Assembly: GCF_002243645.1 (NCBI RefSeq)
Contig: NZ_CP017704.1
Coordinates: 597,501 to 661,500, forward strand
From: Peribacillus simplex NBRC 15720 = DSM 1321
GTDB lineage: Bacteria; Bacillota; Bacilli; Bacillales; DSM-1321
Reading direction: 5' to 3'
DNA: 64,000 nucleotides
Position 1 is the stretch's first letter. Each line of letters starts with the position of its first letter. A model generated the notes under the pieces. It made no database searches. It saw only the letters and a program-made list of their open reading frames with translations, and had not been told where the DNA came from. Made by a program: the position numbers and the translations under genes. Below are positions 1 through 64,000 of the stretch, piece by piece.

Positions 1-75
1 ACTATTTTTGGCCATGCCAAATAACCCTCCAAAACCCTTTTGGAAGGATTTTTCTCTGTTTCACAAAACCGTTAA

Positions 76-1278
76 TTAGGCTAAATCTAGGAACGTTTCT
101 TTTCTGCTTAATAAAGCATAAATCCAATGAAGCAACTTATTCATACAGGCAACGATTGACACTTTGGCAGGTTTTCCTTCTGATTTTTTCTTATCATAGA
201 ATGCTTTAAGCTTTTTGTTCCTTGAACTTCTTATGCCGCATAGTACGGCAAGATACAGAGAATGACGTAGTCTGCTCGAACCCCTTTTGGTAATACGATT
301 AATGGTTGCCGTAAACTTACCCGATGAGTGAACACTTGGATCCACTCCAGCGAAGGCAACCAGTTTTTTCGGATGATTAAACCGATCGATTTCACCAATT
401 TCAGAGATAATCGTTGCTGCGATTTTTTCTCCTATACCGGGAATCGATTGGATGATCTTATATTCTTCCATTTCATTTGCCAGGGCCACTATACGATCTT
501 CCAAATCAGAAAGGTGTCCCTGGTAATGAAAAAGCAACTCAATATACATACGAAGATTGATTACGTGACTTTCATACACGTTTTTTTGAAATGGATTTCG
601 AGATGCGGAATCCATTATTTTTTTTGCTTTTTCCCATGCCCATTCACCCGATCTGCTAGAACAGAACTCTATTACACTCTCTGCTAGTCTACTTTCTCCG
701 GCCGTTAATACCGCCTCTGAAGTAGGATATTCCTTTAACATCAATAAAGAAACCTTCGAATATAGATCCCCAAAAACCTTTCGGTATTCAGGAAACACCT
801 GATCTAAAATGGTGTGAAACTGAAGTTTAGCCTCCACATACATATTCGTTACGATTTCCTGTTGTCTTGACAAATTACGAAGGTCTAAAAGCTGAATTCC
901 TCTAATTTTATGAGGTTCAAAATCCTCCTTGTAATACAGCACACACAACTGGTACGCATCGATTGCGTCCGTTTTTACCTTCCGCAAACTGGACTTCTTT
1001 GCCTGATAAGAAATAATCGGATTTAGTAAGATATATAGAATCCCTTGTTCCTCCAAGTATTGAATAACGGGAGAATGGTAATGCCCTGTAGATTCTAAAA
1101 TGACCATAGGCATCTGCCCTGCCACCTCTTCAACTTCTTTTAGAAAGTCTAAAAATTGATCCAATTCCTCCTTGGTATGCTTCATTGAAAAGCTCTTCCC
1201 ATACGGTTTAGATTGGTCTAAAAATGCCTGTACTTGGCTCTCTTCTTTTGCCACATCCAGACCAACAACTGGATTCAT
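76..1278 (-). CDS. IS110-family transposase (copy 1)
   Basis: A 400-residue DEDD transposase of the IS110 family, which inserts circular element DNA using a RuvC-like domain, a C-terminal serine and an element-encoded bridge RNA. Visible: N-terminal VGLDVAKEE (first Asp), ESTGHYH around residue 63, KTDAIDAY near residue 102 (paired Asp), a coiled-coil middle, and the C-terminal Transposase_20 region with IPGIGEKIAATI and AFAGVDPSVHSSG, then KRGSSRLR carrying the likely catalytic serine. It is full length with no frameshift, so it may be active. The upstream non-coding segment (about 1279-1480) is structured and has its own promoter. The element abuts a copy of the window's dispersed hairpin repeat. 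Confidence 0.93.
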   Translation of the reverse strand: MNPVVGLDVAKEESQVQAFLDQSKPYGKSFSMKHTKEELDQFLDFLKEVEEVAGQMPMVILESTGHYHSPVIQYLEEQGILYILLNPIISYQAKKSSLRKVKTDAIDAYQLCVLYYKEDFEPHKIRGIQLLDLRNLSRQQEIVTNMYVEAKLQFHTILDQVFPEYRKVFGDLYSKVSLLMLKEYPTSEAVLTAGESRLAESVIEFCSSRSGEWAWEKAKKIMDSASRNPFQKNVYESHVINLRMYIELLFHYQGHLSDLEDRIVALANEMEEYKIIQSIPGIGEKIAATIISEIGEIDRFNHPKKLVAFAGVDPSVHSSGKFTATINRITKRGSSRLRHSLYLAVLCGIRSSRNKKLKAFYDKKKSEGKPAKVSIVACMNKLLHWIYALLSRKETFLDLA

Positions 1279-1482
1279 TGTTTTTTCCTCCTCTACTTAC
1301 TAACCAGTACCCCTAGTCCTCCATGTAGTGTCATAGCTTCGCTTGTTATACGAGATCTACGTCCCAACCAGCCTCAAACATGTTTCTACAAGTAGGGGGC
1401 GGACAGTTTAGTTCACGGGATCAAGTCCCACGCACCCGTACGTCCTACTCTGGCTACTGATATAATAGATTCTATTAAAAAA
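1279..1482 (-). ncRNA. IS110 5' non-coding region, candidate bridge RNA
   Basis: About 200 nt lie between a sigma-A-like promoter and the transposase start, richer in GC than the surroundings and able to fold into several stems. In the IS110 group the bridge RNA that selects target and donor DNA is encoded upstream of the transposase (established for IS621). Position and structure fit. The exact ends and the guide loops cannot be fixed by eye. Confidence 0.5.
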
Positions 1483-1491
1483 AGGTCAACC
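1463..1491 (-). promoter_or_regulatory. Likely sigma-A promoter for IS110 copy 1 leader
   Basis: On the minus strand, TTGACC is followed after 16 nt by TATTAT (or after 17 nt by ATTATA). The -35 lies in the arm of the flanking hairpin, so expression may depend on the insertion site. Confidence 0.5.
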
Positions 1492-1571
1492 AGTAATTTT
1501 TACTGGTCAACCTTATAATACGAACGCACCCGTTAGTTCATTAAGAAAAGCGATTCTTATTAAAGAATCGC
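1484..1571. repeat. Dispersed hairpin repeat, copy 1 (two hairpins)
   Basis: A long hairpin (1484-1512, arms of GGTcaACCAGTAA type) is followed by the conserved GCACCCGTTAGTT core, CATTAAGAAAA, and then a second hairpin with 9-bp arms GCGATTCTT/AAGAATCGC (1550-1571). The same core recurs near 2857, 5835, 21036, 23507 and 24412 with different hairpin sequences. Confidence 0.75.
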
Positions 1572-1662
1572 GCCCTTTAATGGAACACCTCTATTACCAC
1601 TCAAAAATTCCCTTGATCCATTTTTAAATTTCAGATGTACTCTATCTTTTGGACATAAAAAC

Positions 1663-1691
1663 ACCCCTTTAGAGGATATTATCCAAAGGGG
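1663..1691 (-). terminator. Rho-independent terminator after the RHH operon
   Basis: CCCCTTT and AAAGGGG arms; on the minus strand they are followed by TGTTTTTA. It lies about 50 nt past the stop of the gene ending at 1743. Confidence 0.6.
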
Positions 1692-1732
1692 TAAAACGGT
1701 GTAACTTTATTATAAACATCGTGACTTTATTT
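1691..1732. repeat. Two 20-21-bp iterons
   Basis: Two tandem copies of a motif of the form ATAAACnnTnnnACTTTATTT (1691-1711 and 1712-1732). Related copies occur at 7681-7741 beside a broken serine recombinase. They could be recombinase subsites or plasmid iterons; function unknown. Confidence 0.5.
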
Positions 1733-1742
1733 CAAAGCCACA

Positions 1743-2249
1743 TCATTTTCCCTTTAATTCAGCTAAATAGTGCCTTACGGCACTTTCAACTAGTTCATAA
1801 ACCGTCCTATCATGAATGATTGCTTGTATTTTTAGTTCCTTCATAAGTTCAACATCCATATCGAATGAAGAACGTTTTCTTATAACGTTGGTTCGTTCTA
1901 TGGTTGGTGCTGATTGTTCGTTCGCTTGTTTGAGCTGTTCTTTACCACGTTTTATGCCAACGTTAGAACGTTGGTTGGTATCGTTAATAGGTTCTTTATT
2001 TACATTAGTTGAAACGTTCGCTTTTGCTTTTCCTTCTGTTGCAAAGTCATAAATAAGCTGCTCTTGTACCGTTTCCTCGTCACCTTCACCAACGAAATAC
2101 CAGCCTTTTTCGCCTGAATTTCTATACTCATAACCAGCTTTTTTCAATGCTTTTCTTAGTAATTTTTCTGAAAGATGAACATCAGCCTTTTTGGCAATAT
2201 TCGCTGGTGTATCAGTTTTAATTAACTCCAAGATTTCCCCGATTTTCAT
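1743..2249 (-). CDS. Ribbon-helix-helix DNA-binding protein, plasmid-like
   Basis: A 168-residue protein with two recognisable parts. Residues 1-58 (MKIGEILELIKTD...GWYFVGEG) look like a small helical DNA-binding or adaptor domain. A low-complexity Asn/Thr/Lys linker follows, and residues 125-166 (RKRSSFDMDVELMKELK...AVRHYL) match a ribbon-helix-helix fold. Proteins of this arrangement occur on Bacillus plasmids and integrated elements, probably as copy-number or partition regulators. The start overlaps the stop of the gene at 2246-2431 in an ATGA arrangement, so the two are co-translated. It looks like a stranded plasmid module. Function inferred only. Confidence 0.65.
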   Translation of the reverse strand: MKIGEILELIKTDTPANIAKKADVHLSEKLLRKALKKAGYEYRNSGEKGWYFVGEGDEETVQEQLIYDFATEGKAKANVSTNVNKEPINDTNQRSNVGIKRGKEQLKQANEQSAPTIERTNVIRKRSSFDMDVELMKELKIQAIIHDRTVYELVESAVRHYLAELKGK

Positions 2250-2431
2250 TTAGTGCGCTCACGGGAAAACCAATACTTTGTTTTGATATTTCGATAAGTC
2301 CCAATGTCTTTGATCAGATCGGCAATAAGATCATAACCGCAATATGTGTGCCTCATCGTGCTAAATTCATCTAATGTGACATAATCATCACTCTTTAATT
2401 CAACGTGACACTCTCCACAACAAATCGCCAT
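2246..2431 (-). CDS. Small Cys-rich hypothetical protein
   Basis: A 61-residue protein preceded by a strong GGAGGTG ribosome-binding site 6 nt from the ATG. It has CCGEC near the N-terminus and HTYCGY in the middle, which could form a small zinc site. It overlaps the downstream ribbon-helix-helix gene by 4 nt, so the pair is an operon. I do not recognise the family; association with plasmid-type regulators suggests a mobile-element accessory gene. Confidence 0.6.
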   Translation of the reverse strand: MAICCGECHVELKSDDYVTLDEFSTMRHTYCGYDLIADLIKDIGTYRNIKTKYWFSRERTK

Positions 2432-2750
2432 ATCAACACCTCCAAAAAGTATATTGATATATTCGTCGAAACTTGGTGGCTATCCTTCTTTCGTACAAAA
2501 AAACAGGTCTATTGACGGTCCTTTAATGTTTGTTAGAAATAGCCGCCTGTGAAGCTTTGAAAATAAGTTTGATAAAAAAATACCTAACAAGCTGTACGAA
2601 GACACAAAGATAAGTACATTGGGGACATGAATTTGAGTACATAGAGTTATTAATCCACTCAAAACCGCACCAATGCAATCTCTAACTGTTTTGAGATACA
2701 AAATCGAGTACATTATAAACAATACAGTCATATAAATTTATCTGTAAACA

Positions 2751-2785
2751 CAAAGGGGAAGGCAATATCTATACCCTCCCCTTTT
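2751..2785 (+). terminator. Terminator-like hairpin
   Basis: AAGGGGA and TCCCCTTTT arms followed by a T run on the plus strand. No plus-strand gene is evident just upstream, so it may be a relic. Confidence 0.35.
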
Positions 2786-2830
2786 TCGAACACAACTTAT
2801 TTTTTTAATCTTCTTGTATTTTATAAAAAA

Positions 2831-2881
2831 GATTGATCATTTTTTGATCCTTAATCAACTAAAGCACCTGTTAGTAAAAAA
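2831..2881. repeat. Dispersed hairpin repeat, copy 2
   Basis: Hairpin GATCA/TGATC (GATTgATCA...TGATccttAATC) followed by AACTAAAGCACCTGTTAG, a diverged form of the core seen in the other copies. Confidence 0.55.
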
Positions 2882-3060
2882 CTTTATATTCAGAAAATAC
2901 AGCACCTAGAAGAACGATAGCGTAGCAAATAGTCCGCAGATTTTGGACTCTCACCTCTTCCTTTTTTCATCAAAATGAGTCGCCATGCTGAAACTTTATA
3001 TTCACGTTGTATTTGACTTTATTGCCATCCTGCTGCTTTAATTTTGGGATCAATTAGCAA

Positions 3061-3090
3061 AAAAAACACTTACAAATGTAAGTGTTTTTT
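3061..3090 (-). terminator. Terminator of the lipoprotein gene
   Basis: AAAAAACACTTAC-aaat-GTAAGTGTTTTTT, a near-perfect stem flanked by A and T runs, 18 nt past the stop at 3108. Confidence 0.8.
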
Positions 3091-3107
3091 AAACAGATTT
3101 AAAACGT

Positions 3108-3674
3108 TTATTTAATATTAAAAGTTTGTTCACCTAATTTATCGCCACCAATACCTTGTGTAGCAATTAATGTTACAGGTGTTTCTAAATCATCTAATTC
3201 ATAAGCTACTGCATTTTTAACTGTACCATCTTTTTTAATTGTTTCTAATTGAGAATCGAGAAATTGGTCATCTGGAAGGCCACCAACTTCAAGAGTATTG
3301 ACTGCATTAGGATCATTGTCTTGTACTGCTTCAAATACTGCCGTCCATCCAGTAGTAGGGTCAATCTCTTTATCACTTAAATTAGTTGTTTCATACCAAA
3401 TTGCAAATACAGGTTTTTCACCATATTCATTTCCTTTTTCACCAGCTTGAATAACTTTAGTTTCTGTAATTTTAATTTTTAAGTCATTTAATTTTGCTTC
3501 ATTATCTTTGAAATAGAGATCATTATTCGTCTCTTTTTCTTCATTTGTATTTTCTGTAGTTGCTTCTTTATTTGCAGAATCAGAACCATTTTTCGTTCCT
3601 TCTTCTTGATTGCCACAACCAGCAATTATAGATAGTGTTAGTGCAGAAATTAATATTAAAGTTTTTTTCATCAT
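3108..3674 (-). CDS. DUF5067-like secreted lipoprotein
   Basis: A lipoprotein of about 189 residues. The start is one of two adjacent ATGs 8-9 nt after a TAAGGAG ribosome-binding site (about 3684-3690). It has a classic lipobox signal (MKKTLILISALTLSIIAGCGN, split at Cys), then an acidic Asn/Glu/Lys linker, then a beta-rich domain with KPVFAIWYETTNLSDKEIDP and DDLETPVTLIATQ, typical of DUF5067 proteins that resemble immunoglobulin-like extracellular domains. It would sit on the outer face of the membrane. Function unknown. The frame is open far upstream into a DUF4926 domain, but the ribosome-binding site makes an independent start far more likely. Confidence 0.75.
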   Translation of the reverse strand: MMKKTLILISALTLSIIAGCGNQEEGTKNGSDSANKEATTENTNEEKETNNDLYFKDNEAKLNDLKIKITETKVIQAGEKGNEYGEKPVFAIWYETTNLSDKEIDPTTGWTAVFEAVQDNDPNAVNTLEVGGLPDDQFLDSQLETIKKDGTVKNAVAYELDDLETPVTLIATQGIGGDKLGEQTFNIK

Positions 3675-3770
3675 GTTACATTTCTCCTTATGTTTTAATT
3701 TGATTATTATTAGTGTAACTTTTTTTGTGAATATAGTCCTAATGTTTTCTATATTATTCCACCTTTTTTG

Positions 3771-3944
3771 TTGTAAGTAATCTCCTGATATTGCATCCAA
3801 GAATAGAGTTATCCCATCTTTATCAGCAATCTCTACTTCATAATTGTTATCCTCATAAACCTCTAGGATAGTGCCTACTTGTCCTTTAGTAAACTCATTA
3901 TTGGGATCATCTTTAATTATCCTTACAACATCATATTGTTTCAT
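3771..3944 (-). pseudogene. DUF4926 domain without its own stop codon
   Basis: Starting at the ATG at 3944 the frame reads MKQYDVVRIIKDD...KGQVGTILEVYE...YEVEIADKDG, a clear DUF4926 domain of about 58 residues (small SH3-like proteins often found near toxin/immunity loci). No stop follows: the frame runs through an AT-rich stretch of about 33 codons that reads like former intergenic DNA and enters the lipoprotein in frame. The most likely history is loss of the native stop. An intended fusion is unlikely because the lipoprotein signal peptide would become internal. Confidence 0.55.
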
Positions 3945-4084
3945 ATTTTCACCATTTCCCAATTAACCTTGTTAAACTCCCTCAGTTTGATGCGAATATC
4001 TCTCGAATGCTCACTTATTCGCAGGATTTCATACCCCTTGTAATTAGACTTACGGGTAAATGAAATGAGTTCAGATAAGTTAGG

Positions 4085-4389
4085 CTTCGTGAAGGCATAG
4101 TTAAATAAAGGAGTCAGTTACCACTCCACATTTTACCATATAATGTACATCTCCATGCCGCCCCTGGAGGCTTTCCCTCCCATGTCTCAACGGGTCAATC
4201 GCCCTCTCATTCCTTCGTCATGCCTATCCAAGGGGTGGAGGCCAGTTATGCTAACCTGATGGGTCACTGTGCCCTTTTGTTTAAGAAACCTGGTACTCGT
4301 ACATATTTGAAATCCTACGAATAAGACAACATTCAAAATTAAAGTTAACTATTTTGAATGATACATTCTATATAACTAATGTTTTATTT
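4085..4389 (-). ncRNA. IS110 copy 2 3' non-coding region, structured
   Basis: About 300 nt with no coding capacity downstream of the transposase stop, GC-richer than the flanks, containing several complementary tracts (for example CCGCCCCTGGAGGC and CAAGGGGTGGAGGCC). IS1111-type members of the IS110 family carry the bridge-RNA region on this side. I cannot define its ends or guide loops. Confidence 0.4.
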
Positions 4390-5664
4390 CTATGCTGCTA
4401 ATGGGATTAATACTTGGACTTTATTTGGACAATAAGACTCGTTTCGTCGTGCTATTCCTACAAAAATCCTTGCTAGTTTACCTATGAGTTTCATGATTGA
4501 TTTCATTTTCTTTATCTTCTTTACCTTCACATTATGGGAATGGACGGCCTTAAACTCAGGGTTATTCATCACAAGGCTCATAGTTGCTAAGTAGAGGAAT
4601 CGTCGTAGTCTTGACCTTCCACGCTTTGAAATGACAATCTGACCTTTCCATTTGCCTGAACTTGCTTCAGCTAGATGTAATCCCGCATGCCGCAATAGAG
4701 AGTTTCCGTGAGAGAAACCACTTAGATCTCCTGATTCACCCAGTATCCCGGCTAATGAAATTTCACTTATTCCTTTAATCATAAGTAGTTTTTTTGCAAA
4801 TGGTATTTTGTAGAGAACTTCTTTAACTTGTTGTTCAACTCTTTCGAGTTGTTTGACAGCGAGGTCATATTCCTCTAATAATTGTTCTAAATGGAATTTA
4901 TAAGCATCAAGAGCTTGTCCGGTCCCAATAGAGGATTTTGCTAGATTGATTAGTAATTGAGCCTTCTTGGGTCCTGGTTGTCGTTTCATTAAAGACTTCC
5001 AACCCCTCATGACATCTAGTGTTTCTAGTGAAGATATTTCATCCGGTGTAGGAAATAAACGAAGGGTTGCGATCGCCCCTTTGCACGTTACATCTTTAAA
5101 CACTTGTCTGAGTTCAGGAAAGACCACATCCACCCATCGATTTACTTGATTAATAGACATCACGAGACGTTTAACAATCACATCACGATTAGACATTAGA
5201 ACTCTAAGCTTCTCAAATGATTCTGATGATGGGCGAATAAAGGAATAGTAGCCGTTTTTGACCATATCCGCGATAACGAGCGCATCTTTTTTATCACTCT
5301 TAGATTGGGTATTATCACGATTCTCTTTATTCCTTTTTACTAAGTGGGGATTGACTGTTACAACCTCAATGTTTTGGTTATATAACCATTTTGAAAGGTT
5401 AATCCAGTAATGGCCTGTAGGCTCCATACCTACTATTGCTGCATCTAAGTTTTTTAATCTTTTTAAATCATGAATCCATTTTAATAGTTTAAGGAACCCC
5501 TCTTCATTATTTTCAAATGTAAGAGGCTCTCCAACTACAATTCCACGGAAGTTAACTGCTCTTGCAACGTGTAGTTGTTGAGCGATATCCACACCAACAA
5601 TAAGGTGTGTATCGGAAATTCTTTCTATTAGTTGATTTTGTTTGTCTTGCATTTTAAAATTCAT
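4390..5664 (-). CDS. IS110-family transposase (copy 2)
   Basis: A 424-residue IS110-family transposase, clearly different from copy 1. DEDD residues sit in LIVGVDIAQQLH (N-terminus), VGMEPTGHYW and KSDKKDALVIADM; a coiled-coil linker follows; the C-terminal part has IKGISEISLAGILGESGD, HAGLHLAEASSGKWKG and KRGRSRLRRFLYLA with the serine-containing segment. Intact and possibly active. A long structured non-coding stretch lies on its 3' side, suggesting the IS1111-like arrangement. Its 5' side lies directly against dispersed repeat copy 3. Confidence 0.92.
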   Translation of the reverse strand: MNFKMQDKQNQLIERISDTHLIVGVDIAQQLHVARAVNFRGIVVGEPLTFENNEEGFLKLLKWIHDLKRLKNLDAAIVGMEPTGHYWINLSKWLYNQNIEVVTVNPHLVKRNKENRDNTQSKSDKKDALVIADMVKNGYYSFIRPSSESFEKLRVLMSNRDVIVKRLVMSINQVNRWVDVVFPELRQVFKDVTCKGAIATLRLFPTPDEISSLETLDVMRGWKSLMKRQPGPKKAQLLINLAKSSIGTGQALDAYKFHLEQLLEEYDLAVKQLERVEQQVKEVLYKIPFAKKLLMIKGISEISLAGILGESGDLSGFSHGNSLLRHAGLHLAEASSGKWKGQIVISKRGRSRLRRFLYLATMSLVMNNPEFKAVHSHNVKVKKIKKMKSIMKLIGKLARIFVGIARRNESYCPNKVQVLIPLAA

Positions 5665-5779
5665 AGTAGGGCTTCCTCCTTAAGACTCTGAGTTAGATTG
5701 GACTCTATACTCGTATCTTACTGAGGGGCTCTATTTTTTTCAAACCTGATATTTAACGATCTACAGGAATGCTAACCTG

Positions 5780-5856
5780 ACCCTTTAGTTGCATAAGAAA
5801 AAGCTGCCTTAAAGACAGCTCCGATCTTCAGCTAAAGCACCTGTTAGTTCATTAAG
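5780..5856. repeat. Dispersed hairpin repeat, copy 3
   Basis: Left flank TTTAGTTGCATAAGAAAA, hairpin AGCTGcCTT/AAGaCAGCT (5802-5820), then CAGCTAAAGCACCTGTTAG and TTCATTAAG. It directly borders IS110 copy 2. Confidence 0.7.
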
Positions 5857-5861
5857 CTGAG

Positions 5862-6254
5862 TTATAATTTTTCTTCTACATTACACAAATCTTCTGCTAT
5901 CTGCTTTATTCTTTTAAATCCAAGTCCTTCTCTTTGCTCTAAGGATAACGGGTGTTGTGTTGGTTCTAATTCTATAGAAGGACGTAAACCTATTGGGCGA
6001 GTGTGAACCATTGTTTTTAAGTTTAATGTTTCAGGATAACAAGGAATAGAAGTTTGCAGCCAACCAAACATTGGTTTCAAATCCCTTTCTCTGCCTTCAA
6101 CTTCCCAATACTCCATCATTTTATCAAAATTCGTTTCACTTAATGAAACCCAAACATCCCAAATAAAAGGACCTTCCCCATCTATTACTGGAAGTTCAAT
6201 ACAGCCACGAATAAAGAAATACTCATCATCAATAATACACACATCTTCATGCAT
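5862..6254 (-). pseudogene. DUF2199 protein, N-terminally truncated
   Basis: The 130 residues from the first ATG (MHEDVCIIDDEYFFIRGCIELPV...WDVWVSLSETNFDKMMEYW...) match the core and C-terminus of DUF2199, a family usually about 150-180 residues with an N-terminal CxxC zinc motif. The frame stays open upstream for about 14 more family-like codons (FEEQEKRIE) until a TGA, with no start and no CxxC. The N-terminal third has therefore been lost. No function is known for the family. Confidence 0.65.
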
Positions 6255-6373
6255 CTCAATTCGTTTTTCTTGTTCTTCGAATTTGACAGATAATCAGTTA
6301 TACTACTTACTTGTTCAAAATATAACTGAACAGCTTGTTTTCAAAAAATCTATTCAGTTGGGTTGTTCAACGC

Positions 6374-6718
6374 TTATTTTTTCTTACCCACACGATTCAG
6401 AATGCTTTTGTTCAAATTATTGCGTAACTTATCATCCCATCTTTTCGCTTGGTCGATAAGTCCATTGGCGAATGCTGTCACGTCTTCACCTGTCAATTCC
6501 AATACGTCTTTGCCATCTGCCGCACCAGCTTCAAACAAATCAATGAGATCGTACTGGACTCTCAGCATATCCATGCCGCTTCCAGAGGCGAAACCCCACA
6601 TATAGTTGCAGATTTTTTTATAGGCTTCTGGGTAGTCGCCTGGCAAAGCTTCCACACGCGCCATCATTTCTTTATATTCTTTTTTGTCGTCAAGTATCTT
6701 TTTGATGAAATTTACCAT
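6374..6718 (-). CDS. DUF1048 family protein (second of tandem pair)
   Basis: A 114-residue helical DUF1048 protein (MVNFIKKILDDKKEYKEMMARVEALPGDYPEAYKKI...FEAGAADGKDVLELTGEDVTAFA). The DUF1048 fold is a small all-alpha domain of unknown function, usually encoded just downstream of a PadR regulator. It shares the KEY, LP.DY, Y.W.F and FEA.A.GK.VL..TGEDV.AFA positions with its neighbour at 6737-7114, so the two arose by duplication. Third gene of a PadR-DUF1048-DUF1048 operon. Confidence 0.85.
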   Translation of the reverse strand: MVNFIKKILDDKKEYKEMMARVEALPGDYPEAYKKICNYMWGFASGSGMDMLRVQYDLIDLFEAGAADGKDVLELTGEDVTAFANGLIDQAKRWDDKLRNNLNKSILNRVGKKK

Positions 6719-6736
6719 GGTATTTAACCTCCTACC

Positions 6737-7114
6737 TTATTTTTTATTCGTCCATATTTTTATTTGCTCTTCAACTCTACTCTCAATTTCTTTTTTCAAA
6801 TCTACTTGCCCTCCTAATATACTCGCCGATTCTCCATCTAGTTTTGAGAGAGCCATCAATTCGTCGGCAAATGCCGCCACGTCTTCACCGGTAACATCTA
6901 GCACATGCTTGCCTTCTGCTGCACTGGCTTCAAACAGTTCATACAAATTGATGATTTCTTCACCAAATCCATATCCGAAATTCCACATGTACTTTTGAAT
7001 CTTTTTGAACACAAAGACATAATCTTTCGGTAGGGAATTTACTTTTTTCATAAATGCTTTGTATTCCTTCTTGCTTTCTAAATCGCCAATGATTAGCTCT
7101 ATAAATTTCTTCAT
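6737..7114 (-). CDS. DUF1048 family protein (first of tandem pair)
   Basis: A 125-residue DUF1048 protein (MKKFIELIIGDLESKKEYKAFMKKVNSLPKDYVFVFKKI...LFEASAAEGKHVLDVTGEDVAAFADEL). It starts 4 nt after the PadR stop and is followed 18 nt later by its paralogue. Cytoplasmic, no membrane segment. In other Firmicutes such proteins sit between PadR regulators and membrane or transport genes; here no transporter follows within the operon. Role unknown. Confidence 0.85.
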   Translation of the reverse strand: MKKFIELIIGDLESKKEYKAFMKKVNSLPKDYVFVFKKIQKYMWNFGYGFGEEIINLYELFEASAAEGKHVLDVTGEDVAAFADELMALSKLDGESASILGGQVDLKKEIESRVEEQIKIWTNKK

Positions 7115-7118
7115 ATTA

Positions 7119-7448
7119 TTACTCCCCCTTTAGGATATTAATTTTTGATGAAACAAAATTCCATTTTTTCCAAAATTGTTCGAGTTCCTCGTGTCCTGCA
7201 TTATTTAATGAATAAAATTTGCGAGGAGGACCCATTTCAGAACGCTTTTTCTCGATATTCACTAATTCTTTCTTTTCCAATCGCACCAAAATGGTGTAGA
7301 CCGTTCCCTCAACAACCTCTGTAAAGCCCATTTCATTGAGGCGGCGGGTAATCTCGTAGCCGTAAGAATCTCCCCGGCTGATAATTTCCAGCACACAACC
7401 TTCCAACACACCTTTGAGCATTTCTGTTAAATTTTCCATAGCATACAC
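7119..7448 (-). CDS. PadR-family transcriptional regulator
   Basis: A 109-residue PadR repressor: winged-helix domain with LEGCVLEIISRGDSYGYEITRRL, GTVYTILVRLEKKELV, and the wing EMGPPRKFYSLNNAGHEEL, with a short C-terminal dimerisation helix. PadR proteins repress their own operon and respond to phenolics, antibiotics or other small molecules. It is first in an operon with two DUF1048 genes. The inverted repeat at 7480-7497 upstream is a likely autoregulatory operator. Confidence 0.9.
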   Translation of the reverse strand: MYAMENLTEMLKGVLEGCVLEIISRGDSYGYEITRRLNEMGFTEVVEGTVYTILVRLEKKELVNIEKKRSEMGPPRKFYSLNNAGHEELEQFWKKWNFVSSKINILKGE

Positions 7449-7479
7449 CTCCTAAGCTAACAAGTTATACAGATATTCA

Positions 7480-7497
7480 GTATTAATAAGTACTGGT
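7480..7497. promoter_or_regulatory. Candidate PadR operator
   Basis: CAGTA-N8-TACTG inverted repeat about 35-50 nt upstream of the padR start. PadR operators commonly have short arms separated by 8 nt. Confidence 0.45.
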
Positions 7498-7642
7498 ATA
7501 TTGTAATACTATGTAGCAAGGGTGTCAAGTGTGCATTAAAAAAATTATAAATTTAAAAGATACAAAAGGATTTGCTGTAAATGCGGAGTAAGAAAAGGTA
7601 TTCTTGAGCATTATCTATTAAACTGAGGGAGTTCATTAAGGA

Positions 7643-7671
7643 AAACCAAAATCAAGTATTGATTTCGGTTT
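7643..7671. repeat. Dispersed hairpin repeat, partial copy
   Basis: Left flank GTTCATTAAGG then AAACCaAAATCA-agta-TTGATTTcGGTTT. Only the left flank and a new hairpin are present; no GCACCCGTTAG core follows. Confidence 0.4.
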
Positions 7672-7680
7672 ATCATTTTT

Positions 7681-7741
7681 ATAAACGATTAAACTTTATT
7701 TAAATCGTGACATCTTTTTTATAAACGGTACGACTTTATTT
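7681..7741. repeat. Three 20-bp tandem iterons
   Basis: Copies at 7681-7701 and 7721-7741 fit ATAAACnnTnnnACTTTATTT, with a degenerate copy between them. They are related to the pair at 1691-1732. Confidence 0.5.
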
Positions 7742-7775
7742 TAAAACTACAACAATGCCACAAGAAAAAAGACGA

Positions 7776-8240
7776 TTAGCTATTGCTAGTCATCTCTTTA
7801 ACTGTAGCGTAAATAGTGGAACGTGGAATGCCTGTCATTTTGGCTATATCATTTACGCTTATTCCATTCGATTCTCTTTCATCATACAGCTTTAAAGCCT
7901 TCTTAACTTCCTTCTCGTCCTTCCCTTTACGTCCCAAATGTATCCCTGTGCCTTTGCCCTTTCACGTCCCTCAGTGGTTCTATCCTTAATCAGATCACGT
8001 TCAAATTCAGCAATGGCCCCCAGCATAGTAAACATTAACTTTCCGCTCGGTGTAGAAAAATCAATCTGTTCCTTAATGAAAACTAACGAAATTCCACGTT
8101 CTTCTAAATCCTTAGCAATCTTTTGTAGGTCAAAGGTGGAACGTGCTAATCTATCCAACTTGTAAACAACCAGCTTGTCACCTTCCCTTAAATAGTCCAA
8201 CGCCTTAGCAAGTTCTTTCCTGTCAGATTTAGCACGAGTT
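7776..8240 (-). pseudogene. Serine recombinase (resolvase), truncated and frameshifted
   Basis: The catalytic-domain remainder reads AKSDRKELAKALDYLREGDKLVVYKLDRLARSTFDLQ...FTMLGAIAEFERDLI, typical of Tn3-type resolvases. The first 45 or so residues, including the nucleophilic serine, are gone: upstream of AKSD the sequence changes abruptly to a 19-bp motif repeated at 10753. A one-base deletion near 7944-7946 shifts the frame inside AQG(I)HLGRKGKDEKEV; in the other frame the HTH tail (ISVNDIAKMTGIPRSTIYA) continues to a TAA at 7776. Non-functional. Confidence 0.85.
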
Positions 8241-8251
8241 TTGGAACAAAT
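8233..8251. repeat. 19-bp direct repeat, left copy
   Basis: CACGAGTTTTGGAACAAAT, identical to 10753-10771. The two copies bracket the ABC transporter/GntR operon, and this one forms the truncation point of the resolvase relic. Confidence 0.7.
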
Positions 8252-8408
8252 ATTAAAAATTAGCAGATAGCTAAAGAGGCGTTTTTAATTTTTTTCAGCA
8301 TACGGATCATATTGTTGAGTAACAGATTATGCACATAATGGAGAGTTGAAATAATATTTAAGTAACTCTAATGAAGTTTTGAAATAAAGTTTTTTTTCAA
8401 CAACTTAT

Positions 8409-8433
8409 TGCACACTATAGCATATATTGTGCA
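8409..8433 (+). promoter_or_regulatory. YtrA-type operator overlapping the promoter
   Basis: TGCACA-N13-TGTGCA inverted repeat, overlapping a TTGCAC -35-like hexamer. The half-site length and 13-nt spacing resemble the known B. subtilis YtrA operator (AGTGTA-N13-TACACT), fitting autoregulation by the GntR gene of the operon. Confidence 0.55.
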
Positions 8434-8461
8434 TATACGATATACACAAGGGAGATGTCAT

Positions 8462-9316
8462 ATGATCGCTTTAGAGGTTAAAGGTTTAAATAAAAAGTAT
8501 AGAGATTTTCATTTAAAGGATGTATCGTTTCAGCTGGAAAAGGGTTATATTATGGGCTTTATCGGTGCCAATGGCGCAGGAAAAACAACCACCATCAAAT
8601 CGATTTTGAATATGATTCAATTGGAAAGCGGCGAGGTGCACATTCTGGGCAAGAACATGGCTGAACATGAACTCGAATTGAAACAGGACATCGGATTCGC
8701 ATTTGGCGGCATCGATTTCTATACTCGAAGCAAAATCAAGAAATTGACCAATGTGATCAAGAAGTTCTATAAGAATTGGGATGATGAAACCTATTACAAC
8801 TATCTGAGAAGATTCAAGCTGGACGAAAACAAAAAAATCGTCGACTTGTCAAAGGGAATGAAAGTAAAGTACAGCTTAGCCCTTGCCTTGTCCCATGGTG
8901 CGAATCTTCTCATTCTCGATGAGCCAACAAGCGGACTCGATCCGGTCGCAAGAGATGATTTGTTGGATATTTTTCAAGAACTCGTATTAAATGGTGAAAT
9001 CAGCATTCTCTTCTCTACGCACATTACATCTGACTTGGAGAAATGCGCCGATTTAATTACCTTTATCGAAAACGGCCAAATCATCCACAGCTCGGAAAAA
9101 GAAGAATTTAAGGAATCCTATCGCCTGCTGAACGGTAATGAAACCCAGCTGAACCAGGTGAAAGAGAGGTTGATTTCATATAAAATCAATTCATTCGGCT
9201 TTACGGGATTGATCCGCTCATGCGACTTCGATACCTCTTCTGATATAAAAGCAACCATACCGAGTCTCGAGGAAATCATGATTTATTTCGCGAAAAAGGA
9301 GGATATGTATGTATAA
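8462..9316 (+). CDS. ABC transporter ATP-binding protein (YtrB/BcrA-like)
   Basis: A 284-residue ABC ATPase. I chose the ATG at 8462 because a GGGAG site precedes it; an upstream in-frame ATG at 8408 falls in the promoter. Walker A GANGAGKTTT (about residues 36-45), a Q-loop-like FAFGG, signature LSKGMKVKYSLAL in place of LSGGQ, Walker B LLILDEPTSGLD and switch His in STHITSD. The C-terminal extension is typical of drug/bacitracin-type exporters. It overlaps the permease gene by 8 nt. With the permease it forms a heteromeric ABC-2 exporter, possibly for a cell-wall-active compound as with YtrBCDEF. Confidence 0.9.
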   Translation: MIALEVKGLNKKYRDFHLKDVSFQLEKGYIMGFIGANGAGKTTTIKSILNMIQLESGEVHILGKNMAEHELELKQDIGFAFGGIDFYTRSKIKKLTNVIKKFYKNWDDETYYNYLRRFKLDENKKIVDLSKGMKVKYSLALALSHGANLLILDEPTSGLDPVARDDLLDIFQELVLNGEISILFSTHITSDLEKCADLITFIENGQIIHSSEKEEFKESYRLLNGNETQLNQVKERLISYKINSFGFTGLIRSCDFDTSSDIKATIPSLEEIMIYFAKKEDMYV

Positions 9317-9962
9317 CTTAGTGATGAAGGATTTAAAATTAGGCATAAATCCTTGGTTTCTGGCACTGCCTTTTTTTGCAGGCGCCTTAATGCTTATTCC
9401 CAGCTGGATTTATTTTATCGTTCTTCAGTATTTTTTCTGGATCTCGGTGCCAAATATTTGTGCTCAATTTAAAGCGCAGAACGATCTAATATTTACCACG
9501 ACAATGCCTGTATCCAGAAAAGACATAGTGAAGGCAAGGGTAACCGTTATTGTTATCCTGGAATTATTGCATATTGTGATAGCAATGATCTTTGGTTTGT
9601 TCACGATTCACTTGTACCCGAATATGAACTACTATTTCTTCGCACCACATATGGGTTTTTGGGGGCTGTGTTTTGTCATGCTTGCAATCTTCAACATTTT
9701 CTTTATCTCCATGTATTACAAAACGGCGTATAAATATGGTCTTGCGGCGACTGCATCCATTACGGCTGCTTTGGTTTTTTCCGGAGGTGCACAATGGTTG
9801 GGAATCCAGAATTCTTTTGTGTTTGACATTTTCAATGGTTCTGGTGCTGATAGTACAGCGCTTCAAATATCAATCCTGATTGCCGGAATTGCAATATTTA
9901 CAGTATTCACTATTGCAGCCTGCAATATAGCCATTAAACGATTGGAGAAAGTGGATATTTAA
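9309..9962 (+). CDS. ABC-2 transporter permease
   Basis: A 217-residue integral membrane protein with about six hydrophobic segments (WFLALPFFAGALMLIPSW; YFFWISV; VTVIVILELLHIVIAMIFGLF; MGFWGLCFVMLAIFNIFFISMY; LAATASITAALVF; ISILIAGIAIFTVFTIAA). A cytoplasmic loop with TMPVSRKDIVKAR is the usual coupling segment of ABC2-membrane families. It overlaps the ATPase gene upstream and shares one nucleotide (TAATG) with the GntR gene downstream, so all three are translationally coupled. Confidence 0.88.
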   Translation: MYNLVMKDLKLGINPWFLALPFFAGALMLIPSWIYFIVLQYFFWISVPNICAQFKAQNDLIFTTTMPVSRKDIVKARVTVIVILELLHIVIAMIFGLFTIHLYPNMNYYFFAPHMGFWGLCFVMLAIFNIFFISMYYKTAYKYGLAATASITAALVFSGGAQWLGIQNSFVFDIFNGSGADSTALQISILIAGIAIFTVFTIAACNIAIKRLEKVDI

Positions 9963-10327
9963 TGAACATAGCTATTTCAAACACATCTGAAAAACCAATC
10001 TATCAGCAACTTTTTGAACAAATCAGCGCTAAAATTCTCAAGGGTGAGATAGAAAAAGGTTATAGTTTACCCCCAATACGACAAGCAGCCAAAGAATTGC
10101 GTGTTAGTGTTATCACTATAAAAAAAGCTTGGGAAGAACTTGAACGAAGTGATTTGATTTATACTATAACTGGTAAAGGGTGTTTTGTAGCCGAACTCTC
10201 ATCCGGTGATATGCTTCAAAAACGTAATGAAATGATCATGAAGCAAATGGTTGTTGACACTTCTTATTACAAATCCCTTGGCCTTACCATAGAAGAGGTT
10301 TTTGAGCTTATGAAGAAGGTTTATTAA
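9962..10327 (+). CDS. GntR-family regulator (YtrA subfamily)
   Basis: A 121-residue short GntR regulator: winged-helix N-terminus (PIYQQLFEQISAKILKGEIEKGYSLPPIRQAAKELRVSVITIKKAWEELERSDLIYTITGKGCFVA) and a short helical tail for dimerisation, the layout of the YtrA subfamily. These repress adjacent ABC transporter genes and are relieved by cell-envelope antibiotics. Here the regulator is the last gene of the operon, whereas it is first in B. subtilis ytr. A fitting operator lies at 8409-8433. Confidence 0.88.
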   Translation: MNIAISNTSEKPIYQQLFEQISAKILKGEIEKGYSLPPIRQAAKELRVSVITIKKAWEELERSDLIYTITGKGCFVAELSSGDMLQKRNEMIMKQMVVDTSYYKSLGLTIEEVFELMKKVY

Positions 10328-10349
10328 GAAAATACACCTGCCATACGAC

Positions 10350-10399
10350 ATCTGCAATTTGGCCCGATTGCTGAGCAAAAAAGATCCTGCAATCAGCAC
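10350..10399. repeat. Second dispersed repeat family, degenerate copy
   Basis: Contains AATTTGGCCCGATTGCTGAGCA. Related sequence occurs inverted at 10839-10862 and in fuller form at 10512-10554 and 12697-12736. Confidence 0.45.
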
Positions 10400-10511
10400 A
10401 GATTTTTTGATCGAACTTTGTTATAAACATTCAGACTTTAAAAGATATACTGTTTAAAAAATTCACATCGGATGAGCAGGTGACAAAATGCCGTTTCTGT
10501 TTAAAATTAAG

Positions 10512-10554
10512 ATGTTCCGCAAACGGGTGCAATTGCCGAACAATGAGCAGTCGA
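10512..10554. repeat. Second dispersed repeat family, copy
   Basis: ATGTTCCGCAAACGGGTGCA then ATTGCCGAACAATGAGCAGTC; the copy at 12697-12736 shares TTCCG-AA-GGGnGC-ATTG--GAA-AATGAGCAGTC. Confidence 0.6.
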
Positions 10555-10680
10555 GGGGCGATAATGAAAGGTCAAACCTCCTGTTATACCGCTCAAGTGT
10601 ATAATGGTGCTGGGTATAAAGCTAAGGCTAAAGGCTATATCAATTGGGGTATAGCCTCAGGAATGACTGGTTGGTACTAA
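10555..10680 (+). pseudogene. C-terminal fragment of a small protein
   Basis: The open frame ending at 10680 reads MKGQTSCYTAQVYNGAGYKAK and continues AKGYINWGIASGMTGWY. The Tyr/Gly/Trp-rich tail is peptide-like, but the frame begins inside a dispersed repeat and has no ribosome-binding site. A strong terminator follows, as for a real gene. I think it is the 3' end of a small secreted protein or bacteriocin-like gene whose front was replaced by the repeat; family not recognised. Confidence 0.35.
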
Positions 10681-10710
10681 TCTGCGAAGAATTTAATTGA
10701 ACAAACAGCT

Positions 10711-10738
10711 AAAAGGATCTTCGATGAAGATCCTTTTT
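10711..10738 (+). terminator. Strong rho-independent terminator
   Basis: AAAAGGATCTTC-gat-GAAGATCCTTTTT, a perfect 12-bp stem with U tract. Confidence 0.85.
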
Positions 10739-10752
10739 CAATACCGATAATA

Positions 10753-10771
10753 CACGAGTTTTGGAACAAAT
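10753..10771. repeat. 19-bp direct repeat, right copy
   Basis: CACGAGTTTTGGAACAAAT, identical and in the same orientation as 8233-8251, 2.5 kb away. Confidence 0.7.
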
Positions 10772-11134
10772 TCTATAAATTTAGAATTTTATTTATGAAC
10801 TACAATAACAGATAAGCAAGTGTGTGTTTATTTTTGTCCAGCAATCGGGCCATTTGGGTGAAGCCTTAAACTAATAGCACTTAAGGGACATAATTTCCAT
10901 CAGGAGTAATTTTAAGGGCTAAGTAACTAAAGGAAGTAGCATCATGACTTTGACAAATGGCTTTTTTCTGAATGAGTTTAAAACCTTTGTCTGTTTTTCT
11001 CGCCCTCGAGTGTTACCCCTATTTTGTATAAAAAAAACTTAAAGCTACATAATATAAACAAAGTTAAAGGCAAGCTGTCTTTTAACAAAAAGATTAAGTA
11101 ATAAAAGGAATACGAAAAATTGAAGGGGTGCAAT
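10772..11134. other. Gene-free stretch before ktr-like gene
   Basis: AT-rich, with an inverted relic of the second dispersed repeat at about 10839-10862. No gene or known riboswitch recognised. The sequence from about 11020 presumably carries the promoter of the potassium transporter gene, but no clear -35/-10 pair stands out. Confidence 0.4.
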
Positions 11135-12493
11135 GTGAGTAAAGTACGAGTCTGGCTGGAAAAACGTTCGCCTGCCCAAATTATTACAGGCTATTATTTA
11201 CTAGCAGTTATTATATCAATTCTACTATTTAGCCTACCCGAGGTTTATAAACCTCGGGTAGAAGTGTCTTTTTTTGATAAAGTTTTCATGGCTGTCAGTG
11301 TAGTGACTGACACAGGTATGACCATATTTAATATATCGGAAACTTATAGCGTATTTGGGTATTTTATTATTATGCTCGTGTTACAATTTGGGGGCATTGG
11401 CATTATGGCCATGAGCACATTTTTTTGGATACTTTTGGGCCAGAAAATTGGATTAAAAAAACGGCGTCTAATAATGATTGACAATAATCAGTTTGAATTA
11501 TCAGGACTCGTTCGATTAGTTCGGGATATTCTAAAGATGATTCTCTTTATTGAACTTTTCGGAGGACTCATTTTGGGATTTTATTTCTTGAATTATTATC
11601 CTACTTGGAAGGAAGCATTTCTTCAAGGCCTATTTTCATCGGTTTGCGCGACGACAAATGCTGGTATGGATATAACCGGAGAATCTTATATTCCTTATGC
11701 GAATGATTATTTTGTACAATTGATGACGATTATACAAATTATCATTGGAGCAATTGGGTTTCCTGTATTAATAGAAGTGAAGGAATATTTATCTAGGAAA
11801 AATAGTGAATACCCTTTCCGTTTTTCATTATTTACAAAGTTAACGACAATTACATACGGAATTCTTCTTGTTATTGGGACAATCCTTATTTTGCTACTTG
11901 AATTTCAACATTATTTTAAGGATGTGTCATGGCATAAAGCGTTTTTTTATGCTTTTTTCCAATCAGCGACTACAAGAAGCACCGGATTTACTACAATGGA
12001 TATTACAGAATTTTCAATGCCTACACTTCTAGTTATGAGTGTTTTCATGTTTATAGGCGGATCTCCCAATTCTATGGGCGGTGGAATCAGGACGACTACG
12101 CTCGCTTTAAATCTATTATTTATTTATAACTTTGCGAAAGGAAAGCGTGATATCAAAGTCTTTAATCGTGAACTTCATCAGTATGATATTATGAAATCAT
12201 TTGCCATTACGTTATTAGCTATTGTCATGTGCTTCATATCAGTTATTGCTATAAGTATTTCCGATAAACAGCAGCAGCTTATTGCTATTTTTTTGGAAGT
12301 TTGCTCTGCCTTCGGTACAGTAGGCTTATCCATGGGGATTACCCCAGATCTTAGTATTTTTGCGAAATGTATTCTTATGATTTTAATGTTTATTGGAAGA
12401 ATTGGTTTAACTTCTTTCTTTTTTATCATCGGAGGAGAAGACAATAAGGAAGATAATTATCATTATCCAAAAGAGAGAGTTATTACAGGTTAA
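11135..12493 (+). CDS. Ktr/Trk-type potassium uptake membrane subunit
   Basis: A 452-residue TrkH/KtrB-family ion-translocating protein. The GTG at 11135 is chosen because AAGGGGTG lies 4-11 nt before it; a TTG 15 nt upstream is the other option. Four selectivity-filter loops are visible with their glycines: VTDTGMTIF, SVCATTNAGMDI, ATTRSTGFTT and CSAFGTVGLSMG, each followed by a transmembrane helix; eight or more hydrophobic helices overall. It needs a cytoplasmic RCK partner (KtrA/KtrC), not encoded here. Closest to KtrD/KtrB of Bacillus. A 28-bp perfect palindrome lies inside its early coding region (11234-11261). Confidence 0.88.
   Translation: MSKVRVWLEKRSPAQIITGYYLLAVIISILLFSLPEVYKPRVEVSFFDKVFMAVSVVTDTGMTIFNISETYSVFGYFIIMLVLQFGGIGIMAMSTFFWILLGQKIGLKKRRLIMIDNNQFELSGLVRLVRDILKMILFIELFGGLILGFYFLNYYPTWKEAFLQGLFSSVCATTNAGMDITGESYIPYANDYFVQLMTIIQIIIGAIGFPVLIEVKEYLSRKNSEYPFRFSLFTKLTTITYGILLVIGTILILLLEFQHYFKDVSWHKAFFYAFFQSATTRSTGFTTMDITEFSMPTLLVMSVFMFIGGSPNSMGGGIRTTTLALNLLFIYNFAKGKRDIKVFNRELHQYDIMKSFAITLLAIVMCFISVIAISISDKQQQLIAIFLEVCSAFGTVGLSMGITPDLSIFAKCILMILMFIGRIGLTSFFFIIGGEDNKEDNYHYPKERVITG
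11234..11261. repeat. 28-bp perfect palindrome inside the ktr-like gene
   Basis: CTACCCGAGGTTTA directly followed by its reverse complement, at about codons 34-43. It would form a strong mRNA hairpin near the translation start region. Confidence 0.9.
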
Positions 12494-12696
12494 CATCGGG
12501 TAGGTCTAGCACCGTGCCTACTGCATGGGAGTAATACCAGCAAAGTTGTTACCACCCGCAATAAGAAGACATAAAAAATGATTAGCCGTATCAAAATAGT
12601 GGTGTAGTTGCAACTGAATAGATTATTTTTGTTGCTATGATTGTTAAAAATCCCCATATTATAAAAATGTAGTAAAGTTAAAAGCCACGGTTACTC

Positions 12697-12736
12697 TATT
12701 CCGAAATGGGCGCGATTGTTGAATAATGAGCAGTCA
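12697..12736. repeat. Second dispersed repeat family, copy
   Basis: TATTCCGAAATGGGCGCGAT then TGTTGAATAATGAGCAGTCA; pairs with the copies at 10512-10554 and 10350-10399. Confidence 0.6.
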
Positions 12737-12790
12737 CTTTTTTACTAAACAGATCATAACGTTCTATAAATGATTGGATGTAAATAATTA

Positions 12791-12833
12791 AGAAACCCAA
12801 CTAATCTTCTCATGTGAAGGTAGCTGGGTTTTA
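12791..12833 (+). terminator. Terminator-like hairpin
   Basis: AACCCA...TGGGTTTT with inner pairing CTA/TAG-like and CTTC/GAAG. It lies about 300 nt past the ktr-like gene. Confidence 0.5.
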
Positions 12834-13013
12834 AAGTTGGATGTGCAAAATAACACTTAAAATATACGCAAATTATCGGTCAAAGTGACAGACAAAAAAC
12901 CTCAAAAACTACTTAAATACATAACCAAAAATATAACCAAAATCTAAATACCAATATATTTATCTCTACCCCCTTTTTGGTATAGTTAAGGCATTAATAA
13001 GGGGGGATTCTTG

Positions 13014-13160
13014 TTGAAATTTGGATATGCACGTGTCAGTCATTATCGTTACAACTTGATGCATTGGCTCACTACGGAGTGGACCAGACTTTTGAAGAAA
13101 AAGAATCAGGTAAGAAAAAAACCGACCAGAAATTCAATTTTAAAGATCTCTAGTAAAATT
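13014..13160 (+). pseudogene. Serine recombinase N-terminus, degraded
   Basis: After a good AAGGGGGGAT site the frame begins with TTG and reads KFGYARVS, the N-terminal strand and nucleophile Ser of a resolvase. A short deletion then breaks the frame; continuing in another frame gives LQLDALAHYGVDQTFEEKES GKKKT-type resolvase sequence before a stop near 13153. Non-functional relic. Confidence 0.7.
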
Positions 13161-13352
13161 AATGCAAATAGCGATATTTGGTAAAGAACAAGTTAGTTGA
13201 ATTAAGAGGGCAACTTGAATACAGTTTGAATGTATCACAATGAAGTCTCCATCACTGTACATAGGATAAAATGTTGGCGGTACCCCAAATAAGGCCCGTA
13301 CAGCCCTTTTGAAAAACATATCAAACTATATTGTCCTGTAAATTGACTATAA

Positions 13353-13384
13353 AAAAACCTTGAAAGGTCATAGCCAATCAAGGG
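13353..13384 (-). terminator. Terminator of the SUKH gene
   Basis: On the minus strand CCTTGA...TCAAGG followed by seven T, 14 nt past the stop at 13398. Confidence 0.6.
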
Positions 13385-13397
13385 GAATCAAATAAAA

Positions 13398-13850
13398 TTA
13401 GATCTCATTCAGGACCTTCAGTCCTTCAATAAAAGATTTAAAGCTTTCTGCAACCTTATAGATATTTTCGTCCTGGCTTGATGGATCCGAATACCACCCT
13501 TGATCCCAGAAGTAGATTCCTTTTTCCTCATCATTATTTATCAAGAGGATTTTACCTGCGTACGTATCACTACCTATTATGATGCAATTCGTATGTAAGT
13601 CTTTCTTATACTCCTCATGCCATTTCATCAAATCAAGCTCTTTTTCATTAAAATCAATTCCATATAATACTTTTAATGAAACAAGTGTGTCTAACGCATC
13701 CACATAAAAATTACCTTGTTGCACGATAGTAGTACCTTCATTATATTCAAGGAGAAATTGTTTATAATCGGCAGGGATTTCAAAATCAACATATCGCTCA
13801 AAGTCATTGATTGCTTCCTGTGTGGCTTGTCCATATCCAGTAATGTTCAT
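13398..13850 (-). CDS. SMI1/KNR4 (SUKH) family immunity-like protein
   Basis: A 150-residue SUKH-1 domain protein: AINDFERYVDFEIPADYKQFLLEYNEG at the N-terminus and IIIGSDTYAGKILLINNDEEKGIYFWDQGW, SFKSFIEGL at the C-terminus. SUKH proteins most often neutralise contact-dependent or polymorphic toxins. No toxin gene is adjacent, so this is an orphan immunity gene, either protecting against neighbours' toxins or left over. Cytoplasmic. Confidence 0.85.
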   Translation of the reverse strand: MNITGYGQATQEAINDFERYVDFEIPADYKQFLLEYNEGTTIVQQGNFYVDALDTLVSLKVLYGIDFNEKELDLMKWHEEYKKDLHTNCIIIGSDTYAGKILLINNDEEKGIYFWDQGWYSDPSSQDENIYKVAESFKSFIEGLKVLNEI

Positions 13851-13897
13851 TTTATCAACTCCTGTTCAATTTTCTATAAACAATAAGCTGACCCATA

Positions 13898-15319
13898 TTA
13901 AAATCCTAAAGAGATGTACTTGATTTCTAGGTATTCTTCAATGCCGTAGTGACCACCTTCGCGTCCAAGACCGCTTTCTTTGAAGCCGCCAAAAGGAGCT
14001 TGAGCCACAGATGGTAAACCATCATTTAATCCGACAATCCCGTATTCCAAGCCTTCTGAGATTTCAATGGCTTCGGTGAGGTTATCACTGAATACATAAG
14101 CAGCAAGGCCGAATGGCGTGTTGTTTGCACGTTCAATGACTTCTTCTGTTGTTTTGAACGTCGTAATAGGAGCAATCGGACCAAATGTTTCCTCATACAT
14201 ACAAAGCATATCATCAGTTACGCCTGTTAATACTGTTGGTTCCACGAAGAAGCCATCCTTGTCTTCTAGCGCTTTTCCACCAACTGCTACAGTGGCTCCT
14301 TTTTGCTTAGCGTCGTCTAACTGACTAAGTACTTTAGAAACAGCATGCTCATCAATTAGAGGGCCGATATGCACGCCTTCATCAAGGCCGTTACCTATCT
14401 TGAATGTCCCTACTTCTTTCGTGAATGCTTCTACAAACTCAGCTTCTACGGATTCATGAACATAGACCCTGTTTGCACAGACGCATGTTTGTCCAGCGTT
14501 TCGGTACTTGGACGCAACTAAACCTTTCACTGCTTTTTCGATATTTGCATTAGCTGTCACGATAAATGGAGCATGTCCACCAAGCTCAAATGATACTTTT
14601 TTCACTGTTTCAGCCGCGCCGCGCATAAGCATTTTACCAACTTCTGTTGAACCTGTGAAAGAGATTTTACGAACCCGGGAATCTTGCATCCACGCATCAC
14701 CAATTTCTTTCGCACTTCCTGTTACTAGGTTAATTACACCTTTAGGAATGCCCGCTTCTTCTGCTAATTCAACTAACCTAATTGCAGTTAAAGGTGTTTG
14801 CATTGCCGGTTTAATTACTGCTGTACAACCAGCAGCAAGAGCCGGAGCTACCTTTCTTGTAATCATTGCTGCCGGGAAGTTCCAAGGCGTGATAGCCGCC
14901 ATTACACCAACCGGCTGCTTTTGAACGATGATTCTTTTACGTGGATCAGAAGAAGGGATTGTTTCACCGTAAATACGTTTTCCTTCTTCTGCATACCAAG
15001 AAATAAAGCTGTTCGCATAATTGACTTCACCAATCGCTTCATTCAATGGCTTTCCTTGTTCCTCTGTCATGATTTGTCCAATTTCTTCTTTTTGGTCCTC
15101 GATTAATTGGAACCATTTATTTAAGTAAGCAGCACGTTCGCCCGCTGTTTTTTTAGACCATAGCTTAAAAGCTTCGTAAGCTGCATCCGCTGCCTGCTCC
15201 GCTTCTTTCGTGCCACCATTAGGAACCGTCGCAAATGCTTGATTAATTGCTGGGTTGATAACTTCTTTTTTATTGTCTAGCTCGATCCATTCGCCATTAA
15301 TATACATTTTCCAATTTTT
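13898..15319 (-). CDS. gabD: Succinate-semialdehyde dehydrogenase
   Basis: A 474-residue NAD(P)-dependent aldehyde dehydrogenase that oxidises succinic semialdehyde from GABA transamination to succinate. Visible: ITPWNFP (residues 144-150) and the cofactor lysine in VIKPA, the Rossmann GSTEVGK, catalytic Glu246 in FELGGHAP and catalytic Cys280 in NAGQTCVCANR, with a second Cys two residues on that can form the redox-sensitive pair known in GabD enzymes. Full length for the family. The ATG starts at 15322 and overlaps by ATGA with a 38-codon membrane-peptide frame, implying translational coupling. Last gene of the gab cluster. Confidence 0.95.
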   Translation of the reverse strand, partial: KNWKMYINGEWIELDNKKEVINPAINQAFATVPNGGTKEAEQAADAAYEAFKLWSKKTAGERAAYLNKWFQLIEDQKEEIGQIMTEEQGKPLNEAIGEVNYANSFISWYAEEGKRIYGETIPSSDPRKRIIVQKQPVGVMAAITPWNFPAAMITRKVAPALAAGCTAVIKPAMQTPLTAIRLVELAEEAGIPKGVINLVTGSAKEIGDAWMQDSRVRKISFTGSTEVGKMLMRGAAETVKKVSFELGGHAPFIVTANANIEKAVKGLVASKYRNAGQTCVCANRVYVHESVEAEFVEAFTKEVGTFKIGNGLDEGVHIGPLIDEHAVSKVLSQLDDAKQKGATVAVGGKALEDKDGFFVEPTVLTGVTDDMLCMYEETFGPIAPITTFKTTEEVIERANNTPFGLAAYVFSDNLTEAIEISEGLEYGIVGLNDGLPSVAQAPFGGFKESGLGREGGHYGIEEYLEIKYISLGF

Positions 15320-15435
15320 CATTTTACTTCTCTTCCCTTCTCTATCTCAAAGTTCGGTTTTTGAATATATTTATTGCGTGTCATCTGCACAAAGAAATAC
15401 GCACCTATCAGCGTCCATCCGCAAACTGCATACAT
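15319..15435 (-). CDS. Possible 38-residue membrane peptide coupled to gabD
   Basis: From an ATG at 15435 the frame reads MYAVCGWTLIGAYFFVQMTR then NKYIQKPNFEIEKGREVK and stops at a TGA that overlaps the gabD ATG (ATGA). One hydrophobic helix followed by a charged tail. No strong ribosome-binding site in front of the ATG. It could be a genuine small membrane protein or the tail of a lost transporter gene; the 4-nt overlap with gabD favours past or present translation. Confidence 0.4.
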   Translation of the reverse strand: MYAVCGWTLIGAYFFVQMTRNKYIQKPNFEIEKGREVK

Positions 15436-15585
15436 GATTCCATGTTAAAAATCCGATCCCACGGTTTTTTTAGTTATTCAAGAGATTCCACCCTTTACTG
15501 GTCAAAATTGGTTGCTCATAACGAAAACAGACGCCCTATTTTCCATCTTTAGGCTTCATTCAGTATTCTCTCAATGGAAGAGCTT

Positions 15586-16992
15586 TCATTTTCCCTCAAG
15601 TATCTTCTTATTTACGGTTTGAACAAAATTCATTTTCTTTTTTTTATTTCTAATAAATACAAAGTACGACACTAGTACCAAACCCGTTATGCAAAATGTA
15701 AGGAAAAATTGTAAACGCATTGATGGGATAAAAGCTTGTGCAACAAATATCGTAAATAACATAAATATTGTTAAATATGTTAGATAAGGGAACAACCACA
15801 TTTTCACTTTTAATAATCCGGGATTCTCTTTCTCAATTTTCTTTCGAGAACGCAAGTGAGATATAGCAATAAAAATATACATAATCATTGTTACACCCCC
15901 AGAACTACTAGCTAAAATGACAAAGAATTGATCTGCAGCTACAAATTTTAGTAATGTGAACATGTATGCAGCTACTACGCACGCTAATATTGCTCCAATT
16001 GGGGCCCCTCGTTTATTTACTTTTGAAAATAATTTTGGTGCATCCCCTTTTTTAGATAAGGAGTATAGTATACGCGAACTAGTATACATACCTGTATTTA
16101 AAATCGAAAGTAACGAAACGAAGATTACAATATTCATGAATTGACCAGCTGCAGGTAAACCTGCCATATCAAATATACTTGCATAAGGTGCCTTGAATAA
16201 GCCTGCTTCACTTTTTGGAAGTAAGAATACTAGTATTATCGAAGAGCCAACGAAGAAAATCAGCAATCTCCAAACAACACTATTAATTGCCTTAATGATA
16301 TTTTTTTCTGGATTTTCAGATTCTCCTGCTGCAATAGCTGCTACTTCACTTCCTGAAAGAGAAAATGTTATAAATACAATACTTAAAAATACAGGGAGAA
16401 TTCCTTGAGGGAAAAATCCTCCATAGGAATTAATGTTATCCATGCCAGGCGATTCCACCCCAGGCATAATGCCTAGGAACATTGCCGTACCTACACATAA
16501 AAATGAAATAATGGTTGCCACTTTAATAAATGCTAACCAATATTCAAATTCCCCATAAGATTTAACTGAAAATATGTTAGTGAACATCATAATAATAGGG
16601 AAACATAAACTTGCTGTCCACATTGGGATAGACGGTACCCATTGATGGACCATAGCTCCTAATATAGTTGCCTCAATTACAATGATAATAATCCAGTTAA
16701 ACCAATACAACCAACCAATGGTATAGCCAGCCCAGGGACCTATTGCCTGATGAGCATAAGTTGAAAATGACCCACTATCTGGATTTAACACGGCCATCTC
16801 ACCTAGCATTCGCATAACTAGCACTACCATGATTGTTGCCAATAGATACGATAAGATAGCTGCTGGTCCTGTATCATTTATAATCGTTCCTGTACCCACA
16901 TATAATCCTGATCCTATTACTCCACCAATAGATATCATTGTTATGTGTCTTGTTTTCAAACCTTTTTGAAGTTCATTTTTCTGAATAGCCAT
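15586..16992 (-). CDS. gabP: GABA/amino-acid permease
   Basis: A 468-residue APC-family amino acid permease (GabP/AnsP type) importing GABA or a related amino acid by proton symport. The consensus start of TM1, HITMISIGGVIGSGLYVGTG, is near residue 20, and about 12 transmembrane segments follow. I place the start at the ATG at 16992, where AAGGAG abuts it; the frame is open further upstream into the regulator gene. The start lies within the last codons of the sigma54 regulator, so translation is coupled. The Glu in SGSEVAAIAAGE is the usual substrate-region motif. Confidence 0.85.
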   Translation of the reverse strand: MAIQKNELQKGLKTRHITMISIGGVIGSGLYVGTGTIINDTGPAAILSYLLATIMVVLVMRMLGEMAVLNPDSGSFSTYAHQAIGPWAGYTIGWLYWFNWIIIIVIEATILGAMVHQWVPSIPMWTASLCFPIIMMFTNIFSVKSYGEFEYWLAFIKVATIISFLCVGTAMFLGIMPGVESPGMDNINSYGGFFPQGILPVFLSIVFITFSLSGSEVAAIAAGESENPEKNIIKAINSVVWRLLIFFVGSSIILVFLLPKSEAGLFKAPYASIFDMAGLPAAGQFMNIVIFVSLLSILNTGMYTSSRILYSLSKKGDAPKLFSKVNKRGAPIGAILACVVAAYMFTLLKFVAADQFFVILASSSGGVTMIMYIFIAISHLRSRKKIEKENPGLLKVKMWLFPYLTYLTIFMLFTIFVAQAFIPSMRLQFFLTFCITGLVLVSYFVFIRNKKKKMNFVQTVNKKILEGK

Positions 16993-18355
16993 CTCCTTCA
17001 ATCCTCTCGTGTATGAACTTCTTAACCTTTCTAGTTGCTGACGATTGACTGATGCCAAGAACTTTAGCAATTTTATAAGTGGATTTATATTGTTCGTAGG
17101 CTTGTACTATCATTTTTTGTTCCACTTCCTCGATCACTTCAGGAAGTGTGGTCCCCTTATTAGCTAATTCCTGATGAAGTATTTCAAGTGGTAAATCATC
17201 TATCGTTACTATAGCATCACTTGTTACTACTAAACGTTCAACCATGTTTTCCAATTCACGAATATTACCTTTCCATTCATAGTCTAAAAAGACATTCAGC
17301 ACCTTTGGGGAAAAGCGGACACTTGTACCGTACAACTGATTAAAATGTTCTAAAAAATAATAAGTTAACGGGATAATGTCTTCTTTTCTCTCACAGAGAG
17401 GCGGTATATGAATAGGTATCACATTTAACCGATAGTATAAGTCCTTCCGAAACGTGCCTTTCTCGGCCATCTCAGCCAGGTTTTTGTTTGTAGCGGCAAT
17501 AATCCTGATGTTCAGGGAAATAGGAACTTTCCCTCCCACCGGTCGGATTTGCTTTTCCTGCAAAACATGTAGCAGTTTGCTTTGTGCTGGCAGGGACAAT
17601 TCGCCAATTTCATCTAAAAACAACGTACCGTTATTAGATAGCTCAATCAGCCCTTTCTTCCCTTCCCGAAAAGCACCGGTGAATGTTCCGCCTTCATATC
17701 CAAATAATTCTGACTCTATTAATTGTTCCGGAAGTGCTGCACAATTGACTTCATTTAATATTTCATTTCTTCTATCACTAAGCTGATGGATGGATCGAAC
17801 GATTTTACTCTTGCCAACTCCCGTCTCTCCAAGCAACAATACGGTAGTATTGACTTTCGCAATCTTGCGAATAGTTACCATCACTCGTTCCATTTTCTCA
17901 CTTTTGGAAATTAATCCTTCCACTTCAAACGGTTCATGCAATACTTTTTTGTAGCCCGCTAACAAATCTTCCATTTCTTCTACTCTATGTCTTAGTTGCA
18001 TTAGTTCCGTTAAATCACGGGAATAGCTGATGACACTCTTTAGCTCTCCTTGATCATTAAAAACCGGTCTCGTCCGCACATGCAGATAGCGGCCAGAACT
18101 AGTCATTTGAAACAATTCTATCGGCTCCTGTCCTTCAATTACTTTTAAGGTGGCAGAAGGATAAAAAATGCCCATTTTCTCTAAATCCACTACATGCTTC
18201 CCAACTAATTCACCGGCCGACATTTTGTAGTTTTTCTCGCATGTAGAATTAACACGAATCACGACACCACTGGCATTGGTCACAAAAATTTCATCGAAAG
18301 ACGATTCAAATATATCAAATAATTCTTCGTTCACAGCATCTTGATGTTCATTCAT
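16973..18355 (-). CDS. PAS-containing sigma54-dependent activator of the gab genes
   Basis: A 460-residue bacterial enhancer-binding protein of the RocR/BkdR type: N-terminal PAS domain (residues about 10-120, FDEIFVTNASGVVIRVN), AAA+ domain (Walker A GETGVGKS, Walker B GTLFLDEIGE, arginine-finger region FRKDLYYRLNVIPI), and a C-terminal HTH (TYKIAKVLGISQSSATRKVKKF). The sigma54-contact loop reads GTFTGA instead of canonical GAFTGA. It should sense GABA or a derivative and activate SigL promoters such as that at 19864-19882. It overlaps gabP and follows gabT. Confidence 0.9.
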   Translation of the reverse strand: MNEHQDAVNEELFDIFESSFDEIFVTNASGVVIRVNSTCEKNYKMSAGELVGKHVVDLEKMGIFYPSATLKVIEGQEPIELFQMTSSGRYLHVRTRPVFNDQGELKSVISYSRDLTELMQLRHRVEEMEDLLAGYKKVLHEPFEVEGLISKSEKMERVMVTIRKIAKVNTTVLLLGETGVGKSKIVRSIHQLSDRRNEILNEVNCAALPEQLIESELFGYEGGTFTGAFREGKKGLIELSNNGTLFLDEIGELSLPAQSKLLHVLQEKQIRPVGGKVPISLNIRIIAATNKNLAEMAEKGTFRKDLYYRLNVIPIHIPPLCERKEDIIPLTYYFLEHFNQLYGTSVRFSPKVLNVFLDYEWKGNIRELENMVERLVVTSDAIVTIDDLPLEILHQELANKGTTLPEVIEEVEQKMIVQAYEQYKSTYKIAKVLGISQSSATRKVKKFIHERIEGDGYSEK

Positions 18356-18447
18356 GGCAAGCTTCCTTCCAAATATATAGAATTTACATATTATATCAAA
18401 AACCTATATAGAAGATAAGCCTGCCATTGGACTACCTCATTAGAAAA

Positions 18448-19806
18448 TTATGCTTGCACCGTCAAAGCGGAATAAGCTGCTTCCAGGGACTCTTCTAAAA
18501 TGTCCAAACCCTCTGCCAATTGCTCATTCGTTATTACTAAAGGCATTAATACCCGCAGAACATTTCCGAAAGCTCCAGCACTTAATAACAACAAACCACG
18601 ATTATTTGCTTCTTTAATAAGATGGTTCACGATGTCTTTATTTGGTTCTTTTGTTTCGCGGTTTTTGACGAATTCCATCGCGCACATGGAACCAAGTCCA
18701 CGAACATCACCGATCACGTCGTATTTTTCAGCTAACTTACGGAAGCGATTCATGACTACTTCACCAAGTTGTTCTCCGCGTTCGTTTAGTTTTTCTTCTT
18801 CAATAATATCAAGAACTGCAAGTGCTGCTGCACAACCAAGCGGGCTTCCTGCATAAGTTCCTCCTAATTCACCTGGAGAAGAAACCTCCATGATTTCTTT
18901 ACGACCAATAACTCCACTAATTGGCACCCCTGCTGCTAGTGATTTAGATACAGTAAGTAAATCAGGTACGATATCGAAGTGCTCGATGGCGAAATAACGT
19001 CCTGTACGGCTGAACCCAGCTTGGATTTCATCAGAGATAAACAAAATTCCATGTTCTTGACATAAGTCATAAACGGCTTTAACAAAGCGTTTAGATGGAA
19101 CGATAAATCCACCTTCACCTTGAACTGGTTCCATAACTACTGCCGCAACGCTTTCTGGCGCTACATCATTGATAAAGAACTCCTTGAACTGATCGATGAT
19201 GAAGTCTTCATATTGATCTTCTGTTGTGCCGCTAGGACGACGGTAATTGTAAGGATACGGCGCTTTATATACTTCTGGAGCAAATGGGCCGAATTCAAAT
19301 TTATAAGGTTTCACTTTACTTGTCATCGTCATAGTCATTAATGTACGACCGTGGTAACCGCGTGAAAAGGAAATAATACCAGAACGTTTTGTGTATTTAC
19401 GAGCAATTTTCACTGCATTTTCCACTGCTTCAGCGCCGCTGTTTAATAGAATGACTTGTTTATCATGGTCGCCAGGTGCAATCTTAGCCAATTTTTCTGC
19501 CAACTCGATATATGGTTCATACATCATCACGTTAAAGCCAGTGTGAATGTATTCATCTACTTGTTTGTGAAGAGCTTCTTTTACTTTCGGATGGCAATGG
19601 CCAACGTTAATCGTACCAATCGCACCTACAAAATCGATAAAGGTATTTCCATCAACGTCATGAATAAGAGCGCCTTCTGCTGATTGTACAAAAGTAGGTA
19701 CGCCATTGCTGACACCCTTTGGCACACTTGAATTTCTTCTTTCCACTAATTGCTTTGCTTTAACTCCTGGTAGATTTCCTGAAACTCTTGCAAACTTCTT
19801 TGTCAT
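18448..19806 (-). CDS. gabT: 4-aminobutyrate aminotransferase
   Basis: A 452-residue class III PLP aminotransferase converting GABA and 2-oxoglutarate to succinic semialdehyde and glutamate. The ATG at 19806 follows AAGGAGAGATTAAGA. Visible: FVGAIGTINVGHCHP near the N-terminus, NSGAEAVENAVKIAR (PLP phosphate binding), FSRGYHGRT, VMEPVQGEGGF, the SDEIQAGFSRTG cofactor Asp motif and the Schiff-base Lys in SKSLAAGVP. Full length. First gene of the cluster, directly behind a sigma54 promoter. Confidence 0.95.
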   Translation of the reverse strand: MTKKFARVSGNLPGVKAKQLVERRNSSVPKGVSNGVPTFVQSAEGALIHDVDGNTFIDFVGAIGTINVGHCHPKVKEALHKQVDEYIHTGFNVMMYEPYIELAEKLAKIAPGDHDKQVILLNSGAEAVENAVKIARKYTKRSGIISFSRGYHGRTLMTMTMTSKVKPYKFEFGPFAPEVYKAPYPYNYRRPSGTTEDQYEDFIIDQFKEFFINDVAPESVAAVVMEPVQGEGGFIVPSKRFVKAVYDLCQEHGILFISDEIQAGFSRTGRYFAIEHFDIVPDLLTVSKSLAAGVPISGVIGRKEIMEVSSPGELGGTYAGSPLGCAAALAVLDIIEEEKLNERGEQLGEVVMNRFRKLAEKYDVIGDVRGLGSMCAMEFVKNRETKEPNKDIVNHLIKEANNRGLLLLSAGAFGNVLRVLMPLVITNEQLAEGLDILEESLEAAYSALTVQA

Positions 19807-19863
19807 TCTTAATCTCTCCTTCTCTTTATTAACATTAGGGGTTGTATACCTGTACAAATACTA

Positions 19864-19882
19864 ATGCAAGAAACGTGCCAAA
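19864..19882 (-). promoter_or_regulatory. Sigma54 (-24/-12) promoter of gabT
   Basis: Minus strand TTGGCAC-gtttc-TTGCA, an exact match to the TGGCAC-N5-TTGCA consensus, 60 nt upstream of the gabT start. It pairs logically with the sigma54 activator encoded two genes into the cluster. Confidence 0.9.
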
Positions 19883-19940
19883 TTATTTTATTAGTCAGAT
19901 ACCTATATTTTATGAATTATTAATGAATAGCAAACAAAAA

Positions 19941-19985
19941 AAATAAGTCACTAATGAATTGAATAATTCTTAAGTGACTTATTTT
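19941..19985. terminator. Inverted repeat, possible bidirectional terminator
   Basis: AATAAGTCACT and AGTGACTTATTTTT arms separated by 17-18 nt, between gabT and the IS110 relic. Confidence 0.5.
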
Positions 19986-20040
19986 TAATCATTTGTATTA
20001 ATGAACCAAAAACCTGTAGAGCTTTTTATAACCTTTAAAA

Positions 20041-20901
20041 GAGGATATTCGTGATTTACGAGATCTTACTCGTTATCGAAAAAAATTGATTCATCATCGC
20101 ACATCAGAGCAGAATCGCATTCACAAAATTCTTCAAGATGCTAATATCAAGCTAACATCCGTTCTATCAGACATTTTTGGTGTATCGGGACGCCGTATCC
20201 TTGAAGCGATTCTAAATGGTGAAAAGATAGAGACCGATGGTCTTCGAAAAATGGTGGATTGGCGAACAAAAGCAAGTATTACTGACATTGCCAGTGCAAT
20301 TAATGGTCGTATTCGCCGTCATCATCGTGATATGTTGCGTTATCATTGGGAGCATATGGGTTATTTAGAAGAAACCATAGAAGAATTAGAAAAACAAATT
20401 GATCAACTCCTGTCCCCTTATCGTAAGGAAGTAGAATTATTGGATGGTATACCTGGTGTGAACAAAGCTGCGGCAGCTACTTTTATTGCGGAGATGGGTG
20501 TTGATATGTCCGTATTTAAGTCAGCTAAACATCTTGCATCATGGGCTGGTGTGAGTCCCGGAAATTATGAAAGTGCCGGTAAAAAAACAAGTAAAACCAC
20601 ACAAGGAAACAAAGCATTAAAAACGATAGCCGTAGAGTGTGTACTGGCAACCTCAAGGCAAAATAATCGAATTGCTTCACATCGAAAAAGTATTACCAAA
20701 CGACAGGGAATGAAGGGACGAATCGCTTCTGCTCATGTACTATTGACGATTGCTTACAACATCTTAAAAACAGGAGAACCCTATCATGAACTAAGGTCAA
20801 ATTACCTTGAAGAAAAACAAATGAACAAAGAATTAAAAATGATCGAATACCTAAAAAAGAAAGGCTATACAATCCCTCCATCTGAACAACAAACTGCATA
20901 A
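20041..20901 (+). pseudogene. IS110-family transposase, 5' truncated
   Basis: The C-terminal two thirds of a third IS110-type transposase: EDIRDLRDLTRYRKKLIHHR begins the recognisable homology at about 20041, followed by the coiled-coil linker, LDGIPGVNKAAAATFIAEMG and ASWAGVSPGNYESAGKK, then a normal C-terminus (RQGMKGRIASAHVLLTIAYNIL). The DEDD nuclease half (about 130 residues) is missing and there is no start. Different subgroup from copies 1 and 2. Its 3' side lies about 100 nt from dispersed repeat copy 4. Confidence 0.88.
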
Positions 20902-21001
20902 CAAGTTAAATAACGACATAGTACACTTAGTCCTTCAAAAAATTAGAATTATGGTGGGCTTATTTTAGTATGGTCTTTCACTAATGTGTTTTCATACAAA
21001 A

Positions 21002-21046
21002 AGGGCCGCCGCATCGACCCTCTTATTGAAGTAAAGCACCCGTTAG
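21002..21046. repeat. Dispersed hairpin repeat, copy 4
   Basis: Hairpin AGGGcCG/CGaCCCT, then TCTTATTGAAGTAAAGCACC and CGTTAG; the closest match to copy 7 at 24378-24424. Confidence 0.7.
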
Positions 21047-21197
21047 CCATCCATGAATCGCAAAGAATGAAAATGGTTAGGAAGTGTCCATACTGATACT
21101 GTCCTTAATCCAGTCAACCCTAATCCATAAACTAATTAATTAACGCTCTCCTCTTTTTTTGTCATTTTTCCATTCTTAAAAAAACTTATTTTCATGG

Positions 21198-21233
21198 TAG
21201 TTCATTAAGAAAAAAGGCCACCAATTGGCAGCC
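21198..21233. repeat. Dispersed hairpin repeat, copy 5 (left half)
   Basis: Left flank TAGTTCATTAAGAAAAAA and hairpin GGCcaCCAA/TTGGcaGCC. Confidence 0.6.
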
Positions 21234-21355
21234 TCATTCTCTATCTGTATTCATATAATGGCCCTTATTGAAGGCTATGCAAAACTAAACTTACCTCCCT
21301 CAAAAACTTATTCCTCTTATACAAATGAGTGCTTATAAGCCTTTTTGCCATGACC

Positions 21356-22132
21356 CTATATAACTTTCTCTTTTTTCTCTCTTGTTTTAACTAAAAAATA
21401 AGCAGTAATCAAGGCAGTAATAGGAATTACCAGGGCTACACCTGTTCCAGCACAAAATATAGTGATCATTTCAGCACTAAATATTTTTGAGTTTATGATT
21501 TCTCCAACAGAATAGGATAAATCTTTAAACCATATAAGCAATGCCAAATAGCCTCCAAAGAAAGCAAAAAATAATGTATTCGTAGATGTTCCTAAGATAT
21601 CCCTCCCAATACTTAATCCAAATGTGAATAAATCTTTCTTGCTAATGGATGGATGGTGATGAAACATTTCTCGCATGGGAGATGAAATGGCCATGGCTGT
21701 ATCGATAATGGCGCCAATAGTACTCATAATAATTACTGAAGCTCCAATTTTAACAAAATCTACTCCAATATAAAGGGAAAAGATGCTAAGCTCTTCTATT
21801 TCTTCTTCACCAAAACCTTGTATCATCGCATTTTCCGTCACAATGACAATAAAAAAGAGTACAATAACAATCGTGATAATGGTAGAAATGAATGCTGTTT
21901 TTGTTGTACTGTTCACTTCGTTAATAAAAAATAAATTAATATAACTAATCACCGTACATGCAATCAATGTTACGATATACGGATCATTATTTGGATTTGT
22001 CATAAAAATGATGGTAAAAAGTAACACACCAAAGTTTAGGAACAAAGCAAAAAATGAACGTGCCCCTTTTTTTCCACCAATCAAGATCATCAATATTAAT
22101 AATATGAACGCTAGCAACACTAATACATTCAT
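21356..22132 (-). CDS. YibE/F family membrane protein (second)
   Basis: A 258-residue YibE/F-family integral membrane protein with seven or so transmembrane helices and the family motifs DTAMAISSPMREM, IGRDILGTSTNTLFFAFFGGYLALL and AGTGVALVIPITALI. Function unknown in any organism; the helices and conserved polar residues suggest a transporter or channel. It begins at a TAATG junction with the upstream YibE/F gene, so both are made together, probably as a complex. Confidence 0.85.
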   Translation of the reverse strand: MNVLVLLAFILLILMILIGGKKGARSFFALFLNFGVLLFTIIFMTNPNNDPYIVTLIACTVISYINLFFINEVNSTTKTAFISTIITIVIVLFFIVIVTENAMIQGFGEEEIEELSIFSLYIGVDFVKIGASVIIMSTIGAIIDTAMAISSPMREMFHHHPSISKKDLFTFGLSIGRDILGTSTNTLFFAFFGGYLALLIWFKDLSYSVGEIINSKIFSAEMITIFCAGTGVALVIPITALITAYFLVKTREKKEKVI

Positions 22133-23268
22133 TATCTTTCCCTCTTTCGATTAATGAAAAAAATAGAAATATATAGACCTATCGGAATAGTTAACACGAT
22201 TCCAATACCCCCAGCTAGGGCACGGGCCAATTCCAATGTAAGGTTCATGGAAAGGGTAAATCCCAATGCAGAAGCATTTTTCAAATACAAAATAATCATA
22301 GGTATGGAGCCACTTATATAGGCAAAAAACAAAATATTTGTCATAGTTCCCATAATGTCTTTTCCAATCTCTAATCCTGAAGTTTTAAGTGCTTTTACTG
22401 ATATGTGGTTATTCTTTTCATACAACCCAAAAATCGAAGAAGACATGGTAATGGCTATATCCATTACGGCTCCTAAAGATCCGATAAATAACCCTGCCAT
22501 AAACACCATTTTATAAGGACGAGTGATAAATTGCATTTCTTCATATCGAAGGCCATTTTCGGAAGTTAACCACATAACAAGATAAGTAATGAACAGCGAT
22601 AAAAAAGTCCCTAACAGTGTTGCAATAATAGCTGCATAGGTTTTTTCATTAAAACCGTTAACGAGTAAAAGGGAAAGAACCGTAAATAGAATGATACTTA
22701 TACTGCATATCAATACCAAACCAATGTCTGATGTATTCAAATAAAAATCTAATGCATATGACAATAATACGGCATTGACTGCCAAACTTATAATAGAAAA
22801 CAGTCCTTGCTTTTTTCCAACGATAAGTAATGTCAAGATAAAAACCCATGCTACAATCAACACATATTTATCACGCTTTACGTCTTTTATGGTTCCAGTT
22901 AACTCTGAATTTTCTTCTGTCTTTGTATCAATTGAAACAAATAAATCATTTCCAACTCGATATTCTTGATCATAAGCTCCGGATGAGGAATATTCATTCT
23001 TTAAATGAATAAGTTTTCCTTTTTCTTCACCATTTTGTAATTCGGCTATTATACTCTGGGTAAATAGTCGATCTTCATTTTGATACATATCATTCAATTC
23101 AGTTGTATTTTCCAGATTTGTTTTGATGACTTTGGCTATTGGAAGTTCATAGAATGAATAATTGTGATGAACAAAGAAAACAGAGGTGACAAAACAAAGT
23201 GCTATGATGGCGTACAAAGAAACATGCTTGTAACCCATTTTTTTAAATTTATTTACGATAACATTCAA
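22132..23268 (-). CDS. YibE/F family membrane protein (first)
   Basis: A 378-residue YibE/F-family protein. The TTG start at 23268 lies 7 nt after GGAGG. It has an N-terminal transmembrane helix, an extracytoplasmic domain of about 100 residues, then about seven helices with the same motifs as its partner (GAVMDIAITMSSSIFGL, IGKDIMGTMTNILFFAYISGSIPMIIL, ALAGGIGIVLTIPIGL). The extracytoplasmic domain distinguishes it from the downstream, shorter paralogue. Expression probably passes a terminator-like hairpin in its leader (23299-23341). Confidence 0.85.
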   Translation of the reverse strand: MNVIVNKFKKMGYKHVSLYAIIALCFVTSVFFVHHNYSFYELPIAKVIKTNLENTTELNDMYQNEDRLFTQSIIAELQNGEEKGKLIHLKNEYSSSGAYDQEYRVGNDLFVSIDTKTEENSELTGTIKDVKRDKYVLIVAWVFILTLLIVGKKQGLFSIISLAVNAVLLSYALDFYLNTSDIGLVLICSISIILFTVLSLLLVNGFNEKTYAAIIATLLGTFLSLFITYLVMWLTSENGLRYEEMQFITRPYKMVFMAGLFIGSLGAVMDIAITMSSSIFGLYEKNNHISVKALKTSGLEIGKDIMGTMTNILFFAYISGSIPMIILYLKNASALGFTLSMNLTLELARALAGGIGIVLTIPIGLYISIFFINRKRER

Positions 23269-23298
23269 AATAAAACCTCCAAATATCGGGTGGGCAAA

Positions 23299-23341
23299 AA
23301 AGGCAGGATGGAGCCAGAATTGACTGACCTCCGCCCTGCCT
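23299..23341 (-). promoter_or_regulatory. Terminator-like leader hairpin (attenuator candidate)
   Basis: On the minus strand a stem GGCAGG-GGAG...CTCC-CCTGCC with a 14-nt loop is followed by TTTTTT, and then, 25 nt later, by the GGAGG of the YibE/F operon. A rho-independent terminator lying between promoter and first gene suggests conditional read-through. No known riboswitch recognised. Confidence 0.55.
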
Positions 23342-23432
23342 TACTAGTATTTGATTTTTTTATCTTATCATGAATAAATTTAATTTGCGAAAAAAAAATC
23401 CAATTGGTAACCAAGGGGATTTTTCTATTGGG

Positions 23433-23472
23433 TTTTGAAAGTATGATTATTGTAATAATCGTACTTTCAAAA
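23433..23472. repeat. 40-bp inverted repeat
   Basis: Arms of 19 bp (TTTTGAAAGTATGATTATT and its complement with one mismatch) with a 2-nt centre, immediately next to dispersed repeat copy 6. Confidence 0.85.
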
Positions 23473-23519
23473 GGCCACCAATTGGCGGCCTTCTTATGGC
23501 GCTAACGCACCCGTTAGTT
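23471..23519. repeat. Dispersed hairpin repeat, copy 6
   Basis: Hairpin AAGGCCaCCAA/TTGGcGGCCTT followed by TCTTATGGCGCTAAC and the GCACCCGTTAGTT core. Confidence 0.75.
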
Positions 23520-23730
23520 TAAGTATAATACTTCACAAATTTATTGAAATAAGTTCAAAAATGAATAGAAAAATACAGTATAAATTTAGTTAATGGTTAA
23601 CAAACAAAATAGACAAATCAATACAAAATATTTGATAGGGAATTTGTTTTTTTCTTCTTAAAGGCACCTGTTTTTATATCAATACTTAAAATAAAAAGTA
23701 AAGATATTAGAAAGAAAGAAACTATTTCTT

Positions 23731-23838
23731 TCATAGAAAACAAAACAGTCTACTTGATATTCCTATGAGAAGCCCTATCCCTACTAAACACCCCAAAAAC
23801 ATTGTAATATATTCTGGTTTAAACATTATTTTCTTCAT
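23731..23838 (-). CDS. Possible 35-residue membrane peptide
   Basis: Reads MKKIMFKPEYITMFLGCLVG then IGLLIGISSRLFCFL. A GAGAGGG site precedes the ATG by about 7 nt, there is one hydrophobic helix, and a GAAAGAAA/TTTCTTTC hairpin follows the stop. Single-helix membrane peptide; not recognised. The rest of 23520-23986 shows nothing else. Confidence 0.4.
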   Translation of the reverse strand: MKKIMFKPEYITMFLGCLVGIGLLIGISSRLFCFL

Positions 23839-23986
23839 TAGTAATCCCTCTCTGCCTTACGCTATCTATCCTAGCTTTAAACTTAAAAATAGTTCTTAGA
23901 CCTATTACTTTATGTTGCAAAAATCCCAACCTTAACTGCCCCGAACATCTGTTAATTGAAGAAAGGTTATCGGTATTATCTAAAAC

Positions 23987-24304
23987 TTAAACACCAAATA
24001 TCACCGTTCCTAGAATCATATATACAAAAGGAAAAATTAATAAAACCGAATTTACAATGATAGCACCAAACGTCAAAACATCCTTTTGTATTTTATGTGC
24101 TTTTGAAGCGAAGAAAAGACCAAAAAGACAAAATACTAAAGGAAAAAATATAGGCAATCCCTGTATCTTTTCGAGTGTAACTATATCAAACAGAAAATTC
24201 ACAATGAAAATTAGAGGAACAAAGAATAACAAATAAGAAACAATAATAAATGTCTTTTGCACAATAAGCCCCTTTGAAAAGTTATGTTCCTTAAATTCTA
24301 ACAT
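23987..24304 (-). CDS. Small hypothetical membrane protein
   Basis: A 105-residue protein with three hydrophobic helices (TFIIVSYLLFFVPLIFIVNFLF; FFPLVFCLFGLFFAS; FGAIIVNSVLLIFPFVYMILGTVIF). The ATG is weakly supported by a GGGGCTT-like site. No family recognised. Monocistronic between repeats. Confidence 0.55.
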   Translation of the reverse strand: MLEFKEHNFSKGLIVQKTFIIVSYLLFFVPLIFIVNFLFDIVTLEKIQGLPIFFPLVFCLFGLFFASKAHKIQKDVLTFGAIIVNSVLLIFPFVYMILGTVIFGV

Positions 24305-24377
24305 AAAACAAGTTATATTTGGGTCAATTTCCCATTACTTTATGCAACTATCCTGCCCCGATAGTTCCATAACAAAA

Positions 24378-24424
24378 AGAGCTGCCGAAGCAACTCTCTT
24401 ATTGAAGTAAAGCACCCATTAGTT
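24378..24424. repeat. Dispersed hairpin repeat, copy 7
   Basis: Preceded by CTGCCCCGATAGTTCCATAA, then hairpin AGAGcTGC-cgaa-GCAaCTCT, CTTATTGAAGTAAA and GCACCCATTAGTT. The most complete copy, with both flanks. Confidence 0.75.
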
Positions 24425-24492
24425 GAACAAGGGGGTTAATATCTTGTTTTTACTTTTTTCTTAATAATACGGACTATTTTATCTAAATTTCA

Positions 24493-24715
24493 CCACTCTT
24501 CAACTTTAGATATAAGAGAAATAACCTCATATGACAGTTTTTCGTATATGTTTTGCGGAATAGGTTCTTTGTCAATGAGTCGTGTTTGTCTGTTGGTTCA
24601 AGCCGTTTAGCTGGAACATGGTGATTAGTGTTTACCTTATTAGGAGGAATATGAGGTACACCGACTACATAGCCGGTGGCTTTTTCATTATGTAAAACAA
24701 TTAGTTTTTTCCAAG
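24493..24715 (-). pseudogene. Frameshifted small hypothetical gene
   Basis: The minus strand reads HNEKATGYVVGVPHIPPNKV and on to HHVPAKRLEPTDKHDSLT; after a one-base shift it continues EPIPQNIYEKLSYEVISLIS and KVEEW to a TGA. The two pieces read as one protein broken by a single indel. Family not recognised. Confidence 0.45.
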
Positions 24716-24734
24716 TCCAAAGACTGTACCTTCA

Positions 24735-25895
24735 TTAAAAATCAAATGACAGTTCAGGCATGAATTGATTCATATGTTTTTGGATTTCGTTATATTTGTC
24801 GGACTGATCACTCAAGGCTTTCATTGGAATGATCTCATATGGCCGGTTGACCCAGGTTGGCAGGAATTTGGGATTTTGCAGTTCGATTTTCACATCATCC
24901 CCGGTTTGGATTTTCTTTACGCCAATTTGCATAATACCGCCGATGTCTTTGTAATCCCCCTGCTGGCCGGATAAGAAATTCCCAAGCGAATAAGCAACAA
25001 ATGCCCGTTCGCCATTTGGTTTTGTAAGCCATGAAACAGGCTGCAAAACGTGTGGGTGGTGGCCAATAATAATATCAGCACCTGCATTAGCTGTCGTTTG
25101 AGCTAGCAGCTTTTGTTCATCATTAGGCAACCGTTCATACTCTTTGCCGAAATGCAGACTGACCACAACGACATCTGAAACTTTCTCTGCTTCTTTAACT
25201 TCCGCCTGGATTCTCGTGGTATCAATTAAATTCACAAGATGCGGCTTCCCCTTAGGAACAGGAATCCCGTTCGTTCCATACGTATAGCTGAGAAACGAAA
25301 AGGTAATATCGTTTCTTTTTAATATCCGAATGATCTTCTGGTCTTCAGACGATTGATAAGCTCCTGTATAAGGCATCCCAATACTGTTCCAGTGGTTAAG
25401 CGCATTCAAAATGGCCTTTTCTCCTCGGTCAAGTGTATGGTTATTGGCGATTGTCACGAGATCAACCCCGTTTGCCTTTAGAGCATCTCCCACCTCAACC
25501 GGTGAATTAAAGGAAGGATATGAGGAAAGCCCTATTTCTTTCCCGCCAATCATCGTTTCCTGATTAGCCACCGTAATATCCGTTTTTCCCAGATAGGGCT
25601 TCACAAATCGGAACATCGGATTAAAGTCATACGAGCCGTTTGACTTGCGGGCGGGTATATACACCCTATCGTGAATTAAAATATCTCCCACAGCGCCTAT
25701 GGTTGCTGCAGTTACTTTTTGTTTCGGAACAGGTGTATGAGCGTGAGATGAAGCGTTTTCGGGTTTAAGTTTCTTTTTATTTTCTGCCTTTGTTTCCGAG
25801 ACTTTTGGTTCCTCTTGAAATTGACCTTTTACAAATGGTGCAAGAATCCATAACAAACACATAAATGTAGCTAGAAACACTAGTATTCTTTTCAT
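24735..25895 (-). CDS. CapA-family (PgsA-like) membrane-anchored protein
   Basis: A 386-residue CapA/PgsA-type metallophosphatase-like protein, the family linked to poly-gamma-glutamate capsule synthesis. N-terminal signal anchor (ILVFLATFMCLLWILAPFV), a Lys/Glu-rich linker, then the domain from about residue 65: GAVGDILIHDRVY, TVANQETMIGG, LVTIANNHTLDRGEKA, VVVSLHFGKEYERLP, IIGHHPHVLQPV and AYSLGNFLSG, which supply the expected metal-binding Asp/Asn/His residues. It faces the outside. No capB/capC genes are nearby, so a polyglutamate role is uncertain. Confidence 0.88.
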   Translation of the reverse strand: MKRILVFLATFMCLLWILAPFVKGQFQEEPKVSETKAENKKKLKPENASSHAHTPVPKQKVTAATIGAVGDILIHDRVYIPARKSNGSYDFNPMFRFVKPYLGKTDITVANQETMIGGKEIGLSSYPSFNSPVEVGDALKANGVDLVTIANNHTLDRGEKAILNALNHWNSIGMPYTGAYQSSEDQKIIRILKRNDITFSFLSYTYGTNGIPVPKGKPHLVNLIDTTRIQAEVKEAEKVSDVVVVSLHFGKEYERLPNDEQKLLAQTTANAGADIIIGHHPHVLQPVSWLTKPNGERAFVAYSLGNFLSGQQGDYKDIGGIMQIGVKKIQTGDDVKIELQNPKFLPTWVNRPYEIIPMKALSDQSDKYNEIQKHMNQFMPELSFDF

Positions 25896-26245
25896 GGCAA
25901 ATGCTACCTCCTACTATTATAGTAGAGTGTTTTTAGGAAATAACAACAAAAATATCTATTTGATATTTAAAATGAAAACATCATTCGTTTGAAACAGAGT
26001 ACGAAATAGGAAAAAAAGTTAGACATATCATGTGTTGCTATATTAGATGTGATTGCTATCTCTGATATGCCTACTGTATCTGAAAGCACTTGTGGAACAG
26101 CTTTTTCAAGAAATCGAAATACCTTGTAAATTTTGAGTACACTCATAGTAGACGCATAAAAAGGCATGTTGGAGTGGTTTTTGTTAGTAAAATATAAGTT
26201 GTATAATAAATAGAGTTAGAAAGAGATTGAAAGGGAGAATTTATT

Positions 26246-26484
26246 ATGGGGAAAGGACAAAAAATAGGATATGCACGTGTATCTTCAAAAACGCAAAATG
26301 TTGACCGACAAATTAAAGAACTGAATGAATATAGTCGGGATAAAATTTATATTGATATTGCTTCCGGTAGAAACTTTGAACGTCCAGAGTATCAAAAGGT
26401 GAAACAAAAAATCCGTTTTGATGAGAGTTAGTCTTCATGATCTTTTTAGGTTTGGACGTAATAAAGAAGAGATATTCAAGGAAT
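26246..26484 (+). pseudogene. Serine recombinase N-terminus, frameshifted
   Basis: Good AAGGGAG ribosome-binding site, then MGKGQKIGYARVSSKTQNVD and RQIKELNEYSRDKIYIDIASGRNFERPEYQ, the resolvase N-terminal domain with nucleophile Ser. After IRFDES a frameshift occurs; in a second frame LHDLFRFGRNKEEIFKE (the conserved D-R-F-GR block) continues to a stop at about 26484. The C-terminal half is absent. Confidence 0.75.
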
Positions 26485-26791
26485 GATTATTGAACTAGAA
26501 GCAAGATATTGGAATATTTAAAAAAGGCATTTTACCGTTCATCATCTACACCTGTAGCTGTTTTCAGTAAGTAGAAGTTGATCATTTTAACGTTTCTTCC
26601 CTTCATTTACAGCAACAAGTTTTATTAATCTTTATTTTTTAAGCACCATTAGTGCGAGATCCCATAAATATCTTGCTAAATAAGAATAATGAGTATTTAG
26701 TTATTTATGGATGAAGCTTAATATATATATTCTAACGAGGTTGATTTTAAAATATATCAAAATCTTTATTAATATATAACATCGGCTAAGA
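26485..26791. other. Gene-free stretch
   Basis: Very AT-rich. I see no gene, repeat or terminator that I can support. Confidence 0.4.
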
Positions 26792-27238
26792 ATGGGAAAT
26801 CAACTCTATTTTGGGGCCGGGGTTTTCTCTGGCGTTTTAACAGGTAGTGGGATGTCAACAGCTTTAGCAACATCTATTACAGCTATGATCCCAGAATCAT
26901 TAGGCTCAAATATGGCACCAATCTACGCGTTAATTGCAGCACCTGCAATTACATTTTTACCGCAAGATGCTTTCTACTTTGGGATTGCCGGCGTTATGTC
27001 AGATGTTATGGGTCAATATGGAATTTCTGCTAGCGAAGCAGCTGTAGCTTCCATGGTGGGACAGGCATTCCGGCTAATTTCACCAGTTATTCCAGCTCTA
27101 TATATGTTAGTTGATTCTACGGAGACAAACTTTATAGACTTTCAAAAAAAGTATGTAATTTATGCTTGGCCCATTATCCTTATATACCTAGTTGTTTATA
27201 CATTAACTGGGGGATGGCAGTACGCTCCCTGTATTTAG
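26792..27238 (+). pseudogene. Citrate-type transporter (CitMHS), C-terminal fragment
   Basis: The 148 readable residues (YFGAGVFSGVLTGSGMSTALATS, IPESLGSNMAPIYALIAAPAITFLPQDAFYFG, MVGQAFRLISPVIPALYMLV) match the last third of CitMHS family citrate-metal:proton symporters, normally about 430-450 residues. The sequence before the ATG is unrelated, so about 290 N-terminal residues are missing. Confidence 0.7.
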
Positions 27239-27384
27239 TATCAATAAGGTGAAGAGCTCTAACTGAAGAAGATAAATTTTCCCTTTCAACTCCCATTTTC
27301 ATTTATATTAGGCACCTTGGATTAGTGGTTATTATAACTGAGGCATTAGTTTCCTTCATATGTTTCATCTTTGCATCTAGTATT

Positions 27385-27690
27385 ATCATGGATTCAAAGT
27401 AACTGAACTACAGCACATATCGGCATCCTTCATCTCGACAAACTCTATGCCTGGTATGCTCTTTATAAGCTCTACTGGTTCGTTGGTTATCTTTTAAGCA
27501 TTTGTCATATGGCAAGATTTTTGATATGTGACTCTTTCATTGTTTCTAGATGTTAAATTTTGAAATCCACCACATAAGACAAGAATTTGACTACTATCTT
27601 TTGATTTTGAAGACAAGATAGAAACCTTCTCTGCCCACTCCGGTTCTGCATGAAGAAGATGCCCATCCGCAGCCCCCCCTAAATTGCGCT
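27385..27690 (-). pseudogene. Glycolate oxidase Fe-S subunit (glcF-like), decayed
   Basis: Minus strand pieces in shifting frames read HLLHAEPEWAEK, SQILVLCGG, RVTYQKSCHMTNA and EPVELIKSIPGIEFVEMKDADMCC, matching the second CCG domain of GlcF-like Fe-S proteins. Both ends are lost and several indels are present. Confidence 0.55.
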
Positions 27691-27700
27691 CAGTTACTTT

Positions 27701-27795
27701 TTAATCTCCATATAAAATGGTAAAGGTACATCCCCCAATTACAACAAGTGTATATACGAACGAATATAGTTTGGGATAATCGGCATTTTTCAAGT
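27701..27795 (-). pseudogene. C-terminus of a membrane transporter, relic
   Basis: Minus strand reads YPKLYSFVYTLVVIGGCTFT and ILYGD then stop: one hydrophobic helix and a short tail, like the end of an organic-acid transporter. Too short to identify. Confidence 0.3.
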
Positions 27796-27858
27796 ATTCC
27801 TAAAAATTGATTTGCAGTTCCCTGGGAATTTTTGATGAGCCGCATTAACGAAAATCAG

Positions 27859-27896
27859 GCTGCCGTTTCCCCAAATTCTTTGGTGAAACGGCAGCC
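27859..27896 (-). terminator. Terminator of the amidohydrolase gene
   Basis: AGGCTGCCGTTTC...GAAACGGCAGCCT, a perfect 13-bp stem; on the minus strand followed by GATTTTC. Confidence 0.7.
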
Positions 27897-27962
27897 TCGC
27901 TTTCTATTCCTTTTTTGGAATTCAAGCCAAAACTATTAAATACTAATATCATCTGTTCTTTT

Positions 27963-29786
27963 CTACGCTTTCATTTCTTTTAAAAAATTCGTCATGGATG
28001 TGGAAGGAAATAAGATTCTATCGTTTTTCACATCGTATAGCCCAAAGGGATTCAAGCGTAGCCCAGGAAGAAAGTCGCACGTTAAAAATAATAAGGTATA
28101 TAAGATGTCGTGGAATGGAAAGCCCCTCGATTGGACTGTCGTTAATAATTTGTCATTAAATTCAACGGCTCTATCAAATGAAGGATCAGAAGTCATCATT
28201 CCCGTAAGCCGTAAAGGAATTTCGAGTATGATTTCTTTTCCATCAACAATGACCACACCGCCTCCCATTTCATGAACACGCGCTGCTGCTATTGACATTG
28301 CCTCTGGATTTCTACCGATGGTAAGCAAGTCAGTCGTCGTATTAAAGGTTGAGGCCATCCCATCTAAATCCACCGCAAACTTTTCTAAAATACCTTTTGT
28401 CACCCACTCCCCCTTTCTATCGATCAGAGCTGCATACATAAGTCCTTCTTGATTCGAAAGATCGATAAACCCATTCTTGGTTGGAAGCACCAAATCTTTT
28501 CGTTTGGTTATTACATTGCTCAGAAAATGAATTACAGGTACTGAATCGCTTGAAGATTCGTTTGGATATAGATACAAATCATGATTTGCTAAAATTCCCG
28601 CTGAAAATGAAAATGGTTTTTCAGGTAAATACCTACCCCAATCCAAATCTGGCATCTGGACCGTCAATTCGCCATTTTCAGCCACTATTTGTCCGTTTGA
28701 GATCACCAAGTTCGGACGGAACTCTATCAAATCAGGCAATAACAATATATCCGCTTTTTTACCTGGAGCCAATCCTCCAATATAATCATCCTGTTTAAGG
28801 TAAGTAGCTGCATTGATGGTCACCATTTGAATAGCTTCCATAACAGGGACTCCTAATTCCACCGCTTGCCTGACAAGCCCATCCACGAATCCTTTTTTTT
28901 CAATAAAAGATGGGTGCGGACCATCTGTTGTCATTAATATCCTGCCCGTACTCACTTGTCCTTCTGTAATCAGCTTGATTACCTTTGACAAATCAGGACG
29001 AAGCGAACTATTTCTAAGAACTGTCCATAATCCTAAGCGTAATCGATCCAGAGCTTCTTCCGCCGTTATTGCTTCATGACAGGCACTTATACCTGAAGCT
29101 GCAATCGAATTTAATTTTTCATAAGAGCACCCAGCATTATGCCCATCAACTACTTTCCCCATTTTTTTAGCTAAATCTATAATGTCGAGTAATACGGGGT
29201 CCCCTTTGTATAATAAAGGCCAACGAGTCACTTCTGCAGTTCCAAGTACTTCTTCAAGCGAAAGAAGGTCCATTATATCCTTTTTGTTGAACCAGTCCCT
29301 TTCACCTGGATAAATGGCCTGTGAAACTAATCTTATTAACCAAAAGAAATTTCCTGGCAGTTTCTTCAACTCGCCTACAAGCCGTTTAAATCCCGAGTGA
29401 CCCATGTGCAAATAAAAAAATAAATTATCATTCACGGTTGTGGTGGTCCCCAATGGCAATACCTTTGCCGTTACGCTTATAGGATTGTATATAACCCAAG
29501 GATGTGCATGAGTTTCGATGAATCCTGGAGACACATACAAACCATTGGCATCTATTACAGTGGTATTTTCATTTATCTTCACTTCATTTTGCCCTACATA
29601 GGCAATGCAATCTTTATACAGCGCAATATTTTGCTGAAGAAATTCACCAGAATAAACATTAATAACCGTTCCGCCTTTAATTAACATATCTGCGGGTCGT
29701 TTTCCTTGAGCCACTTCGATCAATTCATCTCGACATGCTCTTGCATTCACTTCGCTTCGCCCCCATCCCTTTTTGTATGTCCTCAA
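27963..29786 (-). CDS. Adenine-deaminase-like amidohydrolase (YerA type)
   Basis: A protein of up to 607 residues in the amidohydrolase superfamily, resembling the uncharacterised B. subtilis YerA: N-terminal small beta domain (ADMLIKGGTVINVYSGE), GFIETHAHPW with metal ligands His93 and His95, VVDGHNAG, TTDGPHPS (Asp), GGLAPGKKADILLL, and an adenine-deaminase C-terminal domain. The hallmark DPHEIANV motif of true AdeC is replaced by NDNLFFYLHMG, so adenine may not be the substrate. The TTG at 29786 lacks a good ribosome-binding site; a GTG at 29750, behind GGGGGCG, is a good alternative. It lies 115 nt downstream of the aryl-CoA ligase. Confidence 0.75.
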   Translation of the reverse strand: MRTYKKGWGRSEVNARACRDELIEVAQGKRPADMLIKGGTVINVYSGEFLQQNIALYKDCIAYVGQNEVKINENTTVIDANGLYVSPGFIETHAHPWVIYNPISVTAKVLPLGTTTTVNDNLFFYLHMGHSGFKRLVGELKKLPGNFFWLIRLVSQAIYPGERDWFNKKDIMDLLSLEEVLGTAEVTRWPLLYKGDPVLLDIIDLAKKMGKVVDGHNAGCSYEKLNSIAASGISACHEAITAEEALDRLRLGLWTVLRNSSLRPDLSKVIKLITEGQVSTGRILMTTDGPHPSFIEKKGFVDGLVRQAVELGVPVMEAIQMVTINAATYLKQDDYIGGLAPGKKADILLLPDLIEFRPNLVISNGQIVAENGELTVQMPDLDWGRYLPEKPFSFSAGILANHDLYLYPNESSSDSVPVIHFLSNVITKRKDLVLPTKNGFIDLSNQEGLMYAALIDRKGEWVTKGILEKFAVDLDGMASTFNTTTDLLTIGRNPEAMSIAAARVHEMGGGVVIVDGKEIILEIPLRLTGMMTSDPSFDRAVEFNDKLLTTVQSRGFPFHDILYTLLFLTCDFLPGLRLNPFGLYDVKNDRILFPSTSMTNFLKEMKA

Positions 29787-29901
29787 GGTTCAATATGAAC
29801 AATACAGCTCGCAGAATGCATCCCTTTATGAAATCCACAATCTTCAAGATTTTAGTTTTGAAGCATGATATGAGAATGATTTCTCCATTTGTTTACGATT
29901 A

Positions 29902-31494
29902 TCATTTAATCTCTGGCTCTCTTAATTTAAATCTTTGTATTTTTCCTGTAGTAGTCTTTGGTAATTCATTTACGAATTCAATGACGCGGGGATACTTATA
30001 CGGTGCTAACACTTTTTTTACAAATCCTTTTATTTCCTCTTTCCTTCCTTCATCTGGATCCGCACTTGCTTTCAATACTATATAGGCCTTGGGTTTTATT
30101 AAATCATTTTCATCCTTTAAAGCAATAACAGCAGTTTCCAGTACATCGGGATGTGATAATAGGGCGTTTTCAATTTCTATTGGCGAAACCCAGATCCCAT
30201 TTACCTTCATCATGTCATCAATGCGTCCCGCGTACCAAAAGAAGCCATCTTCATCCTTAAAGTATTTATCTCCTGTCATAAGCCAATCACCAATAAACTT
30301 CTTTTTATTTTCTACATTAAGGTTCCAATAGGAGGCGGCAATGCTCTCCCCCTTAATTAAAAGATCTCCCACTTCATTGACCTGTGTTTCCTGACCATGT
30401 TCATCCACTATTTTAGCCTCGTAACCTGGAACGATTTTTCCTGTGCTTCCTTGCCGAATTTCATTTTCCTGATTGGAAAGGTATATATGAAGAGATTCGG
30501 TAGAGCCGATTCCGTCAATGATATCCAAGCCGAACGTTTTCTTCCATTGTTCGATATAAGAAGCCGGGAGCGCCTCACCAGCTGATACGCAAAGTCTTAT
30601 CGAAGAGAGATCATAGGTATTCTTGGTCTTTTCAATGTAATTGAGCATGGATCCATACAAAGTGGGGACACCAAAAAAGATGCTTGGTCGATACCTCTCT
30701 ATCGTTTCGAACACTTTTTCTGCAGTCGGTCGGTCCGGCATTAAAACAGTGGTAGCCCCTGCTCCAAAAGGGAAATACATCGCGTTACCCAAACCATAGG
30801 CAAAGAAAAGCTTCGATGCAGAAAAAGTTATATCTTTTTCAGTAATTTGCAGAATGTTCTTGGCGTAATTTTTATAAGCTTCTTCCATATCGGTTTGAAG
30901 GTGAATCACACCTTTTGGCTCACCTGTACTGCCTGATGTATAGAGCCAGAATGCTTGATCATTGATATTGCTATAACAAGGCGGCAGTTCTTTAGATTGC
31001 CTGCGGGTAATATCTTGGAAAGAGTGTTCGTTTTCTTCCATCAAGTCTTGATTTTCCCCATCAACCAGGATGACATGCCTTAAAAATAGTAATCTATTTT
31101 TAATGATATTTAATTTATCCCATTGTTCACAAGTCGTAACCAACACTTTCGCACGGCTATTATTCAAAAAATACTCATAATCCTTTGTCGGCAAAAGAGT
31201 ATTGGTTGGAATCGGAATTGCACCAACCTTAATTGCTCCGAAGAAACTAATAATGAATTCTGGAGAGTCATGTAATATAAGTAGGACGCGCTGTTCCATC
31301 TCTGTACCCAGTTCTTTTAAAGCTGCTCCAAATTGGTTACCAAGTGTATCGATTTCTTGATAGGTATAAGATCGATTTTCATAATAAATAGCGGTTTTAT
31401 CCCCTCTGTCTGCTTCAATATTTTTCTGAAAAAATTTATAGGAAGCATTGTACATCGAGCCTAATCCTCTAATTTTACATTCGGTTTTTATCAC
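29902..31494 (-). CDS. Benzoate-CoA ligase family protein
   Basis: A 530-residue acyl/aryl-CoA synthetase of the benzoate-CoA/4-hydroxybenzoate-CoA ligase family, which activates an aromatic acid with ATP and CoA. A GTG start at 31494 lies 7 nt after GGAGGG. Visible: P-loop YTSGSTGEPKGVIH, the family-typical SASKLFFAYGLGNAMYFPF, GIGSTESLHIYLSN (A5), GDWLMTGDKYFKDEDGFFWYAGR (A7-A8) and TTTGKIQRFKLRE with the catalytic lysine. It follows the oxygenase operon by about 260 nt. It is not a PaaK-type phenylacetate-CoA ligase (shorter family, different motifs). Confidence 0.85.
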   Translation of the reverse strand: MIKTECKIRGLGSMYNASYKFFQKNIEADRGDKTAIYYENRSYTYQEIDTLGNQFGAALKELGTEMEQRVLLILHDSPEFIISFFGAIKVGAIPIPTNTLLPTKDYEYFLNNSRAKVLVTTCEQWDKLNIIKNRLLFLRHVILVDGENQDLMEENEHSFQDITRRQSKELPPCYSNINDQAFWLYTSGSTGEPKGVIHLQTDMEEAYKNYAKNILQITEKDITFSASKLFFAYGLGNAMYFPFGAGATTVLMPDRPTAEKVFETIERYRPSIFFGVPTLYGSMLNYIEKTKNTYDLSSIRLCVSAGEALPASYIEQWKKTFGLDIIDGIGSTESLHIYLSNQENEIRQGSTGKIVPGYEAKIVDEHGQETQVNEVGDLLIKGESIAASYWNLNVENKKKFIGDWLMTGDKYFKDEDGFFWYAGRIDDMMKVNGIWVSPIEIENALLSHPDVLETAVIALKDENDLIKPKAYIVLKASADPDEGRKEEIKGFVKKVLAPYKYPRVIEFVNELPKTTTGKIQRFKLREPEIK

Positions 31495-31756
31495 ACATTT
31501 ACCCTCCTCAAAAAACTAATGAATTTCATGAGACAAACCACCTTCTGTATTCATGCAAGAATATGGATACCATTACATTACCTGATTAATCTCCCACACT
31601 TCCACAAAGATTTTTTGGTGGAAAGTGGCCGTTCATTGGGAAACACTAAGCGACCTTGATTTACAAATACCCTTGTGACAATTGCTCTTTTCGTTTAGTA
31701 ACCGCTCTCAACTCATTCTTATCTTATAATAAAGCAAGATTACTGATCCCTACCAT

Positions 31757-31936
31757 TTAGTTTTCATGAGGTTGAACAGTAGAAGGAGAACTTTTCCAAC
31801 GTATACTTTCAAATACAGTTTTACAATTTTGGCAATAGTATTGCCTAACAAGCTGTGCAGTACCAAAAGATGAATATAATTCAACATTTTTTCCATCACA
31901 AAATGGGCAAGATGGATTTTCCTTTTCACAGAGCAT
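31757..31936 (-). CDS. Stand-alone PaaD-type zinc-ribbon protein
   Basis: A 59-residue protein beginning MLCEKENPSCPFCDGKNVEL, then YSSFGTAQLVRQYYCQNC and KTVFESIRW. The CPFC and CQNC pairs and the S-FG-A--Y-C-C-F pattern match the C-terminal zinc ribbon of E. coli-type PaaD, the maturation or accessory component of the phenylacetyl-CoA epoxidase. The PaaD encoded three genes upstream (32805-33131) lacks exactly this ribbon. The ATG lies 11 nt inside the end of paaC and is preceded by GAGGGGAT, so it is the last gene of the oxygenase operon. Confidence 0.75.
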   Translation of the reverse strand: MLCEKENPSCPFCDGKNVELYSSFGTAQLVRQYYCQNCKTVFESIRWKSSPSTVQPHEN

Positions 31937-32576
31937 TTATTATCCCCTCATTCCTTAAACTCGGGATCAAAGCTTCCATATAAGAATCGACTAGATTACT
32001 ATTTACAGGAAGAATATCATGTTCAATAAGAACGCGATTGTCTTCAACTTGTTTCAGCCAAGTAATGACTTCACGTTCACAGTGTTTAAAAGCCCTCCCG
32101 AATCGAACAGGTATCGATCCTCCATCATTCAATAACTTGAGTGCCCAGTTTTTCGAGTACAAAATATGCTCTTCCTGTTCTCTTGCCAATTTATTGAATT
32201 GCAGCTCAATTTCACTGCCTTTTTGATGACTGGTCAATGAAGCTATTAAAGTGCAAAGCGCCGTGTTCATGGAATAGAGACCTGCTATCAGTGCGATCCA
32301 CTCTTCGATTTGAACGATGCTATCAAACGCTTTTCCCGTTTGTTCCTTCACATCCTTCTTGTTCCCTTTACCACTTTTCAAACTCGCTCCCCAGTTATAG
32401 AGAAGACGTGCATGCCCTAGCTCTGACTGGGCCATTGCAATTGCAGCAAGTGTTCCTTCTAAATTTGGCCCACTGACACCGACCTCTACAAGTCGATCCC
32501 CTAGAATGAACTTATTATCAGCAATTGTTTCTATTAGAGTAATCAATTCAGCGTTGACCTTTGTGGAATTCATCAT
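31926..32576 (-). CDS. paaC: PaaC-like subunit of an aryl-CoA epoxidase
   Basis: A 216-residue ferritin-like structural subunit of the phenylacetyl-CoA 1,2-epoxidase type complex (PaaA2C2 heterotetramer). Helical, with LEGTLAAIAMAQSELGHARLLYNW and FNKLAREQEEHILYSKNW. Somewhat shorter than the usual 240-250 residues. It follows PaaB by one nucleotide and overlaps the zinc-ribbon gene. Substrate of the complex uncertain (see the ligase). Confidence 0.85.
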   Translation of the reverse strand: MMNSTKVNAELITLIETIADNKFILGDRLVEVGVSGPNLEGTLAAIAMAQSELGHARLLYNWGASLKSGKGNKKDVKEQTGKAFDSIVQIEEWIALIAGLYSMNTALCTLIASLTSHQKGSEIELQFNKLAREQEEHILYSKNWALKLLNDGGSIPVRFGRAFKHCEREVITWLKQVEDNRVLIEHDILPVNSNLVDSYMEALIPSLRNEGIINAL

Positions 32577-32577
32577 A

Positions 32578-32808
32578 TTAAACCACCCTTTTCTTAAAAA
32601 ATGGTTCTACTTCTCTAATGCAAATCATGTTTTCCCGTTTGACTATATACATTTCCACCCATTTTTCTTCATCATAAATATACCGGGCATAAACACGTGC
32701 CAACTCATCACTATTGGCCTCAACGGTTCCAATATGCATTAAATCGTCACCACGATTGATTCGGGAAAGCACATCATATTCATAGTTTTGGACTTTACTA
32801 TCACTCAT
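32578..32808 (-). CDS. paaB: PaaB-like subunit
   Basis: A 76-residue PaaB protein, the small bridging subunit that joins PaaA-PaaC heterodimers. Visible: YEYDVLSRINRGDDLMHIGTVEANSDELARVYARYIYDEEKWVEMYIVKRENM, with the conserved HIGTVEA and YIYDEE segments. Shorter than the 90-95 residues of proteobacterial PaaB. It overlaps the paaD stop by 4 nt. Confidence 0.85.
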   Translation of the reverse strand: MSDSKVQNYEYDVLSRINRGDDLMHIGTVEANSDELARVYARYIYDEEKWVEMYIVKRENMICIREVEPFFKKRVV

Positions 32809-33131
32809 TTTGAACTAACCCCCCAGGTTTTTAATTTCTGCCTGCCTGCTTCACTCATTTGGTCGACCGTCCATGCAGGACTCCAAACCACCTCAATTTC
32901 CACTTCATGAACACTTTCTTCTTGTAGCAGTCTTTTTTTGATATCGCTTTCAATCCACTGCATGCATCCGCATCCTGTTGAAGTATATGTCATTGTTACA
33001 TATGCTGTATTCCCTTGTTTTTCAACGCCATAAATCAATCCCATATCGACGATGCTAATCGGAAATTCTGGATCAGCTACTTCTTGTAACGCAAGGATTA
33101 GAACGGGATCCTTATATAACATCCCACCCAT
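32805..33131 (-). CDS. paaD: PaaD-like protein, DUF59/MIP18 domain only
   Basis: A 108-residue MIP18/DUF59-family protein matching the N-terminal domain of PaaD, which helps maturation of the di-iron oxygenase: LQEVADPEFPISIVDMGLIYGVE, VTMTYTSTGCGCMQWIESDIKKRL, VEIEVVWSPAWTVDQMSEAGRQKL. Proteobacterial PaaD is about 165 residues and ends in a zinc ribbon; that ribbon is absent here and encoded separately at 31757-31936. It starts directly at the paaA stop. Confidence 0.85.
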   Translation of the reverse strand: MGGMLYKDPVLILALQEVADPEFPISIVDMGLIYGVEKQGNTAYVTMTYTSTGCGCMQWIESDIKKRLLQEESVHEVEIEVVWSPAWTVDQMSEAGRQKLKTWGVSSK

Positions 33132-34070
33132 CTAGATCGCCTCATTTCGATAGGCTTCAAGTAACTGATGCCCCTTTTGGATTCGGTTAACAAACTCCTG
33201 ATTTTGCGGACCACGCTGCTTAAAACGCTTGATGACATTATCCCAAGTATCGGGTTCATCATATTTCCACCGTTTGTTTTCCTCATCGAATTTACACGGG
33301 AAGGGGACTTTCAATTCATACTTCCCAGTCTCTGCATTGTATCTGGCCGGGATTTCAAGTCCAAGAGATTCACAGAAAGGAACAGCTGTTGACAACCATT
33401 TCTGCCTTAATTCATCATTCGTTTTTCCTTTCAATTTGTAATCCAACTGGGATGACCTGCTTTTTAAGTTATCGGCTACACCGAAGAATTCGAGGGACAT
33501 GATAAACATCCAATCAATCGCTTCTTGAACCTGCTTAGCCGTTTCTGGATTTTTCATGGCTGCTTTCATTATGATTTCACCGTTTCTTAAATGAAACAGT
33601 TCCTCTTTATCAACTTTGACCAATGCCCGTTTCCAAGGACCATATGACGTATGTTGGTGTGCATCTCCCAATAAGCTGTATCCTGCTCGATCAAATAAGC
33701 CATTGAATACTCCTAGCTCGACCCAGTTATCCAATTTAAAATCAAAAGCATATGGATTCTTCCATCTATTTGATGGACGCTCATACAACATGTATTGAAC
33801 ATCTTCCCCTAAATCCTTTAATAACCTGTAGGCAATATGCGCATGGCCGATTTCATCCTGCATCACTGCAAGTGCCGTAATTTTATAATTTAAATTTGGG
33901 GCATCTTTATAAACAGTCAAAAGTGGCGGGACACTTAATAATTCTGTATCCCCAACGATCATCAAAGTTTGTTTCAATGCCTTTTTATAATTTTCATCCA
34001 TATCTTCAACTCTCTCCACCACAAAACCGGCTTGGACCTTGCTCATTAAATCATTTGAAGATTCTGTCAT
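33132..34070 (-). CDS. paaA: PaaA-like catalytic subunit of an aryl-CoA epoxidase
   Basis: A 312-residue ferritin-like di-iron oxygenase subunit. Metal-ligand helices carry VMQDEIGHAHIAYRLL and KVDKEELFHLRNGE, fitting the Glu/Asp/His ligands of PaaA. The N-terminal region (MIVGDTELLSVPPLLTVYKDAP) is noticeably unlike E. coli PaaA. In known systems it epoxidises the ring of phenylacetyl-CoA using O2 and electrons from PaaE; no PaaE is encoded here. GGAGAGGG precedes the ATG, and a good promoter with an inverted repeat over the -10 lies at 34118-34153. Confidence 0.85.
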   Translation of the reverse strand: MTESSNDLMSKVQAGFVVERVEDMDENYKKALKQTLMIVGDTELLSVPPLLTVYKDAPNLNYKITALAVMQDEIGHAHIAYRLLKDLGEDVQYMLYERPSNRWKNPYAFDFKLDNWVELGVFNGLFDRAGYSLLGDAHQHTSYGPWKRALVKVDKEELFHLRNGEIIMKAAMKNPETAKQVQEAIDWMFIMSLEFFGVADNLKSRSSQLDYKLKGKTNDELRQKWLSTAVPFCESLGLEIPARYNAETGKYELKVPFPCKFDEENKRWKYDEPDTWDNVIKRFKQRGPQNQEFVNRIQKGHQLLEAYRNEAI

Positions 34071-34117
34071 TTCTCCCTCTCCTATCGTATTATGTTTTTT
34101 AAACCACCGTCTTATAT

Positions 34118-34153
34118 AAGTAATATAATAATTTACTTTATCTGGTTAGTCAA
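34118..34153 (-). promoter_or_regulatory. Promoter and candidate PaaX operator of the oxygenase operon
   Basis: Minus strand TTGACT-17 nt-TATTAT, a near-consensus sigma-A promoter. An inverted repeat AAGTAA-N9-TTACTT (34118-34138) covers the -10, as expected for a repressor site. Similar ATATTAC words recur upstream of the enoyl-CoA hydratase gene (about 37759-37795). Confidence 0.65.
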
Positions 34154-34179
34154 CACTTTATCAGTTTTTTCAGAAAACA

Positions 34180-34219
34180 AATAAAACGAGATGCACTATA
34201 GGGCATCTCGCTTTATTTG
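34180..34219 (-). terminator. Terminator of the MBL hydrolase gene
   Basis: AAATAAAaCGAGATGC and GCATCTCGcTTTATTT arms, directly after the stop at 34221. Confidence 0.8.
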
Positions 34220-34220
34220 T

Positions 34221-35210
34221 TTATAACTCATATCGAAACATTCGGCCATCCGAGATTTTTTGAATTCTTTTTTGTTCGACTAAATATTCCAGATGTGCTA
34301 ACGTTTCTGCAATGGCGAATCTCCATTGATGATCAGTTAACTTCTTATGTTGAAAAAGCTTTTCCGTAATATCGTACGCCACTTTCTTTGATTCCAGAAT
34401 GGTTAAAATGATCGCTAAACGTTCATTATGATGTTCAATGATTTCCTTAGCCCGCTGGGCAAGATTTTCTATTGGTGTTCCATGGGCAGGGTATGCAATG
34501 CTCACATCCTTTTCAACTAGTTGATCTAAAGTTGAAAAGTAACTTTTTAGAGGATTTTGATCGGAATTGGGCCATAGACTAATATTCGGAGTGATCTTAT
34601 TCAAGACGACATCGCCTATTAACATGATTTTCTGGGTTTCCTGATAAAAACATAGATGTCCCTCTGCATGACCACTATAGGTTTTGACGCTCCATCTTCC
34701 ACCAGGAGTTTCTAAATATGTATCTTCAAAATCCTCAATTTTAGGAAGTGGATTCACTTTATTTGAAAGAAACATTACATTCTCTTTCACTTTCGTCAAC
34801 AAAGGCTCTGGAACAGCATGTTTACCAAATAAGTCATATGTTGCTTCAGCCTGTTTTGTATTACCCCCAAACACAGTTCTAATCATCTTGGCTTCCACAT
34901 TACTCATATAAACACGTGCACCGGTTCTTTGCTGCATCCAGTCGATTAATCCAGTATGGTCGGGATGAAAATGGGTCAGGATAATCTTTGATATATCTGT
35001 TGGATTAATGGACAACTCCTGAAGAACTTTTTCCCAATACTTCTTAGCGACCTCTGTTGGAAAACCAACATCCACCAGTACGATTTCTTCTTTCATTCGA
35101 AATAAATAACAATAAACATGCTTCATGGGGAATGGAACAGGTATGCCTATGCGAATTAAATAATCCGTTATTTGTTGATAGTTCCCTGATGGCTCAGAAA
35201 TGGTTATCAC
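34221..35210 (-). CDS. Metallo-beta-lactamase-fold hydrolase
   Basis: A 329-residue MBL-fold protein: metal site motif THFHPDHTGLIDW (HxHxDH), further ligands in YSGHAEGHLCFY (His) and LIGDVVL (Asp), YPAHGTP (His), and a C-terminal winged-helix-like region (LFQHKKLTDHQWRFAIAETLAHLEYL). This architecture occurs in glyoxalase II-like thioesterases and in proteins recurrent beside CoA-dependent aromatic pathways in Bacillus. It may hydrolyse a CoA thioester or lactone intermediate. GTG start at 35210, with AGGGA immediately upstream. Between paaX and paaA. Confidence 0.8.
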   Translation of the reverse strand: MITISEPSGNYQQITDYLIRIGIPVPFPMKHVYCYLFRMKEEIVLVDVGFPTEVAKKYWEKVLQELSINPTDISKIILTHFHPDHTGLIDWMQQRTGARVYMSNVEAKMIRTVFGGNTKQAEATYDLFGKHAVPEPLLTKVKENVMFLSNKVNPLPKIEDFEDTYLETPGGRWSVKTYSGHAEGHLCFYQETQKIMLIGDVVLNKITPNISLWPNSDQNPLKSYFSTLDQLVEKDVSIAYPAHGTPIENLAQRAKEIIEHHNERLAIILTILESKKVAYDITEKLFQHKKLTDHQWRFAIAETLAHLEYLVEQKRIQKISDGRMFRYEL

Positions 35211-35418
35211 TCCCTAAAACTGGATTCAGTCATTGTTGAAAGGCAAGCAATGCTTCCTTTCTATCCGTGTTTCAATTGTTAGCTCATACGCTTTTGATTC
35301 CATAGCCTTAGTAGTACTTCCCTTTATTAATCACATATTACTCATAATCCATGCCATTCAGCTCTTCCAAACGATCCAACATGACATGGGTGATGGATTT
35401 TTTGCATAAAACCTCCTC

Positions 35419-36300
35419 TTAATCATGATAGATTTCTGAAAATGGGTTAATTGCTTTCTCACGATTTACGAATCCCGCTTTATCAGGAGGATATTCCATG
35501 ATCGATTCAAAATATTTCACTGCTTTGACCGAGGTAAGCTGATGAATATTCCAAAATAGCTCCCTAGCCTTGATCCCATGCCAGTCTTCAGGTAATAAAT
35601 CTAGCGGGAAACCAGGATCCAGGAAAAGGAACTTCCTATATTCGTGAACAAGCCGGGTTCGTTCATAAAAACATTCTTCATTTGAAATGCTATCATCCCA
35701 TACAGCCTGCTGCATGTCCTGAAGCTTCGTTTCATATTGCTGGATGAAAGTTAAATAGTTTTTGTTTATTTCATTTAAATTCCAACAAGCACGTAAAATC
35801 TCTTCATTTGAGTGGGTGATCACTTGACTAGAACTGAAAATAATCAGGTAGTCCTTTAAATCATATGTATCCATCAAGGTCAGAACCTGTTTTTCCAATG
35901 GATTAGGACTGACCCAAATACTATTGGACAAAAGTCCGAAACCTGTCCAGCTTAATTCCTTACGCACTTGATTCCTCAGCACTCGCTTCTCCTCAGGGAT
36001 GGAGTATGTAACCACTCTCCACAAACCATCCCAATGATTATTCCGGATCGTATAAACACGTTTGACACCATCATCCATATTGCGTTTCCCTTTTTGGGTT
36101 AATGAATAATAACTTTTATTGCCTATTTTCCGCCCAGTAATTAAATCCTGTTGAACGAGACGCAGAATAGCTCCACGCACAGATGATTCAGAAACACCAA
36201 AATGCCCCATCATTTTAATTAGTGTCCCCATCCATACTTCCCCTCCGTAGAATTGGACGAAATCACCAAAAAGAGTATACAATAATGACCTTGGTTTCAT
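35419..36300 (-). CDS. paaX: PaaX-family transcriptional repressor
   Basis: A 293-residue PaaX-type regulator: N-terminal winged helix (PRSLLYTLFGDFV, GVSESSVRGAILRLVQQDLITGRKIGNKSYYSLT), the central Cas2-like domain (WDGLWRVVTYSIPEEKRVLRNQVRKELSWTGFGLLSNSIWVSP) and a PaaX C-terminal domain with DPGFPLDLLPEDWHG. PaaX represses paa genes and is released by phenylacetyl-CoA; here the ligand could be another aryl-CoA. AGGAGA precedes the ATG. It presumably controls the promoter at 34118-34153. Confidence 0.9.
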   Translation of the reverse strand: MKPRSLLYTLFGDFVQFYGGEVWMGTLIKMMGHFGVSESSVRGAILRLVQQDLITGRKIGNKSYYSLTQKGKRNMDDGVKRVYTIRNNHWDGLWRVVTYSIPEEKRVLRNQVRKELSWTGFGLLSNSIWVSPNPLEKQVLTLMDTYDLKDYLIIFSSSQVITHSNEEILRACWNLNEINKNYLTFIQQYETKLQDMQQAVWDDSISNEECFYERTRLVHEYRKFLFLDPGFPLDLLPEDWHGIKARELFWNIHQLTSVKAVKYFESIMEYPPDKAGFVNREKAINPFSEIYHD

Positions 36301-36396
36301 GTTGATTCTCCTGTTCTCATAAAGCCTTTTCTTCTTAATGTAATCTAAATTGGCTCAATTTTCAAACTTGTTGCAGATAATCACCCTTTCATATCA

Positions 36397-36825
36397 TTAT
36401 ATAACCTTTAATATTCTTTTTATATTTTCTGGAATTGGTACAGCCTTAAACCCATCATCCTCGATGGAAGTCCAAGCGCGAATTTCATAACCATACCCGG
36501 TCCTTTTTTCCCCACAATAAACTTCATGATGAAAATGAATGGTCTTTGTTTTCACCTCATTCACATGAGTGTATACTGTCACTTCATCGTCATAGTATAG
36601 CGGTTTTTCAAAAGTACACTTCGCTTCGAGTAATGGAATGATGATTCCCTTCTCTTCTTCCAGATATTTAGGGCTCATATCTATAGAACGAAAAAAATTA
36701 TGACCCGCTAGATCGAACCATTTATAATAATTCGGATAATAGACAATTCCTGCCCGGTCTGTATCACCCCATTGAATTTGAAATTTCGTTTCGTTCACGC
36801 GCCTTTTCAAATGAGTTTCTTCCAT
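36397..36825 (-). CDS. Hotdog-fold acyl-CoA thioesterase (4-hydroxybenzoyl-CoA type)
   Basis: A 142-residue hotdog thioesterase. The catalytic-Asp motif is FQIQWGDTDRAGIVYYPNYYKWFD, as in 4-hydroxybenzoyl-CoA/YbgC-type enzymes, followed by CTFEKPLYYDDEVTVYTHV. It would hydrolyse an aryl- or acyl-CoA, either as a pathway step or to release CoA trapped in dead-end products as PaaI does. GGAGG lies 11-12 nt before the ATG. Confidence 0.85.
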   Translation of the reverse strand: MEETHLKRRVNETKFQIQWGDTDRAGIVYYPNYYKWFDLAGHNFFRSIDMSPKYLEEEKGIIIPLLEAKCTFEKPLYYDDEVTVYTHVNEVKTKTIHFHHEVYCGEKRTGYGYEIRAWTSIEDDGFKAVPIPENIKRILKVI

Positions 36826-36865
36826 TATATATACACCATCCTCCCAGTAGCATTCGTAGTAAAAA

Positions 36866-36901
36866 AAGCAATATCGGCAGGAACCGATATTGCTTTTTTA
36901 C
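36866..36901 (-). terminator. Terminator of the enoyl-CoA hydratase gene
   Basis: AAAAAAGCAATATCGG-caggaa-CCGATATTGCTTTTTT, a perfect 16-bp stem. Confidence 0.85.
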
Positions 36902-36920
36902 TTTTAAAAGGACAATTCAA

Positions 36921-37724
36921 TCATTTTCCTTTCCACTGTGGTTCACGCTTTTCAAGGAAGGAAGCTAAACCTTCTTTAGCATCTTCAGAGCGGAATAAAA
37001 GATTCTGTATTTCCCCTTCATAACGGATCGCCGCGTTTAAAGGCATTTCTTTACCATTCATTATCGATAGTTTAATATTGGTTACTGCATAACTAGCTTT
37101 ACTTGCGACATTTTTGGCATATTCCAATGTTTTTTCACGTATTTCATTTTGTGGGAAAACCCGATCCACCAATCGTATTTCCTTAGCTTCCTGAGGTGAA
37201 ATAGACTCCCCTGTAATATTCAGGTCGATTGCCTTGGAGTGACCAACTAATCTAGCCATACGTTGTGTACCCCCTGTACCTGCAAGGACCCCAAGGTTAA
37301 CTTCCGGTAAACCGATTTTCCCAGCTTTATCACCCATAAAGCGAAGATCACAACCCATCGCCATTTCCAGTCCCCCACCTACTGTGTGACCTTCCAAGCA
37401 TGCAATCCAGATTTGCGGTGAACGGGCAATTTTATCAAGAGTTTCATTACAGAATAAGCAGAATTGTGTTTTAAAAACCGGATCAGCAGCTTTGAGGAAG
37501 TTAATATCCGCTCCGACCGAGAAAAATTTAGGCATATCGCTCATTAATACAGCTACTTTCATATCTGGATCAAAACGAATATCATCAATTGCAGCATTTA
37601 ATTCTTTGTAAAAATCAAGCGAATAGGCATTAGTCTTATTAATATGAAGATGTACCTCCGCTACTCCAGTTTCTTTGTTTTTTTGGATTGTAAGCGTTTG
37701 CTTCGTTTCGACTGCTGTACTCAT
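36921..37724 (-). CDS. Enoyl-CoA hydratase/isomerase family protein
   Basis: A 267-residue crotonase-fold enzyme: FFSVGADINFLKAAD (oxyanion hole), LEGHTVGGGLEMAMGCDLRFMGDKAGKIGLPEVNLGVLAGTGGTQRMARLVG with the second oxyanion glycine and the catalytic Glu position in LPEVNLG. Hydrates or isomerises an unsaturated acyl-CoA, plausibly a ring-cleavage product of the cluster's pathway. Transcribed alone, with its own terminator, upstream of the thioesterase. Confidence 0.88.
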   Translation of the reverse strand: MSTAVETKQTLTIQKNKETGVAEVHLHINKTNAYSLDFYKELNAAIDDIRFDPDMKVAVLMSDMPKFFSVGADINFLKAADPVFKTQFCLFCNETLDKIARSPQIWIACLEGHTVGGGLEMAMGCDLRFMGDKAGKIGLPEVNLGVLAGTGGTQRMARLVGHSKAIDLNITGESISPQEAKEIRLVDRVFPQNEIREKTLEYAKNVASKASYAVTNIKLSIMNGKEMPLNAAIRYEGEIQNLLFRSEDAKEGLASFLEKREPQWKGK

Positions 37725-37975
37725 TCATCAACACTCCTCTGATTTTTATATTACGTTTTATTTCCTTCCGTTTATATTACATAATATACTACTAAATTTT
37801 CAGAATTGCAATTATTTTTGGTAAATTATTTAAAAATTACATTTAATATGACATTTGTAATGTATTAACAATGATATGGATTGTTCATTTTGACAGTAGT
37901 AAAAAACTGGTTTCGAATATTAAGATATAGATGGTAGTATACGAGCTTAATAGATCAACATGATCGATTATAAAG

Positions 37976-38054
37976 AAATGACCAACTCATATAGAATTGG
38001 TCATCACTTTTATTAACTTACTTCAACTTTTTAATTCCCTTTAATACCCACACA
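37976..38054. repeat. Degenerate dispersed hairpin repeat
   Basis: Hairpin ATGACCAA...TTGGTCAT followed about 45 nt later by CACACACCCGTCGTTTC, a weak echo of the GCACCCGTTAGTT core. The remainder of 37725-38186 has no gene. Confidence 0.35.
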
Positions 38055-38186
38055 CCCGTCGTTTCTTTGCTTTGATTACTTTTCTAAAGTCTTTGGTTGC
38101 TTTTTACATTTTTTGAACCACTTTTTCAATCACCATTCTTCATGCTCTAACATATAATACATCAAAGGAAAACCGGGGGTATCAAC

Positions 38187-38594
38187 ATGCAAGACAATCA
38201 ACATGGATCGCAAATGAATGAGGTTGAAAAGTTTGATGAATGGGTAAAAAGTTTTTTTCTGGATCCGGAAACTTGTGCGTTGGATCATCAACTTTTTTCA
38301 ATTGATATATACGAAAGTGACGATGAGTATATGGTGGAAGCGGTTTTGGAAAATCATGATGTGAAAGATATAAAAGTTTGCCTATGTGATAATGAGCTAT
38401 CGATCATCGTTGACGATACTGATAAGCATTTTCTTGAAAAAAAAGAAGATACACTACCCACACAGAGAAAGATCCCTTTCCCCTTTTCGATTTGCTCACG
38501 AAGAATTTCCGCTGAATTCTTGAATCCGATATTGGTGATTCGCATCCATAAGTTTTCCCCCGGAAAAACAGCTGAAGATATTAACATTGAGTAG
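38187..38594 (+). CDS. cotM: Spore coat protein CotM-like (alpha-crystallin family)
   Basis: A 135-residue small heat-shock/alpha-crystallin-like protein: FSIDIYESDDEYMVEAVLENHDVKDIKVCLCDNELSIIVDD and PFPFSICSRRISAEFLNPILVIRIHK. CotM (about 130 residues) is an outer spore coat protein of this fold in B. subtilis. Its position fits: in B. subtilis cotM follows yneK in the lexA-tkt-ccdA neighbourhood, as here apart from the inserted sbcCD. GGGGG ribosome-binding site. Sequence similarity alone would only say Hsp20-like. Confidence 0.7.
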   Translation: MQDNQHGSQMNEVEKFDEWVKSFFLDPETCALDHQLFSIDIYESDDEYMVEAVLENHDVKDIKVCLCDNELSIIVDDTDKHFLEKKEDTLPTQRKIPFPFSICSRRISAEFLNPILVIRIHKFSPGKTAEDINIE

Positions 38595-38607
38595 TTCGTT
38601 CATAAAA

Positions 38608-38651
38608 AAAAGAATGGCCTAGGGACCCACTTCCCCCTTAGCCATTCTTTG
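38608..38651. terminator. Bidirectional terminator between cotM and sbcC
   Basis: AAAGAATGGC...GCCATTCTTT with A and T runs on both sides, shared by the two convergent genes. Confidence 0.8.
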
Positions 38652-38658
38652 TTCTTGA

Positions 38659-41600
38659 TTATCCAGCAAAATAAAAGGACGTTCGACTTCCATTTTGTGT
38701 CGAAATGACTTGAAGCTGTGCATCGATTCGTTCTTTCAATTCCGGGACATGGGAAATTATCCCGACCAATCTTCCTGTGCTTTGTATATCCATTAATGCT
38801 TCAATCGCATGATCAAGAGATTCAGGGTCGAGCGTACCGAAACCTTCATCGATGAACATCGTTTCGAGTGAAATTCCGCCAGCATTCTGCTGGACAACAT
38901 CCGCAAGACCCAAAGCAAGTGCAAGGGAGGCCTTAAAGCTCTCGCCTCCCGAAAGGGTTTTGACATGCCTCTCATGTCCTGTATATTGGTCATACACAGA
39001 TAACTCCAAACCGCTCTGGATATTCCTGCGTGTAGGATCAAGCTTTCGCAACAGCTGATATCTACCGCTTGTCATTTTCAGCAGCCTTGAATTGGCTTCT
39101 TTTAGGATATCATCTAAAAAGGCAGCCAGTACATATCGTTCAAAAGTTATTTTGAAGGAGTTTTGACCTTTGGAAATCTCAGACAGATGACCGACGATAC
39201 TGTACCTTTCATCCAAACTTTTCTGATCTTCCCTGATTTGCGCCAATTTCCTTTCGATTTCTTCGTTAGTCCGCTTTTCAGCCTGTAATTCATTCTGATT
39301 TTGGCGTAACGACTCCAATTCTTCATCTATGAAATCGAAAGTCTTTTTCAATCCTTCAAGATCCGGTTTTGTCACATCTTTTAATTTCATTTCCAAATCA
39401 TGAAACAGACTTAAAACACTTTGCCAATTTTGATTATACTGCTGAACTTGGTCCTCCAAATTTCCAAGAGCCGCTTCCGATTTTTTTGCTGCCGTATATT
39501 CTTTATAATTGGAAAAACCTTGATTGGTCATATCCGTAATTAACTTTTCCCGTTCCTCTTTCAATTCTTTATTTAAAGCCTCTATATTTCCACTTAGGGA
39601 TTCTTTTTTTGCAATGATGGCCGATTCTCTTTCCTTCACCAGTTGAAGGTTTTTTTGTGCATCTTCCAAGGCCAATTGTAAGCGTTTCTGTGTTTTTACA
39701 GCCATTTGATAAGCTGCATTATATTCTTCCTCTGTCCGTATTCCGTCTGGCAGGGAATCGGTTAATCCTGTTAGTTTTGTAGAGTTTTCAATATACCTGG
39801 TTTTCCCTTGGTCCTCTTTTCTTTCTAAAGAGATCAGATTTTCCTTAAGCTGGGATGCTTTCTCTTTTAAATCCAGCAACCTTTTTTCCAGATCATTGAA
39901 TACAGATTTTTTCCTCATCAATTCTTTTAGCTGCTCTTGAAGCACTTTTCCTTTTTGTACAAACTGAAGCAAATGCTCATCAATATCTTCATACCTAAAC
40001 TCCGGCATGTCATTTTGTAAGTCACTAAGCTTTTCTTGTGAAGACTCTACCAGTGCATCATATTTTGATTTCGCTTGATAATATTCACTTTCAGCTTGGC
40101 TTTTTTGTTGTTCTGCAGTTTTCAGCTTGTTTTCTTGCTCTTTCAGTTCCAAATCCGTCGGCATATGCTCATGCATTTGTGCTGGCTTTGGATGACTTTG
40201 CGAACCGCACACAGGACAATTTTCTCCAGAGTGCAGCATGGAAGCAAGCATACCCGCTTGGCCTGATCGCCAGTTTCGGTTCAGGGTTTCCAGTTTCTCC
40301 TTGTCCTGAATTTGTATTCTTTTTAACTCTTGGAATCGATTATTCTTTTCATCCAGAACTCGTTTCGTATTCTGGATTTCATAAAGAACATCTTGAAGCT
40401 TTTTAATTTTCGATAACGATTGATTATTTCTTTCTGCTTCAATTTCCTGATCACGATAAAGAACTGCCGCTTTTTCCGCTTCTGTTTTTTCTTGAGCAAC
40501 TTTCTCTGATTCCGCTTCAATCGACAGATGTTCCAAAACAGTTTTTTCACGAAGTCGTTTACTAGTTTGCCACTCTTTTTCATCTAAAGTAACCTGTGCT
40601 TTTAAGCTTGCAAAAGTCATGACAGCCTCTTTTACCTGCTCAAGTTGATGAACAGTTCTGACTGCCTGCTCTCTTTGATTTTCCTTCAACATTTCCTTAT
40701 CATAGGAATCCTGCTTCTCAATGCGCTCAGTCCGTAACTTCTCGGACTGCTCACTTAACTTTTGAAGTTCGGCATTCGCATCTTGTACTTGTTTGCCAAT
40801 TCTCAAATAGTATTGTTCCTGCTTTTCAAGCGAAGCCGCTTTGTGTGCCATTTTTATTTGGACTTTCACTAGTTCCATTTCTGGCAGCTTTGCTTCAAGG
40901 GCCTCCTTTTCTTTTCGCAGTTTTTCTTTTTCCGAAAATCGATTTAATAAATCGACAGCTTTTGAAAGTTCTTGGTTTACTTGATCACGAGCTTTCTGCT
41001 TTTCCTGTATATGTTTATTTATATACTCATTTTTTTCTGCCGCTTGCAAAATGACTTCCTGTAACAATGGTAAGACCTGCTGTTCATTAGGCTCTTCCCC
41101 TTGTAATTGTGCCTGCAATTCTTCATGATTGCCAGCCTGGATGCCTTTCATTAATTCAATTCGCCTCTGAGCACTTTTTTCACTTTTCTTTCTTAGGATG
41201 GAAGCCTCTTCTTTTAATTTTTCTTCTATTCGTTTATAAAGTTCAGTATGGAATAATTTCTGGAGAATCTGTTCTTTATCCTTGCTGTCAGAAGTTAACA
41301 GTTTTCGGAATTCATTCTGTGGAATCATCAAGATTTGCCGGAATTGATTCGCATCAAGTCCAATGAGTACTTTGATTTTTTCTTCAACTTCCCGTACATT
41401 TGCACCCAGCAATTTTTCCCCTTCGGCCAATATCTCATATAATTCAGCCTTTGCTCCAACCGTTGTTGTTCCTTCACCTGCTTTTTTCTTGCGTTCCTGC
41501 TGCGGCGATCGGGTCACCAAATACGTTTTTCCACGCAGGGTAAATTGTAACGAGACTTCCGTCAACATATCATCTTCGGCAAACTGACTTCGCAAATCTT

Positions 41601-41790
41601 GCCCGCTTCGATCTTCACCGCTGGCTTTTCCATATATCGCAAAACTAATCCCATCAAATATCGTTGTTTTCCCTGCGCCTGTCTTTCCAGAAATGACAAA
41701 CATGGTCCGTTCTCCAAGGGAATTAAAGTCAATGGTTTCCCTTCCTGCATATGGTCCGAATGCCTGCATCGTTAAAATATCCGGTCTCAT
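38659..41790 (-). CDS. sbcC: Exonuclease subunit SbcC
   Basis: A 1043-residue SMC-like ATPase (Rad50 homologue) that with SbcD cleaves hairpins and processes DNA double-strand ends. N-terminal Walker A GKTGAGKTT (about residues 34-42), long coiled coils, zinc hook CPVCG around residue 525, and the C-terminal ABC signature LSGGESFKASLALALGLADV with Walker B LETMFIDEGFGTLD. Its ATG overlaps the sbcD stop by 4 nt. Full length. Confidence 0.96.
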   Translation of the reverse strand: MRPDILTMQAFGPYAGRETIDFNSLGERTMFVISGKTGAGKTTIFDGISFAIYGKASGEDRSGQDLRSQFAEDDMLTEVSLQFTLRGKTYLVTRSPQQERKKKAGEGTTTVGAKAELYEILAEGEKLLGANVREVEEKIKVLIGLDANQFRQILMIPQNEFRKLLTSDSKDKEQILQKLFHTELYKRIEEKLKEEASILRKKSEKSAQRRIELMKGIQAGNHEELQAQLQGEEPNEQQVLPLLQEVILQAAEKNEYINKHIQEKQKARDQVNQELSKAVDLLNRFSEKEKLRKEKEALEAKLPEMELVKVQIKMAHKAASLEKQEQYYLRIGKQVQDANAELQKLSEQSEKLRTERIEKQDSYDKEMLKENQREQAVRTVHQLEQVKEAVMTFASLKAQVTLDEKEWQTSKRLREKTVLEHLSIEAESEKVAQEKTEAEKAAVLYRDQEIEAERNNQSLSKIKKLQDVLYEIQNTKRVLDEKNNRFQELKRIQIQDKEKLETLNRNWRSGQAGMLASMLHSGENCPVCGSQSHPKPAQMHEHMPTDLELKEQENKLKTAEQQKSQAESEYYQAKSKYDALVESSQEKLSDLQNDMPEFRYEDIDEHLLQFVQKGKVLQEQLKELMRKKSVFNDLEKRLLDLKEKASQLKENLISLERKEDQGKTRYIENSTKLTGLTDSLPDGIRTEEEYNAAYQMAVKTQKRLQLALEDAQKNLQLVKERESAIIAKKESLSGNIEALNKELKEEREKLITDMTNQGFSNYKEYTAAKKSEAALGNLEDQVQQYNQNWQSVLSLFHDLEMKLKDVTKPDLEGLKKTFDFIDEELESLRQNQNELQAEKRTNEEIERKLAQIREDQKSLDERYSIVGHLSEISKGQNSFKITFERYVLAAFLDDILKEANSRLLKMTSGRYQLLRKLDPTRRNIQSGLELSVYDQYTGHERHVKTLSGGESFKASLALALGLADVVQQNAGGISLETMFIDEGFGTLDPESLDHAIEALMDIQSTGRLVGIISHVPELKERIDAQLQVISTQNGSRTSFYFAG

Positions 41791-42932
41791 TTCAAAGCCT
41801 CCTCTTTCTTAACAGCCTCAATTACCGAAACCATCAAATCCTGCTTTTGAGAATCAAAGTCCCGATCTGTCATTTCTTGATAAAACGTTTCAAACAGGTC
41901 CAATTCTGATTTCCGTTCATCTTTTACAGAAGAGAAGGATTTTTTTCTTCTAAGGTCGGCCAAATCCCATTTTCGCTCTAGATGTAGTACGTTCGGATAA
42001 ATCTGGCGCAGGCGGTTAATAGGATCGATGAGTGCCCCCTCATCATTTAGTGTTATTTTCAAATAATCATCCCTTTTTTGCGATTGATAGAAAGCGGGAT
42101 CGAGTAACTCTTCCATAACTCCTGATATTTCCCTCATATCGAACTTGGGTGCCAAAGAACGATAGCGTATATCAAAGCTTCCATCTTCTTGCATATCGAC
42201 GATGGAAAGCGACTTATTCTGCTTGGCCTCAGAAAAAGAATATTTTAATAGTGATCCAGAGTAAAACACCTTTGGATGACGTATCGCGTCTGGACTATGT
42301 AAATGTCCAAGTGCCGTATAATCGAACGCATCAAATAAGTCGGATGAAACACAGCCAGAACCACCTACCGACAAGACCCTTTCTGAATCGCTCGTTTTTC
42401 CGCCTAATACAAAAGCATGTCCTACGAAGACATTCGGCTCATCCTTATTGAAATTTTCGGCAATCGTTCCTGTTATCCGCTTCATCGCTGCTTGATGTGA
42501 ATGGATACTATCATCTTCAAAAAGATGGCGGACCGTCCCAGGTTCTGCATATGGAACACAATAAAAGTTTACGCCTTTGATGCGAACCGGCTCACATGTT
42601 TTTGTCAATTTCCCATGAATGTATAACTGACTATGACGATACCATGATGAACCGAATGCAAGCCTTTCCGCAGAATCATGGTTTCCCGATATCGCAACGA
42701 TCGGTGTATTCATTTTCACATTAATCGTATAAAGGATTTCATCAAGAAGCTCTACCGCTTCAGTCGGCGGAACGGAACGATCATATAGATCACCGGCAAT
42801 CACAACCGCATCCGGCTTTTCCTCTTCGACAATTTCTATGAATTGCAAGAGTGCATGCCTTTGGTCATCTGTCATATGTACCCCGTGAACGATTTTCCCT
42901 AAATGCCAATCAGCCGTATGGATAAATTTCAT
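41787..42932 (-). CDS. sbcD: Exonuclease subunit SbcD
   Basis: A 381-residue calcineurin-like nuclease (Mre11 homologue). Metal-binding motifs in order: HTADWHLGK, AGDLYDRS, SGNHDSAERL, VGHAF and LGHLHSPD; C-terminal capping domain for SbcC contact. First gene of the sbcDC operon. Relevant here because this complex attacks long palindromes, of which the window has several. Confidence 0.96.
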   Translation of the reverse strand: MKFIHTADWHLGKIVHGVHMTDDQRHALLQFIEIVEEEKPDAVVIAGDLYDRSVPPTEAVELLDEILYTINVKMNTPIVAISGNHDSAERLAFGSSWYRHSQLYIHGKLTKTCEPVRIKGVNFYCVPYAEPGTVRHLFEDDSIHSHQAAMKRITGTIAENFNKDEPNVFVGHAFVLGGKTSDSERVLSVGGSGCVSSDLFDAFDYTALGHLHSPDAIRHPKVFYSGSLLKYSFSEAKQNKSLSIVDMQEDGSFDIRYRSLAPKFDMREISGVMEELLDPAFYQSQKRDDYLKITLNDEGALIDPINRLRQIYPNVLHLERKWDLADLRRKKSFSSVKDERKSELDLFETFYQEMTDRDFDSQKQDLMVSVIEAVKKEEALK

Positions 42933-43053
42933 AGTTTCACTCCGTCCTAATTTTTACTTACTATTATTATATCAAAAATTTAACGAATAGCATGGTTTGG
43001 GTACAAACGTTCTAATTTTTACCACACTGCCCCACTCTTTTGAATTATTCAGA

Positions 43054-43088
43054 ATAAAAAAAGCAAACTCCAAAAGAGTCTGCTTTTT
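43054..43088 (-). terminator. Terminator of yneK
   Basis: AAAAAAGCAaACTC and GAGTcTGCTTTTTT arms, just past the stop at 43095. Confidence 0.75.
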
Positions 43089-43094
43089 TCCTCA

Positions 43095-43523
43095 TTAGCT
43101 GAATAAGTGTTCATATGGACTCATATTCACCTTTCTTTCAGCTAATTTTTTTTGTAAAAATTTATGGTCACGCTTTGGTGTGGCTATGATATAGCCGCGT
43201 ATCACTAAATCTTCCGTAATATCGCCCGATTTTTCCTTTAACGCCAACTCGCCGATTTTTCCCGCGATTTTATGACGTGCAACATCACGAAAAAGTTCTG
43301 GCACAGGGCTCACTAAATCTTCAAGTAATTCCTTTTGCTGCTTTGACCATAAGTGCTTTGTTTGGTCCAAATAGTATTCTTCCCAATCCATATCGGATTT
43401 CCCATCTTCTTTGGGAAATCTTTTTAGGAACTTTCGAAACATGAAAAAGCCACCTATGCTCATTAATATAATTAAAAGGGCTACCCAAAATAGAATAAAC
43501 CATAAAAACCATCCACTAAGCAA
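43095..43523 (-). CDS. yneK: DUF2621 family protein YneK
   Basis: A 142-residue DUF2621 protein: one N-terminal transmembrane helix (WFLWFILFWVALLIILMSIGGFFMF) and a cytoplasmic domain with MDWEEYYLDQTKHLW and VRGYIIATPKRDHKFL-type sequence near the C-terminus. The TTG start has GAGGTGG in front. Synteny with B. subtilis yneK beside yneJ/ccdA and cotM supports the name. Unknown function; the neighbours suggest a sporulation or membrane role. Confidence 0.8.
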   Translation of the reverse strand: MLSGWFLWFILFWVALLIILMSIGGFFMFRKFLKRFPKEDGKSDMDWEEYYLDQTKHLWSKQQKELLEDLVSPVPELFRDVARHKIAGKIGELALKEKSGDITEDLVIRGYIIATPKRDHKFLQKKLAERKVNMSPYEHLFS

Positions 43524-43603
43524 AGTACCACCTCATATGTATAGAATGATCGTCACTATTATTATAGACAGTAACCCATATCTTTACAAGACTGGCAATG
43601 CAA

Positions 43604-43909
43604 TCATTCCTGACCGTTCACTTCCAGCAAGACGAGCGAAAAATCCCCCACCGCATTTTCTTCATAGAGATTCGTGACCGAAGTTGCATAGTTAAAGATC
43701 TCTGCTCGAAACTCCTCGTTTGACTGTGGAATTTTTAAATCAAATACCATTTGATAAAGCAGTGTTGTAATATCATGATATTCACTATGTGTAACCTTGA
43801 AATTGAAACTGACTTTTCTGACTTCCTTACCTTCAGAATCCTTTACAGTTTCAGAAAGAAAATCAGTAACCTGCAGTGGAACATCGTTTAAAATGACCTC
43901 ATCTACCAT
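43604..43909 (-). CDS. DUF3219 family protein
   Basis: A 101-residue DUF3219 protein (VDEVILNDVPLQVTDFLSE, KVSFNFKVTHSEYHDITTLLYQMVFDLKIP). I prefer the ATG at 43909, 9 nt after AAGGAG, to the in-frame ATG 9 nt upstream which would abut the site. A small beta-rich cytoplasmic protein, similar to B. subtilis YkvR; function unknown. Confidence 0.75.
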   Translation of the reverse strand: MVDEVILNDVPLQVTDFLSETVKDSEGKEVRKVSFNFKVTHSEYHDITTLLYQMVFDLKIPQSNEEFRAEIFNYATSVTNLYEENAVGDFSLVLLEVNGQE

Positions 43910-43990
43910 TATCAACATCTCCTTAAAAAAGTGGTTAAAGACATGTTATCACTAGATACTTTCAGCGCCAATTATTCAACCTTAAAAAAA

Positions 43991-44027
43991 TAAAAAAACG
44001 TGCATAGGAAACCCGAGCACGTTTTCT
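43991..44027 (-). terminator. Terminator of the tusA-like gene
   Basis: AAAACGTGC...GCACGTTTT with inner partial pairing. Confidence 0.7.
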
Positions 44028-44037
44028 TCAAATCAAT

Positions 44038-44265
44038 TTACTTTCCCTTTTTCACGATTATACGCCATTTAGCGTCATCGATTTGCTCAAACTCCGTGAT
44101 TTCATGACCTTCGGTAGCAGCCCAACGCGGAATGCTCTCCGTTGCTTGTGTACAATCGAAATTAATGATCAATTCTTCTCCTTTTGCCATGTCCACTATC
44201 GCTTCTTTTGCTTCCACTAAAGGGAATGGACATACCATTCCGGTCGTTTCCAATACTTTTGCCAT
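44038..44265 (-). CDS. TusA-family sulfurtransferase (TsuB/YeeD-like)
   Basis: A 75-residue TusA/SirA-like protein with the hallmark MVCPFPLVEAKEAI motif, the Cys being the persulfide carrier. Encoded right after a YeeE-type transporter, the arrangement of TsuA-TsuB where the TusA-like partner takes sulfur from imported thiosulfate. Cytoplasmic. Confidence 0.88.
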   Translation of the reverse strand: MAKVLETTGMVCPFPLVEAKEAIVDMAKGEELIINFDCTQATESIPRWAATEGHEITEFEQIDDAKWRIIVKKGK

Positions 44266-44306
44266 TTATATTACACTCCTTGATTAAAAAATTTTTGTCT
44301 CGTACT

Positions 44307-45362
44307 TTAAGCCGCTTTGGATGCAGCCGCTGTCTGCTTTTGCTTACGGATAATCATGAAATAAGTTGCTACCCATGTACCCAGCAGGAAAAAGACAATT
44401 GCGATCCAACCCTGCCAAGCAAATAGCGCCGAATTCACCAGCCCATTTCCGATTGTGCATCCCCCGGCAACACTTGCACCGAATCCCATGGTTACACCGC
44501 CAATTGCATTGTTACGTAACGTTTTCATATCAGGCAAACGCCAACGGAATTCCCCGCTCCATTTGGCGGCAATGAAAGCACCAAGGAAAATACCCAATAC
44601 TAAAAACGTACCCCAATCGATTAACGCATCCTCTCCTGTTATAAGGAAAGTTAGAATGTTCGCGGAAGGCGCTGTGATTCCAAGTCCGAACATTCTGCCT
44701 GTCATTGCACTTAGCGGCCATGCCATGATTGCAATAATCCCCACCAATAATGCTGTAACAAAGGGATGCCAGCGTTTCTCGAATAAGATGTGGGCCAATC
44801 CCGTTTTTTTCGGTTTCATTTTAAAGATTGGAAGTTTTGGTTTTCTCAATTCACGAAGCACCAATATGCCAACCAATAGTGTCACAATAACCACAAGCAC
44901 CCATGGCGAAACATTTAATGTTTGATGAATATACGTATCACTTGTACGATAAGATAACAGATTATCTCCAGCCACTTTCCATACACCATATTTCGTCATG
45001 GCTGCCCCTAGCATATATCCAAAAAGGGCAACCCAACTTCCGATCATGCCCTCTCCGGCACGATACCATGTTCCAGTGGCACATCCTCCTGCCAGAACCA
45101 TACCAATACCAAAAATAAAACCACCGACGATTGTTCCCAACCATGGAAAACCATCATTTCCAAACTGAATGACCCCTGTATCATTTAATGCATAAACACC
45201 AATACTTTGTATCGCTATAACAATAAATGTAGCTAAGAACATCCGTCCATCTTTAGCTAAAATCAAATCACGATATGCACCAACAACACAGAAACGGCCT
45301 CTTTGAAGCACAAATCCCAGCAGTAAACCACAAATAATCCCGAACACAATCATTTGTAACAT
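44307..45362 (-). CDS. YeeE/YedE-family thiosulfate transporter (TsuA-like)
   Basis: A 351-residue membrane protein with about nine helices and family cysteines in RGRFCVVGAY, LAGGCATGTWYRAGEG and VAGGCTIGNGL, the residues that relay thiosulfate in TsuA. Followed 41 nt later by the TusA-like gene, so together they form a thiosulfate import and sulfur-transfer unit. Inserted between yneK and yneJ relative to B. subtilis. Confidence 0.88.
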   Translation of the reverse strand: MLQMIVFGIICGLLLGFVLQRGRFCVVGAYRDLILAKDGRMFLATFIVIAIQSIGVYALNDTGVIQFGNDGFPWLGTIVGGFIFGIGMVLAGGCATGTWYRAGEGMIGSWVALFGYMLGAAMTKYGVWKVAGDNLLSYRTSDTYIHQTLNVSPWVLVVIVTLLVGILVLRELRKPKLPIFKMKPKKTGLAHILFEKRWHPFVTALLVGIIAIMAWPLSAMTGRMFGLGITAPSANILTFLITGEDALIDWGTFLVLGIFLGAFIAAKWSGEFRWRLPDMKTLRNNAIGGVTMGFGASVAGGCTIGNGLVNSALFAWQGWIAIVFFLLGTWVATYFMIIRKQKQTAAASKAA

Positions 45363-45466
45363 GAACCGTTTCCTCCTTTAGTAAAATAATAACAATACTA
45401 ATATAATATAATCCGGATGAAATTACTAGGTTTTCGGGTTAATTTTTTTATTCTCCAGGCAAATGA

Positions 45467-45503
45467 AAAACCTGAGTCAATGAATATCGACTCAGGTTTT
45501 TTG
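45467..45503 (-). terminator. Terminator of yneJ/ccdC
   Basis: AAAAACCTGAGTC...GACTCAGGTTTTTT, a 13-bp perfect stem, 35 nt past the yneJ stop. Confidence 0.85.
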
Positions 45504-45537
45504 ATTGTCCCTTTGATTAAATCATATAATACATGTA

Positions 45538-46014
45538 TCACACCATACTACTTCCGCCAAAACTGGCTGCTTTAACTTTCTTATATTGGTAAAGCATGGC
45601 AATTCTCCACGGAACGATCATCGCAAAAGCAAGTAAGAAAAACATTCCGCTTAATACACCGATTTCAATCGTGCTTCCCAGCATCAGTTTCGCCACCAGT
45701 CGAATCACCATGAGACCAATCAATATGAATATGAACGCTTTAGAGCGCAGAATATAAATTTTTTCATCTCTAACTTCAAATTTAGATGTTTTAATCAATA
45801 AGATGGAAAACAACATCCCTGCAACAAGAGCCTCCAACAATTCGTATCGAGTCACCCTAAACATCGGGAAAATAAACATCAAAGCACCCGTACTCATAAA
45901 CAGAGGCGGTAAGATTATTTTCTTTTCATTCACTGGTTTTTTCGTTTCCTTCATCCGTAACATGAAAACACCTATAGCCATCACAATCGCTATACCTGTT
46001 GATATATATATCAT
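45538..46014 (-). CDS. ccdC: CcdC/YneJ-like membrane protein
   Basis: A 158-residue DUF1453 (CcdC) membrane protein with five helices: YISTGIAIVMAIGVFML, LPPLFMSTGALMFIFPM, LVAGMLFSILLI, FIFILIGLMVIRLVAK, GVLSGMFFLLAFAMIVPW, plus RVTRYELLEAL. In B. subtilis yneJ (ccdC) lies with ccdA and yneI; here the same order is kept but yneI is broken. Linked to cytochrome c maturation by context. Confidence 0.85.
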   Translation of the reverse strand: MIYISTGIAIVMAIGVFMLRMKETKKPVNEKKIILPPLFMSTGALMFIFPMFRVTRYELLEALVAGMLFSILLIKTSKFEVRDEKIYILRSKAFIFILIGLMVIRLVAKLMLGSTIEIGVLSGMFFLLAFAMIVPWRIAMLYQYKKVKAASFGGSSMV

Positions 46015-46128
46015 CTCTTAACCATCCCTTTAAACTAAAAATAGGTAAGTACCCTTAAAAATTATATATGACTTCAATTTATAAACAAAGTATATATTAC
46101 CTATTTGAGATAAACAAGGAGAGTGTCA

Positions 46129-46345
46129 TTAATTAAGCGCCATTTTGTCATCCAATACCCTGCCCTCGTCAAAAGGATTGAAGATACAATCTAGCGACCC
46201 GCCTTCTATAGCCTCGACAACCTTTTTTTGCTGACCCATGACAGAGCAGAATATAACCTTTGCAGCCTGAAATTCCTTTAACGTCATCCAGCCCGCTCAT
46301 GATTGGCACGATCATATCCTTCGTTACAAGGTCAGGATTTCAAAT
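46129..46345 (-). pseudogene. yneI: YneI, CheY-like response regulator, broken
   Basis: The minus strand reads NPDLVTKDMIVPIMSGLDDV (phosphoacceptor Asp region) and, after a one-base shift, KEFQAAKVIFCSVMGQQKKV then VEAIEGGSLDCIFNPFDEGRVLD, which are the central and C-terminal parts of a receiver domain. About 45 N-terminal residues are missing. The position between ccdA and yneJ is exactly that of B. subtilis yneI. Confidence 0.7.
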
Positions 46346-46572
46346 TGAAGGTGTCATTCTCTTATACTTAGCATTACAATAGCCGTTCCTCCTCATTCAA
46401 AACAAGAGCATGCGTTAGAAATGTAATGATTTTTATATATAATTTTTTGGATATATGACTTTAGACGCCGAATCAACAGAAATGACACAAATAAAGAAAG
46501 AAATAACACACCATAAGACCTAACAGCAGGCAATCCAAATAGAATATTATTGAAAAAATAGCTTATTATGGA

Positions 46573-47280
46573 CTAAAACCCCGTAAAGCCACCGAATAGT
46601 CTAGACAGGACTGCAATTATTTTGGTCATCCAATTAAAAAACAAAATCACACCCATTACAATCATTAAATATCCGCCAATCTTCATGATGTATTGGCTGT
46701 ATTTTTTGATCCATTTCAATTTTCCGACAAAGAAGGATAATATGAAAAACGGTATGGCAAATCCTAAAATATAGGCAGTCATATAGCTCATGGCAGCACT
46801 AGGATTAGTTGCCCCCAGTGAAATAACAGCACCTAATAGCGGACCGGCACAAGGGGTCCATCCAGCCGCAAAGGCAAGTCCGATAAGAATGGAACCTATA
46901 TATCCGCTAGGTCGGTTCTTAAATTCAAAACGACTGTCTTTCATCAAAGATTTCGGCTGAAAGATTCCTACTATGAATAAACCAAAAATGATAATCAGGA
47001 TTGCACCAATCTGACGAATTAATTCTTTGTAATTCGCGAAAAAAGAACCTAGGTATGTCGTGCTAAAACCTATTGCAATAAAAACCAGAGAAAACCCAAG
47101 AAGGAAGAATAAAGTATGCAGCATACTTCTTCTTTGGAGCATGGCGTTCTCGGATTTGATTTCACCAACACTCATACCAGTGATATAAGATAAAAAGGCC
47201 GGATATAGCGGTAAGCAACATGGCGAAATAAAACTCAGAAAGCCCGCCCCAAATGCTAAAAACATATTAATATCATTCAA
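46573..47280 (-). CDS. ccdA: Cytochrome c biogenesis protein CcdA
   Basis: A 235-residue CcdA/DsbD-type thiol reductant transporter with six helices. Redox Cys pair positions: [18 protein letters not shown] (helix 1) and [19 protein letters not shown] (helix 4). It moves electrons from thioredoxin to extracytoplasmic thioredoxin-like proteins for cytochrome c and spore maturation. TTG start 9 nt after AGGAG. Full length; expected neighbour of ynzD, yneI and yneJ. Confidence 0.95.
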
Positions 47281-47526
47281 ATAAGCTCACTCCTATGTAT
47301 GTCAACCTATAAACATTGTAACAAATAAGATAAAAAAATACATTTATGGAACTGTGAATATTTCATGACAACCAATTGCTTATAACTGGATGGGGCAACG
47401 GATTAAGTTAACTTATTTGAATTCATTAGTCCAAGCCGATATAATTGTTATATTCATACAGATTTTACAACGGACACATAAATTAAGGGTACCTTGAATA
47501 AATGTTGGGGCCAGAAAGGAAATATA

Positions 47527-47700
47527 ATGGCTAAAAAGAATGAATTTCTCGAACAGATTGAATTAAAGAGAAATGAACTTATCAAGATTGTCGCTAAAGA
47601 TGGTTTAAACTCGCATGTTGCCGTTGAATATAGCCAGCAACTTGATCAATTATTAAATAAATATAATGAACTTTTTTATAAAACCGGTACAGGTTTTTAA
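47527..47700 (+). CDS. ynzD: Spo0E-like aspartyl-phosphate phosphatase YnzD
   Basis: A 57-residue Spo0E-family protein: MAKKNEFLEQIELKRNELIK..VEYSQQLDQLLNKY, containing the SQxLD signature. Such proteins dephosphorylate Spo0A~P and delay sporulation. The ATG at 47527 lies behind AAAGGAAA; an upstream in-frame start at 47494 has no site. Divergent to ccdA as in B. subtilis. Confidence 0.85.
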   Translation: MAKKNEFLEQIELKRNELIKIVAKDGLNSHVAVEYSQQLDQLLNKYNELFYKTGTGF

Positions 47701-47818
47701 CTCAGTTCATCTCCCATTGATAACCACATATATTATTATATGAAATATTTTTATGTCAATCTCCCCTTTTTACATTCTTTCTCAATTTGAATACTTAGGC
47801 ATGACCTTTGCTATATAA

Positions 47819-47855
47819 AAAAACAGGCAATCGCTAAGTGCGCTGCCTGTTTTCC
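47819..47855. terminator. Terminator downstream of ynzD
   Basis: AAAACAGGCA...TGCCTGTTTT stem with A/T flanks, about 120 nt beyond the stop. Confidence 0.65.
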
Positions 47856-48023
47856 TGTTTTTTCATTTAAAATAATGCATATGAATCATGTTGCAATATC
47901 AACATTGGATGTCGGTGCATAGTTTGTCACAACAAGAATAATAGGAGATCCAGCTAAGATGAAAGAACCGTCCGGAACAGATATCACAAGACTACCTTTT
48001 ATAAAAAGTATAGGGAGATAATT

Positions 48024-48096
48024 CACGAGTAAAAGTGCAAAACTTACTAGTAAATCAGCAAAACTCACGAGTAAAAGTGTGAAATTTACGAGTAAG
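48024..48096. repeat. 21-bp tandem repeat, 3.5 units
   Basis: Units of the type CACGAGTAAAAGTGCAAAACT at 48024-48044, 48045-48065, 48066-48086 and a partial one to 48096. The open frame of 92 codons through it is a by-product of the 21-nt (7-codon) period, not a gene. Confidence 0.75.
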
Positions 48097-48269
48097 ATAT
48101 TGCAGGGGGGTATTCGTTTGAAGACCCTAATAGCGACTGTGACACCCCAAATATTTAAGTCCACCCACAGTAAGCTACTTCAAATGTTTAACGATTCAAA
48201 GTAACAAAAGCGGGAACTTTGATTATATAAAATGTAAGTTTCCTCCTTATATTACCCATTGGCTGCCAA

Positions 48270-48554
48270 CTTGTTACAATTCGAATTTCTTCAATTGGTA
48301 CACTGCTCGTGCTTCAATCAAGGATTCCGTATTGTTGTGGATAATGATTGGATATATAAGAGCTCTCGTGCACTTTGGTCTTTCCAAGACTCATAAAAAA
48401 TAAATACGCCAGAATTATCTTCTGATGAATATCATAGGTGATACACCCTTCTTCTTCACGTGAAGGAGTTTCCTCCCCCCTACAGCTTCTGAAGCAGAAT
48501 TTCCTCGTAATTTGATTTTGCTTGAAGTACCGCTTTAATTGTAATAGCTGACAT
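48270..48554 (-). pseudogene. Antibiotic biosynthesis monooxygenase (ABM)-domain protein, broken
   Basis: From an ATG at 48554 (AAGGGAG upstream) the minus strand reads MSAITIKAVLQAKSNYEEIL LQKL then a stop; other frames continue PSREEEGCITYDIHQ and DNSGVFIFYESWKDQSAREL, an ABM/YgiN-type quinol monooxygenase. At least two frameshifts. It sits beside a DoxX gene with MhqR-like sites, which fits a former quinone-stress pair. Confidence 0.65.
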
Positions 48555-48744
48555 TGAACATTCTCCCTTATTTTCTTATGCAGACGCTATTTTTCCCTCT
48601 CAAGATTTTGGGCAGTTCCCTATTATATTGTATATTTAGGAAGGTTTTTTTCATCTCATTTAATTTTCACACAAAAAAACAAAAGGAACTTCAATTATCC
48701 TCTAACCTTTATTATATTTAAAATGAAAATGATAAAAATTGTGT

Positions 48745-48773
48745 TTGACAAATCGCTCAAAAAATATTATATT
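48745..48773 (+). promoter_or_regulatory. Sigma-A promoter of the doxX gene
   Basis: TTGACA-17 nt-TATATT, near consensus. Confidence 0.8.
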
Positions 48774-48787
48774 TAATTAAAGATAAA

Positions 48788-48832
48788 TTAATTCGAGATA
48801 ACACTCTTTTTTTGATATAAATCTCGAATTAA
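48788..48832. promoter_or_regulatory. MhqR-like operator pair
   Basis: TTAATTCGAGAT (48788-48799) and its exact inverse ATCTCGAATTAA (48821-48832), just downstream of the promoter. The second extends to ATCTCGAATTAAAGAT, close to the palindromic ATCTCGAATTCGAGAT-type box bound by the B. subtilis quinone-responsive repressor MhqR. Confidence 0.55.
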
Positions 48833-48872
48833 AGATATCTAAATTAAAAATAAATTCCAGGAGGAATCATAA

Positions 48873-49271
48873 ATGATTGGTATAGGTTTATTAGTAATAC
48901 GCGTAGTAATCGGATTATCGTTTGTCGGACATGGGGCTCAAAAATTATTTGGTTGGTTTGGCGGTCATGGCTTGAAAGGTACAGGAGGCTGGTTTGATTC
49001 GATTGGTATGAAGCCAGGAGTTACCATGGCCCTATTTGCTGGTCTATCAGAGCTTATTGGCGGAGCTTTATTTGCTTTAGGTCTCCTTACACCCTTTGCA
49101 GGTATATTAATTGCACTTACAATGCTTGTTGCGATCGTTAAAGTCCATGGAGCAAATGGCTACTGGGCAACTCAAAACGGTTATGAATATAATCTTGCCA
49201 TTCTTGCAGTTGCTATTGGCGTTGCGATAACCGGAGCTGGCCCATACTCACTTGATTCCTTTCTTTTTTAA
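48873..49271 (+). CDS. DoxX-family membrane protein (CatD-like)
   Basis: A 132-residue DoxX protein with four helices: LLVIRVVIGLSFVGHGAQKLFGWFGG, ALFAGLSELIGGALFALGLLTPF, LIALTMLVAIVKVHG, YNLAILAVAIGVAITGAGPYSLD. The conserved GHGAQK, G-EL-GG and GPYSLD elements are all present. In Bacillus, DoxX proteins such as CatD are induced by quinones and diamide. AGGAGG precedes the ATG. The upstream operator suggests the same stress control. Confidence 0.9.
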   Translation: MIGIGLLVIRVVIGLSFVGHGAQKLFGWFGGHGLKGTGGWFDSIGMKPGVTMALFAGLSELIGGALFALGLLTPFAGILIALTMLVAIVKVHGANGYWATQNGYEYNLAILAVAIGVAITGAGPYSLDSFLF

Positions 49272-49304
49272 GGAAATCGCTTGGGCTTGCTAATCCCTAC
49301 ATTA

Positions 49305-49342
49305 TGAAAAACACGGAGTTGGATAAAGCCACTCCGTGTTTT
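49305..49342 (+). terminator. Terminator of doxX
   Basis: AAACACGGAGT...ACTCCGTGTTTTTTTTT. Confidence 0.85.
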
Positions 49343-50088
49343 TTTTTTCCCCATTGCTCAGAAATTTTTATATTGGTTATCAAGCTTAAAACTCGAGTAA
49401 TGGATACTTCGATTATAGTGTTGAGGAAATAGAAACATAGGTTGTCCCATATTTAAATTAGATGGTTTCAATATTGAAATACAGACTACTTGTACATCAC
49501 TGTTGAACAGTAATTTTCACAAATGAGTCGGAATAATGCCAATAAATTATAGAGTACTTTTGAAACCTTTCATTCCGTTCCTCCTCTTCCATTTTGATGT
49601 GGATTTTCACAGGACTAGTGCCTAAATAAAATAAAAAATGAAATTTTGGATCGAAAACCAAAGTTCCTAATTTGAAATAACATGTCTAAAAACTAAAACT
49701 CAAAATCAGGAAAAAAAGAGTACAGTAATAATGAGATTGATTATAACCTCATGTTCTTATATCTCCGTAGTGTCCTCACTGAATCAAAAAACCGCTATTT
49801 TTATAGAACTAAGTTAAATATATTCCCTCAGAGACAGTTAAAGTGCTCCTATCCCATCCTGAGGATAATAGAAATCAATGGTACTTTAATTTGTTCCTAT
49901 GGCTTTCAGTATACAAATGATAGATATATAGACTCTAGTAAAAAAAAAGATCATACCTAGATAAACAATATTAATCCCCGAGTGATGACATAATCATTTA
50001 CTCTTTCATAAACATTACTTCGATTAATATTTTTTAACACTTGAAAACAGGAAAATCCAGTAATAAAAAGAAAAAGGGGGCAAAATAA
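49343..50088. other. Long gene-free stretch before the secreted-protein gene
   Basis: About 745 bp, AT-rich. No frame shows a believable gene with a ribosome-binding site, and I recognise no repeat or RNA. The last 100 nt presumably hold the promoter of the gene at 50089. Confidence 0.4.
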
Positions 50089-50907
50089 ATGAGGCTTTTA
50101 TCATTTGTGGCAGTATTTTTATTTTCTTTTAGTCTTGCTGAAGTAGGATTTGCCGAGGAAAATGGTTCAAGCGTTAGCGAAGAAAGACTGACACCAGAAG
50201 AGTTGGATTATCTTGTAAATGAAGTCGGCAATACTCAAGAAGAATCCGAGGATTTACCTGTTGAAGTTTCAAGACGATTAATTGAAGAGGAGGCTCAAGT
50301 TATAGATTCTGGATCGGGATTTATGGTTATATATGATCCAGAAGTTACTAAACCAGGGCAAATCAGCACTTTTGCATCTATCGCTGCAACAACTTTAAAA
50401 CTAGGTGGAACTGTATATAAAGTAAAAAGTGATCGTTCAAAAGATGATAAATTTTATATATACGGTAACTTTCAATGGCTAAAAACACCTTCATATACTT
50501 TAGTGGATAAAATGACAATTGGTTTCCCTTCAAGTTCAGGACTGTACCTGCCAACTAGTGGAGGGAAAGTAAAACAACACCAGCACAGATATTCTCAAGA
50601 TCAACAAGGAAATGGGCGTTGGATAGATTATACAATCAAGTATTCTCCAAGTAATTGGGAACCAAGTGCTGGTGTGGCTGGTTCATATGATATCAGGGCT
50701 TCTACTAGTAAAACTAAGCATAAAGGGTATATTGGACAATATGTATATGTTCCCACATCCAAAAATGGTAAAATAAACATTAAAATAACTTATGGTCATA
50801 GAAGAATTGCTGGTACACCTTCTGTGTCAGTTTATCCGGCCGGTTTATCTATTACACCAACAACAGCTACAGATACAAGGTCATATGCATTAACGCTGTC
50901 TTATTGA
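50089..50907 (+). CDS. Secreted hypothetical protein
   Basis: A 272-residue protein with a signal peptide (MRLLSFVAVFLFSFSLAEVG, cleavage near FAEENG), an acidic propeptide-like segment to about residue 75, then a Ser/Thr/Gly/Tyr-rich beta domain (LKLGGTVYKVKSDRSKDDKFYIYGNFQWL, WIDYTIKYSPSNWEPSAGVAGSYDIRAS). AGGGGG lies 8 nt before the ATG. No Cys in the mature part. A 55-residue two-helix membrane gene follows 23 nt later. Family not recognised; the pairing suggests a secreted effector or peptide with a membrane partner. Confidence 0.75.
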   Translation: MRLLSFVAVFLFSFSLAEVGFAEENGSSVSEERLTPEELDYLVNEVGNTQEESEDLPVEVSRRLIEEEAQVIDSGSGFMVIYDPEVTKPGQISTFASIAATTLKLGGTVYKVKSDRSKDDKFYIYGNFQWLKTPSYTLVDKMTIGFPSSSGLYLPTSGGKVKQHQHRYSQDQQGNGRWIDYTIKYSPSNWEPSAGVAGSYDIRASTSKTKHKGYIGQYVYVPTSKNGKINIKITYGHRRIAGTPSVSVYPAGLSITPTTATDTRSYALTLSY

Positions 50908-50930
50908 TCTGTTGTTAGAATGGGGGAGCC

Positions 50931-51098
50931 ATGAGGCAAATCATTATTAATTTCATTTTCATTCTAATAATATCAGTAATCTTATTTTTTATCTTTAGCT
51001 ATGATGCATCTTTAGATGAACATTTTATATTGTCTCTTTTACTTATCATTACTCTGCAAATATCTTTGATATTAGCTATTCTGTTAAAAAGAAGATAA
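50931..51098 (+). CDS. Small two-helix membrane protein
   Basis: A 55-residue protein, MRQIIINFIFILIISVILFF and, after a short polar loop SYDASLDE, a second helix (ILSLLLIITLQISLILAI) ending LLKRR. GGGGGAG precedes the ATG by 3-4 nt. The spacing to the secreted-protein gene implies one transcript. Topology and size resemble small immunity or holin-like proteins; no family recognised. Confidence 0.6.
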   Translation: MRQIIINFIFILIISVILFFIFSYDASLDEHFILSLLLIITLQISLILAILLKRR

Positions 51099-51208
51099 CA
51101 CCAGAAAGCAGCCATTATTGGTTGCACTTCTGGCGTTGAATAGCAGCTTCCTAAGTGCTGTTTAGATAGATTCTCACTCATATAAATGACCCTTCCATAA
51201 ACATAAAA

Positions 51209-51255
51209 AACCCCGGGTAAGGAACACTTTTATATGTGTACCTTATCCGAGGTTA
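51209..51255. terminator. Terminator between convergent genes
   Basis: AACCcCGGgTAAGG...CCTTAtCCGaGGTT long stem preceded by an A run, serving the minus-strand OYE gene and possibly the plus operon. Confidence 0.6.
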
Positions 51256-51304
51256 AATGAAAACCATTATGCTTTTTTTATTTCACTAATATATGAACGT
51301 CTAT

Positions 51305-52429
51305 TTATTCAATCCCCGGAAACCATCCTGGAGAGTGGATGATCGCTTGCCATAATGGGTCTGGAATATCAAGTTTCTGCTGATTATCTTTGTTTATTTT
51401 TGTCACGATTTCAGCTTCCCTGCCTTGTTCCACTTTTTGTACCCATTCCGGATCGATTATGATTTCACGACCTAATGCGATTAACGGAACCCCCGATTGC
51501 AGTGCTTTGATCGCATCATCCGCTGTATAGATGGAACCAACACCAATTAAGGGAACTTGATCTCCGATACGTTCTTTAATAATCTCTATCCGAGGTCGGT
51601 CAACCTCGGCTCCCCGTCTTGCTTTCGACCAGAAATCCATCAATGAAACATGAAGATAATCCAGTTCCTTTGTTACAAGTCCATCAATTAATGCGAGTGT
51701 ATCCTCCATGGTGATTCCTGGTGTTTCCGGTTCCTCCGGTGAAAAACGATATCCTACGATGAACGGAACCTTGGCATGTTCAGCAACAGCCTTTTTCACT
51801 TCATCCACAACCGCTAATGGAAAAGTCAGGCGCTTTTCAAGGGAGCCTCCCCACTTGTCTTCACGACGGTTTGAATGAGGCGAAAAGAATTGCTGTAGCA
51901 AGTAACCATTTGCACCATGAATCTCGACACCGTCAAATCCCGCTTCAATGGCACGTCGGGTGGCTTCACCAAAGTCGAGAATGATCGATTCTATTTCCTT
52001 TTCAGATAGTGGGCGCGGAACTGATTTCCCTTCTCCTTCCGATGGGATATTGCTTGCACTGACAACATCGCCATTTGGTATTAATTCCGGTGGAACCTCA
52101 CGGCCGCCATGAAAAATCTGAAGAATTGCCTTTGAACCTTTCGCTTTAATCGCTGATGCCAAACGACTTAGACTAGGTATCAATTCATCCTTATCTCCGC
52201 CAAATTCCCCATGAAAACCTTTGCCATTAGCCGTCACGTAAGTACATGCCGTTATAACCATGCCGACCCCGCTTGACCGACGTTCATAATAGTTAACTTC
52301 GGCGTCGGTTACAGTCCCGTCAGGATTAGAAGAGAAATTTGTCATAGGCGCCATCACCAATCGATTTTTCACTTCTAATTTCTTTCCTAAATTGAACGAT
52401 TCAAATAATGGTATATATTTAGAATTCAT
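51305..52429 (-). CDS. NADH:flavin oxidoreductase (old yellow enzyme family)
   Basis: A 374-residue FMN-dependent TIM-barrel ene-reductase. RLVMAPMTNFSSNPDGTVTDAEVNYYERRS at the N-terminus, ILQIFHGGRE, GFDGVEIHGANGYLLQQFFSPHSNRREDKWGG with the substrate-binding His-Asn pair, and LIGVGSIYTADDAIKAL-LIALGREIIIDPEW near the C-terminus (FMN phosphate). Members reduce activated C=C bonds or nitro groups and often respond to electrophile stress. Terminated at 51209-51255. Confidence 0.92.
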   Translation of the reverse strand: MNSKYIPLFESFNLGKKLEVKNRLVMAPMTNFSSNPDGTVTDAEVNYYERRSSGVGMVITACTYVTANGKGFHGEFGGDKDELIPSLSRLASAIKAKGSKAILQIFHGGREVPPELIPNGDVVSASNIPSEGEGKSVPRPLSEKEIESIILDFGEATRRAIEAGFDGVEIHGANGYLLQQFFSPHSNRREDKWGGSLEKRLTFPLAVVDEVKKAVAEHAKVPFIVGYRFSPEEPETPGITMEDTLALIDGLVTKELDYLHVSLMDFWSKARRGAEVDRPRIEIIKERIGDQVPLIGVGSIYTADDAIKALQSGVPLIALGREIIIDPEWVQKVEQGREAEIVTKINKDNQQKLDIPDPLWQAIIHSPGWFPGIE

Positions 52430-52514
52430 TTAGTAATCCTCCATTTAGTTACCCACCATGTTGGTTGGTATAAGTCCTTAAATTACAATTCACATCCGCA
52501 TATTATGATAATAA

Positions 52515-52829
52515 TCATGCATGTTTTGTGATTAATGCCGAAATGGCTTCTTTTGGCTGGAAGCCAATAGCTTGATCTACCTTTTCTCCATCTTTGAATA
52601 GAATTAGAGCTGGAATTCCCATCACTCCATATTCGCTTGTCGTATCTGAATTTTCGTCCACATTAAGTTTTACGATTTTAACCCGATCACCCATTTCCAC
52701 GTCTATTTCATTAAGCACTGGGGCAATCATTTTACACGGACCGCACCACGGTGCCCAGAAATCAACCAATACTAAACCTTCCTTGATTTCATTAGCAAAA
52801 TTATCATCTGTTACATGTTCTATTGTCAT
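52515..52829 (-). CDS. Thioredoxin
   Basis: A 104-residue thioredoxin with the WCGPCK active site (FWAPWCGPCKMIAPVLNEI), the cis-Pro loop GIPALILF and KVDQAIGFQPKEA. The ATG at 52829 lies 8 nt after AAGGAGG; an ATG two codons upstream would be too close. A cytoplasmic disulfide reductase; possibly a second thioredoxin beside the main trxA, which usually has other neighbours. Confidence 0.9.
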   Translation of the reverse strand: MTIEHVTDDNFANEIKEGLVLVDFWAPWCGPCKMIAPVLNEIDVEMGDRVKIVKLNVDENSDTTSEYGVMGIPALILFKDGEKVDQAIGFQPKEAISALITKHA

Positions 52830-52876
52830 GATCATTTCCTCCTTGTATTATCCGAAATATTTATGGTCTTTACTCA

Positions 52877-53263
52877 TCATCTATTTAAATCAATTTTTGC
52901 GATTCTATTTCCCGGCATAAGAAATTCTGATTTCCTCGCATTTATTTTTGGATGGATTTTGATGGATTCCAATTTACCGGATAACTCCATAAACCATGTT
53001 TCATCTTTAGAAAGTAACGCCAAATCAATTAAGGCCAAAAGATGAGTTTCATTACTGATTTCTAAATCCGGCAATTTTTCGGTCCATTTACTCGGAATCC
53101 AAATCGATTTCCCAACCGCTTTTTCATTGTCACTTTCCACCACATTCACTTTAACGATTTCTCGATTATCACTTACAGTTTCAATGAAACCATGGATAAG
53201 TTCCCCATCTCTTGATTTCCCCTGTACCCAATCCCCATTTTTGAACTGATTATTTTCAACCAT
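52877..53263 (-). CDS. IDEAL-domain protein
   Basis: A 128-residue protein. The N-terminal half is a small beta domain (FKNGDWVQGKSRDGELIHGFIETVSDNREIVKVNVVES) and the C-terminal half contains an IDEAL motif (LLALIDLALLSKDETWFMELSGKL), a Firmicute-specific protein-interaction helix also found in ComK- and YpiB-related proteins. Cytoplasmic, role unknown. Confidence 0.75.
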   Translation of the reverse strand: MVENNQFKNGDWVQGKSRDGELIHGFIETVSDNREIVKVNVVESDNEKAVGKSIWIPSKWTEKLPDLEISNETHLLALIDLALLSKDETWFMELSGKLESIKIHPKINARKSEFLMPGNRIAKIDLNR

Positions 53264-53363
53264 TTCCTTAACACCCCTTTTATGTTCATTTAATATTCAA
53301 ACTATAGTTATTAACTGTAACAATAAAATATACATTTAGGACAAAGAAAAAACTTAATCAATA

Positions 53364-53783
53364 TCACGGACATTGTTTAATTTTTTCCAAAAAAGTGCTT
53401 AGAGTTATATCTTCTAAATATTTTTCGAAATATAATTCAGCTTCATCAAATATTTGATCCATGACTACCTGGGTATTGGAAGATATGACACATTTTTTCT
53501 CCGGATCACCTGTACACCACTTTGGTTTCAAGGTTCCATGTGAGACCGCTATATAAATATCCGCCAAACTTACCTCTTCAGGGTTACAGTCTAGAATATA
53601 GCCTCCGCCCACACCTTCTTTAGTCTTAACAAATCCCTTTTTTCTTAAGCAGCTCATCATTTTCCGAATCCTTGCCGAGTTTGTACAAACGTTTTCTGCG
53701 ATAGACTCACTGCTTGCCATATGATCTGGTAAATAAGCTAAATAGACCAAACTATGCACAGCTATTGTAAAATCACTATTCAC
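53364..53783 (-). CDS. Rrf2-family transcriptional regulator
   Basis: A 139-residue Rrf2 winged-helix regulator (NSDFTIAVHSLVYLAYLPDHMASSESIAENVCTNSARIRKMMSCLRKKGFVKTKEGVGGGYILDCNPEEVSLADIY). I prefer the GTG at 53783, 9 nt after GGAGG, because the ATG three codons earlier directly abuts that site. It has Cys in WCTGDPEKKCVISS, spaced unlike IscR Fe-S ligands; a thiol switch or YwnA-like role is possible. Single gene. Confidence 0.85.
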   Translation of the reverse strand: MNSDFTIAVHSLVYLAYLPDHMASSESIAENVCTNSARIRKMMSCLRKKGFVKTKEGVGGGYILDCNPEEVSLADIYIAVSHGTLKPKWCTGDPEKKCVISSNTQVVMDQIFDEAELYFEKYLEDITLSTFLEKIKQCP

Positions 53784-53792
53784 TTTATGCAT

Positions 53793-54345
53793 CCTCCTCA
53801 AGGAGATTACTGTAATATTAATATTTACAGTTGATAATGTCAACTCAAAAGACTCAACAGGTTCGTCAACTATGTTGATTACATTATTATTGCAATTAAA
53901 TCCTCACTTTACTCTTTTAATATTGCCGGAGTTAAAGACCCTTAAAAAAAGACTCGGTGTTAAAATTATCGAATAACTTAAACCTTAATTATAGATAAAC
54001 TAAATTCACAATTAATGACAACGATTCAATCATTCTTTCTTCATCTTTAGATTTTACTAAAAAAAATTTTGATTCCTTTAATATTAACACATATTTTTAT
54101 GGTTTATAACGGTGCGAATGATGAATATAGATCCTTTATGAAATTAATTTGGGCATCAGAAATAAAACTAACCTATATAAATACAAAAAAGCACTCGACC
54201 AATTCAGGTTATGTGCTATTCTATTATAAAGTTCATTCAAATAAAAAACACCCGATTACTCGGAAGCTTACTTAAATCAATTTTATATATTCACTGACTC
54301 TTTATTGGTTAAGTGCTTTAATAAAAAGATTATTAGAAAAGATTT
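53793..54345. other. Gene-free stretch
   Basis: AT-rich spacer between the Rrf2 promoter region and the Cys-rich peptide. No supported gene or repeat. Confidence 0.4.
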
Positions 54346-54498
54346 TTATTTTTTACATTTACATTTGGATTTCCATTTGAATTTAGATTCCCATTTGTTG
54401 TCTTTAAATTTACATTTGTGTTCAAATTTATGTTCACATTTAGGAAACCACACCGAACAAGTATCCTCAAAGCATTTTTTTACAAAATCATTTATCAT
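54346..54498 (-). CDS. 50-residue Cys/Lys/Trp-rich peptide
   Basis: Starts MINDFVKKCFEDTCSVWFPK and ends with alternating charged and aromatic residues (WESKFKWKSK, then CKCKK). GGAGGGTG lies 6 nt before the ATG. Five Cys, two His, about 30% Lys. No signal peptide. Highly basic and metal-binding in appearance, comparable in style to small spore coat or crust peptides, but I do not recognise a family. Confidence 0.55.
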   Translation of the reverse strand: MINDFVKKCFEDTCSVWFPKCEHKFEHKCKFKDNKWESKFKWKSKCKCKK

Positions 54499-54896
54499 TC
54501 TAACACCCTCCTTAATACTGTATATGCATCTTTTGATAGAAGGTGTGGACAAGTATTGTTTTCTGTTTGCGTGTTTACTTTCCAAATAAAAAAGCCCTCA
54601 CATAGAATGAGGATTTACCTTTTACACTAATTATTTTTTTAAATATGAGTTCTTTATAAATTTCTTCAATCAGTAAATACTGTTCTGCTTTTATCTATTT
54701 ATTCCAAAACAAAAACCACCTTTACTGAACCATTCATTCAGAAAAAGTGGCTTAAGAAACAAAAATGAAAGATAAACCAAAATTTTATATAAAATCGGTG
54801 GAAAGATTCAGTCTAAACGGATCAACCATTTCGATATTATATAAAATTTTGCATCCAATCTTCCAAGAACATTGATATATCAGGGTTTATGCTATC

Positions 54897-55112
54897 TTAT
54901 TTTGTTTGTTGTTTATTCATGGCGCTCATCATTTGATTAATTTTCTTTTGGGATGGTTTCATACCCATTTGCATCATCATCATTTTCAACATCTGTTCGT
55001 TAATTGGCGGATTTTTCTTTAAGTAATCCATCATGTATTTACGAGCGATGAAAAATCCCAGCACTACTCCAGCAATCAATGCCAGTACGCCAACTAGAAT
55101 GTAAACCCACAT
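54897..55112 (-). CDS. yneF: UPF0154 protein YneF
   Basis: A 71-residue membrane protein: one N-terminal helix ([26 protein letters not shown]) then [31 protein letters not shown], the UPF0154 signature. Conserved neighbour of sirA/yneE and tkt in Bacillus. Function not established. Confidence 0.92.
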
Positions 55113-55196
55113 ACTATTTCCTCCTTCGTGTTGTCTAACATCAGTGTACTAGACCAAAGGTTATTATACAATACCCGCTACCGAAAAGTCCCCCAT

Positions 55197-55637
55197 TTAG
55201 ACAAATTTTCTTTCTTTTATCGGTTTTAACCAACCGTATTTTTCATGTTCAAAATCAATGGCCAGAAAACTCGCTTCATATTTTCGAATACTTTCAAAGA
55301 AAGCCGTCTCAGCTTCATAGTCTCCTTCAGCTTTAAGAGTAATGGACTCATTCTGAATGATTAAAACGGCTTTACTTGACCCGTTTGTTTTTTCTAAATA
55401 GTATTTTCCATTTTGAGCCCAATAATTCATCTTTTTTTGCAAACGTTGTTCAATAGCTAGCTGCAACTGGATAATCGGGACTGTTTTGGTGACATATTCG
55501 ATTTGTTTTTGCAAAATACTCTTCAGTCTGCCCCTTGCTTGAATATACTCCAAAAACAAATTGAAAAATAGCTTTTCTCTTCCATAATAATGATGGGCAA
55601 ATTCATCTTCGATTAAATAAATCTGATAGGTTCTCAT
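55197..55637 (-). CDS. sirA: Sporulation inhibitor of replication SirA (YneE)
   Basis: A 146-residue SirA protein (MRTYQIYLIEDEFAHHYYGR, LFFNLFLEYIQA...), which binds domain I of DnaA and blocks new replication rounds at the onset of sporulation. ATG at 55637, 9 nt after AGGAGG; the frame is open upstream but without a site. Lies between tkt and yneF as in B. subtilis. In B. subtilis it is under Spo0A control. Confidence 0.9.
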   Translation of the reverse strand: MRTYQIYLIEDEFAHHYYGREKLFFNLFLEYIQARGRLKSILQKQIEYVTKTVPIIQLQLAIEQRLQKKMNYWAQNGKYYLEKTNGSSKAVLIIQNESITLKAEGDYEAETAFFESIRKYEASFLAIDFEHEKYGWLKPIKERKFV

Positions 55638-55897
55638 CAGCCAATGCCTCCTAGCTTTCCTATTTTGGTCACGAAAACGTCTAACCACCAGGACAATCTC
55701 CACCATTTTCCACTATTGATAACTTTCCCCTTTAACTGACACATTTAAACGAATTTTATTTATTCTCATTATATATTGACAAACTAAAAAGATATGTTGT
55801 TTGCTGGAGAAATTTTCTTCTTTTTTTGTCGAATGGAAGATTTCCTTTAGAATAGAACACATTCTATATAAAATAGGAATGTTTTTGTTAAAAAAAC

Positions 55898-55925
55898 TGA
55901 CACCAAGTTAGTTGGTGTCAGTTCC
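55898..55925 (-). terminator. Terminator of tkt
   Basis: ACTGACACCAA...TTGGTGTCAGTTTTTTT on the minus strand, 10 nt past the stop. Confidence 0.85.
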
Positions 55926-55934
55926 CCATTACTA

Positions 55935-57938
55935 TTATTTAAGCATTTCCTTAACACGAGCAACTACATTTTCTACAGTGAAACCGAATTCCTCCATGAT
56001 TTTACCGCCTGGTGCAGAAGCTCCAAAATGATTAATGGCCAATATTTCACCCTCATCACCTGCATAACGATCCCAACCAAATGGTGAAGCCAATTCGATA
56101 GCTAGACGTTTTTTCACTGCCGGATTGATTACGCTTTGTTTATATTCTTTAGATTGAGTTTCAAATCGATCCCATGATGGCATGCTGATTACCGAAACAT
56201 CAATTCCTTCGTTCGCTAAAGCTTTCTGTGCTTCCACAGCCAAGTTCACTTCGGAACCAGTCGCAAGAAGTAACGCATCGGCTACTTCTTTCTTAGAAGC
56301 AGAGATGATGTATGCCCCTTTTGAAACACCTTCATACGCAGTTTCGGAAGTGTCTTTTATTGTTGGCAACCCTTGACGAGTCAGTACAAGAGCAGTTGGT
56401 TTATTTGTAGACTCCATTGCCACTTTCCAGGCTGCTGCAGTTTCATTGCCATCAGCTGGACGGATTACCCCTAGGTTAGGCATTGCACGCAATGCGGCTA
56501 ATTGTTCAATTGGCTCATGAGTCGGTCCGTCTTCCCCTACAGCTATGCTGTCATGAGTGAATACATAGTTTACAGGCAATCCCATTAGTGCTGCCATTCT
56601 TATGGCAGGACGTAGATAATCAGAGAATACGAAGAATGTTCCTCCGTATACTTTTAGTCCACCATGAAGTGCCATTCCATTTAAAGCCGCACCCATAGCG
56701 AATTCACGTACACCGAACCATATATTACGGCCACTGTAATTACCCGGTAATAGATCAGTCTCACCTTTGATGGCAGTATTATTAGATCCGGCTAAATCCG
56801 CAGAACCCCCAATGAAGCTAGGAACCTTTTTGGCAATCGCATTCAGTACTTCCCCACTTGATGCACGGGAAGCTAATGTCTTACCTTCTTCATAGACCGG
56901 AATTTCCTGATCCCATTCAGCAGGCATTTCACCTTTGATGGCCAGCTCCAATTGCTGTGCTAACTCAGGATGTGCTTCTTTGTAATTTTTGAACAATTCA
57001 TTCCAAGCTTCTTCTTTTTGAGCGCCTGCATCAACAACAGCTTCATTGAAGTGTGAATACACTTCTTCAGGAACATGGAAGTCCTCTTCGAATGTCCATT
57101 TATATGCTTCTTTTGTCAATTTCAGCTCATCTGCACCAAGCGGAGCGCCGTGAACAGCAGATTTACCTGAACGATTTGGTGAACCGTAACCAATAACCGT
57201 TTTCACTTCGATTAATGTTGGGCGTGCATCGTCGGTTTTCGCTTCTTCAATCGCTTTAGCAATTTCCTGAAGATCATTCCCATCCTCAACGCGGATATAT
57301 TGCCATCCATAAGATTTGAACCGGTCTGCCACGCTTTCACTAAATGATTGACTTAAGTCGCCGTCAAGGGAAATATCATTAGAATCATATAAAACAACAA
57401 GTCTTCCGAGTTGTAGATGTCCAGCTAATGAAGCTGCTTCTGCAGAAACGCCTTCCATTAAATCTCCATCTCCACAAATGCTATATGTATAATGATCGAC
57501 TACATTATAAGAATCGCGGTTATAGCTTTCTGCCAAGTGACGTTCTGCCATTGCCATTCCGACTGCCATTGCGATACCTTGTCCAAGCGGCCCGGTAGTT
57601 GCATCTACACCAGCCGTATGTCCGTATTCAGGATGTCCTGGAGTTTTACTGCCCCATTGGCGGAAGCCTTTCAAATCATCGATAGATAAGCCATAGCCCG
57701 ATAAATGAAGAAGACTGTATAACAGCATAGACCCATGACCAGCTGAAAGAACAAAGCGGTCTCTATTAAACCAATCTGGATTTTTAGGGTTATGGTTCAT
57801 ATATTCGGTCCATAGTTTATACGCCATCGGCGCTGCACCCATTGGCATACCTGGATGGCCAGAATTAGCCTTTTCAATTGCATCAATCGATAATGTACGA
57901 ATCGTATTAATAGAAAGTGCATCTAATTTATCTAACAT
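55935..57938 (-). CDS. tkt: Transketolase
   Basis: A 667-residue thiamine-diphosphate transketolase of the pentose phosphate pathway. Visible: [50 protein letters not shown], the ThDP/Mg motif [14 protein letters not shown]...[30 protein letters not shown] and [21 protein letters not shown]. Full length, single cytoplasmic enzyme. Its position between ynzC and sirA is the conserved Bacillus arrangement. Confidence 0.97.
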
Positions 57939-58170
57939 ATCGTAAAAACATCCCTTCCTGTAATGTACCTCTTTATATTATAGTGACAAGCATAATATCA
58001 CAACTAAAATCACCATTTACTGCCCTAATATTACAATTTTCTAGAAATAAGAGAAGTCCCCTATTTAGATTAAACTAAATAGGAGAATACATACATGAAT
58101 GCACTCTCTTTTCATTCCTAAATGCTAATAGAATCCTCAAAGGGAATTTTCCATCAGAAGAATCCAAGAA

Positions 58171-58404
58171 TTAATGTAAATTTCTTTTTTCTTTTATATT
58201 TTTTATCTTTTGAGGAGTGACGTCATTACCTTCTGGATCAACGACTTTCACATGCTCCAACGTATCGGTCATGGACTTTCTGAAAGTTTCCAAATACTCA
58301 CTTCTCAATTGAGTTTGCTCTTTCGCCTCAGCTTCCGTCAAACCTTCAGCCTTTGCCTTTTTAGAAAGTTCATTAATACGGGCTATTTTTTCTTTTGATA
58401 ACAT
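58171..58404 (-). CDS. ynzC: DUF896 (UPF0291) protein YnzC
   Basis: A 77-residue helical-hairpin protein (IARINELSKKAKAEGLTEAEAKEQTQLRSEYLETFRKSMTDTLEHVKVVDPEGNDVTP), full-length match to the DUF896 pattern. Follows yneB in the SOS operon as in B. subtilis, so it is probably damage-induced. Role unknown. Confidence 0.93.
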   Translation of the reverse strand: MLSKEKIARINELSKKAKAEGLTEAEAKEQTQLRSEYLETFRKSMTDTLEHVKVVDPEGNDVTPQKIKNIKEKRNLH

Positions 58405-58469
58405 AATTTCGCTCCTTCATAATCTGCGGATATTGTCATGGTATTAAAAAAAAAGCGAAATTACAAGTT

Positions 58470-59132
<663 letters not shown>

Positions 59133-59145
59133 CTACCTTCACTAC

Positions 59146-59457
59146 TTACTGCTCACTGGCCAAATTCTGGACAAGTTCTTCCCCTTTAACCGGTATGACG
59201 ATGACTTGACCAGGTTTTATCGAATCCGCCATGACTCCATTATGCTCTTCTATCCAACCAATGAATTCTTTTTTTGTCAAATTTGCTTCTTCATATTCTT
59301 CGGCAATTCCCCATAAGGTGTCACCTTCACTTACTTCTATAGAAAGGAAATCTTTTTTTTGATCATTGTTCAATGTACAAGAGAATAAAATTGAAAAGAT
59401 GAATACTGATCCCGCTAATAGAATCGTATAAATATAATTTTTGTATAATTTTTTCAT
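59146..59457 (-). CDS. yneA: SOS cell-division suppressor YneA
   Basis: A 103-residue membrane-anchored LysM protein: N-terminal helix (YTILLAGSVFIFSILF), then a LysM domain (IEVSEGDTLWGIAEEYEE...NGVMADSIKPGQVIVIPV). YneA delays septation after DNA damage. Transcribed divergently from lexA behind a TTGACT-17-TATAAT promoter whose spacer holds a LexA box. Confidence 0.93.
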   Translation of the reverse strand: MKKLYKNYIYTILLAGSVFIFSILFSCTLNNDQKKDFLSIEVSEGDTLWGIAEEYEEANLTKKEFIGWIEEHNGVMADSIKPGQVIVIPVKGEELVQNLASEQ

Positions 59458-59473
59458 AAATATCCCTCCAAAG

Positions 59474-59554
59474 CGAATGTTCGTTCGTATGTTATGGTAA
59501 AATTATAATACGAACGTTTGTTTCAGTCAACAACAAAATTCGAACTTATGTTTG
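59474..59554. promoter_or_regulatory. Divergent SOS promoter region with three LexA boxes
   Basis: LexA-type boxes CGAATGTTCGTTCG (59474-59487), CGAACGTTTGTTTC (59511-59524) and CGAACTTATGTTTG (59541-59554). The middle one lies in the spacer of the yneA promoter; the right one overlaps the -35 (TTGTAT, 59552-59557) of lexA, whose -10 TATAAT is at 59575-59580. Confidence 0.9.
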
Positions 59555-59612
59555 TATAGAGTTGGGGGCCATGCTATAATGTAGCAAAGAACATTGGGGA
59601 AGAGGTGCACAA

Positions 59613-60236
59613 ATGACTAAACTATCAAAACGGCAGCAAGATATTCTTGATTTCATTAAAGAAGAGGTCCGCCAAAAAGGGTATCCACCTTCCGTACGGG
59701 AGATTGGCGAAGCAGTGGGACTTGCTTCAAGTTCAACAGTACACGGACATTTATCCCGCCTGGAAAGTAAAGGCCTGATTAGACGTGACCCAACCAAGCC
59801 AAGGGCCATTGAAATAATGAATTCGGAGGAAGCGAACAATATTCCCAAAGCCAATGTCGTGAACGTGCCGTTACTTGGAAAAGTAACAGCGGGCATGCCA
59901 ATAACCGCCATTGAGAACATAGAAGAATACTTTCCGCTTCCCGAAAGCATGGTTCCACATGATGACCATGTATTCATGCTGGAAATCATGGGTGAAAGTA
60001 TGATCGAAGCAGGAATTCATGATGGAGATTATGTCATCGTGAAACAACAAAGCAGTGCCAATAATGGAGATATCGTCGTGGCCATGACGGAAGATGATGA
60101 AGCCACTGTAAAACGATTCTTTAAGGAACCGGACTACATAAGGCTTCAGCCTGAGAACTCAAATATGGAACCAATTATTTTACGAGATGTTTCGATACTT
60201 GGAAAAGTAATAGGCTTATATAGACAAATACACTAA
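59613..60236 (+). CDS. lexA: LexA repressor
   Basis: A 207-residue SOS repressor and self-cleaving protease: N-terminal winged helix ([53 protein letters not shown]), cleavage site Ala93-Gly94 in KVTAGMP, catalytic Ser129 in MGESMIEAG and Lys167 in [18 protein letters not shown] precedes the ATG. Autoregulated through the box overlapping its promoter. Confidence 0.97.
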
Positions 60237-60258
60237 AAGCGCTAACCGCGCTTTTTTT
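60234..60258 (+). terminator. Terminator of lexA
   Basis: AAAAGCG...CGCTTTTTTT immediately after the stop. Confidence 0.7.
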
Positions 60259-60428
60259 GTTTGTTTAATTTATGTCCCAAATTCTCTCAATATGCATATG
60301 GAAGAGTAGATTTTGAAATATTTTTTAATAGAATCAAGTTTTCCATGGGAATATTAACCTCCTTTATAACGGATGAAAGGTGTCTTGATATATGTACTTT
60401 CGAAAGAAAACCTATTTCAAATAAAAAA

Positions 60429-60455
60429 GGAGAGCGGTAAATTACCGCTCTCAGT
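60429..60455 (-). terminator. Terminator of the glucosaminidase pseudogene
   Basis: GAGAGCGGTAA/TTACCGCTCTC stem, followed on the minus strand by CCTTTTTTATTT. Confidence 0.8.
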
Positions 60456-60461
60456 CAAAAT

Positions 60462-61072
60462 TCATTTCACTCTTAATCTTTGGTTCACTTTAATAAGGTT
60501 AAAGTCGATCAAGCCATTCCACTGTTGTATCTACACTTGTGTCGAACCATATGCCTTTGCAAGCCCTGAGACTGAATCCCCCTTTTTGACAATATGATAA
60601 ACCTCTTCGATGCTTACATCATATTTAGTTAAATCGCTTGTTTCGATTAGGTTTACCAGTTTTTCTATATATTTCGGGTCCGAGGCGTAGCCCGAATCGA
60701 ATATTGCTTTGAGTGCTTTTTTGTAATCTTTTTCTCCAATGACAGCAGTATATAGACCTCTATTCCACGAAGTCCCCTTTTCATATAGATTGGCAAGATC
60801 TCGAAGACTTTCTTCCCAAGTTGGGTATTTTCTGAATTTGTTCCATACTTGAACGGGCACACCGTTGACATATTCCATTGTTTGAATAATGACAGACTCT
60901 CCCTTAAAGTCACCTTGTACCAAATATATTTTTCCTTGATTTGCTAATAAGCTTGTCCCATTTCCACTCTCCAAACAAGCTTGTGCAATGACAACAGAAG
61001 GTAAAATTTTAAATTCCTTTTGAATTTCTGGGCATAAGGAGCAATTTCCTTAATAAACGTTTCCTTGCTCAT
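60462..61072 (-). pseudogene. Glucosaminidase-LysM cell-wall hydrolase, frameshift plus stop
   Basis: From the ATG at 61072 (GGGAGG upstream) the frame reads MSKETFIKEIAPYAQ, then a one-base deletion near 61027-61030 breaks it; the second frame continues EIQKEFKILPSVVIAQACLE SGNGTSLLANQGK, the glucosaminidase domain with its catalytic Glu. The C-terminal LysM (YHIVKKGDSVSGLAKAYGST) is interrupted by a TAG after STQV and continues IQQWNGLIDFNLIKVNQRLR to a TGA at 60462. Two independent lesions indicate a real pseudogene. Confidence 0.8.
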
Positions 61073-61398
61073 AAGAACCTCCCATTATTAGAATCACTTT
61101 ATTTTTTACTCTAAACTATGGGAAAGTTACAGCTTGTCCAACAAAGAAAGTTCGGAAAATTGTATTTACCTAAAGTGGCTCGCTCCGCGTCTTATTAAAA
61201 CCATTACAGAAAAAGACGTCAATCCAGAAAATCAATGGATTTATGGATTTTAAATTGAACTCTGAAAATCTTCAAAACTTATTTTGTAAAACCTTTCAAT
61301 AATTAATTTTTAAATATGTATTCATATACTATGGTATAAAACCTTGATAAATAGTAAAAATTAATTTTAAAAACTTTCAGTGTTAAGGTGGTGAAATT
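61073..61398. other. Gene-free stretch
   Basis: AT-rich spacer between divergent units; it should hold the promoters of the glucosaminidase relic and the holin-like gene. Nothing else recognised. Confidence 0.4.
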
Positions 61399-61686
61399 AT
61401 GGACTTCCCAACCATCCATACAAACTTTTGGGATGCAGTGATAGCCATTCCTACCATCATGATTCTTACTCAACTTATAAAGGTCATGTTTCGGATTCCT
61501 CCTAAATTCATCCCAAGCATCGCTTTGGGACTTGGCTTATTCATTTCCATTTTCATAAGCCATCGTCATCATTTGGTTGCTGGAATTTTCATGGGCTGGT
61601 TTTATGGCTATGCAAGCATAGGCAATTATGCTGCACTCAAAACTGGTATTTTGTCATATAGAGAATCCTATCCAAAGGCGGATTAA
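61399..61686 (+). CDS. Holin-like membrane protein
   Basis: A 95-residue protein with three hydrophobic segments (AVIAIPTIMILTQLIKVMF, IPSIALGLGLFISIFISH, VAGIFMGWFYGYASIGNYAALK) and a short charged tail. The layout and the GxxxGxxYGYAxxGxYxxxK ending are typical of phage holin-like proteins found singly in Bacillus chromosomes. AAGGTGGTG precedes the ATG. Not within a recognisable prophage. Confidence 0.65.
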   Translation: MDFPTIHTNFWDAVIAIPTIMILTQLIKVMFRIPPKFIPSIALGLGLFISIFISHRHHLVAGIFMGWFYGYASIGNYAALKTGILSYRESYPKAD

Positions 61687-61904
61687 ATCTATACAGGTTA
61701 TCCTCGTTGCATTTCATCAATCTATTTTATTGCTAGGAGACCTGACTTGCTTATATCCCCATATAACGCCCATAAATTTAACACATTAATTAACAATTAC
61801 GACTTGGCTGTTTCCTTTGGCTGAATAGCCATCACCCTTGTTAACCCTATCATTTCACACCTCCCTCTCATTTCATCCAAAAAACACCTTCTCAATTAAG
61901 AGAA

Positions 61905-62360
61905 GGTATCAGTTTGTCGACAAAAGGAGGTTCGGAATGCTCTCACCTCGAAACATGATTTTAAAAGTAAACTTCCTTCATGTTTTTTTACTCGTTTATA
62001 CTGAGGAAACCCCCACTCGATTGAAGTAATTTGTGACACTCCTGCCGAATATCTGGCTATACGAGACCCACAGACGCATGCGGCGAGGAGGCTTGGCAGT
62101 GAGTTGGCGGAAAGGGAGCGGATTTCTGAAAACGGCTGGAATTTTTTTTGAGGGTTTCTTAAAATTGAACGTGATTGGAACGTAGGGCACTCGCTTTCCC
62201 GGGCGGTCCGCCCTCGGCGCTCTATGCGCCTGTGGGGTCTCCCATAGACGCGCTTATCCCGCAGGAGTCTCGTACCTTCCGTTCCAATCAACTGGAATGT
62301 TTTTCAGAAAAAAACTGTAGGCAAACAGACTTTCTGCGAATTTGTCTACATTCTGATACC
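61905..62360. mobile_element. 456-bp inserted repeat element with terminal inverted repeats
   Basis: Ends GGTATCAGtttGTcGACAAA and (inverted) GGTATCAGaatGTaGACAAA are 20-bp imperfect terminal repeats. A 17-bp sequence TCTCAATTAAGAGAAGG lies on both outer sides (61890-61906 and 62362-62378). The GC-rich interior contains two head-to-head copies of a long dispersed repeat of Bacillaceae (GGAACGGAAGG...GAGACTCCTGCGGGA type). No credible coding sequence. Looks like a non-autonomous, MITE-like element. Confidence 0.6.
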
Positions 62361-62386
62361 CTCTCAATTAAGAGAAGGCCTTTCAC

Positions 62387-63979
62387 CTATTTCTCAATAT
62401 AGACCGAACGAATCAGCGTCCGGATTCTTTCAGTACCATCCACATTTTTTTCCTTGACATCAATTGTTACATTATAAACACCTGACTTAGGTACTTCTGG
62501 AAGGGCACCAGTAAAATTTTCGGTATCCATTACCTTAATGGAGCTTTTTTCACTAATTTCATTACCGCTTTCATCTATTAGATGAACCAAAAATGTTGTG
62601 CTGATCGGCCTTTTTTTATCATTCATTGGGTTCTTTATTAAAAATTTTGCATCTTTTTGCTTAACTTTACCGGCCATACTTAATGTAATGGGATGCTTTT
62701 CGTTAAATTGTGCTGTGAACAAGTAGGCGTCTTTTGGCGATTTAGTCTTCATTCGCACTTTCCAGTCCCCAATTTCAAGGTTATTTCTATAGAATGATTG
62801 GATGGTTGCGCCATTAAAAAAGGAAGTTTCATTTTTGGCTGAATGAACTTTTAAGGAAGGTGAATACTTTTTATTGGATGGAGAAATTAATTCAACCTCA
62901 ACATCATTTGAGGCTGTATATATGGTTATATTACCTGGGGCTGCTTCATTTACATGGAAACTTTGTTCGATCCAGACATTTTGTTTCAGGACATCACCCA
63001 AAACGGTTTGAGCGAGTTCGGTTGTGATGACATCATCTTCTACTCGTTCTTTATAGTTGACATTAAATTCAGGAACCCCAGCGATGGAAGTGCTTCTTAA
63101 ATAGGGTTCAATTCTTGAAAATACAGCTGAACCGACTCGAATATTGTCGTGATCAAAGTTGGCATCCGTAAATAAATGTGTTCCGTAGGGTATTTTTGTA
63201 CTCCATACATTCACTAGTCCATCATTTTCTCCATATGAAGATAAATATTGTCCCCCCATTGATAAAGCTGAAAGAACCGGGCCTCTGTTCATACCTGCCA
63301 CAGTAAAATACATGTTTTTACGTGAGTTAACATGGTTATCCGTGACAGAACGAAATTCCGCCATTTTACCAACTTGTAAAGAATAAGTTCCTTCATCTTT
63401 TTGACCTAATAAGGAACCAAGCCAGCCCGCATACCAGCTATAAGCCAAATCAGCTAGGTAAGAACCATGATGAGGGGAAGCTAAAGTGATGACCCTTCCA
63501 ACATATTGGTGTGCTCCATAGTGCACTAGAGCCGATTGGGTGTCTGGCCCTCCTTTGCTGTGAGCTATAATATTTACTTTTTCGCCCCCGAAATGGTTAC
63601 TGATTTCTGAAAGCATTTGAGCTAAAAGCCTTCCATTAGCATATTGGCTCACTGATCCGTTTCCAGCTGAATCATGAAGCTGAACAAAAACAGTTTGGTA
63701 GCCTGCTTCATACGCCTTGGTATACATATCATTGACACCATGATATTCCGTTTCACCGTACCAGCTGGTTGAACTGCTGTTTTTCCCTTGAACAAACACG
63801 ATCGGTGGTTTCTCTGTGTCAAGATTGGGAGGAATGCTGCCTAGAAACCAATCCCCTGGACTGAAGGTTTCGGAGGGCGGTTTCAATTTTCCTGCTGAGG
63901 AAATGTCTGGCTTAGCCATAATTACTATGGTTAGAATGAGGACAAGAAAAACGACATAATTGATTACATTCCTTTTCAA
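62387..63979 (-). CDS. Secreted alpha/beta-hydrolase lipase/esterase
   Basis: A 530-residue exported lipase. Signal segment (VINYVVFLVLILTIVIMAKPDISSAG), then the lipase domain: PPIVFVQGKNSSSTSWYG, nucleophile Ser141 in NIIAHSKGGPDTQSAL (AHSxGG box with Ala replacing the first Gly, as in Bacillus lipases), ITLASPHHGSYLADLAY, and the Asp/His region GENDGLVNVWSTKIPYGTH...NFDHDNIRVG. The C-terminal 200 residues form beta-sandwich-like domains (FNGATIQSFYRNNLEIGDWKVRM resembles a pre-protease/Ig-type module) perhaps for substrate or wall binding. Confidence 0.88.
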   Translation of the reverse strand: MKRNVINYVVFLVLILTIVIMAKPDISSAGKLKPPSETFSPGDWFLGSIPPNLDTEKPPIVFVQGKNSSSTSWYGETEYHGVNDMYTKAYEAGYQTVFVQLHDSAGNGSVSQYANGRLLAQMLSEISNHFGGEKVNIIAHSKGGPDTQSALVHYGAHQYVGRVITLASPHHGSYLADLAYSWYAGWLGSLLGQKDEGTYSLQVGKMAEFRSVTDNHVNSRKNMYFTVAGMNRGPVLSALSMGGQYLSSYGENDGLVNVWSTKIPYGTHLFTDANFDHDNIRVGSAVFSRIEPYLRSTSIAGVPEFNVNYKERVEDDVITTELAQTVLGDVLKQNVWIEQSFHVNEAAPGNITIYTASNDVEVELISPSNKKYSPSLKVHSAKNETSFFNGATIQSFYRNNLEIGDWKVRMKTKSPKDAYLFTAQFNEKHPITLSMAGKVKQKDAKFLIKNPMNDKKRPISTTFLVHLIDESGNEISEKSSIKVMDTENFTGALPEVPKSGVYNVTIDVKEKNVDGTERIRTLIRSVYIEK

Positions 63980-64000
63980 TTGTTATCTCCTCCAATATCC

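Follow-up and report, generated by a model that had tools for sequence, protein, structure and literature searches.

A dispersed repeat in the chromosome of Peribacillus simplex is very probably the cassette recombination site, equivalent to attC, of an integron-like system in Bacillaceae, with a Xer-like tyrosine recombinase of about 280 amino acids as the likely enzyme. The repeat had been noticed as a hairpin unit in a first-pass annotation of a 64-kb stretch of this chromosome (hereafter, the window). Beyond that description, we propose that the unit serves in recombination and delimits gene cassettes, place its candidate recombinase elsewhere in the genome, and read its sense on the strand opposite to the one read earlier. 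A search of the PMC literature found no description of such a unit, and Rfam families at gathering score gave 0 matches within the 64-kb window.

The site consists of a variable hairpin between two simple sites, AACTAAC-GGGTGC-GTTAGCT and AACTAAC-GGGGCAG-GTTAGTT, in the order 1L-2L, hairpin, 2R-1R. The 57 aligned sites are 72–86 bp long and have the architecture of attC, namely two simple sites flanking a variable inverted repeat, for which the available text of PMC3053210 gives a size range of 57–141 bp. Across the P. simplex chromosome (genome G000) the core pattern, with up to two mismatches, was matched 88 times, compared with 2 matches for the pattern read backwards, and the site model gave 98 matches.

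All seven places listed in the first-pass annotation exist, but only two hold whole sites; the other five are partial, contradicting the claim that both flanks are present in every copy. The whole sites lie at 5770..5849 (R1 model 87 bits, E 3.8e-19) and 24346..24424 (74.3 bits, E 5.3e-16), on the minus strand like every other feature of the window described here. The 1R end of the former touches the end of an IS110-type element (transposase ORF 4390..5664), and an ORF of 130 aa (5862..6254) ends shortly before this site in the cassette sense. At 20979..21048 the left simple site and hairpin are present and the right simple site is lost (R1 model 24.2 bits, E 0.0014), and at 23469..23519 there is again a left simple site with a hairpin (nhmmer 20.7 bits; R1 model 13 bits, E 0.84). 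The interval between these two holds a membrane-protein-like ORF of 378 aa (22132..23268) followed by a second of 258 aa (21356..22132), and the cassette between 23519 and 24346 holds an ORF of 105 aa (23987..24304). Three further places were recognised from their sequence: a remnant at 21197..21233, with hairpin and inner right arm (no R1 model match at E <=5); a degenerate site at 2831..2876 (R1 model over 2803–2876, 15.6 bits, E 0.19); and, at 1523..1571, the left simple site of an attC-like site that an IS has interrupted (IS110-type transposase ORF 76..1278), whose AACG junction at the IS end recurs at other sites. The last forms a chain with a second hairpin (GCGATTC...GAATCGC). That the GTTAGTT halves mark a module able to form chains, as suggested earlier, is borne out here and at G000 4909162/4909221, chaining arising because adjacent sites share one simple site.

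The hairpin arms vary and yet remain paired, as first proposed, with stems of at least 7 in 73% of 311 distinct hairpin regions compared with 29% of shuffles; centres are paired in most copies, contrary to the unpaired centres that the first-pass annotation had named as a refutation. To call the arms entirely different in each copy was an overstatement, as 271 hairpins with stems of at least 6 had 126 distinct loop-closing hexamers, the commonest occurring in 28. RNAalifold returned no structure from a plain MAFFT alignment because the hairpin types sit in different registers, and structure was instead tested by counts for one named structure. In both sets of collected and aligned sites the covariation score of the named pairing lay above those of slid pairings, at 0.186 against at most 0.102 for 57 sites, and at 0.218 against at most 0.064 for 150 sites, the latter in an alignment fitted to the model and so leaning towards structure. 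Pairs with two-sided changes numbered 11 in the 57 sites and 19 in the 150, no more than in the shuffles (13.6 and 19.5), and one of four folded examples was no better than its shuffles. The selection on the hairpin suggested earlier is upheld. Folding of the whole site as a single strand, as in attC, is our proposed explanation for arms that differ and are still paired.

A T-run (at least four T in the next 7 nt) follows 195 of the 271 hairpins, and at least four A precede 51 of them. Most hairpins, being followed by a T-run on the strand of the gene, thus look like an intrinsic terminator belonging to the cassette itself, and would end its transcription.

The sites form one-way arrays of apparently mobile cassettes, as expected of an integron. 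They are intergenic, one per gene, with a median spacing of 813 bp; neighbouring pairs were co-oriented in 252/252 cases, and in a second set 343 pairs were co-oriented against 4 that were not. Long ORFs ran antisense in 36 of 159 cases. The direction agrees with that of replication for all 66 listed sites in G000 and for 77 of 84 in a second genome, G031. Where both flanks of a pair of like cassettes could be compared, the neighbours differed on either side in 34/37 pairs, a count that leaves out the recombinase-bearing family and three IS families (54/57 with these included); the sequences show cassettes displaced as units between arrays and between species. The breaks between displaced cassettes are located in the right simple site, and the crossover is placed no finer than this (13 left-boundary pairs, one from the recombinase family, and three right-boundary pairs); letters within 1R differ in 3 of the 13 left-boundary pairs. 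From a comparison of left flanks that ungapped shifts partly spoiled, only the pairs that line up are used. Cassette genes include GNAT, glyoxalase and NUDIX proteins, the usual integron kinds, and PADLOC gave few matches on 131 cassette ORFs (three models, one ORF each).

IS110-type elements insert into the sites at a recurring place, the same IS end standing before 8 sites in G000, and 3 of 38 repeated interval families contain such an element. Since the IS junctions interrupt the site consensus and the 57 modelled whole sites lack an IS, the site is the target of the IS; the elements are parasites of the sites and not the source of the repeat. An origin of the core as a mere by-product of IS ends, a refutation that the first-pass annotation had itself named, is therefore hardly credible, even though IS110-type elements abut several sites. 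In their recurring place of insertion the elements resemble the IS1111-attC insertion sequences (ISKpn4, ISPst6) of PMC11187229.

The candidate enzyme, whose P. simplex copy lies outside the window (G000:C1:4875483-4876319), is Xer-like. Its best family scores were to XerD (195 bits) and XerA (192 bits), its nearest solved structures are of the XerC/XerD/XerA kind, and it fell below the cut-offs of the curated models for both XerD (195.4 bits; cut-off 329.6) and XerC (191.7; 335.15). The curated IntI models also scored below their cut-offs, with 88.1 bits for TIGR02249 (cut-off 265) and 53.5 for PRK15417 (cut-off 435). The IntI insertion is absent: 90–91 residues separate R from HxxR in 22/22 recombinases, compared with 131 in IntI1, the sole IntI row measured. 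In the tree the recombinases form a clade of their own, separate from IntI (support 100/99 and 100/100), but a tree uniting the two clades is not rejected (p-AU 0.309). Two other short recombinases of the P. simplex genome (at 591 kb and 2,313 kb) fell outside the clade.

An attI-like simple site was found at most 160 bp from the gene in 51 of 80 recombinase loci (shuffled mean 0.42, maximum 2), as an integron has attI beside its integrase gene, while the motif used found none at the remaining 29. Site and gene take two fixed layouts, the canonical divergent one in many loci. Recombinase genes often lie within arrays, with sites on both sides; all sites pointed one way in 43 of the 45 loci with at least two, and the flanks of 18/80 loci contained no site at E 1e-2.

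Among genomes sampled from the order, the recombinase occurred in 36/199, covering 24 of 97 genera, and it was also found on plasmids. At least five sites were present in 13 of 36 recombinase-positive genomes versus 18 of 163 negative ones, although 78 of these 163 had at least one, and G031 has 114 sites with no close recombinase at E 1e-30. Of 398 Bacillota genomes sampled, 2 had an IntI scoring above cut-off; the available portion of PMC9024848 calls integrons extremely rare among Firmicutes, with one complete example (Limnochorda pilosa) and a few CALIN.

Site anatomy, one-way arrays, covariation, displaced cassettes and the attI-like site beside the recombinase, all of them features of sequence, suggest the following mechanism. 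A cassette would usually comprise one gene and then one site. Sites would recombine with each other at the right-hand simple site (AACTAAC-GGGGCAG-GTTAGTT), and also with the single simple site beside the recombinase gene, the equivalent of attI, so that cassettes are inserted, excised and shuffled with their orientation fixed. Like attC, the whole site most likely folds as single-stranded DNA, and the recombinase of about 280 aa presumably performs the recombination on such folded strands, to which covariation and orientation with replication point indirectly. We tentatively suggest, at somewhat less than an even chance, a second origin of integrons in Bacillaceae, in which a Xer-like recombinase lacking the IntI insertion came to act on folded single-stranded sites, the site doubles as cassette terminator, and arrays are spread across many chromosomal loci and plasmids with the recombining strand on the leading-strand template.

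Three other readings need weighing. An integron that truly descends from the IntI lineage but has diverged far would fit the similar site architecture and layout and the p-AU of the joint tree; however, the missing insertion (90–91 residues, not 131), the IntI model score of 88 of 265 bits and the core boxes (strict RYYYAAC in 1/57 sites and GTTRRRY in 0/57, with the AAC triplet in 41/57 and the GTT triplet in 25/57) make this unlikely. The sites might instead be recombined by XerC/XerD or an unknown recombinase, with the 280-aa protein and its simple site travelling as a passenger cassette, as the abundance of sites in recombinase-less genomes and the position of the gene inside arrays could indicate. 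We consider this quite improbable, given a common simple site whose distance from the gene is fixed, the two fixed layouts, and higher site counts where the gene is present. Finally, repeats that were only intrinsic terminators or REP-like elements, kept for ending transcription and involved in no cassette recombination, would account for the T-runs and for intergenic sites at one per gene. Terminators, however, need neither a pair of palindromic simple sites nor displaced cassettes, and a matching simple site stands beside the recombinase in 51 of 80 loci; this reading is very improbable.

Returning to an integron-like system, the closest known counterparts are sedentary chromosomal integrons and CALIN, which are alike in attC-like architecture, one-way cassette arrays, an attI-like site adjoining the gene of a tyrosine recombinase, often in divergent layout, kinds of cassette genes and integrase-less arrays. 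In contrast to IntI integrons, the system described here has a Xer-like recombinase that lacks the IntI insertion. Its sites also differ, with core boxes (AACTAAC/GTTAGTT) that misfit RYYYAAC/GTTRRRY and a T-run on most hairpins; there are many arrays per chromosome, and the hosts are Bacillaceae. Xer recombinases act at a single dif site, unlike the cassette arrays here; XerC/XerD and archaeal XerA are nearest by family score and solved structure, but the present recombinase is under their curated cut-offs, forms its own clade and is tied to cassette arrays. Orientation with replication is shared with Vibrio chromosomal integrons, according to the available text of PMC11023631. IntXO-PSL (PMC5567495) is an engineering tool, and the word integron is absent from the available part of that paper.

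Soil relatives of Bacillus thus look to be stocked with many movable cassettes by an integron-like layout that employs a different kind of recombinase. Should the system work in the proposed way, Gram-positive bacteria of the soil would own a large pool of movable genes that has hitherto gone unlabelled. With the IntI insertion missing, it would also be a natural experiment on the features that an integrase must have to use folded attC sites.

All seven repeat places named by the first-pass annotation are present in the window sequence. A covariance model (R1) built from 57 sites recognised two whole sites among them (5770–5849 and 24346–24424) and one clear partial site (20979–21048), besides weaker matches. 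The partial site is adjoined by a 271 aa ORF (20086–20901, plus strand), IS110-like by eye, which may have removed its right half. In the chromosome searched, one contig of 5,645,783 bases in which the window occupies 597,501–661,500, the core AAAGCACCCGTTAGTT has 88 matches at two mismatches or fewer, against 2 for the same pattern read backwards. At E 1e-5, R1 found 114 sites in G031, a relative, and 98 in this chromosome, at least four of them counted twice because the contig end repeats 15.4–31.5 kb. These final 15.8 kb (5630001–5645783) mostly duplicate 15409–31462 at 99.5–99.8% identity with small indels, and the near-identical ends look like the untrimmed overlap of a circular assembly.

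Read on the strand opposite to that of the first-pass annotation, the left half of the site is AACTAAC-GGGTGC-GTTAGCT, followed by a variable hairpin, usually with a T-run after it, and the right half is CTTATGGAACTAAC-GGGGCAG-GTTAGTT, often running on as GAATAAG. The hairpin thus lies between two palindromic simple sites, the same plan as in the attC sites of integrons, which a passage of PMC3053210 describes as binding-site pairs 1L-2L and 2R-1R with an inverted-repeat segment between, 57–141 bp. The strict IntI core-box consensus was scarcely seen, RYYYAAC matching 1 of 57 sites and GTTRRRY 0 of 57. On the strand first read, the motif TTTAAGTACATTTCTTCACAAA recurs directly after GTTAGTT at many sites of this genome and at many recombinase loci, where it may represent a further conserved part of either the site or the end of the cassette.

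Stems of at least 7 were present in 73% of 311 distinct hairpin regions, compared with 29% of shuffles, and the 271 hairpins with a stem of at least 6 have 126 distinct loop-closing hexamers. For the 57 sites of this genome, the covariation score of the named structure was 0.186 versus 0.150 in shuffles (0/500 as high) and at most 0.102 with slid partners. A second set of 150 sites, drawn from 173 matches in 71 recombinase loci and biased towards the structure by an alignment fitted to R1, scored 0.218, versus 0.117 in shuffles and at most 0.064 with slid partners. In both sets the score lies above the shuffled and the slid controls; the plain count of pairs with two-sided changes showed no excess over shuffles in either set. 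Such changes occurred in 7/7 hairpin pairs and 6/7 inner-arm pairs of the 150-site set, the latter hinting most strongly at folding of the entire site. When four sites were folded singly, one was no better than its own shuffles. A T-run (at least four T in 7 nt) follows 195 of the 271 hairpins, compared with a mirror A-run in 51, and the hairpin therefore looks like an intrinsic terminator of the cassette gene.

The sites form clusters with a spacing of 0.3–2 kb and a single orientation. All 252 neighbouring pairs less than 5 kb apart were co-oriented, and in a second set 343 pairs had the same orientation and 4 the opposite. The median spacing was 813 bp (206 intervals), with the longest ORF of at least 100 aa sense-directed in 123/159 intervals. 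The commonest Pfam match in 131 cassette ORFs, among the 25 of 76 families listed, was to GNAT acetyltransferases (Acetyltransf_1 in 11); glyoxalase, DinB, NUDIX, isochorismatase and APH families were also among these 25. Two IS110-type elements of the window terminate at sites, near 1523 and 5768, and one of these ends was found before 8 sites of the genome. Targeting of attC by IS1111-group elements is known (a passage of PMC11187229). The IS110-type elements are parasites of the sites. Two tandem similar ORFs of 114 and 125 aa (6374–6718 and 6737–7114, minus strand; repeat D2) are adjoined by a 109 aa ORF (7119–7448), which we take to resemble a PadR-type regulator.

The candidate enzyme, a 279 aa tyrosine recombinase, is encoded at one end of the array at 4.88–4.91 Mb, and 34 bp after its stop codon lies AACTATCGGGGCAGGTTAGTT, a single, attI-like simple site. 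Scanning species genomes with a profile yielded 346 relatives; of the best 80, which were retained with their flanks, 51 have a simple site within 160 bp of the gene (shuffles: mean 0.42, maximum 2). In seven loci, with the layout of this genome, it begins 31–35 bp past the stop codon; in a second layout it lies mostly about 70–90 bp before a gene directed away from the array, as in classical integrons. No attI-like site was found by motif in 29 of the best 80 loci. Seven of these (L112, L114, L120, L121, L124, L148 and L154) carry a GGGCCA-spacer motif, such as ATCGGGCCATTTAATTG, after the recombinase stop codon in place of the GGGGCAG site; this variant may represent a third kind of site. 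Where a locus has at least two sites, all run one way in 43/45 cases, the exceptions being L081 and L126. In L081 (13892–17134), four far-end sites are opposite in orientation to the remaining ten, suggestive of an inversion. Near-identical sequence downstream of the recombinase in Gracilibacillus timonensis (L127) and Virgibacillus indicus (L129) hints at a recent transfer between genera. The gene is also plasmid-borne, for example on Peribacillus simplex pSHB26 and Sporosarcina psychrophila pSP10-266k, and the best matches in 47 phage records were less than 60% identical.

The recombinase scored 195 bits with the XerD model (cut-off 329.6) and 88 bits with the IntI model (cut-off 265). R138, H228, R231, H254 and Y263, which we take to be the catalytic residues, were invariant across 11 members. 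The distance from the catalytic R to HxxR was 90–91 residues in 22/22 members, compared with 96–97 in XerD and XerC and 131 in IntI1 of R388 (the motif gave no measurement for three other IntI rows), and the IntI insertion is thus absent from the recombinase. That insertion is termed essential for integron function, though incompletely conserved in its subgroup, in a passage of PMC8138268. The 22 members formed a clade separate from that of 4 IntI in a tree of 31 rows (100/99 and 100/100), and a tree joining the two was not rejected (p-AU 0.309), so that both a parallel origin and a far descent from the IntI lineage are possible.

Recombination of the sites by a different enzyme is also possible. 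G031 gave no recombinase match at E 1e-30 despite its 114 sites, at least one R1 match was present in 35/36 genomes of the genus, well beyond the recombinase carriers, and at least one site in 78/163 recombinase-negative genomes of the order sample. Site counts per genome were capped at 76 in the genus scan and at 25 in the order scan. Arrays that persist after the integrase has been lost (CALIN) are known. The recombinase itself was detected at E 1e-90 in 36/199 genomes of the order (24/97 genera), and at least five sites occurred in 13/36 of these versus 18/163 of the others. No description of cassette arrays in Bacillaceae was found among the papers listed from the PMC literature, a provisional result with preprints and most subscription journals outside its scope. 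According to a passage of PMC9024848, the single complete integron detected in Firmicutes was that of Limnochorda pilosa, alongside a few CALIN; Bacillales genomes were among those screened in PMC11089894, in a passage that gives no Bacillales result.

With dnaA at 2.57 Mb and the terminus taken as the antipode of the origin, 66/66 sites among the matches listed (of 98; four of the 66 lie in the duplicated contig end) are oriented in the direction of fork movement. In G031 the figure was 77/84 among the matches listed (of 114), or 81/84 with the terminus placed post hoc at 2.65 Mb. Because bacterial genes are generally biased towards replication co-orientation, this is support and not proof for an integron-like reading. 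Such co-orientation would place the bottom strand of the sites on the leading-strand template, as a passage of PMC11023631 describes for Vibrio chromosomal integrons.

Movement was assessed on portions of eight genomes from the genus together with six recombinase loci, some of which derive from those genomes; in this sample 38 interval families recurred at 85% identity or more. Among all 64 same-cassette pairs, the neighbours differ on both sides in 54 and on one side only in 3, the remaining 7 being testable on one side only and different there; no pair in the sample kept both neighbours. When the family bearing the recombinase and three others containing an IS110-type gene are excluded, 34 families and 44 pairs are left (41 between genomes, 3 within this genome). 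Both neighbours differ in 34 of these pairs and just one neighbour in 3, and the other 7 could be compared on a single side. Identity between the paired cassettes starts or stops inside the right simple site. One cassette of this genome recurs in Neobacillus niacini (92% identity over 620 nt) between different neighbours, and a further cassette occurs in both Peribacillus glennii and N. niacini, at 93.6% identity over 533 nt. Judged from these sequence comparisons, the cassettes move, across genera too.
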